A stretch of DNA of 36,327 nucleotides, from NCBI GenBank assembly GCA_028710685.1, contig JAQTTQ010000009.1, forward strand, positions 1 to 36,327, written 5' to 3'. Both the position numbers and the translations under genes were made by a program. Below the pieces are notes generated by a model. The model worked only from the letters and a program-made list of their open reading frames with translations, was not told where the DNA came from and did no database searches. The stretch comes from Candidatus Omnitrophota bacterium. Lineage in GTDB: Bacteria; Omnitrophota; Gorgyraeia; Gygaellales; Profunditerraquicolaceae. This document shows positions 1 to 36,327 of the stretch, piece after piece. Positions within the stretch are counted from its first letter, which is position 1. Each line of letters begins with the position of its first letter.

Positions 1-130
1 CCGTTTTACTTTTTATGCTTAAATTTAATTGAAGAAGTTTTGCCTTAATATTTACCAAACCAAACGAGAACACGGTAGGGGGTAGGAAAGAAATTTAAAC
101 TCGTTATTAGATAAAGGAGGCGTAAGGTAG

Positions 131-751
131 ATGAAAAAAGAAATCTTGATACTTATTTTAATTGTTTTTATTCCTGCGGTATTGTGTTTCGCGGCGAATG
201 ATCAGATTATCCAGGAGAGTGTTAGGTGTGAATTCTTCGTTGCCGGCGGTAATCAAGACAGCATTCATTATTGCAAAAGTGATAAGGGAGATACATGCAG
301 TGGAGCTGGCGGTTGTGAATTGATAGTTAGAGGATATCTTAATGAAAAAGTTTATATTACTGCTGATGAAGAATGTGGTAATGCAATGGCAGCGTTTGTC
401 ATTGGAGAAGATAATAAAAGCGTGGTATTGAATTGTGCCTATCCTCAAGAGAAAGAATCCATTATTTGGCAGGACAGAGGAGATGTGCCTGGGGATGGTT
501 TTAGCGTTTGGAATAAAGAAAGCAACATTTATTATAATCCGAGAATTGTTTTTGAGGGGAAAGCGGCGGCAACTTATCATGACGATGAGACGGCAACGGA
601 GTGGTGCAGGCGCCTTAACAAGGGATATACTAAAGGTACGAGTGTTCTTCAGGGCGCTAACCCCATTGGCGATAGGCTTGCATGGCATGGCGGTGAGTGG
701 GTGAATAGAGAAAATTCAGATTATGCAAGAAAATATATTTGTGCAAGATAA
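131..751 (+). CDS. secreted hypothetical protein, Cys-containing
   Basis: ORF with AAAGGAGG-like ribosome-binding site upstream; hydrophobic N-terminus (ILILILIVFIPAVLCFA) resembling a signal peptide; no family recognised. Confidence 0.7.
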   Translation: MKKEILILILIVFIPAVLCFAANDQIIQESVRCEFFVAGGNQDSIHYCKSDKGDTCSGAGGCELIVRGYLNEKVYITADEECGNAMAAFVIGEDNKSVVLNCAYPQEKESIIWQDRGDVPGDGFSVWNKESNIYYNPRIVFEGKAAATYHDDETATEWCRRLNKGYTKGTSVLQGANPIGDRLAWHGGEWVNRENSDYARKYICAR

Positions 752-759
752 TCAAGCTA

Positions 760-870
760 ATGGAGCAGTTTAAAGATCCTTGGTGGTATTATCGAGGAGT
801 TGAAAGGGCTATTTTAGGCACGGCAGGAGCAGGGCCTATTCCACAGCATCATTTTATTAAATCTTTTTAA
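760..870 (+). CDS. possible 36-aa small ORF MEQFKDPWWYYRGVERAILGTAGAGPIPQHHFIKSF
   Basis: ATG at 760, TAA at 868-870, in the gap between two secreted-protein genes; no clear Shine-Dalgarno, so it may be spurious or a gene remnant. Confidence 0.25.
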   Translation: MEQFKDPWWYYRGVERAILGTAGAGPIPQHHFIKSF

Positions 871-893
871 TAATTATTAACCAGGAGAGAAAA

Positions 894-1394
894 ATGAAGA
901 AGGTTATTTATTCGGCTATCATCTTTGTTTTTTGTTCAGTTTCGCTTGTTGCTGCCGAGCAAGCCCAAATTTATAAAAGCCCTCTTTTTGATTTTGAAAT
1001 AAGCTACCCTCAAGATTGGCAAGTTAAGGAGATAAGCGGAGTAATCGCTTTTATTTCTCCGCTAGAGGATGCAGACGATAATTTCTCTGAGAATGTCAAT
1101 ATTGTTATTGAAGATATCAGCGGGTATCAGATGAGCGCGGAGCAATATGCGAAAGAGGCTGATAAGAATTGGCTTGCTGCAGATGGCAAATTAAAGATAA
1201 TTGATTTTAGCCAGGTTATGCTAAATGGAGAAGAAGCTTACTGTACTATCGCTGAGAATGACAGCTTGAAATTCAAGCAGTATAAGCTCGTAAACAATAA
1301 AAGAGCTTATATCTTGACATATACTGGCCAACCGGATGGTTTTAGCAAATTCCAGGATATCGCCGACAATATAATTAAGACTTTTAAGGTTTAA
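894..1394 (+). CDS. secreted PsbP/DcrB-like protein
   Basis: Signal peptide; 'YKSPLFDFEISYPQDWQV' and 'ADNIIKTFKV' match the PsbP/MOG1-like pattern; AGGAGAG ribosome-binding site. Confidence 0.65.
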   Translation: MKKVIYSAIIFVFCSVSLVAAEQAQIYKSPLFDFEISYPQDWQVKEISGVIAFISPLEDADDNFSENVNIVIEDISGYQMSAEQYAKEADKNWLAADGKLKIIDFSQVMLNGEEAYCTIAENDSLKFKQYKLVNNKRAYILTYTGQPDGFSKFQDIADNIIKTFKV

Positions 1395-1542
1395 GTTGTT
1401 TCGGATTCGGGAGATGTATGGCCTTAGAGGGTGAATGTGGGCTTTTTATGCTGTAAAATTCATTTTGTCTTAGCCTCAGGCGATATTAAGAAAATAAGGT
1501 AAGATACGGCGTAGTATGAATAGGGTGATTTTATCTTAGATT

Positions 1543-2001
1543 ATGCTTATTATGAAATATAATAAGTGCACCGGTTTATCACTTTTTATTTTCTTTATTT
1601 CATTGCTCTGTTTTCCTATGCAGAATCAGGCAGGCGAAACACTGCAGGTATATGTAGGACATGATTTTTCGATTGCCTTGGAATCTAATCCAACTACCGG
1701 ATATTCATGGCAATTATCATCCCCACCTGAAAAAGAATTAATTAGCTCGATAAATTCATACTTTGAAATCAAAGAGAGTGCAGCTCTTGGCGCTTCCGGC
1801 AGGCAGGTCTGGATTTTTAAAGCGATTAAAGCAGGCAAGGCAACCATTCATTTTAAATATGTCCGGCCCTGGGAAGACAATTTGCCAGCGGAAAAGGAAG
1901 AGTGTTTTACGGTTGACATAAAAGAAGAGGAGCCAAACCGGGTACGTATCGGAGGCGATATTACTATAACAAGCGTAAATAGAAAAGAATTTATCCAGTA
2001 A
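1543..2001 (+). CDS. chagasin-like (I42) cysteine protease inhibitor, secreted
   Basis: Signal-like N-terminus; 'NPTTGYSW', 'GASGRQVWIFKA' and 'YVRPWE' match the three chagasin loops. Confidence 0.8.
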   Translation: MLIMKYNKCTGLSLFIFFISLLCFPMQNQAGETLQVYVGHDFSIALESNPTTGYSWQLSSPPEKELISSINSYFEIKESAALGASGRQVWIFKAIKAGKATIHFKYVRPWEDNLPAEKEECFTVDIKEEEPNRVRIGGDITITSVNRKEFIQ

Positions 2002-2013
2002 TTATCTAATAAT

Positions 2014-3831
2014 ATGAAAATAAAGTTTAAAGATTTGGTTATTCTAGTTTTTTTTGCCCTGTTAGGGCTGGGTATTTGGTATAAACTGGAATATCCGCGT
2101 TTTGCATTTATTGATCTTTCATTCGATAAGGGGCAGGCCTTAATGGCCTCAGAGAATTATCTCAAAGAAAAAGGGGTGGATCCCGGGAAATTCTCGCGGG
2201 CTATAGTTTTTGATGACGATGAGAAATTCAACCGTTATTTTCAGCATAGTGTAGGATTAGAGAAGGAGCAGGAATTTATTCAGGAGCATGATTTTGATTT
2301 ATTTTCCTGGCTAGTCAGGTTTTTTAAAGAATCCCAGAAAGAAGAGTATTTGGTATATGTAAGCCCGCGCTCAGGAGAGGTGATCAGGTCAGTTCATTTG
2401 ATCGAAGATACTGAGGCCAGGATAGACCTTGGTAAAAGCGCTGCCAAAGCCAAGGCAGAGTCTTTCCTGAAGGCTGCCTTTGGGATTGACTTAGAAAACT
2501 ATGTCTCCCATGAAGAGAAGGTCAAGCGTTACGAAAACAGGGTGGAATATCTTTTTTCTTGGGAAAAGAAAGATGTTTACGTGCCCTGGAGAGGTGATCA
2601 GGGTGGTGCGAAGTTACTTACGGAGGTTGTAGTATCCGGGGATGAGGTTAGGGAATTTCGTAAGAACAAAATTCATTTACCGGATAAATTCTCAAGATAT
2701 GTAGAGAGGCAGTTTGTTTTAGGGGAATATCTCTATAGTTTATTTTATATTATTCTGTTTTTAATGCTGGCCTGGTCAATCAGTATTGTTTTAAGAGAGA
2801 GGAATAATGTTGTCCCACGTATGACCAGAAAGTGGTTTTATTATGTTGCCGGCTTCCTGTTTATCTTTAATACCGCTTATTTCTTCAATAATTTGCAGAA
2901 TATTTTCATAAACTATCCTACCAGTTCCCATCTCAGTTCATTTGTCGGATTAGCTTTTACCCGCTGGCTGCTGAATACCGGATTTCTGGTAGTCGGTTTT
3001 ATTATGCCGGGGATTGCCGGAGAAGTGCTTTGCAAGGAAGTCTTCGCGGATAAGAAATATATTTCGTTTTTCTTCTATGCCAAGACCAGTTTTCTAAACC
3101 GTAGATTGGCTTATTCTATATTATTAGGATATATTATCTGGATTATTGCCCTGGGCTTGCAAGCAGCTGTATTCTACGGCGGGCAAAAGTTTCTGGGAGT
3201 TTGGAGGGAGTGGCATACTATGACCAATTTCTCTTCTGCCTATATCCCTTTATTGAGCGCCTTTGTAATCGGTATAAGGGCGAGTTTAAATGAAGAGATT
3301 AATTTTAGGCTCTTCGGGATACCTTTAGCCAAGAAGTATCTCAAGAATTCAATCCTGGCGGTTCTCTTAACTTCCCTGATCTGGGGGATGGGGCATACGA
3401 TGTATGCTATTTTCCCGGTTTGGTTTCGTATAATTGAAGTTAGCCTTATAGGAATATTCTATGGTTTTATGTTTATGCGCTTCGGTATTATCCCGCTGAT
3501 AATTGCCCATTATTTATTCGATGTGTTTTGGTGCAGCGCTGCCTTTCTTTTGGGCCATTACAAAGGCCATCTGTTGTATACCTCCATAGGCCTGCTTTGC
3601 CTGCCCTTGGCATTGGCAGTTGCGGCATATTTATTGAATCGAACGCAAAAAGAAAAGCCATTGGAGAATCTCTTAACCAAGGCTCAAGCGTACAACCTTA
3701 ATGTTTTAGCCGCATTTGTTGTGTCTAAGAAGGCCCAAGGGTATTCTCGTGAATTAATATACGAAGAGCTTATAAATAATAATTGGGACCGTTTACTGGT
3801 TGATCTGGCGCTTAAAGAGGCTTACAAGTAG
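2014..3831 (+). CDS. CPBP-family (Abi/Rce1-like) intramembrane metalloprotease with large N-terminal extracytoplasmic region
   Basis: Multiple TM segments; 'NEEINFRLFG' (EExxxR), 'WGMGH' and 'IIAHYLFDVFW' motifs near the C-terminus. Confidence 0.75.
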   Translation: MKIKFKDLVILVFFALLGLGIWYKLEYPRFAFIDLSFDKGQALMASENYLKEKGVDPGKFSRAIVFDDDEKFNRYFQHSVGLEKEQEFIQEHDFDLFSWLVRFFKESQKEEYLVYVSPRSGEVIRSVHLIEDTEARIDLGKSAAKAKAESFLKAAFGIDLENYVSHEEKVKRYENRVEYLFSWEKKDVYVPWRGDQGGAKLLTEVVVSGDEVREFRKNKIHLPDKFSRYVERQFVLGEYLYSLFYIILFLMLAWSISIVLRERNNVVPRMTRKWFYYVAGFLFIFNTAYFFNNLQNIFINYPTSSHLSSFVGLAFTRWLLNTGFLVVGFIMPGIAGEVLCKEVFADKKYISFFFYAKTSFLNRRLAYSILLGYIIWIIALGLQAAVFYGGQKFLGVWREWHTMTNFSSAYIPLLSAFVIGIRASLNEEINFRLFGIPLAKKYLKNSILAVLLTSLIWGMGHTMYAIFPVWFRIIEVSLIGIFYGFMFMRFGIIPLIIAHYLFDVFWCSAAFLLGHYKGHLLYTSIGLLCLPLALAVAAYLLNRTQKEKPLENLLTKAQAYNLNVLAAFVVSKKAQGYSRELIYEELINNNWDRLLVDLALKEAYK

Positions 3832-3841
3832 CCCTTGTAAG
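3821..3841. other. perfect 8-bp inverted repeat (cttacaag-tagcc-cttgtaag) over the stop codon of the CPBP gene
   Basis: Arms 3821-3828 and 3834-3841, 5-nt loop containing the TAG stop; no following T-run. Confidence 0.5.
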
Positions 3842-3954
3842 AAGGCATAATTTGTTGTAACATATTGATACGTAGAGGGAAATAATGGATTTCTCCTAGT
3901 ATTCCGGCAGTATCGAATACGTTAGTAAAGAAATCCCAAAAGAATGAATAGTAA

Positions 3955-5085
3955 ATGCCATTAGAAAAAATCTTATTTAATTACTCTGCTTCTAATAATA
4001 CTCTCTCCATAGAAATTTGCGGCCTCTGGAACATTTTTAGCAAAATCCCCCAGGTTTTTGAAGTTAATTCTCAATTATTATCATATCCTGGTATTAAGAA
4101 AATAGTATTTGACGGTTTGAGGATATCCGATTGGGATAGCAGCTTAATTTCTTTTTTATACAGGTTGATTAAGGAATGTAAGGCTAAAGAAATCGAGGTG
4201 GAATACAGTAATCTGCCTGAGGGCGTAGAGAAGTTAGTTGCTCTTTCTTTGAAGATAAAAGAAGGAGAGAAAAAGCCTAAGGCAATACCTGAACCATTTT
4301 TAGCCAGGGTGGCAGAGGGTTTTTTAAATCTAAAGAGAGGTGTTTTGATACTATTCAATTTTTTGGGAGAGATCGCTTGTAGCATGCGTAGTTTATTTAC
4401 TGGCAAAGGATATTTCCGCTGGGGTGAATTCCTGCTTCTTCTCCAGCGTTGCGGGGCGAATGCTTTGGGGCTTGTTTCTTTAATCAGCCTGTTGGTTGGT
4501 ATAATTCTTGCTTTTGTAGGCGCGATGCAGCTTAGGCTTTTTGGGGCGCAGATTTACATAGCCGATATTGTAGGAATTGCCATGGTGCGCGTGATGGGGG
4601 CGGTTATGACGGGGATAATTATGTCGGGGCGTACCGGCGCCAGTTTTGCTGCAGAATTAGGCATTATGCAAGCGAATGAAGAAATTGATGCCCTTAAGAC
4701 GCTAGGTATTAATCCTGTTGAGTTTCTAGTTATCCCTCGCCTGTTAGCTTTAATTGTAATGATGCCGCTTTTAACCCTTTATGCAAATCTTATGGGGATA
4801 TTCGGCGGCTTTATTATTAGTGTCAGCATGTTAAATCTTAATCCCGTAGAATATCTTATGCATACTCAGTCTGCTGTAAAGATAAGTAATCTGTGGGTAG
4901 GATTGCTACATAGTGTTGTTTTCGGGGTGATTATTGCAATTTCCGGATGCCTCAAAGGGGTAAATTGCGAAAGAAGCTCCGCAGGGGTAGGGGAGGCGAC
5001 TACTTCCGCAGTAGTTACTTCTATCACCGTTATTGTAATTGCTACGGCTATTATTACATTTATTTTCCAAGTTTTAGGAGTATAG
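3955..5085 (+). CDS. mlaE: MlaE-type ABC permease with N-terminal STAS (MlaB-like) domain
   Basis: STAS-like first ~100 aa; permease core 'GAVMTGIIMSGRTGASFAAELGIMQANEEIDALKTLGINPVEFLVIPRLLAL' typical of MlaE. Confidence 0.9.
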   Translation: MPLEKILFNYSASNNTLSIEICGLWNIFSKIPQVFEVNSQLLSYPGIKKIVFDGLRISDWDSSLISFLYRLIKECKAKEIEVEYSNLPEGVEKLVALSLKIKEGEKKPKAIPEPFLARVAEGFLNLKRGVLILFNFLGEIACSMRSLFTGKGYFRWGEFLLLLQRCGANALGLVSLISLLVGIILAFVGAMQLRLFGAQIYIADIVGIAMVRVMGAVMTGIIMSGRTGASFAAELGIMQANEEIDALKTLGINPVEFLVIPRLLALIVMMPLLTLYANLMGIFGGFIISVSMLNLNPVEYLMHTQSAVKISNLWVGLLHSVVFGVIIAISGCLKGVNCERSSAGVGEATTSAVVTSITVIVIATAIITFIFQVLGV

Positions 5086-5088
5086 CTC

Positions 5089-5862
5089 ATGAATCTTCCG
5101 GTAAAACCTGCTATTGAAGTGCGAAGCCTAGATCTGAATTATGATGATTTTGTAGTAATGCGGAATCTTAATTTTACCGTTAATAAAGGGGAGACTTTTG
5201 TAATTATGGGTGGAAGCGGCTGTGGCAAGAGTACCCTCCTTAAAGTGCTTATAGGCCTTAAAGAACCAGAGAAGGGAGAAATACTATATAATGGTGAAGA
5301 TTTTTGGGCTGCAGATTATATCAGGCAGCAGGAGATAATGAAGCGCTTTGGAGTGCTTTATCAAAGCGGGGCGCTGTGGAGCTCTCTGACCTTAGGGGAA
5401 AACGTAGCTTTACCTCTTCAACTTTATTCAAGCCTCTCTGTAGGCCAGATAAATGATCTGGTGGAGTTAAAGCTCGCGTTGGTAGGTTTAGGCGGCTATG
5501 CCGATTTCTATCCGGCAGAGCTAAGCGGGGGGATGCGCAAGCGCGCTGGCCTTGCGCGAGCAATTGCCCTTGACCCTGAGATAATATTCTTTGATGAACC
5601 TTCGGCAGGGCTAGATCCTATAAGCGCCAGGATGCTGGATGATTTAATAATTCAATTAAGAGAAGACCTGGGCGCCACCATTATCGTAGTCACCCATGAG
5701 TTAGCCAGTATTTTTACGGTAGGGGAGAATTCTATTTTTCTTGATGCGCAAAGTAAGACAGTGATTGCAAGCGGCAGGCCGAAAGACTTACTGGCCAATT
5801 CCAAGGATCCTAAAGTCATTCAATTCTTAACCAGAGGCGAGAAACAAGGAGTAGGTGAATGA
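5089..5862 (+). CDS. mlaF: MlaF-type ABC transporter ATP-binding protein
   Basis: Walker A 'GGSGCGKSTLLK', signature 'LSGGMRKRAGLARAI', Walker B 'IIFFDEPSAGLD'. Confidence 0.93.
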   Translation: MNLPVKPAIEVRSLDLNYDDFVVMRNLNFTVNKGETFVIMGGSGCGKSTLLKVLIGLKEPEKGEILYNGEDFWAADYIRQQEIMKRFGVLYQSGALWSSLTLGENVALPLQLYSSLSVGQINDLVELKLALVGLGGYADFYPAELSGGMRKRAGLARAIALDPEIIFFDEPSAGLDPISARMLDDLIIQLREDLGATIIVVTHELASIFTVGENSIFLDAQSKTVIASGRPKDLLANSKDPKVIQFLTRGEKQGVGE

Positions 5863-6545
5863 GTAAAAAAGCGAATAAGGCCTTAATCGGTGGATTTGTT
5901 GTGGGGGCAGTAGTTTTATTAATCATATCGGTAGTGGTTCTTGGCTCAGGATTTTTGTTTAAACGTACTAACCGATATGTCCTGTTTTTTGATGGTTCCA
6001 TTAAAGGGCTTTCCGTGGGGGCACCGGTTATCCTCAGGGGGGTAAAAATCGGAACGGTGAGGGATATACATCTTGTTTATGATCCTACCATAGAAGATCT
6101 AGTAATCCCGGTAGTCATTGAGATAGAGTCATCAAGGATCAAAAACGTACCTAAGAGGTTAAGTATTGATGATTATAGGGAGTTAATTAAATCCGGCTTG
6201 CGGGCAAGGCTGGATATACAAAGTTTTATTACCGGGCAGTTAATGATAAGCCTGGATTTTTATGAGGACAAGCCGGCTAATTTACACGAAATTTCCAAAA
6301 AGTACCCGGAGATACCTACCCTGCCTACATCTCCTGATATTTTCCAGCTCATGGACGAGTTGCCTATAAAAGATATGGCAGATGACTTAAGAGAGACAGT
6401 TGCCGGACTTAGTAAGCTAGTAAATTCAGAAGGTTCTTATGGATTGAATAATACGCTTAGGGAGTTATCTCAGGCAGCGCGTTCGATAAGGTTGCTAGTA
6501 GAATATTTAGAGGTTCATCCTGAAGCAATATTAAAAGGAAAATAG
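5859..6545 (+). CDS. mlaD: MCE/MlaD domain protein
   Basis: N-terminal TM, MCE core 'FDGSIKGLSVGAPVILRGVKIGTV', C-terminal 'EYLEVHPEAILKGK'; overlaps mlaF by ATGA. Confidence 0.9.
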   Translation: MSKKANKALIGGFVVGAVVLLIISVVVLGSGFLFKRTNRYVLFFDGSIKGLSVGAPVILRGVKIGTVRDIHLVYDPTIEDLVIPVVIEIESSRIKNVPKRLSIDDYRELIKSGLRARLDIQSFITGQLMISLDFYEDKPANLHEISKKYPEIPTLPTSPDIFQLMDELPIKDMADDLRETVAGLSKLVNSEGSYGLNNTLRELSQAARSIRLLVEYLEVHPEAILKGK

Positions 6546-6558
6546 CAAAGGAGAAAAT

Positions 6559-7179
6559 ATGAAAAAGGTATCTTTCTATTTTATACTGTTACCTAGTTTA
6601 ATCTTAATATTAAATGGGTGCGTGTCTATTGGGAGAAGCCCTTCACCGAGGTTTTATAGGCTTACTTCTATAGGCCAAGAATTTCCAGAAGTTGATTCTA
6701 AGATGAAGAGTGGTGCGGTAGTGGGAATCGGCCCGATTAAGATCCCTGAATACCTGAATCGTCCTCAAATTGCAACCGTAAATAAGAACAGAATGATTAC
6801 CTTTGCGCAATTTGATCGTTGGGGAGAGCCGCTGGATTTATCCATATTAAGGGTCCTAAGCGAGAATTTGGCTTCTTCTATGACGGGGGTTGATATTGAA
6901 ATGTACCCTTGGAATATGCTTATGCCGGTAAGGCTGCAGGTGGTTTTAGATGTTGTGCAGATAGATGTTGAACTTGAGAAAGACCTGATCTTTGTGGTGC
7001 GCTGGTCAGTTCTGGACCTTAAGAATAAGAGCCTGGTCCTTAGCAAGAGGACGGTATTAAAAGAGCCCGTGAAACCTTCGAATTATTCCGGAGTGGCTGC
7101 TGCCTTAAGTTCTGTTTTGGGCAGGCTAGGTAATGAAATTATCCAGGAATTATCGCAGGTTCCTACTCAAGATAAATAA
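6559..7179 (+). CDS. ABC-type transport auxiliary lipoprotein (PqiC/YmbA-like)
   Basis: Lipobox 'LILNGC'; 'FYRLT', 'VGIGPIKIPEYLNRPQIATV', 'RWGEPLDLSILRVLSENL' match this lipoprotein family. Confidence 0.85.
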   Translation: MKKVSFYFILLPSLILILNGCVSIGRSPSPRFYRLTSIGQEFPEVDSKMKSGAVVGIGPIKIPEYLNRPQIATVNKNRMITFAQFDRWGEPLDLSILRVLSENLASSMTGVDIEMYPWNMLMPVRLQVVLDVVQIDVELEKDLIFVVRWSVLDLKNKSLVLSKRTVLKEPVKPSNYSGVAAALSSVLGRLGNEIIQELSQVPTQDK

Positions 7180-7243
7180 TTAAACGCCGGATATAGATTG
7201 TTAAGATATTAATAGGCTTAAAGATTAAAATAGGGAGGAGAGA

Positions 7244-7876
7244 ATGGAAAAAATATCAGTAGGCGGTTTATTAAAGAAGGGGTTTAATATCTTAATGAGA
7301 AATCCTGTTCTCTTAGGGTTAGGCCTTATTGTTAATTTACCCATGCTTTTAATAAAAAAAGATTTAACTCCCCCAGGTATAGGCGCCTTGATTGTTTATT
7401 TGCTGATCAGCCCGTATTTTTTCAGCTTGATTATGAGGTTCGTTTATGAGTCCATTGATAAGAAGCCCTCATGGGAGAAGTTGAACAGTTTTGTTTTAAG
7501 CAAGTACCCCCTCATCCTTATTGCCCACATCATTTATTATCTGGCATGTTTCCTAGGGATGATGCTATTGGTAGTCCCGGGTGTTATATTGTCAATAAGG
7601 TTATTATTATGTGACGGAGGCATTCTTTTTGATAACGACAGCGCTATTGCTTCATTAAAAAGGAGCTGGAGGATAACAAGGGGGAGCTGGTGGAGGTTGT
7701 TTGTTTTAGTAATAGGCTGTTCTTTGCCGGTAATATTATTTGCTTTTACCGAGAGCCTTTTCCCAAAAGCAGTTTATTCGTTTATTTATCTGCTATTGTC
7801 TATAATTACCTGTGTTTGGTATCAATGCGTATTTACGCTTGCCTACCTGCACTTAAGAGGAAGAGAATCAAAATAA
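7244..7876 (+). CDS. polytopic membrane protein (YciC/GDPD-membrane-domain-like)
   Basis: Several TM helices; 'DSAIASLKRSWRITRGSWWRLFVL' pattern; GGGAGGAG ribosome-binding site. Confidence 0.6.
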   Translation: MEKISVGGLLKKGFNILMRNPVLLGLGLIVNLPMLLIKKDLTPPGIGALIVYLLISPYFFSLIMRFVYESIDKKPSWEKLNSFVLSKYPLILIAHIIYYLACFLGMMLLVVPGVILSIRLLLCDGGILFDNDSAIASLKRSWRITRGSWWRLFVLVIGCSLPVILFAFTESLFPKAVYSFIYLLLSIITCVWYQCVFTLAYLHLRGRESK

Positions 7877-7889
7877 CTTAAGTGTCTCC

Positions 7890-10106
7890 ATGAAAAGGCT
7901 AGAAAACGGCATAGTTTTTATAAATCCCTATAATCCGGACCCGCCTCCTAATTATTTCGGCCCGCCTTATGGCATCAGTTTAATAGCAGCCTGTATGATC
8001 TCTGCCGGCATAAAAATACCTTTAACGGCATACGATTTTGACCTTGAACCGCGCGATTTCATGCTGCAGTCAGTAGAGCGTATTTTAAGAAAAGAAAAAC
8101 CTGCTTATCTAGCTATAGCTACCCAGAGCTGTACAAGGGGCGGCGTATATGATCTGATAGGCTTAGCCAGGAGAATAAAGCCGGATATTACCATAATTTT
8201 AGGAGGGCCCTTTGCTGCGGTTAAATACGATTTCTTGCTTAAGAGTTTTAAGGTTGACTATGTCGTGGTTGGGGACGGCGAAGAGACAATGGTTGAGCTT
8301 ATAAGTAAGCTGGAAGAAGGGGTAGTGCCTTTAGGGGTTAAGGGAGCTGCTTTCTTGCGTAAGGGGAAAATTTATTTTTCCGGGGAAAGAGATAAGGTGC
8401 TTAACCTGGATTCCTTGCCTTATCCGGCCTTTCATCTTTTTAGGGGGTTTGAGAAAAGGATCAATTCTGGCCGCAGCCTTAAGCCAATGTCTAATTTTAT
8501 ACTGGGGCGCAGATGTACAACCCTTAAGAACGCCCTTTTGATGCTTTCTTCGCGGGGATGTGTTTATAGCTGCAATTTCTGCCCGATGAGCAAAATAGAT
8601 AAAGCTAAAGTCCGTTTTCATAGCCCTGAGTATTTTGTCGATATGGTTGCTTATTTTTATCGCAGGTATGGGATAAAAGATTTTGCCTTCGGGGATAATT
8701 TTTTTACCCTCTCCAGGGAAAGGGTGATGAGCATATGTGATCTAATCCTTAAGAAGGGGTTAAAGATTAAATGGAGCTGCATGACCCGCTCTGACAGTGT
8801 GGATAAGAAAATGCTCAGGGCTATGTCAAAAGCAGGATGTTTTGAGATCTCTTACGGTGTAGAAAGCGGCTCTGAGCAGATCCAGGATAAAATTGGCAAG
8901 AAGTTAGATTTGCTTAGGACAAGGGAAGCATTCAGGCAGACCGGGGAAGTGGGGATTAGAAGCATACTTATGCTAATGGTGGGCAATACAGGGGAAAGCG
9001 AGTCTACCATAAGGCAAACCTTTTGCTATGTTAGGGGGCTTAATCCGGATAGCGTACTGGTTAAGCGGGTTAAGGTCTATCCCGGCACCTTAATTCATGA
9101 TCTGTATGAAAAAAATGGCTTATTAAGGAAAAATTATTATAAGGATTCAGAATTTACCCCTCCTTCTTTTACTTGCGAGCATTCCGAAGAAGAACTGGAG
9201 AGGTTAAGCAGCAGGTTAGGGGAAAGGCGCATCTTTGTCCAGGTTAACAATGTTTGCAATAATAATTGCTATCCCTGCAGATTAAACAGGGAAGTTTCTA
9301 ATAAACAAACTGCAGAAATAAAGAACAGCCTTATTCTGGCTTCAACCCGCTGCGAACATATAGTGCTCTACGGGGGGGAGATATTTTTAAGAAAGGATGT
9401 CTTTAAACTATTGGAATTTGTCGAGCAGATACAAGTACATCATCTTAATATATACGGAAACGCAAGGATATTTTCTTATCCCAAATTTGCGGAGAGAATA
9501 AGTAAATATCATTGCCTGGAGTCATTTATTATCCCATTTTTCGGCTTAGCCCAAATACACGATGACGAGGTGAAGGTAAACGGCGCCTTTAATCAGACAA
9601 TGCTTGGGATAAAAAACCTTAATTGCGCTTCCCGTTCTTTTGAGGTTAAGGCGGCTATATACATTACCGAATCAAACTGCGCTATGTTAGGTGAGCTTGT
9701 TAAACTGCTTGTAGATAACAAAATCAAGAGTTTTCGTTTTATCTTCATGCGCGATTCAATGAAGTTAATCTCGGTTCCTGCCAGGAGGCTGCCTTTAATT
9801 AGCGTTGCGGCAGAAAGCCTTAAAAAAGCAGCCCAATATCTTAAGGGAAAGGGTTTTGAATTCTTCTTTGAAGGTTTTACGCCATGTGTCTTAAAAGGTT
9901 ACCCTCAGCACATAAGTGAATTACTTTCTCCTTTTAATGAGGCAATAACCTATGCCAAAGGTTTACAGGGGTGCGGGGAGATGAGAACTCAAGATAAAAG
10001 AAAGCTTAAATGCTGCCCAGGGTGCAAGGAAGACTTATTATGTGAAGGTGTCTGGAGGAGTTATCTAAAAGAACGCGGTGAAGCTGAGTTTGCGCCAATT
10101 AAATGA
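7890..10106 (+). CDS. B12-binding-like/radical SAM protein fused to a second radical SAM domain with C-terminal Cys motif
   Basis: N-terminal B12-binding-like fold ('PPYGISLIAACMISAG...ILGGPFAAV...VVGDGEET'); CVYSCNFC (8559) and CNNNCYPC (9255); C-terminal 'CCPGCKEDLLCEGVWRSYLKERGEAEFAPIK'. Confidence 0.85.
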   Translation: MKRLENGIVFINPYNPDPPPNYFGPPYGISLIAACMISAGIKIPLTAYDFDLEPRDFMLQSVERILRKEKPAYLAIATQSCTRGGVYDLIGLARRIKPDITIILGGPFAAVKYDFLLKSFKVDYVVVGDGEETMVELISKLEEGVVPLGVKGAAFLRKGKIYFSGERDKVLNLDSLPYPAFHLFRGFEKRINSGRSLKPMSNFILGRRCTTLKNALLMLSSRGCVYSCNFCPMSKIDKAKVRFHSPEYFVDMVAYFYRRYGIKDFAFGDNFFTLSRERVMSICDLILKKGLKIKWSCMTRSDSVDKKMLRAMSKAGCFEISYGVESGSEQIQDKIGKKLDLLRTREAFRQTGEVGIRSILMLMVGNTGESESTIRQTFCYVRGLNPDSVLVKRVKVYPGTLIHDLYEKNGLLRKNYYKDSEFTPPSFTCEHSEEELERLSSRLGERRIFVQVNNVCNNNCYPCRLNREVSNKQTAEIKNSLILASTRCEHIVLYGGEIFLRKDVFKLLEFVEQIQVHHLNIYGNARIFSYPKFAERISKYHCLESFIIPFFGLAQIHDDEVKVNGAFNQTMLGIKNLNCASRSFEVKAAIYITESNCAMLGELVKLLVDNKIKSFRFIFMRDSMKLISVPARRLPLISVAAESLKKAAQYLKGKGFEFFFEGFTPCVLKGYPQHISELLSPFNEAITYAKGLQGCGEMRTQDKRKLKCCPGCKEDLLCEGVWRSYLKERGEAEFAPIK

Positions 10107-13054
10107 TAAAAAATATTTATAAGGATAATAAATCAAAGAGTATCTTTCGGCTGAAACCGGGTTTTTATTTCGCCAATAACCTGCTTGGAGATTATGATTG
10201 TCTTGAAAGTTTTGGCAGATGTAATAATAAGTGCGTTTTTTGTTGTGATTCGGATAATTATAAAGATAATAAGAGCTTATTAATAAAGCCAAGTAGCTCA
10301 CCCAACGGGAAGATCCTTCTCTGCTGCGGAGAGCCAACCAATATTAAGAATGTCGTTAAAACCGTCAAGAATCTAAAGAATAAATATACAACGGTTGCCA
10401 TTTCAACTAACGGAAGAAAATTGGCGGATCTTAAGTTTCTCCGGGCTATGATCAGCGCCGGAGTTAATGAAGCATTCTTTTCTATTCATGGCCACGAGGC
10501 GGCGGTTCATGACAGCATCACCGGGGTTGAGGGTTCATTTGCGCAATCAGTCAAAGGCTTAAAAAATGCTTTGAAGCTTCAGGCTGAGCAGGGTGGCCTT
10601 GAGATAGCAGTTAATGCAGTTATAACTACGAAGAACTTGCCTTTTTTGAGGAAGTATCTGGTATTTCTATATAAACTGGGGATTAGAACCGTTAATTTGG
10701 ATTTGCCTGTTCCTTTGGGCGCGGCAGCTAAATCTTATCGGAAGATTATGCCTCAATACGCGAATGTAGCCTTAGAGTTTGAGAAGGCCCTTGAGGGTTG
10801 CTGTATGAACGGGATGATGATTTTTGTCTCTAATTTACCTTTATGCGTATTTAGTAGCATGAAGGGGGTGGATTACAGTCTTATACTTAATGAAAGCCTG
10901 GAGTTTACAAAGTTACGTTGTAGTGAGAGTGGTATTGTTTGCGCCGATTGTATTGCCAGCAGAGTCTGCCCGGGAGCATTTAAAGATTACGTGGATATTT
11001 ATGGGGATAGAGAATTTAAGGCGTTGAGTGAAATCGGCAGTAAAGAGGAATGTATTCTAAAGAGCAATATTGATAATCTCGCGGTAGTAATAACGTGTAA
11101 ATGTCAGTTGGATTGTCTTTATTGCTACCAGGACCGAGATCGCCCTGATCTCTCTGAAGAGGAACTTTACGCTTCCATAGACCTGCTTTTTACTTCGCCT
11201 TCAGATGAAATTGAACTTCAGTTTTTCGGGGGAGAGCCGTTGCTCAGGCTTGATTTAATTAAGAAGGGTATTAAATATGCCCAGAAAAAGAAAAAAGAAA
11301 CCGGCAAGCAGATCCGCTACCTTTTAACCACAAACGGTTTACTTTTAGATAGAGATTTACTTAAGTTTCTTAAAGAGCAGAATGTTACTATTATGCTTAG
11401 CCTAGACGGTAATTGCCGCACGCATTTGAGAAACCGGCCGTTAAAACATAAGAAGCCAGCTAACTATTTTACCCGTCTCTCTAAGATTTTGCGGCTTATC
11501 AGGGAGGTAGAAAACGATTATTTTATTAATATGGTATTCTTGCCTCGGGATATAAAAGGCCTGAATTTAAATTTAAGCTATTTGATAAAGGCAGGGGTTA
11601 AGGATATTCAGGTTGCTTATGCGGTGGGGGTTATGTTTAAGGACAGCGACATCTTTGCCTGCGTAAAAGCATTTAACAGGCTAAAGGAAGTTGCGCTTAA
11701 GTCAAAAGTCAACTTGCGCAATATTTACACCGATAATGAGCCGGTTCTTTCTTCTCCTCAAATAATGGTTACTGCCGGAGGGGCTATTTATGTGGGGTGC
11801 GGGATCCTTTTAGAGAAGCTTTTCCCTAAGTTCAGCCGGATTTTTTATTCCGGGGATTTGCGTAAGATTACAAGCATATTTTCTTTAAAGCGCTCAAGGC
11901 AGGAACAATTGGCTCTTATTCTAAAGAATATTCATTCTTTATCGCCGGAGTTGTTGAGCAATCTTTATTTAGGGGTTGTTTTATCCCTTTATTCTTTAAC
12001 TAACAGCCTGATTGATGATTATACCTTATTGGCCTCTAATAAGCCTAAACCGGTTGGAAACTATCTTTACAGGGATAAGATGCTTTTGATGCTGACTTAT
12101 CAGTGCCAAATGGGCTGTTCTTACTGCCGAATGGACCGAAGCCATCCTGAAATGCCCGCGGAAACGCTTTATAAGGCAATTGATCTTCTTTTGACTTCTC
12201 CTGAACAGGAGGTAGAGCTTCAATTCTTCGGTGGTGAGCCCCTATTGCGGTTTGACCTTATAAAAAAGGGAATCAGTTATGCCGAGAAAGAAAAGAGGAA
12301 GGTTAATAAAAAGATAAGGTATTTGGTGACTACTAACGGCTTGCTTATAGATAAGGAGAAATTGGATTTCCTGTCCGGATATAACGTATCTTTTTTATTA
12401 AGTATTGACGGAGATGAAAGGACGCAGAAGGCTAACCGTCCGCTTATCGGCGGCAGGGAAGCCTCTTACCCTTTTGGCCTGTTAAGGGAAAAGATGGTTA
12501 TACTTTCAAAGGCAAAATGCAACTATTTTATAAATTTTGTTATCAGGCCGCAGAATATTCCTTACTTATTAAAAAATGTGCATTTTTTCCTGAAGAATGG
12601 AAGCAGAAATTTAAGATTTTCATATGAATTGGGTGCATTTTGGCAACAGGAAAGGATTTTTGAATATTTTCTTAATGTTTTTAGGGCGGTATTAAAATTT
12701 TCGGATGGCTTTGACTGTTCCATAATCAATATAGGTGCGGATGATGAACCGTTTTTAGTCTCTCCGGCATTAACCATGGATTATGACGGTAAGATTTATT
12801 CCGGCTGCACCTTAACCCTGGAAGGCAAATTCCCAGACCTAAAGAAGATAAATTTAGTAGGGGAGGCCGGCAAGATAGATTCAATTTCTGAAATACGCAG
12901 AAGTAAGAGTGAAAGTATCTACAGTATTGTTAATTTTTATCCGCCGAAGTCAACACTCAGGAGGGTTATTCTTAATAATCTATTTATGGGAGAGATCTCA
13001 GGCAGCTTCTTTAGCAGTCTCTTTAATCTAAGCAATGCGGATAAACCAAAATAA
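10103..13054 (+). CDS. triple radical SAM domain fusion protein (983 aa)
   Basis: Three CX3CX2C motifs: CNNKCVFC (10220), CQLDCLYC (11102), CQMGCSYC (12104); two 'FFGGEPLLR' motifs; 'CADCIASRVCPGAFKDYVDIYGDREF' after the first domain. Confidence 0.85.
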   Translation: MIKNIYKDNKSKSIFRLKPGFYFANNLLGDYDCLESFGRCNNKCVFCCDSDNYKDNKSLLIKPSSSPNGKILLCCGEPTNIKNVVKTVKNLKNKYTTVAISTNGRKLADLKFLRAMISAGVNEAFFSIHGHEAAVHDSITGVEGSFAQSVKGLKNALKLQAEQGGLEIAVNAVITTKNLPFLRKYLVFLYKLGIRTVNLDLPVPLGAAAKSYRKIMPQYANVALEFEKALEGCCMNGMMIFVSNLPLCVFSSMKGVDYSLILNESLEFTKLRCSESGIVCADCIASRVCPGAFKDYVDIYGDREFKALSEIGSKEECILKSNIDNLAVVITCKCQLDCLYCYQDRDRPDLSEEELYASIDLLFTSPSDEIELQFFGGEPLLRLDLIKKGIKYAQKKKKETGKQIRYLLTTNGLLLDRDLLKFLKEQNVTIMLSLDGNCRTHLRNRPLKHKKPANYFTRLSKILRLIREVENDYFINMVFLPRDIKGLNLNLSYLIKAGVKDIQVAYAVGVMFKDSDIFACVKAFNRLKEVALKSKVNLRNIYTDNEPVLSSPQIMVTAGGAIYVGCGILLEKLFPKFSRIFYSGDLRKITSIFSLKRSRQEQLALILKNIHSLSPELLSNLYLGVVLSLYSLTNSLIDDYTLLASNKPKPVGNYLYRDKMLLMLTYQCQMGCSYCRMDRSHPEMPAETLYKAIDLLLTSPEQEVELQFFGGEPLLRFDLIKKGISYAEKEKRKVNKKIRYLVTTNGLLIDKEKLDFLSGYNVSFLLSIDGDERTQKANRPLIGGREASYPFGLLREKMVILSKAKCNYFINFVIRPQNIPYLLKNVHFFLKNGSRNLRFSYELGAFWQQERIFEYFLNVFRAVLKFSDGFDCSIINIGADDEPFLVSPALTMDYDGKIYSGCTLTLEGKFPDLKKINLVGEAGKIDSISEIRRSKSESIYSIVNFYPPKSTLRRVILNNLFMGEISGSFFSSLFNLSNADKPK

Positions 13055-14948
13055 AATGGCACAAAGCGGTATGGATAATTGCAAAGTAGAAAGTCTTATG
13101 GTGATGTGTACCTATTCCTGTCAGTTGGATTGCGCTTATTGTTATGTAAATAGGGCCGGTTATTCTATGCCGGAAGCAGTTCTCTATAAAGCGATAAATC
13201 TGCTCTTGACTACAAAGAGCCCCAAGTGCCAGCTAAGGTTTTGGGGCGGAGAGCCTCTTTTGCGGTGGGAGTTTGTAAAAAAAGGGATAAAATATGCCCG
13301 GGTCATGTCCGCTAAAAAGAAAAAGAAGATTAAGTTCATGATCACTACGAATGGCCTGCTTTTGGATGAAAATAAACTGAAGTTTTTAAAGAATTTGCCG
13401 GTTGAGGTAATGTTTTCCCTGGATGGAGCTGAAAAAGCTAATTCAAGGCTCAGGGTATTTAAATCTAATAGAAACTATTATAAAGTCCTCTTTAGCAACC
13501 TGGAGGCGTTGCGTGACTCGGGGGTGCCTTACTTTGTGAATATGGTGGTAACCCCAAAGACTGCTTTAGGGCTGTCAGAAAACTTGAAATTTCTATACGA
13601 TAACGGAATTAAAAGGGTCCAGCTTGGATATCAAAACGGAATTTTTTGGCCGGCTTCTTTGAAGAATGCTGTAATTAATGGAATTGAGAGCTTCATGGCC
13701 TCGGGGGTAAGCAGTGATTTCTTGATGAATTTTGTAAATGAGTGTGAGCCTACTATTCTCAGCCCTGAGGTAATTTCGGATGTTGACGGGGAAATATATT
13801 ACGATGCGGCTATTTTTATGGAGAAGGTTTTTCCAAACTTAAGAAAATATTATTATGCCGGGACGTTAGAGGAGTGTAAAGCTATTGATTCGCTTTATTC
13901 CTGCCGGGATGAGCTTCTTGAAAAGTTTCAGCAATCCTGCACCACTGTTACGCAAAGAAAGGTTCTCCTTAATAATATTAATTTTGGGCTAGAGTTAGAG
14001 AATTTATTTAAGAAACTCTCGCCCGATTCCTTGGATTCAAATGAGCACCCGCTCTTAATTCCGGTAGTCAGGGGGGATTTTGGTAAGCAAAATGATATTC
14101 TGCCCGGGTTAGGGATAAATTCTTTATTCCTGTATGTAGAGGGGCCTTGTTTAAATGATTGTATTTTTTGCAGGCAAAAAGAAGATTTTGGTTACAGCGA
14201 TATTTTTAAGATTCAGGCCCAATTGCAGCGTAATGCTGAATTGAAGGCCTCCCGGCTTTGTATTATCGGAAACGAGCCTTTAGCCCATTGGGGCATATCT
14301 AAGATAGTCTCTTTGGCCGTTAAGTGCGGATTCTCTAAGGTAGAGGTAATGACTTCAGGGGAGGGCCTATGTGATAAGGAATTTACCTCTGAATTAATTA
14401 AAAGCGGAGTTTCATCTCTTTCTCTGCCGGTATTTTCTGATAAGGCATCTCAACATGATATGATCGTGGGGCGAAGGGGAAGTTTTCGCAGGCTAATGGA
14501 AGGGATAAATAATGCCAAGAACCTGGGGGCGGAGGTATTCGTGCATTCTAATTTGCTTAAACAGAATATCGATTCCCTTATACCTCTTGAGCGGTTGGTA
14601 AGAAAAGGGCTTAAGCTGCCCTTTGTTATACTACCTATCAGGCCCAAAAGTGCTAATATGTCTTTTAAAGACCTGATGCCGCCTTATAAGGATATCTTAG
14701 CTAAGCTCTCCGGGATTAATTCTTTGATGGGGTTTCCGATATGCGTAACAGCTAAAGTTCAGGAAAAGGCCTTAAAGAACAAGGAGGATATCTCTGATTC
14801 TATGAAGCTTTATATTCTGGATCAGAAATTTATTAAAATAAACATCTGTAGGGGCTGCCGCTATAAAAATAGCTGCTTGGGGTTTTTTAGGGAGTACGCA
14901 GATATTTACGGGGTTGGAGAAATCTCCGCTATTGTCAAGAATGAATAA
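13035..14948 (+). CDS. double radical SAM domain fusion protein
   Basis: CQLDCAYC (13119) with 'FWGGEPLLR'; CLNDCIFC (14148) with 'GNEPL'; C-terminal 'CRGCRYKNSCLGFFREYADIYG'. Confidence 0.85.
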   Translation: MRINQNKMAQSGMDNCKVESLMVMCTYSCQLDCAYCYVNRAGYSMPEAVLYKAINLLLTTKSPKCQLRFWGGEPLLRWEFVKKGIKYARVMSAKKKKKIKFMITTNGLLLDENKLKFLKNLPVEVMFSLDGAEKANSRLRVFKSNRNYYKVLFSNLEALRDSGVPYFVNMVVTPKTALGLSENLKFLYDNGIKRVQLGYQNGIFWPASLKNAVINGIESFMASGVSSDFLMNFVNECEPTILSPEVISDVDGEIYYDAAIFMEKVFPNLRKYYYAGTLEECKAIDSLYSCRDELLEKFQQSCTTVTQRKVLLNNINFGLELENLFKKLSPDSLDSNEHPLLIPVVRGDFGKQNDILPGLGINSLFLYVEGPCLNDCIFCRQKEDFGYSDIFKIQAQLQRNAELKASRLCIIGNEPLAHWGISKIVSLAVKCGFSKVEVMTSGEGLCDKEFTSELIKSGVSSLSLPVFSDKASQHDMIVGRRGSFRRLMEGINNAKNLGAEVFVHSNLLKQNIDSLIPLERLVRKGLKLPFVILPIRPKSANMSFKDLMPPYKDILAKLSGINSLMGFPICVTAKVQEKALKNKEDISDSMKLYILDQKFIKINICRGCRYKNSCLGFFREYADIYGVGEISAIVKNE

Positions 14949-16053
14949 TTTGAGCGTAGATAAAAAATTATTATACGGTGAATTGCGTAAGGTTGGCATA
15001 AGTAATTTCCTGGAAAGCAATATGCTTGGGGAAGTCTACTTTATGCTTTCGTTAAAGTGTAATCTGCGTTGTAAGGTATGCGCCTGGTGGGGCAAAAGTG
15101 GGCCTTGCCGCAATAAAGCATTCTTAAGAAAATACCCGCCGGTTCTAACTACGAAAGAATTAATGCGCTTTGCCAGGGAGATTTTATCTTATAACCCGCA
15201 CCGTGTCACTTTCTCCGGAGGAGAGCCGTTATTCAATAAAAAGTGGTATTACCTGGCAAAGTTTTTTAAAGAAAACGCAGTGAAGGTTTCTTTAACTACC
15301 AACGGTGTTTTTCTTTTGAAGGAATTTGAGCGGGTTACTAAGGTAGTTGATGAAATCAACCTTTCTCTGGGCGGGCCTCCTTCGATTCTCTCCGTTATAA
15401 GAGATAACCGGAGGCAGCATTTTAAAGACATAATGCAAGGGCTTATTAAGCTAAGCTCTTTTAAAAGAAATAATAACAATAGGCCCAGCTTAAGAATTCT
15501 TTATACTATTTCTAGCTTAAGCTATAAGCATATGCATGAACTTGTGGAGTTTATGGAGGATAATGATATCGCAATTGACCGTTATCATTTCCAGCATCTT
15601 ATGTTTATCGACGAGCCGACGTTTAAGAAACAAAAGGAAGTTTTCTCAAAAGAATTTAATGTTGCGCGTTGCGACTTGTGGAGAGGGTATACATTCCCAC
15701 CGCTGAATCTAGATTTCGATTTCTTTAAGAAGGAGATTGGTAAGCTTTACAAATTGAATAATGTATCTTTCAGCCCTGATCTTAAGGCTCAAGAGTTGGA
15801 ATCATATTATAGGTTTAACCGCGGGGCTTTGGGTTATAACAGATACTGTACTGCCCCTTGGCACCAGATAGATATTATGCCTAACGGAGATATATATACC
15901 TGCCATGATTTATTTATAGGAAATCTCCGGGAGGAGAACTTTAAAGATATATGGAACGGAGAAATTTCCCGCAAACTCAGGTTTCGACTTACTCGAAAGT
16001 TATTCCCCGGTTGCAAAGGGTGCTTTTATCATTATTCTGAAAGGAGCCGTTAA
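14941..16053 (+). CDS. radical SAM/SPASM protein
   Basis: CNLRCKVC (15058), 'FSGGEPL', canonical SPASM 'CTAPWHQIDIMPNGDIYTCHDLFIGNLREENFKDIWNGE...PGCKGC'. The track ORF starts at TTG 14914; ATG 14941 seems more likely. Confidence 0.85.
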   Translation: MNNLSVDKKLLYGELRKVGISNFLESNMLGEVYFMLSLKCNLRCKVCAWWGKSGPCRNKAFLRKYPPVLTTKELMRFAREILSYNPHRVTFSGGEPLFNKKWYYLAKFFKENAVKVSLTTNGVFLLKEFERVTKVVDEINLSLGGPPSILSVIRDNRRQHFKDIMQGLIKLSSFKRNNNNRPSLRILYTISSLSYKHMHELVEFMEDNDIAIDRYHFQHLMFIDEPTFKKQKEVFSKEFNVARCDLWRGYTFPPLNLDFDFFKKEIGKLYKLNNVSFSPDLKAQELESYYRFNRGALGYNRYCTAPWHQIDIMPNGDIYTCHDLFIGNLREENFKDIWNGEISRKLRFRLTRKLFPGCKGCFYHYSERSR

Positions 16054-17463
16054 ATGGAGCTGACCGCCGAACGTTTGAACCTTTACAGGTTTCTCACGTT
16101 AAAGTTAGCGGATGATGATTTGTACCCTCATTACCGTTATGGCGAGAATTTTACGCTTGATGAGATAAAGTTTTTCTGGCGTCGTACAGTAAAAATGATT
16201 CTGGATAAAAAAGCGCCGAAGAAATTAGGTTTGTATATTCACATTCCTTTTTGCCATCAGAAGTGTAATTATTGCATGTGCGATTCCTATGTTCCTTTTT
16301 CTTACGGCCAGGTTAGCGAGTACCTTGCTTTGCTTAAGAAAGAAATAGGCTATTTTTCGGACCTTTTTAAAGATGTTTCTTTTACCTCAATTTATTTCGG
16401 AGGAGGCAGTCCTTCGTTTTTGCGTCCTGTAGACCTGGATAATTTTCTTAGATTTATTTACGGGAGTTTTTCTTTTTCTCATGATTGCCAGGTTATTTTT
16501 GAAGGGACGCCTACCGATTTAAATGAGGAGTATATAGATCTTTTAATGCGGCATGGAGTGAACCGTTTTACGATAGGAGTTCAAAGTCTTGACTCTAAGG
16601 TAATAAGAAATATTAAGAGGCCGCAGACTAGGGAAAAATTCGTCAGGATCTTTAAATACCTGAGAAAATTAGGGGCCCCCTGGATAAATGTGGATTTAAT
16701 CGCCGGATTGGAAGGGCAGACTAAGGAATCTTTTGTCTCTGATGTTAAGCTGATGCTGGATTTAGGGGTAGATATGGTTCATGCCAGCGGCTTTTCTCCG
16801 TTACCGCATACTCCTTTCAGCAGGCAGGGAAAGAAGTTTACCCTTGAAAACGAAAGATTACGCGATGAGATGATGGAGGCCTTTGAGGAGATAACGAAGA
16901 ATAACACAGGGGCGAATGCATTGGAAGATGGCGCAGGATATAAGGATGGGGCAGAGAACCTGCAGGAAACCGATTTGCGTAAAGAAAACTCCTCTCTTTT
17001 AGGCATAGGTTATAGCGCCCAATCTCATGCCTTTGCGCAAGCCTGGTATGAGCATCCCTGTCTGACCCATTTAAAGAAAAGGCCAACTTATAATAAGCTG
17101 CCTTTGTTCAGGGGCGTAAGGAGTAGTTTAAAGGAGGAAATGATAAAATTTATTTATAATAACTTGCAAAGCGGTTTTTCCAGAAGGTTATTCCGTTCTC
17201 TCTTTGGCATGGACGCTACCAAAGTTTTTAAGCGGGAGTTTCTTCTTTTAAGTAAGCTAGGTAAGGTTAACATAAAAGGGGATAGGATTATTTTCCAGGT
17301 AGGGCCTGAACATCTTATTTATTCAAAAATCTTTTACAGCAAAAAGAGGCTGCGTGATATACTTAAGATCCATGGCCACAGTTATAGAGAAAATAAAGAT
17401 TACCGTAAGGAATTGGAGAGATTCTACCCGGAAATCTATCTTTCCCGCGAGAATATAGGATGA
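16054..17463 (+). CDS. HemN-like radical SAM protein (coproporphyrinogen III oxidase-like/class C-like)
   Basis: 'LGLYIHIPFCHQKCNYCMC', 'SIYFGGGSPSFL', 'RFTIGVQSLDSKVI', 'VDLIAGLEGQT'. Confidence 0.85.
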   Translation: MELTAERLNLYRFLTLKLADDDLYPHYRYGENFTLDEIKFFWRRTVKMILDKKAPKKLGLYIHIPFCHQKCNYCMCDSYVPFSYGQVSEYLALLKKEIGYFSDLFKDVSFTSIYFGGGSPSFLRPVDLDNFLRFIYGSFSFSHDCQVIFEGTPTDLNEEYIDLLMRHGVNRFTIGVQSLDSKVIRNIKRPQTREKFVRIFKYLRKLGAPWINVDLIAGLEGQTKESFVSDVKLMLDLGVDMVHASGFSPLPHTPFSRQGKKFTLENERLRDEMMEAFEEITKNNTGANALEDGAGYKDGAENLQETDLRKENSSLLGIGYSAQSHAFAQAWYEHPCLTHLKKRPTYNKLPLFRGVRSSLKEEMIKFIYNNLQSGFSRRLFRSLFGMDATKVFKREFLLLSKLGKVNIKGDRIIFQVGPEHLIYSKIFYSKKRLRDILKIHGHSYRENKDYRKELERFYPEIYLSRENIG

Positions 17464-18404
17464 GCAAGATGCTGCCCGATACCTTGATATTGATGGTGAC
17501 CTACAGGTGCAATCTCAACTGTATTTATTGCCCGGTTATAAAATCACGCAGTACTATGCCGTTTTATTTAGCCCAAAAGGCTTTGGATATTTTTGTTTCA
17601 CGCAACCCTTATTTAAAGAAAATAAGGTTTTTCGGAGGAGAGCCATTGATAAAATTTGATGTCATTAAGCAGGTGATAAACTCCTGCGGGAATATGGGTA
17701 AAGGCCGTATTTCCTTTGATTTAACTACCAATGGTACGTTGCTTAGTAAAGGAATATTAAAGTTTCTTGCGGATAATCCAAGGATTGAACTTATTCTCAG
17801 TCTTGACGGAGACTCAAGAACCCAGTCTTTGAATAAGGTTTCGCATAACCCCCGGGTTGTTCCCTATGACCTTCTGGTAAAAAAACTTCCCTTTTTGCTT
17901 AAGCTTCCGCTGGTTACGGTTAATATGGTAGCTGCGCCTAATCAGGTCAGGGAGTTTTTTAATAATTTTAACCATATTTTATCCCTTGGTTTCAAGCGTT
18001 TTAATTTCTTACCTGCTTATTATGTTACATGGAAGCAAGCGGAACTGAAGATTCTGCGAGGCGAGTTTAATAAGATCGCAAGCTCTATCATAAGGAATAA
18101 AAACGTATATGTTAAAAACCTGAGTTTTTGTAGTGAGACTGCGCTTTTTAATAATGCGGTAGTAGTGGACTGCAACGGAGATATCTTCTCAAATAATCTT
18201 ATTTTATCCAGGGCCTTCTTGGGGTTACGCAATAGGATGAAACTGGGGAATGTCAGAGATTTTAGAATCGATGATTTAAAGAAGGGTGAGGACTTGAGCT
18301 CTCTTATGGGAGGGGCAGCTTATAAAAAGATAATTAATGCTGCAGAGGCGCCGGATCGCATCCTTACCCATTTTGTGGAAAGGTTAAAATATGAAAAGAG
18401 TTGA
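17460..18404 (+). CDS. radical SAM protein, GGEPL type, SPASM-like C-terminus without Cys pairs
   Basis: CNLNCIYC (17508), 'RFFGGEPLIKFD', 'LTTNGTLL', 'LSLDGDSRTQ'; ATGA overlap with upstream gene. Confidence 0.82.
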   Translation: MSKMLPDTLILMVTYRCNLNCIYCPVIKSRSTMPFYLAQKALDIFVSRNPYLKKIRFFGGEPLIKFDVIKQVINSCGNMGKGRISFDLTTNGTLLSKGILKFLADNPRIELILSLDGDSRTQSLNKVSHNPRVVPYDLLVKKLPFLLKLPLVTVNMVAAPNQVREFFNNFNHILSLGFKRFNFLPAYYVTWKQAELKILRGEFNKIASSIIRNKNVYVKNLSFCSETALFNNAVVVDCNGDIFSNNLILSRAFLGLRNRMKLGNVRDFRIDDLKKGEDLSSLMGGAAYKKIINAAEAPDRILTHFVERLKYEKS

Positions 18405-19284
18405 TGTTAAAACTAATTTTAATTGTAATAATCAATGCCGGTTTTGTGTGCAGGGCAATAAGCGCGAGCTTTACCCTCCAAAAACTACTAAAGAGGTAAA
18501 AGAAATACTCAGGCAATCCCGAAGAACGCATGAAGCGGTAGTCTTTACCGGAGGAGAAGTTACTATAAGGGAAGATATAATCGAGTTGGTGAAGTTTGCC
18601 CGTTTACTTGATTACCGCTTAATACAGATACAGAGCAACGGCAGGATGTTTTGTTACGAGAAATTCTGCGATGAGATAATTGCTGCCGGGGCAAATCAAT
18701 TTTCTCCGGCTTTGCACGGGCACATCCCCGCCCTTCATGATTTTCTTACTCGTTCAAAAGGGAGTTTTCTTCAGACTTTAACCGGCATAAGAAACCTTAA
18801 GAAGAGAAAACAGGATGTTATAGTTAATTGTGTGGTTACTAAGCCTAATTACCGGAATTTACCCGATATTGCCCGGCTTTTAGTGCATTGTAAGGTTAAT
18901 CAGTATCAATTTGCTTTTGTCCATGCAGGAGGTAGGGCAGGGGAAAATTTTGATGCCATCGTCCCCAGAAAGTCATTGGCAGTTCCTTTTATAAAGAAGG
19001 GTTTGGATATAGGCATAAAAGCAGGCATAAAGGTTATGGCTGAGGCCATACCATTTTGCCTTATGCAAGGATATGAAGATTATATCGCCGAGAAGTATAT
19101 TCCCAGTACAAAAATATATGATGCTGAGTCAGTGGTGGATGATTTTGCCCAAGTCAGGAAGAATGAGGGTAAGGCTAAGGGTCCGCTTTGTAAGAAGTGC
19201 AGTTGCTTTAATATCTGCGAAGGGCCATGGAAAGAGTACCCGCAAAAGTTTGGATGGGATGAATTTGTTGCGATAAAAGAATAA
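18391..19284 (+). CDS. radical SAM protein with C-terminal CxxCx5C-G-W-x-E-Y motif
   Basis: CNNQCRFC (18424), 'FTGGEVT', 'CKKCSCFNICEGPWKEYPQKFGWDEFVAIKE'. Confidence 0.85.
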   Translation: MKRVDVKTNFNCNNQCRFCVQGNKRELYPPKTTKEVKEILRQSRRTHEAVVFTGGEVTIREDIIELVKFARLLDYRLIQIQSNGRMFCYEKFCDEIIAAGANQFSPALHGHIPALHDFLTRSKGSFLQTLTGIRNLKKRKQDVIVNCVVTKPNYRNLPDIARLLVHCKVNQYQFAFVHAGGRAGENFDAIVPRKSLAVPFIKKGLDIGIKAGIKVMAEAIPFCLMQGYEDYIAEKYIPSTKIYDAESVVDDFAQVRKNEGKAKGPLCKKCSCFNICEGPWKEYPQKFGWDEFVAIKE

Positions 19285-19296
19285 CTCTGTGTAAAG

Positions 19297-22032
19297 ATGA
19301 ATAACAGTTGTAAAAATTTGCATAAAGGATTTCCCGGGTTCATTTATTTCAGGCTTGCCAAAAGAAGCAAGGATTTGCCAAGGCCGTTGCTTTTGCGCCG
19401 GGCCCGAGAGTTTTCTCAGGTTAAGCCCCATCTTCAGAGAGAGAGGCCATCCTTAAACTTTATCAGGAAGGCGCCTGTAAAGGTTCTTCTGTTTAAGAAT
19501 ATTTTTAATTCTGCCGATAAAGAGCAAACCCGGGGTTTTTGCTCCGCATCTCTTTATTTAGCTTCCGGATTAAAGCGTAAGGGTATAGATGTTATCTTCT
19601 CGGAAGCAAAAATCCCGCTTGATAAAAACGATTCCCTATTTTTTAAAGAAGAAATTGAAAGAATTCTTTGTAAAGAGCAGAATATAAAGTTTATTTGTAT
19701 TTCGCTCTGCGAAGGCTTCTTTGAACAAGCCCGCGACTTGATAAAGTTTATTCGCGCAAGGACAAAGGCCTTTATTGCTGTGGGGGGCGTTATGCCTACC
19801 TTGACCCCGGAGCATGTTTTTGTGCATTTACCGGAATGTAATTGCCTTATAAGGGGAGCGGGAGAGGATGTATTGCCGCGATTAGTCGAGCTTTTGTCCA
19901 ACAAGGATATCGACTCCAATTTCACAGAGGAAGAGCTGGGTTTATTTTCCGGGTTTAACGGTTTTCTATTCCATTCCAGGCGTGTCTTTATTTCTTCCGG
20001 GTTAAATATTATTAATGCGCCTCTTAATTACGATGATTCTTTGCTGGATTTGAATTTCTTAAATAAAGAAGATGTAAAAGACGGGCTGAACCTTTTTACC
20101 TCCAGAGGATGCTATAACTGCTGTACTTTCTGTACTTCTTTTGGCAAGGGCAAATTGCTCGCTAAGAGCTTTACAGAGTTTAAGAAAATTATCGCAAATT
20201 ACCTAAAAAGGCTTAATGAAGTTTTTGGTGATAAAATTCCCGCTTCAGCCCTTATGCTTGCTTTCCATGATGATGATTTTCTTGCCGATCATAAGAGGGC
20301 AGGGGAGATTTTTTCTTATTTATTAAAACAGCCAGTTAGAATTGATTTCTTTCAGACCGGCATTAATTCATTCTTCAAGCGTAGGAAAGAGGGATATTTA
20401 CAGGCTCTTGATAGAGGTTTAATAGAAGCCATCTCCCCGGAAATATTTGTTAAAGGTAAAAAAAGGAATCTTTATATCGGCACGGAGAATTTTTCTAATC
20501 CAGAACTTATCCGGCTGGGTAAGGGGTATGAATTCAAAAAGGTAGAAAAAGTCGTAGCTGCTTTATCCAAGAAGAAGATATACCAGAGCCACCATTTAAT
20601 TTTAAGTAACCAGTTAACGGGTATTTCGGACCTTTTAGAGAATTTGCTGAAAATATCCGTTTTGAGGATAAAGTATAATGAGTTTTTCAATATTCTAACG
20701 CCTATTATCCCTTATCTGGTTTCTTTTTACCCTTCCTTAAGCTATAGAAATATTATTTTTTCCCGTAAGGCTAAAATGCTTAATATAAGGCGTAAGCTGT
20801 CCATAAAAGGATATCCCGAATATGATTATCCTCTGGTAGATAACGATATCCCTATTGATGAGGCCGTAAGGGAGATGGTCCCGTTTGTCTATAATTTATT
20901 TTTACGATTTAAAGATTATTCCCGGGTCTTTGAAGAGGCATTTTCTGCGCTCTTGTTTTTAAGGGAAAAACTGCCCTCTAGCAGGAGTAAGATAAATTAT
21001 GTAGTCAGGGATTATAAGAATTATCCCGAAGTTATTTTACGTGAAACCGGCGTAAGGGTCTGCGCCGATAGAAACAACCTCCAGCTTATGATTACGCGCA
21101 GATGCCAGTTGGACTGCAGCTATTGCCCCATAATAAAAAAGAATATTGATATGGATGAGGCAACCCTGTTTAAGGCGATTGATTTATTGTTTACTTCTTC
21201 CGGCAATGAAGTCCGTATAGACTTTACCGGTGGAGAGCCGTTACTTCGTTTTGACCTGGTAAAAAAGGGGGTAGGGTATGCTAAGGCTAAAGCCATTAAA
21301 TCAAAGAAGCATGTTTCTTTTTATATGGTCACTAATCTTATCGCCCTGACCGAAGAAAAAGCGGATTTTATCGCTGGTGAAGATTTCTTCCTTGAGCTTT
21401 CGGTAGATGGAGAGGAAAGATTCCATAATTGCTATAAGCTTTCAAGGGATAAGAAGATTAATCCATACCGGGTAACTACTGCTAACCTGAATATGATATT
21501 TTCGCGCGGAATAGATAACTATGCGGTTATGGTCGCTAATCCTGCCATAATCCGGCATTTGTATAGTAATTTTAATCATTTACTTAAGCTGGGTTTCAGT
21601 AATATCGGGATTAATTATGCCCTTTGTTCTTTGTGGCAAGATAAACCTCGAAGTGAGTTCTTCCGGCAGACAGATAAGATAATTAATGAGTTTGCGCCAT
21701 ATTTAAAGAGCGGAAAGATAAAATTGAGCAACTTAGGCTCGCGCTCTGAGCCGGCGGTTCTAAATAATGAAATCATGGTAAATAGCGACGGAAAAGTTTA
21801 TTGTTTATCTGATTGGCTTTTTGAAAAAAGCGGACATACCAATATCCTGCCATTGGGTAAAGTGGGGGGCTTCAAAAGTATCAGCGAGCTTTCTTTTGCT
21901 AAACCCCTGCAGCTTTTAAGGATGCTTGATGGCCACAACCTTTATCAGCGTAAGATCATCTTTAATAATATTGAAATGGGGATGATAGCCGATAATTATT
22001 TTAAATCATGGAAAAAGCGGTTGAATTTATAA
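19297..22032 (+). CDS. B12-binding-like/radical SAM protein fused to a second radical SAM domain (911 aa)
   Basis: N-terminal 'AFIAVGGVMPTLTPEHVF...LIRGAGEDVLPRLVELL'; CYNCCTFC (20110); CQLDCSYC (21103) with 'FTGGEPLLRFD'. Confidence 0.83.
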   Translation: MNNSCKNLHKGFPGFIYFRLAKRSKDLPRPLLLRRAREFSQVKPHLQRERPSLNFIRKAPVKVLLFKNIFNSADKEQTRGFCSASLYLASGLKRKGIDVIFSEAKIPLDKNDSLFFKEEIERILCKEQNIKFICISLCEGFFEQARDLIKFIRARTKAFIAVGGVMPTLTPEHVFVHLPECNCLIRGAGEDVLPRLVELLSNKDIDSNFTEEELGLFSGFNGFLFHSRRVFISSGLNIINAPLNYDDSLLDLNFLNKEDVKDGLNLFTSRGCYNCCTFCTSFGKGKLLAKSFTEFKKIIANYLKRLNEVFGDKIPASALMLAFHDDDFLADHKRAGEIFSYLLKQPVRIDFFQTGINSFFKRRKEGYLQALDRGLIEAISPEIFVKGKKRNLYIGTENFSNPELIRLGKGYEFKKVEKVVAALSKKKIYQSHHLILSNQLTGISDLLENLLKISVLRIKYNEFFNILTPIIPYLVSFYPSLSYRNIIFSRKAKMLNIRRKLSIKGYPEYDYPLVDNDIPIDEAVREMVPFVYNLFLRFKDYSRVFEEAFSALLFLREKLPSSRSKINYVVRDYKNYPEVILRETGVRVCADRNNLQLMITRRCQLDCSYCPIIKKNIDMDEATLFKAIDLLFTSSGNEVRIDFTGGEPLLRFDLVKKGVGYAKAKAIKSKKHVSFYMVTNLIALTEEKADFIAGEDFFLELSVDGEERFHNCYKLSRDKKINPYRVTTANLNMIFSRGIDNYAVMVANPAIIRHLYSNFNHLLKLGFSNIGINYALCSLWQDKPRSEFFRQTDKIINEFAPYLKSGKIKLSNLGSRSEPAVLNNEIMVNSDGKVYCLSDWLFEKSGHTNILPLGKVGGFKSISELSFAKPLQLLRMLDGHNLYQRKIIFNNIEMGMIADNYFKSWKKRLNL

Positions 22033-23252
22033 TTAATTCTTATCTTTCCTCGCCCTATAAGCGCAAATTGGATTATCTGGATAATTTCCTATTTTCGCTT
22101 TTATTCAGAAAAGAAAACCTCCTGCTTAGAAACCCTGGTAGTAAGAGCGCAAAAGAAATAGAGGGGTTTTTGGGTAAATATTATGACTATAGGGATATGA
22201 TATATAAGAGGATGATTAAGCTTAACCCGGGAAGGGAAAATAAGCTGATTGAGGATATTTATCTTCCTCCTGACCGGCTGGTTTTTCTCTTAACCCATAA
22301 TTGCCAATTAAGGTGTAAATATTGCAGGGTAAGGAAATTTACCGCTTCAATGGATAGGGATGTTTTATTTAAGGGAATTGATTTGCTTTTGACTTCAAAT
22401 GCCGATGAATTACAGGTACAGTTTTTTGGAGGGGAGCCTTTGCTTAAATACGGCCTTTTGAAGAAGGCGGTTGAATATACAAATAAAGCCAGGCTTAATA
22501 ATAAAAAGTCCGTAAGCTTCTTGCTTACTAGTAACGGGATTGAGCTAACAAAGGAGAAAGTAGATTTCTTTAGAAAGCATAATTTCACGGTTGAGTTTAG
22601 TATAGACGGTGAAATTAAAAACCAGCTTAGTTCCAGAAAGTCACCTAACGGTATTAACTATTATGCTAAGATGTTGAGTAACTTTAACTACCTTAAGAAG
22701 TCGCGCCTTCCTTATTATTCAATAAGCGTGTTCATGCCGGAGAATGTATCAAATATGTTTGAAAGTTTTCTGTCTCTGGTTAATTCCGGATTTGAAAGGC
22801 TGCAGATTAATTATGCCTTAGGTGTTTTCTGGGATAAGAAGGCAAGCCATATGCTTTTTAACCAAACCAGGAAGGTAATAGACTTTGTCAGAAAAAACAA
22901 GAATATAGAGTTTATTAATTTAAGCAGTATGCGCAAAGAACCTGTTGTCTTGAATGCTGAGTTAACCCTTGACTGTGACGGCGGAATATACCTTGAATCC
23001 GGAATATGCCTGGAAGAGGATTTTGCAGCTATGAAGGATAAGTTTAAAGTTTCCAGCATTAAAACAGCAAAGAATATTAATTTGCTATCAACCTCTGATT
23101 TCCGTAATTTCTACAATCTTTCCAGGGTATACGGCAGGGTTAGCCCGCTTTTTAGGAAGATAATAGTCAATAATATTAAGCTGGGAAGTGAATACGGAAA
23201 GTTGTTAGAATATGAACAAGGTAGAGGATCCCGTAGTGAAAAAGAAGATTAA
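22008..23252 (+). CDS. radical SAM protein, GGEPL type
   Basis: CQLRCKYC (22302), 'VQFFGGEPLLKY', 'LTSNGIELT', 'FSIDGE'; overlaps upstream gene by 25 bp. Confidence 0.83.
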   Translation: MEKAVEFIINSYLSSPYKRKLDYLDNFLFSLLFRKENLLLRNPGSKSAKEIEGFLGKYYDYRDMIYKRMIKLNPGRENKLIEDIYLPPDRLVFLLTHNCQLRCKYCRVRKFTASMDRDVLFKGIDLLLTSNADELQVQFFGGEPLLKYGLLKKAVEYTNKARLNNKKSVSFLLTSNGIELTKEKVDFFRKHNFTVEFSIDGEIKNQLSSRKSPNGINYYAKMLSNFNYLKKSRLPYYSISVFMPENVSNMFESFLSLVNSGFERLQINYALGVFWDKKASHMLFNQTRKVIDFVRKNKNIEFINLSSMRKEPVVLNAELTLDCDGGIYLESGICLEEDFAAMKDKFKVSSIKTAKNINLLSTSDFRNFYNLSRVYGRVSPLFRKIIVNNIKLGSEYGKLLEYEQGRGSRSEKED

Positions 23253-24237
23253 GTTTTCTATTCCCTATAACGGGGACTTAAAACTGGTAAAAGAAGCTAT
23301 ATCCTCCGGCCAGGTGTATGAAGTTTATTTTGCCGGGCCGCAAGGATTGGACTTCTCTGATTCCTTCGAGAACCATTTGTTTCATTCCCTGAAGCAGATT
23401 ATTGCTTTACTCGATTACTGCCGCAAAAGCCACGTAAAAACTAGCCTTCTGGTAAATAAGAAGATTATGTTCTTCGAAGACTTAAAGAAGATAGAATCTT
23501 CCATCAGCAGGCTCTTGGGGGAGGGGGGAGTTGATTCTTTAACAGTAACCGATACTTTTCTTGTGCCGTTCCTTAAGGAAAAGTTTCCTTCGATAGAATT
23601 ACAGTCTTCCATATACCTGGGGATAGATAGCGTACATAAGGCAAGAGAGGCTTTAAAGATGGGGTTTTCTCTTTTAGGGCTTGATCCTTCGGTTAACCGC
23701 AGAGGAGAGGAACTGAAGAGAATTATGGGCCTGAAAAAAGTTTTTCCCGAAATGAAGGTAAAGCTTCTGGGGATACTTACCTGTTACAGTAATTGTTTTT
23801 TCGCCTCGACGCACAGCCAACTTCCTGTCTTACTTGGGGCCTTGAATAAATCCTCTCTTAGAGGATGTGACATCTTGGGAAAGAGAATAAGCCCTTTTCT
23901 CTGCCACTATCAGAGCGAGGATATATCCGATGAGCTTAAGCGCCCGTTCATCCGGCCGGAGGATATATCGTATTATGAAAATAATTGCCTTGCGGATTAT
24001 ATAAAAATAGCCTATCGTGATGAAGATAGCCGCATTCTTAGAGAAAAATATACGGCTTATTTTAACCGTTCTTATAAAGGTAATTTGTTTTTGTTGATGG
24101 ATTCTACGAAACACAGCAAGATCTATTGCGACAATAAAGAAATCCCTAAGGGTTTTATTCGCAAGGTAATGAATTGCGATAAAGACTGCCACACCTGTTC
24201 CTATTGCAGGAGGCTGGCTCTTAGGCTGATTAAATAA
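23212..24237 (+). CDS. U32 (PrtC/UbiU-V)-like TIM-barrel protein with C-terminal Cys cluster
   Basis: 'VYEVYFAGPQGLDF', 'ELQSSIYLGIDS', 'FIRPEDISYYENNCLADYIKIAYRDEDSRILREKYTAYFNRSYKGNL' resemble U32 proteins; C-terminal 'CDKDCHTCSYC'. Confidence 0.65.
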   Translation: MNKVEDPVVKKKIKFSIPYNGDLKLVKEAISSGQVYEVYFAGPQGLDFSDSFENHLFHSLKQIIALLDYCRKSHVKTSLLVNKKIMFFEDLKKIESSISRLLGEGGVDSLTVTDTFLVPFLKEKFPSIELQSSIYLGIDSVHKAREALKMGFSLLGLDPSVNRRGEELKRIMGLKKVFPEMKVKLLGILTCYSNCFFASTHSQLPVLLGALNKSSLRGCDILGKRISPFLCHYQSEDISDELKRPFIRPEDISYYENNCLADYIKIAYRDEDSRILREKYTAYFNRSYKGNLFLLMDSTKHSKIYCDNKEIPKGFIRKVMNCDKDCHTCSYCRRLALRLIK

Positions 24238-25151
24238 TGAAAAGGCTTGAATTTCATATATCCTATAAATGCCCGAATAATTGCTCTTTCTGCAGCGAGG
24301 GAGATCAGCTTAAGAAATTCAAAGGTACCTTTGTAAGCAAAGAAGCGATACTTAAGCATTTAGGGCGGTTTGCGCATCATGGTTTTAACCATCTCACCTT
24401 GACCGGAGGAGAGCCTACATTGCATCCGGATTTCCTTGAGATAATAAGATTTGCCTCTCTTTCGGGGTATAAGACCTATGTCAGCTCTAACGGGGGGCTC
24501 TTTGCCCGGAAATCTTTCTGCCTTAAAGCCCTGCCTTATCTTGACGAGGTCTCTTTCTCTTTGCACGGGGACAGCGCCCGTTTACATGATAGTCTTACAA
24601 ACAATCCGGGAAGTTTCTTAAGGTTGCGTAAGGCTTTTGCCAACATAAAAGAAGGTAAGAAAAAAGTATTTGTCTTCGTCAATATCGTGGCTACCCTTAA
24701 AAACCTGCCTTATCTTAAGAATATAATTGATTTTGCCGCAGACTCAGTTTCTGCAAAACAGGTTTTAATCTCTGCGGTAGCCCCGGAAGGCGCAGGAAAG
24801 GATAATTTCCTTAGGCTCACTATTCCTTTAAGGGAGATGGCTAAGCATCTTTCGCTTCTGGTAGATACGGCCTATCGCAGGAAAATGCGGATAAGGTTCT
24901 TCGGGGTACCGATGTGCTCGCTGGGTAAGTTTTTCGGTTTCTCTAATGATGCCTATTGGTCTTCCAGGACAACTATTGAGTTGTGGCGTAATCTTGGGCA
25001 TGAATTTCTTAAGGTGACAAAAAGTTATAAGCCGGTGCGCAATAGAATTAAAGTCCGTAAGTGCCTTAGGTGTGCGGTAAGAAATATATGCGGCGGGGTT
25101 TTTAGAGAATACGTAGTTAAATTCGGGACTGAGGAGATTCATCCCTTCTAA
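24237..25151 (+). CDS. radical SAM protein with C-terminal CxxCx5C motif
   Basis: CPNNCSFC (24270), 'LTGGEPTLHPDF', 'CLRCAVRNICGGVFREYVVKFGTEEIHPF'; TAATG coupling to previous gene. Confidence 0.85.
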   Translation: MKRLEFHISYKCPNNCSFCSEGDQLKKFKGTFVSKEAILKHLGRFAHHGFNHLTLTGGEPTLHPDFLEIIRFASLSGYKTYVSSNGGLFARKSFCLKALPYLDEVSFSLHGDSARLHDSLTNNPGSFLRLRKAFANIKEGKKKVFVFVNIVATLKNLPYLKNIIDFAADSVSAKQVLISAVAPEGAGKDNFLRLTIPLREMAKHLSLLVDTAYRRKMRIRFFGVPMCSLGKFFGFSNDAYWSSRTTIELWRNLGHEFLKVTKSYKPVRNRIKVRKCLRCAVRNICGGVFREYVVKFGTEEIHPF

Positions 25152-25153
25152 AT

Positions 25154-26512
25154 ATGAGTAAGAATATCAATAAGATTATTCAACAGGATCTGGCCAGGTT
25201 TAAGTTGTTGCTTAAGCAAAGCGACAATTTCTATGATATTAACCAGCTTCATGCCTTAACCAGGTATTCTTTATCGTTCTCTTATCCGCAGGTTAGAAAG
25301 TACTGGAAGCAGTATATAGATATGGGGCTTAGGAATAATAAGGCCTTGGCGAATGTTGATCTGTATGTCCATATTCCTTTTTGCCGGTCAAAATGTTCTT
25401 ATTGTATTTTTCCTTCTATGCCGCTAAAGGGTAAGGCGCAGGTTGAAGGATATATTGATTATTTGATAGAGGAGATGCATTTTTACTCAAAGACCTTTAA
25501 AGATATTGAGTTCCGTAATATTTATATCGGAGGAGGCACCCCCAGCGTTCTTTCTTCTGCGCAAATGAATAGGTTATTAAAGAATATGTTCGGTTGTTTC
25601 GCTTTTCGTAAGAATGGGCAAAGAACCAGCGAATGTAACCCTCATAGCGTATCTAAGCCTATTTTCTCCGTCCTTAGGGATTATGGTTTTAACCGGATTA
25701 GTTTCGGAGTTCAGTCATTAAACGCCAAGGCCTTAAAGGTAAATAAGAGGGATTATCAGGATTACGAGGTAGTAAGGCAAAGGATATCTGAGGCTAAGCA
25801 GTGCGGTTTTAATGATATCAATGTAGATTTGATAGCGGGTTTAGGGGGAGATACGCTGGAAGGGTTTAAAAATAGTTTCACTAAGGTGGCCCGGCTTAAG
25901 CCTTATAATATTGTGGTTTATGGCCTGATGCCGCCAAGGGATAGTTATCTTGCCGATAATTTCCGCATGAGTAAATACGATTATTTCACTTATCATTATT
26001 CTCCTATGATAAAGAAGGCATTAAAGATCATGGCTGTGATTTGCAGAAAATACGGCTATATTCCTGATTCGCTGGATCCTTCGAAGTTTCACTGGGGATT
26101 CAGGGATAAGGGCCATTTAGAGGAGGATCCGGGTAGCGGTTATACCGGAGAGTACGGAGGATGTACTTTAGGCTTGGGTAATTTTTCCCGCTCGCATATT
26201 CACGGGGTAGTGGAATACCGTAATATTAAATACAGCAAATGCTTTAGTCTAAAGAATCGTTTATTTGAAGGCAGGGAGATTACGTTAAGGGATGAAATGG
26301 CAAAATATATCATAAACTGTCTCGATCGGGAATCTCGTATTTCATTAAGTATTTTTAATGAAATATTCGGCGAAAATTTAATTAAAGCCTTTCCTTACGC
26401 AATTTATGCCTTAAGGCAGCTTAGGCTGATACATTATTCGAAAGATAATTTGATATTCCGGTTTAGAAATCCTCAGGATAAATATGTGTATAGCCTGTTT
26501 TTCCTAAAATAG
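25154..26512 (+). CDS. HemN-like radical SAM protein
   Basis: 'VDLYVHIPFCRSKCSYC', 'IYIGGGTPSVLS', 'RISFGVQSLNAKAL', 'INVDLIAGLGGDTLEGF'. Confidence 0.85.
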   Translation: MSKNINKIIQQDLARFKLLLKQSDNFYDINQLHALTRYSLSFSYPQVRKYWKQYIDMGLRNNKALANVDLYVHIPFCRSKCSYCIFPSMPLKGKAQVEGYIDYLIEEMHFYSKTFKDIEFRNIYIGGGTPSVLSSAQMNRLLKNMFGCFAFRKNGQRTSECNPHSVSKPIFSVLRDYGFNRISFGVQSLNAKALKVNKRDYQDYEVVRQRISEAKQCGFNDINVDLIAGLGGDTLEGFKNSFTKVARLKPYNIVVYGLMPPRDSYLADNFRMSKYDYFTYHYSPMIKKALKIMAVICRKYGYIPDSLDPSKFHWGFRDKGHLEEDPGSGYTGEYGGCTLGLGNFSRSHIHGVVEYRNIKYSKCFSLKNRLFEGREITLRDEMAKYIINCLDRESRISLSIFNEIFGENLIKAFPYAIYALRQLRLIHYSKDNLIFRFRNPQDKYVYSLFFLK

Positions 26513-28564
26513 ATGAAGAATAACAATTTATTACAAAAAGAAAAGGCGGTAAAGGTTAAAAGGCAGTGGGTCAGGCTGACAAGGGCCTGTAATAATAGGT
26601 GCCTTTTTTGCCTTGATAATGAGGCTCAGGACGGAAGCTGTATAAATTTCTCAATAATTAAAGATACTCTCGCAAAGGGAAGGGCGGCTAAAGCCGAAAA
26701 GGCTGTCTTAAGCGGCGGAGAGCCAACCCTGCACCCTGAATTATTCAAAATAATAAGCGCTGCCCGGGATATGGGTTATTCAAAGATTCAGGTTATAACC
26801 AATGGGCGCATGTTTGCCTATCAAGAGTTTTTAAGGCAAGCGGTGGATTGCGGGGTTACCGAGATTACATTTTCTATCCATGGGCATACCCCCCAACTTC
26901 ATGACCAGCAGACTCAGGTTAAGGGTTCATTTGATCAGTCTGTCCGGGGTTTATTAAATGCGCGTAAAATTAAAGGCCTGGTGGTAAATGCGGATATAGT
27001 TATTAATAAGCTGAATGTCGGGTATCTCAGGCAGATAATCGGCTTTCTTGTTGTTCTGGGGATAAACGAGTTTGACCTTCTCCAGGTGATGCCTTTTGGC
27101 AGAGCATGGCTAAACCAAAGGCAGCTATTTTATGATATCGAGAAGGAGATTGAGGGTTTAAGGCTTGCCTTTGGGGTAAGGAAGGCTTCTCCAGTATGTT
27201 TATGGACTAATCGTTTTCCGGCTATTTATCTTGAAGGTATGGAAGATTTGATCCAACATCCTAATAAACTGATTGATGAAGTTTCAGGGGTTAAGGAGAT
27301 GTTTGGTAAATTTATCCGCTACGGCTTGAGAATGCCTTGTTGGGGAGAAAGGTGCCGTTATTGCTGTTTGCAGGGATTTTGTGAAGATCTTATTGCCCTG
27401 AGAAGTACCGGCTTGCTTTCCTCCCGCTTGAATCCTTTATGCATAGATAAGAAGTGGCGTAAGAAGGCTGCAGTCAGGAAGTTTAAGTTCAGCAAGGGCA
27501 TGGACCTTCTTAAATTTCTCGATTTCTACCTTAAGGAAAGGTACTTTGTTAAAAGCCTGCGCTGTGGGGAATGTGCTTATAATAAAGAATGCCAGGGCGC
27601 GCACATTGACCTTATCAGGAAGAACGGGTTTGCCCTGCTTTCTCCGTTTAAGGCTGAAAACAGCAGAAGATATCCGCTTCTCAGGCTTACTCTTGATTGT
27701 AACGCTTCGTGTTTATTCTGTAATGTACCTGTTGAGTCGTCTGATTCTAAAGAAATTTCTACATCTGGCGCTAAGCAGTTAATAAGTAAAATTGCCGCTG
27801 TAGGCCAGGATGCAAAAATAGATTTTACAGGAGGAGAGCCTACTATCAGAAAGGATTTACCGAAGCTGATAAGGTATGCCCGGTTGCAGGGTATTGAAAC
27901 AGTCCAGGTTCAGACTAATGCCCTAAAGTTGGCAGATAAGGGTTATCTCAGGTCTTTACAAAAAGCCGGATTGAATAAAATATTTGTCGGGTTGCATTCC
28001 TTTTCGCCTTCTGTGCATGATAGCCTTTTAGGCCTTCCGGGTGCTTTTGAAAAATGCATTAAAGGGGTAAGAAATGCTATCTTAGCAGGTATCGAAGTAA
28101 CCCTGAACCCGGTCATAACAAGCAGGAATTATAAAGAATTGCCGGATTATATGTTAAAGGTCGCAACGCTTAAGAAGGTGAATTTTATTTCACTTTCGGT
28201 AGTACAGCCGCGCGGCAGGGCGGGGATTAATAAGGATCTGGTGCCGGATTATAAAGTTATAGGCCCTTATGTGGAAAGGGCTCTTTTGATCGGGAATAAG
28301 CTTGGGCTGGTAATTAATAATCCTTATTGCGGATTGCCTATGTGCGTAGGGGGATGGTATAATTATCCTCAAGGTTGCGTAGAGTATTGTGAGGGGCTTA
28401 TAGGCAGGGGCGGTAAGAACGAAGACAAAATTAAGGCTTCTTTCTGCGGTAAATGCAGTTTTAATAATTTTTGCAATGGGGTTTGGAAAGAATATGCGAA
28501 AATACACGGATTCTCAGGCCTTCGGCCGTTAAAATTAAAAAATGATAGCTACGTCTATATCTAA
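26513..28564 (+). CDS. double radical SAM fusion protein with extra central Cys-rich segment
   Basis: CNNRCLFC (26588) with 'LSGGEPTLHP'; CNASCLFC (27698) with 'FTGGEPTIRKD'; C-terminal 'CGKCSFNNFCNGVWKEYAKIHG'; central 'CWGERCRYCCLQGFC'. Confidence 0.86.
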   Translation: MKNNNLLQKEKAVKVKRQWVRLTRACNNRCLFCLDNEAQDGSCINFSIIKDTLAKGRAAKAEKAVLSGGEPTLHPELFKIISAARDMGYSKIQVITNGRMFAYQEFLRQAVDCGVTEITFSIHGHTPQLHDQQTQVKGSFDQSVRGLLNARKIKGLVVNADIVINKLNVGYLRQIIGFLVVLGINEFDLLQVMPFGRAWLNQRQLFYDIEKEIEGLRLAFGVRKASPVCLWTNRFPAIYLEGMEDLIQHPNKLIDEVSGVKEMFGKFIRYGLRMPCWGERCRYCCLQGFCEDLIALRSTGLLSSRLNPLCIDKKWRKKAAVRKFKFSKGMDLLKFLDFYLKERYFVKSLRCGECAYNKECQGAHIDLIRKNGFALLSPFKAENSRRYPLLRLTLDCNASCLFCNVPVESSDSKEISTSGAKQLISKIAAVGQDAKIDFTGGEPTIRKDLPKLIRYARLQGIETVQVQTNALKLADKGYLRSLQKAGLNKIFVGLHSFSPSVHDSLLGLPGAFEKCIKGVRNAILAGIEVTLNPVITSRNYKELPDYMLKVATLKKVNFISLSVVQPRGRAGINKDLVPDYKVIGPYVERALLIGNKLGLVINNPYCGLPMCVGGWYNYPQGCVEYCEGLIGRGGKNEDKIKASFCGKCSFNNFCNGVWKEYAKIHGFSGLRPLKLKNDSYVYI

Positions 28565-28567
28565 AAT

Positions 28568-29506
28568 ATGGCTAATTTAGGTTATATACAGATAACCAGG
28601 TCCTGTAATCAAAAGTGCAGGTTTTGTTCTAATCCGGACACCGGAGAAACTATAACCTTAAGCCAGGCAAAGCACTATATAAATGATTATGCCAAAAGAG
28701 GTTATGCCGGAGTCTTCCTTACGGGAGGAGAGCCAACCCTGCATCCTCAGCTTACGGAGATGATCGCCTATGCTTTATCAAAGAATATCTTACCCAGGCT
28801 GATAACTAATGGCCAGCTCTTAAGTGAAAAGAAGAGGTTTCCCTCTTTAATTAAGAGCGGGCTAAATCATATCATGTTGTCGGTTTATTCCTATGACAAT
28901 AAAGTACAGGCTAAGCTTTCCGGTAATTCGGCATCTCTCTCCAATATAAAGAGCGCCTTAGATAATATAAAGGATGCGGGGATAACGGTGGATATTATAA
29001 CTACTATAAATAAATATAATGCTTCGCATTTAAGCCGGACTGCTAAATGGATAGTTGAAAGTTATCCTTTTATAAGGCATTTTATATGGAATAACCTAGA
29101 TCCTTTAAATAACCGGGCTGCAAGTAATCCTGATACCTGGCCTAAGCTTAATGATTTCGAGCTAGAGTTGAATAAGGCGATGTGTTTCTTGTGCAGCGCG
29201 GGGAAGACCTTCAGGGTGGAGCGAGTGCCCTTATGTTATATGAGCGGGTTCGAGCATTGTTCTACGGAAACCCGTAAGATTGTAAAAGAAGAAGAGCGTT
29301 CAATATTTTTTCTTGATGATAAAGCCTTTGTAAAGCAAAAAGGCTTAAGGGGGTTGATCGGCTATAACAAGTCTAAGTGTTGTAAGGATTGTTTATTGGA
29401 TAGTATTTGCGCCGGGCTCTATGGGGGCGGCGAATGTTATTCGCTTTCGGAATTGTATCCGGTGTTTATACCGAAAGAGGTAATTATAAAGAAAATCTTA
29501 GAATAA
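28568..29506 (+). CDS. radical SAM protein with C-terminal Cys motif
   Basis: CNQKCRFC (28604), 'LTGGEPTLHPQL', 'CCKDCLLDSICAGLYGGGECY'. Confidence 0.83.
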   Translation: MANLGYIQITRSCNQKCRFCSNPDTGETITLSQAKHYINDYAKRGYAGVFLTGGEPTLHPQLTEMIAYALSKNILPRLITNGQLLSEKKRFPSLIKSGLNHIMLSVYSYDNKVQAKLSGNSASLSNIKSALDNIKDAGITVDIITTINKYNASHLSRTAKWIVESYPFIRHFIWNNLDPLNNRAASNPDTWPKLNDFELELNKAMCFLCSAGKTFRVERVPLCYMSGFEHCSTETRKIVKEEERSIFFLDDKAFVKQKGLRGLIGYNKSKCCKDCLLDSICAGLYGGGECYSLSELYPVFIPKEVIIKKILE

Positions 29507-29541
29507 TAATATTCAGGTTGTAATTCATCAAGGAGGTAGGG

Positions 29542-29895
29542 ATGATGTGTTTACTCAGGCTGATCTTTGTGCTTATTTTTCTCTCGGTTTTTGTGCCGCT
29601 GCCTTGCAATTGGGCCCAAGATGAGGCAGTGAGCCAGAAGACTGTTTCCGGTATTGTAATTGACCTAGACTGGGTAAGTTCAATTATTACAGTACTCTAT
29701 TTTGACCCTTTTTCGGGTAATCAGGATGAGATTAATATCACTATTACCCATGATACCAAGATAACAAGAGGAACTGAGGCGATTTCTTTTTCTGATCTTG
29801 AACAGAGCGATCCGGTTATGGTAGTTTATTACGATGATGGTTCCCAAGTACTAAAGGCAAAAAGGATATCTGATATGAATTTAGGGAACAGGTAA
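29542..29895 (+). CDS. small secreted protein, DUF5666-like
   Basis: Signal peptide, then 'SGIVIDLDWVSSIITVLYF...THDTKITRGTEAISFSDLEQSDPVMVVYYDDG'; AAGGAGG ribosome-binding site. Confidence 0.65.
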   Translation: MMCLLRLIFVLIFLSVFVPLPCNWAQDEAVSQKTVSGIVIDLDWVSSIITVLYFDPFSGNQDEINITITHDTKITRGTEAISFSDLEQSDPVMVVYYDDGSQVLKAKRISDMNLGNR

Positions 29896-29896
29896 T

Positions 29897-31018
29897 TTGA
29901 AGGGGGGAGATTTGTTTAGTAGGGTTCGCAGGATAGGCATATATACTTTGCTTTTTTTTATTTTTTTCATTCATCCATCTTTTTCTCAGGAACCCTCTTT
30001 AAAAGGGGAAGGCAGGGAGGCGATGTATTGGGAGGGCTTGGGACAGGGTAGGGTTAAGTGTTTACTCTGCCCCCGGCAATGCCTGATACCTCGAAACGAG
30101 AGGGGATTTTGCAGGGCAAGAAGAAATATCAAAGGCAGGCTTTATGCTCTAACTTATGGAAATCCGGTAGCAGTGCACGTTGATCCGGTAGAGAAGAAAC
30201 CGCTTTTCCATGTTTATCCCGGGACAAAATCGTTTTCTATTGCTACTGCCGGTTGCAACTTAAGGTGTAAATTCTGTCAGAATTGGGAGATTTCTCAGAT
30301 GGACCCTGAGTCAGTAAAAAATTCTTTTGTTTCTCCCCGGCAGATTATCGATGGGGCTAAGAAGAGCGGTTCTAAAACAATAGCCTTCACCTATACTGAG
30401 CCGACTATATTCTATGAGTATATGCTTGATATTGCTAAGCTTGCTAAAGAAGAGGGTATTGCCTGCGTGATGCATTCTTCGGGTTTCATTAGCGAAGAGC
30501 CGCTACGTGAATTAGCGAAATATTTAACTGCGGCCAATATCGATTTAAAGGGTTTTAGCGAGAAGTTTTATTCTTCATTTTGCGAGGGAACCCTCTCCGA
30601 TGTACTAAGGGCACTTAAGGTTTTGAAAGAAGAGGGGGTATGGTTAGAGATAACTAACCTTATTATTCCTACTGCTAACGATTCCGAAGATGACATACGA
30701 AATCTTTGTATTTGGATAAAAGAAAACTTAGGCGCAGATACCCCGGTTCATTTTTCAAGGTTCTTTCCGATGTACAGGCTTACGGATTTATCCCCTACCC
30801 CCTTAAAGACTTTGCTTAAGGCAGAGAAAATAGCTAAAGATACAGGGCTTTTATATGTATACGTGGGTAATATTCCTCAAAATATAGGGGAAGATACAAT
30901 TTGCCCTATCTGCGCTAACCTGCTGGTTAAGCGGATAGGCTATAAGGTGTTGGAAAATAATATTGTTGATCGAAAATGTAAGTTTTGCGGTGTTGGTATT
31001 CCGGGGGTTTGGGATTAG
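29897..31018 (+). CDS. amrS: AmmeMemoRadiSam-system-type radical SAM enzyme (AmrS-like) with signal-peptide-like N-terminus
   Basis: 'VKCLLCPRQCLIPRNERGFCRARRNIKGRLYALTYGNPVAVHVDPVEKKPLFHVYPG', CNLRCKFC (30254); hydrophobic 'IGIYTLLFFIFFIHPSFSQ' N-terminus; TTG start, with an internal ATG at 30023. Confidence 0.85.
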   Translation: MKGGDLFSRVRRIGIYTLLFFIFFIHPSFSQEPSLKGEGREAMYWEGLGQGRVKCLLCPRQCLIPRNERGFCRARRNIKGRLYALTYGNPVAVHVDPVEKKPLFHVYPGTKSFSIATAGCNLRCKFCQNWEISQMDPESVKNSFVSPRQIIDGAKKSGSKTIAFTYTEPTIFYEYMLDIAKLAKEEGIACVMHSSGFISEEPLRELAKYLTAANIDLKGFSEKFYSSFCEGTLSDVLRALKVLKEEGVWLEITNLIIPTANDSEDDIRNLCIWIKENLGADTPVHFSRFFPMYRLTDLSPTPLKTLLKAEKIAKDTGLLYVYVGNIPQNIGEDTICPICANLLVKRIGYKVLENNIVDRKCKFCGVGIPGVWD

Positions 31019-33126
31019 GTATAAAGGTTTCTCAGGGATAAAGTCAGATTTAAGATTAACAGGGTTATAAGGCTACCGGTAATTCCTAAGAACGGTATTA
31101 ATAGCGCTCCGCAAATTAAAGTCCCTAAAAAGGCACCGGTTAAATCTGCCGCATAGATAATTGTAGTTATCTTCTTTTCTTTCGTTCTGTTTTCCAATAA
31201 ACCTTTGGCAACAACAGGGTAAACTGTGCCGGTTAAAAAACCGCACAGTGACGAGAATAAATAGAAAATAATATCCGCGTAGCTTATTCCCGCCAGACTT
31301 TTTAGGTTTGATAATAATACAAAAATAGCAATCCCCCAGCATAAAAATATTATTGAAAGCAGCTTAGGGTGGAATTTCTGCCTTGAGTTAAGGATTAGTA
31401 TCCCGGTGCTTAGGCCGGCCATAAAGAAAGCGATTAATAATCCCAATTTCCAGTATAAGGCCCCGCAGTAAGCCTGGAACAATACAAAGATTACCGCAGT
31501 CATTGCAATAGAGGTAAAGCCAACTACCCCGGTATTTAACAGGTAAAAAAATTTTTTTGAGAAAAATGTGGAGGTTATTATTAATAACCAACAAAGCAAA
31601 AGGGCTACAATTATACTATTCTTTGTTCTTGCGAGGTCAATCTTAAAATCAGGATAGAATTTAATTTGCTCCAGAATAAGGTAATTAAGAAATCCGGTAG
31701 GATTGAGGTGTGTGTTGGGGGCGGCTTTAGCATCCAGCATGCCTTGGATATAGCCTCGTGCCGAAGGCTTAAGGTAATCTTTAAAATGGTATACGGTAAA
31801 GAAGTCGGTTGCCGGGTTAACCTTAATAAAGCTTTCAATCAGATTATAGTCTTTGATTTCTTGGTCCAGGGAAGCAGTAATAATCATCGTGTCCGAAGGT
31901 ATTATCAGCCTGTAACTAAAAACTTTATCCAGGGCATTGATTATGCTGGAGTTAAATTTAGCAAATTGAGGGCTTAATATCTCCCGTTTAGAGGGCATGG
32001 AAAAAGAGAATATGCCCTTTGGTTTTAGTTTTGCTTTAATAAGCCTGAAGAAATCTTCGGTAAAGTAGCGGTTTAAGGATAGGCTGGAGGGAGGAGGCAT
32101 TATCAGTAAGACGGCATCGTAACTTTTTATTGTCTTCTTAAGATATAATGCCGGGTCATCGGTAATGAAATTAACCCGGCGTCTTGTATTATAGGGCGTC
32201 TTATATTCACTTAGCATTGAGATCAGCGGATTAATATGCAGGCAGTCCAGGGATCCGGGATTATATTTCATTATTTCATCAATTTCTTGGGAGAGGGCAG
32301 GCCCTATAAAAAGAATATCCTTTTCCCCTAAGAGGTTGAGTGCCGCCAAGCCCATATGAATATTTTCTTCAACCGCAATCTTATCCTCGCTTGTTGCTAA
32401 AAGCGAACCCTCTGAGAATATCATAGTGGAGCCAGCTTTGCGCGTAGCAATAACCGGGCCGTAACGTGAGCCGGCATTTAAGAGTATACTGGAGTTGCTG
32501 AATTCTTTTTGTAAGAGGGGGTTAAATGTTTTTAATGAGATTATGCTTATAGCTAGAATAAAAACAGCGGTAACAGCCTTTTTAAGGCCGCTTTTAATTC
32601 CTATGATCAAGAAAAGCGGTAATACTGAGAAGATTAAAGGGTTGGTATAATTATTAAAATACAAGCTGAAGGTTAAGCCTCCCAGGAAAAAGCCTAAGGC
32701 CTCAAAAGCAAAGAATTTTGCAAAAGTATTCCTTTGAGGGGTATTTTCTTTAAGGTATGCAAGGGTAAGGCTTTTGAATAAATTGCCGGTAATAAAAGCC
32801 GTTGGCCCTATTAAGGTTATGCTTGATAAGAGCACTAGGCCCAGGCTGGCCGCCTCATAATATTGCAAGCCGTTTAGCAATTTCGCTAAATGAATGAAGC
32901 AGACGGAGATGGTAAATGAGAGGCAGGCTATTAGGGGCAGGGGGAGCTTTTGTAGCCTTTTTGGCAGCCTTGTTATGCTGCCTAAGGAGCAGAAAATAAT
33001 CCAGAAACCCGCTCCTAAAATAAAGGCCAGTTCGTTTTTGGCAATGGAAAAGCTGAATTCGCGTAAGATAACAAGCTGAAATATAGAAGAGATGATTCCC
33101 AGCGGTATGAAGATAATCATGGACAA
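31015..33126 (-). CDS. polytopic membrane protein with central spermidine-synthase-like domain
   Basis: Many TM segments flanking a Rossmann-like region ('ILFIGPALSQEI...YDAVLLIMPPPSSLSLNRYFTEDFFRLIKAKLKPKGIFSFSMPS'); ATG at 33120 is an alternative start. Confidence 0.75.
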   Translation of the reverse strand: MSMIIFIPLGIISSIFQLVILREFSFSIAKNELAFILGAGFWIIFCSLGSITRLPKRLQKLPLPLIACLSFTISVCFIHLAKLLNGLQYYEAASLGLVLLSSITLIGPTAFITGNLFKSLTLAYLKENTPQRNTFAKFFAFEALGFFLGGLTFSLYFNNYTNPLIFSVLPLFLIIGIKSGLKKAVTAVFILAISIISLKTFNPLLQKEFSNSSILLNAGSRYGPVIATRKAGSTMIFSEGSLLATSEDKIAVEENIHMGLAALNLLGEKDILFIGPALSQEIDEIMKYNPGSLDCLHINPLISMLSEYKTPYNTRRRVNFITDDPALYLKKTIKSYDAVLLIMPPPSSLSLNRYFTEDFFRLIKAKLKPKGIFSFSMPSKREILSPQFAKFNSSIINALDKVFSYRLIIPSDTMIITASLDQEIKDYNLIESFIKVNPATDFFTVYHFKDYLKPSARGYIQGMLDAKAAPNTHLNPTGFLNYLILEQIKFYPDFKIDLARTKNSIIVALLLCWLLIITSTFFSKKFFYLLNTGVVGFTSIAMTAVIFVLFQAYCGALYWKLGLLIAFFMAGLSTGILILNSRQKFHPKLLSIIFLCWGIAIFVLLSNLKSLAGISYADIIFYLFSSLCGFLTGTVYPVVAKGLLENRTKEKKITTIIYAADLTGAFLGTLICGALLIPFLGITGSLITLLILNLTLSLRNLYT

Positions 33127-33156
33127 GCCTCTTTTTTATATTATATTAAGCCTAAG

Positions 33157-33804
33157 ATGCCGGAAAGTCTATATTATTTATTCTTAAGCGGTGTAATCTT
33201 GGGTAGCGGGCCCTGCCTTGGTTTTTGTGCCCCCGTTCTGGTAAGTTTTGTCGCTGCTTACAGGCCTTCTTTTAAGAAGGCGATGATATCTTACCTTTTC
33301 TTTTCTGTAGCTAAGATCTTTAGTTATATGATTATCGGGGGATTGATAGGAGTTTTTTCCGGATTTCTTAAGAGTGGGTTTTTTCTTGGGTATGCAAATG
33401 CTATAAATATATTGTTAGGGGTATTTATCTTAGCTATCGGGATCATTACTATAGCTACAAAGGAACCCTTAAAGAGCAGGTATTGTTCGTTTTTAAATAA
33501 AGGAAACCTGAAAAATGCGGGCCTTCTGGGTTTTTTAACCGGTTTCTCGCCCTGCCTCCCGCTTTTAGGGATACTTAATTATATAATTATAATCGCGCGT
33601 TCTCCGGCCGAGGGAATCCTGTATGCTTTTGCTTTCGGGATTGGTAGCGCTATTTCTCCTGTTATTTTACTTATCGGCTTATCAGGCAAGCTGGCAGGGG
33701 ATTTTTCTTATAACCATAAGGTTAAGTTTTTGATCAGGATTGTCTCTAGCTTAGTTTTGATCTTCTTGGGAATAGTAATTCTTTTGAAAGTATTTACGTC
33801 TTGA
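33157..33804 (+). CDS. CcdA/DsbD- or sulfite-exporter-like membrane protein
   Basis: Six-TM pattern; 'GPCLGFCAPVLVSFVAAY' and 'GFLTGFSPCLPLLGILNY'. Confidence 0.7.
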   Translation: MPESLYYLFLSGVILGSGPCLGFCAPVLVSFVAAYRPSFKKAMISYLFFSVAKIFSYMIIGGLIGVFSGFLKSGFFLGYANAINILLGVFILAIGIITIATKEPLKSRYCSFLNKGNLKNAGLLGFLTGFSPCLPLLGILNYIIIIARSPAEGILYAFAFGIGSAISPVILLIGLSGKLAGDFSYNHKVKFLIRIVSSLVLIFLGIVILLKVFTS

Positions 33805-33850
33805 TTCTTTCTTTACATAATATTTAAAATCTGTTAATATGTTTTCTATT

Positions 33851-33924
33851 GCGCCCATAGCTCAACTGGATAGAGCACCAGCCTACGGAGCTGGTTGTTG
33901 CAGGTTCGACCCCTGCTGGGCGCA
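33851..33924 (+). tRNA. tRNA-Arg (ACG)
   Basis: 74-nt cloverleaf: acceptor gcgccca/tgggcgc, anticodon arm ccagc-ctACGga-gctgg, T-loop ggttcgacccc; CCA not encoded. Confidence 0.95.
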
Positions 33925-33932
33925 TTAATTTT

Positions 33933-34394
33933 ATGAAAGTACATGAAATCTATATGCGCGAAGCCATCAAGGAAGCTTGGAAGGCTTTCGGCGAAGATGA
34001 GGTTCCTGTAGGGGCGGTTATAGTCCAAAATGGGAAGATAATTTCCCGCGGACATAACCAGGTTGAGCGGTTAAAAGATCCTACTGCCCATGCCGAGATG
34101 ATTGCTCTTACCTCTGCCGCAAATTACCTAGAGACAAAGTGGTTGAATGAAGCTTCGGTGTATGTTACAATTGAACCTTGTAGTATGTGCGCGGGCGCTT
34201 TAGTCCTGGCGCGGATAAGGAATATATATTTCGGCGCAAGTGACCCTAAAACCGGAGCGTGCGGTTCAGTAGTAAACATTGCCAATCACAAGAGTTTAAA
34301 CCACCGCATAAAAATCTTTAACGGTATTTTGGAAGATGAATGCGCCTGCCTGCTAAAAGATTTTTTTAAGAAAAAAAGAAAGAGTTTGGTTTGA
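33933..34394 (+). CDS. tadA: tRNA(adenine34) deaminase
   Basis: 'EDEVPVGAVIV', zinc motifs 'HAEMIAL' and 'PCSMCAGALVLARI', 'YGA'-like 'FGASDPKTGACGS'. Confidence 0.93.
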   Translation: MKVHEIYMREAIKEAWKAFGEDEVPVGAVIVQNGKIISRGHNQVERLKDPTAHAEMIALTSAANYLETKWLNEASVYVTIEPCSMCAGALVLARIRNIYFGASDPKTGACGSVVNIANHKSLNHRIKIFNGILEDECACLLKDFFKKKRKSLV

Positions 34395-34408
34395 TTTTAA
34401 GCAATCCT

Positions 34409-34497
34409 GGAGAGGTGGCTGAGTGGTCGAAAGCAACTCACTGCTAATGAGTTGTCCTGGGAAACTGGGACCCTGGGTTCAAATCCCAGCCTCTCCG
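34409..34497 (+). tRNA. tRNA-Ser (GCT)
   Basis: Long variable arm; acceptor ggagagg/cctctcc; anticodon loop ctGCTaa between actca/tgagt; discriminator G. Confidence 0.94.
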
Positions 34498-34511
34498 TAA
34501 AAATTATTTAG

Positions 34512-35183
34512 ATGAAGCGATTTTTCTGGGTTATTTTTTCGGGCATATTATTTATGGTAATGCTGGGAAATTTTATCTTTTCCCAGTACCGCTTGCGAAA
34601 TGCCTTTAGCCAGGCCAGGGAGCAATTAATGCTTATTGCTTCAAGCGGCGTGCTTCTTATTGATGTTGAGGCGCTTCTCAGCGTGCCGTTGGTGCAAAGC
34701 GGAGAGGGGAGCCCTGAATACCAGCAGATCTCCCGGCAGCTAGAGAAGATTAAACAATCAAATTCTTCCATAAAATACGTATATATAATGACGCCTTCTG
34801 ATGAGCCGGGGTTTATGCAGTATGTGGTTGATGCAGATCCTGTCCCGGAGATAATAACTGCGCATTGCCCTACTTCATTACCCGGGGATAAATATGATGC
34901 GCGTAACCTTCCCGCAGTTATGAGTGCATTTGATGGCCCTAGCGCGGATAAGAATATTAATCATGATGTCTGGGGAGTTTTTATTTCCGGATACGCTCCT
35001 ATCCGCGATAATGAAGGTAAGCCGGTAGCGATATTGGGGGTAGATTTTGACGGTATTTTTATACAGGATATGCAAAAGAAAGCCAGGAAAAGCGGTATAG
35101 CGGCATTATTAACAGGCTTTCTCTTTCTTGTTTCGTTTTTACCTTTAAAAAGCTGGAGATTATTAGCCGGCTTAAAATCTTAG
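34512..35183 (+). CDS. membrane protein with Cache-like extracytoplasmic sensor domain and no output domain
   Basis: N-terminal and C-terminal TM segments flanking ~165 aa ending 'VWGVFISGYAPIRDNEGKPVAILGVDFDG', a Cache-like signature. Confidence 0.65.
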   Translation: MKRFFWVIFSGILFMVMLGNFIFSQYRLRNAFSQAREQLMLIASSGVLLIDVEALLSVPLVQSGEGSPEYQQISRQLEKIKQSNSSIKYVYIMTPSDEPGFMQYVVDADPVPEIITAHCPTSLPGDKYDARNLPAVMSAFDGPSADKNINHDVWGVFISGYAPIRDNEGKPVAILGVDFDGIFIQDMQKKARKSGIAALLTGFLFLVSFLPLKSWRLLAGLKS

Positions 35184-35186
35184 AAA

Positions 35187-36327
35187 ATGTCATATACGGT
35201 ATTTGCGCTCAAATGGCGCCCAAATAATTTTAATGAAATTGTCGGACAGCCGCATATCGTCAGCACTTTAAAAAGTGCCATAGAGAAGAAAAGGCTTGCG
35301 CACGCTTACCTATTTTCAGGGCCACGAGGCGTAGGCAAGACTTCAACAGCGCGTATTTTAGCAAAATCACTGAATTGCAAGGAAGGGCCAACGGTTAATC
35401 CTTGCGGTAAATGCAGCTGTTGCCTTGAGATATCCCAGGGCCGTTCCCTTGATGTTATTGAGATAGACGGTGCCTCCAATACCGGGGTTGAGGATGTCCG
35501 CTCTCTGCGCGAGAATGTAAAGTTTGCTCCCGTATCGGGTAATTTTAAAATTTATATCATTGATGAAGTGCATATGCTTTCAATCTCGGCTTTTAATGCG
35601 CTTCTTAAAACCCTTGAGGAGCCTCCGGAGTTTGTCAAATTTCTCTTTGCCACTACCCATCCGGATAAAATACCCTCAACGGTCTTATCGCGCTGCCAGC
35701 GCCTTGATTTTAGAAGAATATCGGCTATGGAGATCGCTTCTCAGCTTGAGAGAATCGTTAAATCCGAGAAGATAACAGTGGATAAGGACGTGCTTTTTGC
35801 TATCGCCAAGACAAGCGATGGTGCGCTGCGCGATGCTGAGTCAATCTTAGATCAACTGGTTTCTTTTTCCAAAGAAAAGATTTCTCTGAAGGACGTTATC
35901 TCCATCTTAGGCCTTGTTGAGCAGGAGGCCTTATTTGAGATAACCGATAAGATCATACAAAAGGACCCTAAGAGGGCGTTGGATTTATTAAATAGGATTA
36001 TTGATGACGGTAAAGACGTTAATGTATTCTTAAATAATTTAATCGAGCATTTTCGTAACCTTATGATTGCCAAGGTCTCTAAAGGGGATGCAAAGTTAAT
36101 TGATTTGCCTCAGGATATCTGTCAGCGCCTGCTTAAGCAGTCACAGGCCTTAAGCCTCGAAGATATATTTACGGCTTTCAATATTTTAGTGAATACCTAT
36201 GAGATGTCTAAGCGGATGGATTCTTTGCGTATTCCCCTGGAGGTAAGCCTTGTCCGGCTAAGTCATGACCGCAAGAGCCAGAATCCTATCTTAAAAGAAA
36301 AAGAGGCGGTTAAAGAGCAGGTGGTTT
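35187..36327 (+). CDS. dnaX: DNA polymerase III subunit gamma/tau, truncated by the window edge
   Basis: ATG at 35187: 'MSYTVFALKWRPNNFNEIVGQPHIVSTLK...GPRGVGKTSTARILAKSLNC...CGKCSCC...IIDEVHMLSISAFNALLKTLEEPP'; frame still open at 36327, so it is missing from the ORF track. Confidence 0.95.
   Translation, partial: MSYTVFALKWRPNNFNEIVGQPHIVSTLKSAIEKKRLAHAYLFSGPRGVGKTSTARILAKSLNCKEGPTVNPCGKCSCCLEISQGRSLDVIEIDGASNTGVEDVRSLRENVKFAPVSGNFKIYIIDEVHMLSISAFNALLKTLEEPPEFVKFLFATTHPDKIPSTVLSRCQRLDFRRISAMEIASQLERIVKSEKITVDKDVLFAIAKTSDGALRDAESILDQLVSFSKEKISLKDVISILGLVEQEALFEITDKIIQKDPKRALDLLNRIIDDGKDVNVFLNNLIEHFRNLMIAKVSKGDAKLIDLPQDICQRLLKQSQALSLEDIFTAFNILVNTYEMSKRMDSLRIPLEVSLVRLSHDRKSQNPILKEKEAVKEQVV

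Follow-up and report, generated by a model that had tools for sequence, protein, structure and literature searches.

Radical SAM gene array of an Omnitrophota bacterium, a probable maturation-enzyme set of an enlarged Hxs RiPP system

Introduction

Which product requires thirteen radical SAM (rSAM) genes in a row? RiPP pathways usually employ a single rSAM enzyme or a few of them, and the described His-Xaa-Ser (Hxs) systems have two; the chemistry of the latter appears, to our knowledge, uncharacterised. The question is raised by a gene block in the draft genome (1.24 Mb, 90 % complete) of a Candidatus Omnitrophota bacterium. The window analysed here is an entire 36-kb contig (C34; 36,327 nt). 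A preliminary description of the block had suggested an elaborate anaerobic multi-step pathway, noted that enzymes of these kinds often build RiPPs or cofactors, and knew of no described system that matched. In the literature searched on rSAM arrays in Omnitrophota and on Hxs together with U32 proteins, no published account of such an enlarged array was found, and a 2023 survey of the Omnitrophota did not mention radical SAM genes. The Hxs RiPP system comprises HxsA-D, represented by NCBIfam models TIGR03976-TIGR03978 and NF038313 (Haft and Basu, cited in PMC9062424).

Results and discussion

Composition of the gene block

Fourteen consecutive open reading frames on the forward strand (7890-29506) constituted the block, thirteen rSAM genes and one U32-type gene, and the gene calls agreed with the preliminary description. 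Neighbouring genes overlapped by up to 41 bp or were separated by gaps of at most 12 bp. A precursor gene within the block was ruled out, since overlapping or abutting genes leave no space for it; the lack of a precursor counts against the assignment to a peptide pathway proposed below. Scans for promoters and terminators around the block gave results no better than, or close to, those of shuffled sequence. Pfam PF04055 scored above cut-off in 13 of 13 rSAM genes, and an exact recount reproduced the 19 CX3CX2C motifs previously assigned to them (8559, 9255, 10220, 11102, 12104, 13119, 14148, 15058, 16252, 17508, 18424, 20110, 21103, 22302, 24270, 25382, 26588, 27698 and 28604; all positions checked matched), for a chance expectation of 0.14 motifs on average and 3 at maximum in 500 residue-shuffled versions of the same proteins. 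The U32-like protein contributed a twentieth motif to the block, its C-terminal CX3CX2CX2C. Genome-wide, PF04055 had 38 matches, of which 20 were located on contig C34, the twentieth being an AmmeMemoRadiSam gene at 29897 behind the block; this tally omits the first B12-rSAM half of gene H.

Two kinds of rSAM domains dominated the block. PapB/HxsB-like domains were present in genes B (two), C, F, H and I, and the conserved C-terminal auxiliary cysteines were absent from the six domains compared. HxsC/HxsC4-like domains occurred in genes A, B, C, G, J, L (two) and M; most of them had the pattern PxC...CxxCx5C, which suffices for one auxiliary cluster. The other kinds were B12-binding (A, H), HemN-like (E, K) and rSAM/SPASM (D). 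In the NCBIfam scan none of the window domains reached the curated cut-off for a named peptide maturase, a further point against a peptide pathway. The best NCBIfam model for the PapB-like domains was that of the PapB ranthipeptide maturases (NF047865, about 120-260 bits), and gene I matched peptide-maturase folds; the window domains differ from these maturases in the missing SPASM auxiliary-cluster cysteines and in a best whole-protein score of 260.4 (gene B) against a cut-off of 340. Several HxsC-type domains were matched by PADLOC pVip models, a point in favour of a viperin-like antiviral island. Single-domain genes, however, scored about 38-62 bits and none of the listed matches of multi-domain genes exceeded about 93 bits, compared with an NCBIfam cut-off of 180 (NF038283), and defence genes are absent nearby; the probability of such an island is negligible.

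Array genes in Hxs loci of other Omnitrophota

Contrary to the statement that no described system matches, orthologues of nearly every block gene were found inside Hxs RiPP loci of other Omnitrophota. The Hxs locus of genome G167, about 33 kb with about 22 rSAM genes, has the order HxsD-HxsB-sec331-HxsA4 with F-G-H directly behind it; these are followed by I, a B-like gene and D, by A-B-C, and finally by J, L, M and the gene of an A24 peptidase. G394 has about 17 rSAM genes in the order HxsD-HxsB-HxsA-F-G...E...J-K...L...M-A24, and in G131 and G317 genes L and M come after G. The conserved sub-blocks within Hxs loci are A-B-C, F-G-H-I and J-(K)-L-M; thus the genes do stay together, while their dispersal in related genomes had been set beforehand as one refutation of the preliminary description.

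The first sub-block starts with gene A (7890-10106), in which a B12-binding and rSAM domain is fused to an HxsC-type rSAM domain (PF02310, two PF04055 matches). The orthologue in the G167 Hxs locus matched with 500 + 171 bits, and the HxsC half groups with its G167 counterpart at 99 % SH-aLRT. Gene B (10103-13054) combines an HxsC-type with two PapB/HxsB-like domains without auxiliary cysteines (three PF04055 matches; below cut-off for NF047865, TIGR03978 and NF038332); its middle domain has a G167 relative (238 bits), and its HxsC half obtained no placement in the HxsC-type tree. The PapB-like and HxsC-type fusion of gene C (13035-14948; two PF04055 matches) recurs in G167 (323 + 297 bits), within the same Hxs locus that also contains an orthologue (297 bits) of the rSAM/SPASM gene D (14914-16053; PF04055, PF13186).

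Gene F (17460-18404) encodes a PapB-like rSAM protein without auxiliary cysteines (PF04055), and its orthologues adjoin HxsA in G167 (148 bits) and G394 (229 bits). The HxsC-type gene G (18391-19284) has a four-cysteine auxiliary motif and a TIGR03977 score of 103, below the cut-off of 267.9; by orthology it is the usual HxsC in Omnitrophota Hxs loci, and it shares 49 % identity with a relative in the Velamenicoccus Hxs locus. Gene H (19297-22032; PF02310, PF04055), a fusion of B12-rSAM and PapB-like rSAM domains, is present as a full-length fusion with 47 % identity in the G167 Hxs locus. Gene H also matched giant frames of 7,924 aa (G135) and 5,360 aa (G321), and a B12-binding/radical SAM domain related to it lies in an open frame of 11,104 residues (G017, C93:66869-100183) together with histidine-kinase ATPase, SNF2 helicase, sigma-70 and NAGPA domains. 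Gene I (22008-23252), PapB-like with a helical N-terminal extension, has a G167 Hxs-locus orthologue (365 bits); its closest PDB folds are CteB, anSME, TigE and ChlB, all peptide-modifying rSAM enzymes.

In the third sub-block, the HxsC-type gene J (24237-25151) has orthologues of 286-320 bits in the arrays of G167, G394 and G175, and in the G394 Hxs locus it is followed directly by the orthologue (524 bits) of the HemN-like gene K (25154-26512; TIGR03994 below cut-off). The double HxsC-type fusion of gene L (26513-28564; two PF04055 matches) recurs in the same locus (432 + 338 bits). Orthologues of the HxsC-type gene M (28568-29506; 209-382 bits) stand last before the A24 peptidase in G131 and near A24 in G394, G167 and G175. 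Outside the sub-blocks, the HemN-like gene E (16054-17463; TIGR00538 and TIGR04107 below cut-off) has relatives within the Hxs loci of G394 (236 bits) and G254 (214 bits). Both HemN-like proteins missed the curated HemN cut-offs, gene E with 159.5 versus 324.95 bits and gene K with 169.5 versus 321.4 bits.

HemN-like, B12-rSAM and U32 domains are known from tetrapyrrole and quinone pathways, and on this basis the block might be read as an independent anaerobic route to a cofactor or small molecule, without relation to Hxs. The Hxs-locus orthology in G167 and G394 strongly disfavours this already; E and K themselves have orthologues in Hxs loci, and the block is devoid of synthetase, transferase or cofactor genes. 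We regard such a pathway as very unlikely. The evidence agrees with an elaborate anaerobic multi-step rSAM pathway that probably yields a RiPP, whereas a cofactor, the other product class mentioned in the preliminary description, found no support here.

Gene G was used as tracer in 384 Omnitrophota genomes. At a threshold of at least 240 bits, 22 genomes had an orthologue, 20 of these possessed HxsD and 18 had it on the same contig, against a base rate of 35/384 for HxsD (Fisher p = 6e-22). Two genomes with gene G were without an HxsD match: G348, where HxsB and HxsA lie beside gene G, and G175, in which the contig ends beside gene F. These two, G224 with its Hxs locus spread over two contigs, and the window genome are the four lacking HxsD on the contig of gene G. 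In a tree of 68 HxsC-type domains, calculated by a quick method and with several long branches, support values of 99-100 % joined domains A, J, L1, L2 and M of the window to their counterparts in Hxs loci of other families. As judged from this grouping, the HxsC-type subfamilies are old and not local duplicates; recent tandem duplication as origin of the array was ruled out by the tree. Many related domains in a row and a patchy occurrence within the genus would be expected if the array were a selfish or decaying product of tandem duplication and had little function. Yet every reading frame was intact with 19 of 19 CX3CX2C motifs retained, the domains group with orthologues in other families instead of with each other, and the orthologues in the same-genus genome G001 are likewise intact at 82-86 % identity. 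Decay is thus a highly improbable explanation.

Other genomes rich in rSAM genes were observed in the family of the window genome: G016 and G008 have 63-72 rSAM domains per genome, many in dense runs (G016, C7:180000-246278; G008, contigs C32, C45 and C80), and G016 is without HxsD. These are possibly other types of rSAM arrays.

The Hxs core in the source genome

HxsB, HxsA and HxsD were not found within the window block. A complete Hxs core is encoded on another contig of the source genome (C11), consisting of HxsA4, HxsB, HxsC, HxsC4, HxsD and an A24-type leader peptidase, with scores above the curated cut-offs for HxsB (536.6 > 370), HxsD (66.8 > 50) and HxsA4 (74.2 > 55). Because these three components are absent from the window and present on C11, the block is Hxs-derived and not a complete Hxs locus. 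It shares with the Hxs system gene G and further HxsC relatives as well as a core in the same genome, and it differs by 13 rSAM genes with 19 domains in place of two rSAM enzymes, and by additional B12-rSAM, HemN-like and U32 enzymes. Located on different contigs, array and core show no visible physical link in this genome, which counts against a joint function.

The HxsA4 precursor has 129 aa with His-Xaa-Ser repeats. The HxsA peptides have three features in common: a leader rich in Lys (IKKDIKxFLxSEEG), a hydrophobic segment and a His-Xaa-Ser tail. An identity of HxsA as Flp/Tad pilin was dropped: there was no Pfam pilin match, and the Tad pilins of Velamenicoccus look different; therefore the A24-peptidase linkage alone was retained, as a presumed one. 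The A24-type leader peptidase, the secreted, Cys-containing sec331 as well as a short secreted protein bearing the motif TTYYPSP[YF]GSY recurred around HxsA-D in Omnitrophota (L023, L022, L070, L074, L080, L075) and may be unreported Hxs partners.

Within the genus, G001 has both Hxs core and array. In G003, HxsC4-HxsC-A24 is kept, but no gene H and no U32 gene was seen; hence, the array is accessory and dispensable.

The U32-fold protein

Between genes I and J lies the gene of a U32-fold Fe-S protein with the C-terminal CX3CX2CX2C (23212-24237). The sequence match to PF01136 was weak, 16.3 bits for a cut-off of 22.4 (relatives 26-45 bits), and the U32 profile matched no sequence in the PDB. 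The predicted structure (pLDDT 74.7) had as best PDB fold the U32 peptidase Mk0906 (5d88, E 2e-8), by which model the original U32 call is clearly right. The U32 oxidases characterised so far (UbiU/UbiV and RNA hydroxylases; reviewed in PMC11574389) hydroxylate independently of O2 and have a CX6CX15CX3C motif. The window protein resembles them in the U32 TIM-barrel fold and conserved cysteines, however it conserves CX3C...C and the C-terminal CX3CX2CX2C in place of CX6CX15CX3C. Since the latter is absent, hydroxylation by analogy is a lead only.

U32 genes co-occurred with HxsD above expectation (8 genomes, p = 0.002). The nearest orthologues, 43-47 % identical, were found in Velamenicoccus archaeovorus LiM, UBA6210 and nCal2bin1. 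In strain LiM, a single cluster rich in rSAM genes (903-932 kb, NZ_CP019384) unites HxsD/HxsC/HxsB, an rSAM array and two U32 orthologues, both of which lie at a distance of about 20-30 kb from HxsD. Unlike the window block, this locus also holds glycosyltransferase and aminotransferase genes, and most of its rSAM genes are merely distant relatives of the window genes.

Further rSAM/U32 neighbourhoods were noticed in other lineages. An Altiarchaeales locus (L069:4665-12918) with HxsC, two U32-fold genes, HxsB, a small HxsD-like ORF and an A24 peptidase is an archaeal Hxs-like system. Woesearchaeota and Nanoarchaeota (L067:6186-9353, L068:7826-11011) have in common a three-gene unit rSAM-U32-U32, possibly a minimal form of the pairing. 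In G079 (L061:2-12059), a U32-TPR fusion occurs together with three rSAM genes, a PqqD-like gene of 94 aa and an ABC exporter, which makes this locus another RiPP candidate.

Function of the array

We interpret the block, with a probability of about two in three, as the maturation-enzyme array of a hyper-expanded Hxs RiPP system, separated from its core. The interpretation builds on the gene content, the orthology to Hxs-locus genes, the conserved sub-order and the core in the same genome. From these we infer HxsA4 as substrate, the reaction types, the leader cleavage by A24 and the product. The leader-bearing HxsA4 would be made from contig C11, and HxsB/HxsD together with the array enzymes (about 19 rSAM domains) would modify its tail in successive radical steps: putative cross-links by the PapB/HxsB-like and HxsC-like domains, putative C-methylation by the B12-rSAM domains and putative O2-independent hydroxylation by the U32-fold enzyme. 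The locus-linked A24-family peptidase may then cut the leader and the product, probably a surface-associated peptide, would be exported.

HxsA4 is a simple repeat, therefore nineteen domains for one peptide are hard to rationalise. The glycosyltransferases and the aminotransferase in the rSAM/U32 loci of Velamenicoccus and UBA6210 also count against the Hxs-array reading. An array of Hxs descent could have been recruited to another substrate, a peptide, glycan or lipid-linked sugar, with the C11 core working alone. Array and core are unlinked here, and C11 looks complete with its own HxsC, HxsC4 and A24; in the clusters of Velamenicoccus and UBA6210, rSAM/U32 genes stand among glycosyltransferases, a GT-rSAM fusion and the gene of a DegT aminotransferase, and more distant U32 relatives are accompanied by TPR repeats and a PqqD-like gene. 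Against recruitment, the same genes are contiguous with HxsA in G167 and G394, and the window block lacks any glycosyltransferase or sugar gene. We consider recruitment unlikely.

In its most far-reaching form, the Hxs-array reading has some 20 dedicated radical enzymes and a U32 hydroxylase of a new type mature, without O2, a single short His-Xaa-Ser peptide from another locus; an A24 (prepilin-type) peptidase would cut off its leader and give a densely cross-linked, methylated surface peptide. This scenario is put forward tentatively, as plausible though rather doubtful in its entirety; if true, no RiPP pathway known to us would be richer in rSAM enzymes. The placement with Hxs makes an apparently unclassifiable 'orphan' array of 21 kb testable, because a probable peptide substrate can be named. 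In Omnitrophota, Hxs loci can reach a size of about 22 rSAM genes (G167), and U32-fold proteins and A24 leader peptidases are added as recurrent Hxs partners, archaea included. The array itself presents a defined set of uncharacterised enzyme subfamilies, among them rSAM domains without auxiliary clusters and a U32 type with a new cysteine pattern.

Genes flanking the block

Upstream, a Mla-type ABC transporter set (MlaE, MlaF, MlaD and a PqiC-like lipoprotein) and a YciC-like membrane gene (3955-7876) run in the direction of the block, with a 13-bp gap before it. A conserved Mla neighbourhood was rejected, as no MlaE, MlaD or PqiC homologue was present at the other Hxs loci examined. Downstream, a small secreted protein of 117 aa without family (29542-29895) is encoded between the block and the AmmeMemoRadiSam rSAM enzyme (29897-31018, forward strand; TIGR04337, 373 bits for a cut-off of 220). 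The AmmeMemoRadiSam gene, which also flanks the Hxs loci of G029 and G093, is probably a neighbour outside the pathway.

Follow-up and report, generated by a model that had tools for sequence, protein, structure and literature searches.

A triple radical SAM protein within a 14-gene array with a probable role in Hxs peptide maturation in an Omnitrophota bacterium

The window (the whole stretch of DNA analysed, a complete contig of 36,327 bp from a Candidatus Omnitrophota bacterium) encodes a 983-aa polypeptide with three complete radical SAM (rSAM) domains, and the gene is one fused member of a larger block of rSAM genes. The protein is, with good probability, a three-enzyme fusion belonging to an accessory array that matures an Hxs (His-Xaa-Ser) peptide, most likely in trans on an HxsA4 peptide encoded elsewhere in the genome. 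The Hxs system is defined bioinformatically by one HxsB, one HxsC, HxsD and a repeat peptide. The array is best read as an exceptionally expanded accessory rSAM set of the Hxs kind, the triple fusion included.

Domain structure of the triple protein

The original prediction described a single unbroken ORF holding the motifs CNNKCVFC, CQLDCLYC and CQMGCSYC, each followed by an rSAM core of its own, and this description is borne out. The ORF lies at 10103-13054 on the forward strand, the three motifs start at aa 40, 334 and 668, and each is followed by a GGE-type motif (LLCCGEPT in domain 1 and QFFGGEPLL in domains 2 and 3) and a TNG strand. Pfam family PF04055 matches three separate stretches of the protein (6.4e-35), so that a CxxxCxxC motif together with a matching core domain, the hallmark of the radical SAM superfamily, occurs three times. 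Structure prediction with AlphaFold gives a partial alpha/beta barrel core in every domain. In the model of the whole chain, the cores of domains 1 and 2 are confident (pLDDT mostly 80-96), domain 3 is weakly confident with its shallow alignment, and the placement of the domains relative to one another is not confident (pTM 0.39). Modelled alone, domain 3 reaches a pLDDT of 85 and a pTM of 0.85; its top match in the PDB is CteB (5wgg, E 1.6e-18), and its nearest neighbours there are peptide-modifying enzymes, namely CteB, anSME, ChlB, TigE, SkfB and SuiB.

The protein has the order class A - class B - class B (A-B-B), the two classes being those that dominate the array. Domain 1 (10175-11059, forward strand) is HxsC-like and carries, behind CNNKCVFC, an auxiliary-cluster motif made up of C248 and C280-x2-C283-x5-C289; all four cysteines are invariant in the corresponding alignment (A4), in keeping with a SPASM/twitch-type domain. 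Domain 2 (11057-12061, forward strand) has an HxsB/PapB-like core and a SPASM tail without the cluster cysteines, and domain 3 (12059-13051, forward strand) is of the same type. Neither has the auxiliary cysteines of SPASM/twitch proteins, as no cysteine is conserved after the core in class B. Scores of the protein against the curated families stay below their cut-offs: 213 bits over two domains for HxsB (TIGR03978; cut-off 370), 128 bits for HxsC (TIGR03977; 267.9), 136 bits for HxsC4 (NF038332; 500) and 260 bits for PapB (NF047865; 340).

The array and its enzyme classes

The triple gene is part of an array of 14 ORFs (7890-29506), all on the forward strand and overlapping or abutting with spacings of -41 to +12 bp. 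The array contains 13 rSAM genes with 19 CxxxCxxC domains and one divergent U32-like ORF; two of the rSAM proteins are B12-binding and five are multi-domain. About half of the PF04055 matches in the whole 1.24-Mb genome (18 of 38) fall within it.

Most of the domains belong to two classes, with eight in class A and six in class B. The NCBIfam families closest to class A are HxsC and HxsC4, and the C-terminal end of this class shows an auxiliary-cluster pattern, C-x2-C-x5-C with one further upstream cysteine. Class B is closest to PapB and HxsB, and most of its members retain a D-x-D-G-x-(I/L)-Y hairpin. The curated cut-offs of HxsB, HxsC, HxsC4 and PapB are reached by no array protein. Some of the domains might be non-catalytic, and either or both of the triple's class B domains might serve in peptide binding or as a scaffold; none of the six class B domains in the array has the SPASM cysteine set, and the GGE motif of domain 1 is a variant (CCGEP). 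Such a role is unlikely, however, given that CxxxCxxC and GGEP are strictly conserved in every sequence of a class B alignment across phyla, and activity is known for rSAM enzymes that lack an auxiliary cluster.

The gene before the triple encodes a 738-aa fusion of a B12-binding rSAM and a class A domain (7890-10106), which has an orthologue in another Omnitrophota genome, G849 (G849_37744, 45% over 733 aa). The triple gene is followed by a 637-aa class B and class A fusion (13035-14948), with orthologues in Omnitrophota (47% over 617 aa) and in Elusimicrobiota and Myxococcota (33-37% over about 600 aa), and by a 379-aa radical SAM/SPASM protein (14914-16053) that matches PF04055 and PF13186 and is orthologous to G849_31958 (37%). 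Next come a 469-aa HemN/HutW-like rSAM protein (16054-17463), a 314-aa class B rSAM (17460-18404) that falls in a clade with Hxs-operon genes of Schekmaniibacteriota and Moraniibacteriota, and a 297-aa class A rSAM of the CEGPW(K/R)EY type (18391-19284), a widespread family often found within Hxs operons. A 911-aa fusion of a B12-binding rSAM and a class B domain (19297-22032) is orthologous to G849_22784 (47% over 851 aa); its B12-rSAM core is overlooked by Pfam yet has the motif CYNCCTFC, for which the orthologue has CRNGCFFC. The 414-aa class B rSAM at 22008-23252 (orthologue G849_28144, 43% over 401 aa) precedes the divergent U32-like protein of 341 aa (23212-24237), which scores below the PF01136 cut-off and ends in the cysteine cluster CDKDCHTCSYC; its weak matches in two Hxs arrays of other genomes (G115 and G099) exceed that cut-off, at 32 and 45 bits vs 22.4. 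The right end of the array consists of a 304-aa class A rSAM (24237-25151; orthologue G849_44311, 46%), a 452-aa HemN-like rSAM protein (25154-26512), a 683-aa double class A fusion (26513-28564) whose domains have orthologues in genomes G001, G048 and G849, and a 312-aa class A rSAM (28568-29506; orthologue G849_47104, 57%). A HemN or heme-pathway reading was rejected, as the HemN-like protein tested falls far under the HemN and HutW cut-offs.

Outside the array, the window holds genes of other kinds. The gene at 1543-2001 codes for a peptidase inhibitor of the Chagasin family (I42; PF09394) whose N-terminus is signal-like, and Mla-type lipid transport genes (an MlaE-like permease, an ATPase, an MlaD-like protein and a lipoprotein-like ORF) occupy 3955-7179, upstream of the array. 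Just past the array, on the same strand, a 373-aa rSAM protein (29897-31018), of AmmeMemoRadiSam type by eye and with an N-terminal signal-like segment, is probably not part of the array.

Origin of the fusion

Domains 2 and 3 had been described as clear internal duplicates. They are paralogues, being 40% identical, but a recent internal duplication does not hold: it was suggested by a first small tree and ruled out once G849 was added. The class B tree joins domain 2 to the single-domain gene G849_39890 (99/95) and, with weaker support (83/63), domain 3 to the single-domain gene G849_30880; the latter pair belongs to a larger clade that takes in genes of Elusimicrobiota and Myxococcota (96/85). 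The tree likewise joins the 637-aa ORF's first domain to G849_40900 (100/99). By blastp, G849_39890 is closer to domain 2 (39%) than to domain 3 (31%), and G849_30880 and domain 3 are reciprocal best matches at 35% identity. As each domain groups with its own single-domain gene in G849, domains 2 and 3 were in separate genes before the fusion. Judged from these trees, the triple is a fusion of pre-existing paralogues, and the duplication that gave rise to domains 2 and 3 predates the split from G849. G849_39890 sits exactly between the orthologues of the genes at 7890 and 13035, which is the slot of the 983-aa gene, and the simplest history is therefore that a domain-2 gene was already present there and acquired domains 1 and 3. 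No clear orthologue of domain 1 was found in the class A tree.

A scan of genome contigs with the whole 983-aa protein as query gave no relatives, and these were obtained instead with a conserved single-domain alignment (A1) as query. The search for the same three-domain architecture yielded another triple but no second A-B-B protein, most of these searches having scored only two candidates per genome. The second triple is a 967-aa ORF in the Myxococcales MAG JAUVCD010000174 (L162:9338-12241); it shares with the 983-aa protein three complete rSAM domains per ORF and an rSAM-rich neighbourhood, but its domains run A-B-A. The B-A portion has its orthologue in the 637-aa ORF at 13035-14948, so this triple is an independent fusion. 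A further relative, in genome G154, is an A-B fusion interrupted by the contig end. Nothing pertinent to multi-rSAM fusions was found in the literature searched.

The single A-B-B example, the separate state of domains 2 and 3 in G849 and the metagenome-type assembly in 84 contigs would all fit an ORF created by an assembly or sequencing error that joined neighbouring single-domain genes. Such an artefact is very improbable, as it would take two independent errors, and one missed stop would not give the domain order, the G849 orthologue of domain 3 lying about 9 kb from that of domain 2. Inspection of the DNA found no homopolymer run of at least 7 at the domain junctions; many stops interrupt the alternative frames at each junction, and GC3 varies little along the ORF (0.42-0.44 in all three domains). 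Related fusions (the A-B-A of 967 aa, A/B, B/A, B12/A, B12/B and A/A) also occur in unrelated assemblies.

Linkage to Hxs systems and proposed role

The genome itself contains an Hxs system. HxsA4 (74 bits; cut-off 55), HxsB (537; 370) and HxsD (67; 50) are all encoded above their cut-offs on a second contig, C11, together with two HxsC-like genes. HxsA4, the only HxsA homologue found in the genome, is 129 aa long and contains about 20 repeats of the form His-x-x, most of which include Ser or Gly. The array is not contiguous with these genes, as it lies on the contig that forms the window (C34), within which no precursor peptide gene was found. The Hxs operon (L038:6374-13753, reverse strand) also encodes a 384-aa prepilin-peptidase-like protein, a 331-aa cysteine-containing, secreted-looking protein and a 147-aa secreted protein with the sequence TTYYPSPYGSY, which recurs beside Hxs operons of the phylum.

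As the array and HxsA, HxsB and HxsD are on different contigs, their linkage was inferred from relatives. Most array genes have orthologues on contig C26 of G849, where these come directly after, and on the same strand as, a set of genes for a secreted protein, HxsD (67 bits), HxsB (494 bits) and an HxsA-type repeat peptide. HxsD and HxsB score above their cut-offs; the HxsA-type peptide, at 37 bits, is below its cut-off, yet it has a leader and ...HASHPSHTSHGSHGQW. The orthologues, 30-57% identical to the array genes, stand in the order 17460, 18391, 19297, 22008, domain 3, 14914, 7890, domain 2, 13035, 24237, 26513 and 28568 (array genes being named by their start positions). The G849 array therefore shares conserved sub-blocks with the array of the window, but it has another block order, lacks the triple fusion and has domains 2 and 3 as separate genes; it ends with a DUF483-like gene and a putative prepilin-peptidase-like gene. 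At the joined coordinates 46363-47102 (L276), the G849 orthologue of the second domain of 26513-28564 is split in two short ORFs, through either gene decay or an error in sequencing.

Hxs operons with similar mixed and partly orthologous arrays, and with HxsA, HxsB and HxsD above the cut-offs, are present in Schekmaniibacteriota (L115) and Moraniibacteriota (L105). An Elusimicrobia contig (L259) has HxsD-HxsB followed by a B12-rSAM, a class B gene, a B12-rSAM/A fusion, a B/A fusion and an 18391-type gene. The class A tree places the 18391 gene among genes embedded in Hxs operons, and genome G108 has the 18391 type in tandem with the two class A types of C11 within one Hxs operon, three families that the present genome splits between C34 and C11. 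Among loci spanning at least 14 kb around an 18391-type gene, an Hxs core gene was found in 13 of the 20 that have at least six rSAM domains, vs 8 of the 29 that have fewer; these counts are descriptive, as the loci were picked by similarity and the counts cover the DNA examined only. Within the genus, G001 combines an Hxs operon with a segment that is syntenic with the array's right end and includes the U32-like gene, and G004 (95% complete) shows no HxsB, HxsA or array match. HxsB co-occurs with matches to the 983-aa protein in 9 of the 10 genomes that have HxsB, but these counts are not the main evidence, because Hxs-operon genes can themselves give such matches.

The array could instead serve another substrate, such as a cofactor, a lipid or a different ribosomal peptide, and owe its likeness to Hxs arrays solely to the recruitment of enzymes from them. 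This would account for its separation from HxsA, HxsB and HxsD, for an Hxs operon that is already equipped with HxsB and two HxsC-like genes, for the failure of every array member to reach an Hxs cut-off and for several related multi-rSAM loci with no Hxs gene in the DNA examined, many of which end at contig ends. It is nevertheless improbable, as G849 has orthologues of most of the array contiguous with HxsD-HxsB-HxsA, and orthologues of several array genes are contiguous with Hxs genes in Schekmaniibacteriota, Moraniibacteriota and Elusimicrobiota. The paired presence in G001 and absence in G004, and the single HxsA homologue of the genome, also argue against another substrate.

Since the same genes elsewhere adjoin genes for His-Xaa-Ser peptides, the block most likely modifies one small histidine-repeat protein. 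Under the Hxs reading, the array would act in trans on the HxsA4 of C11, together with HxsB, HxsD and the two HxsC-like enzymes encoded there. The substrate, catalysis by all three domains of the triple, their order of action and the chemistry are inferred. The proposed substrate would be a long tract of near-identical tripeptides, on which each enzyme would act by hydrogen-atom abstraction and introduce one type of modification, class A enzymes with a SAM-binding cluster and one predicted auxiliary cluster and class B enzymes with a SAM-binding cluster alone. The B12-binding and HemN-like members could contribute methyl groups or oxidative steps. Fusion of domains may hold enzymes of successive steps on the long repeat tract, and the channelling or sequential action proposed in the original prediction is plausible; the fusion alone is weak evidence for channelling, as the gene is one of 13 consecutive rSAM genes and related arrays repeatedly show fusions of two or three domains. 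Against the Hxs reading, HxsA4 is a simple repeat, and a need for about 20 enzymes is not obvious; no description of Hxs chemistry was found in the literature searched. A bolder and decidedly tentative possibility is that such arrays, in Omnitrophota, Elusimicrobiota, Patescibacteria, DPANN archaea and Myxococcota, work as assembly lines for ribosomal peptides, in which about 20 dedicated rSAM domains would process a single HxsA repeat peptide in a set sequence, with fused domains performing consecutive steps, to yield an extensively radical-modified and probably surface-exported polypeptide.

Classical Hxs systems (HxsA, HxsB, HxsC and HxsD; TIGR03976-TIGR03978, NF038313, NF038332) have one HxsB and one HxsC. 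The present system resembles them in its HxsA4, HxsB and HxsD, in the affinities of its class A and class B enzymes and in the operon linkage of its orthologues, but differs in having 19 extra rSAM domains, B12-dependent and HemN-like ones among them, in its multi-domain fusions and in being unlinked from its own HxsA. Class B cores score best with PapB, a ranthipeptide maturase, and the class B fold, as modelled for domain 3, is closest to CteB of the SCIFF maturases. Unlike both, class B lies below the PapB cut-off, lacks the SPASM auxiliary-cluster cysteines and has no cysteine-rich precursor nearby.

Across several phyla, mostly of uncultured bacteria, about ten to more than 20 further rSAM domains accompany each small Hxs peptide, which places Hxs among the most heavily enzyme-equipped peptide pathways known to us. 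The recurring fusions (A-B-B, A-B-A, B12-A, B12-B, B-A and A-A) suggest which enzymes serve neighbouring steps, and the question of the Hxs product can now be tested with defined gene sets.

Two further features of related arrays were observed. Companion proteins of about 290-320 aa without a confident Pfam match, absent from the window, adjoin class B genes in the Hxs arrays of G029 (L044:12648-13514 and 15732-16628), G048 (L040:2567-3523), G021 (L052:3377-4297), G115 and G099. In G088, a genome from another family of the class, contig C103 (L046-L048) carries a very large array, with a 943-aa ORF that has two B12-rSAM-like cores and with other multi-domain ORFs next to HxsB/HxsD-like genes.
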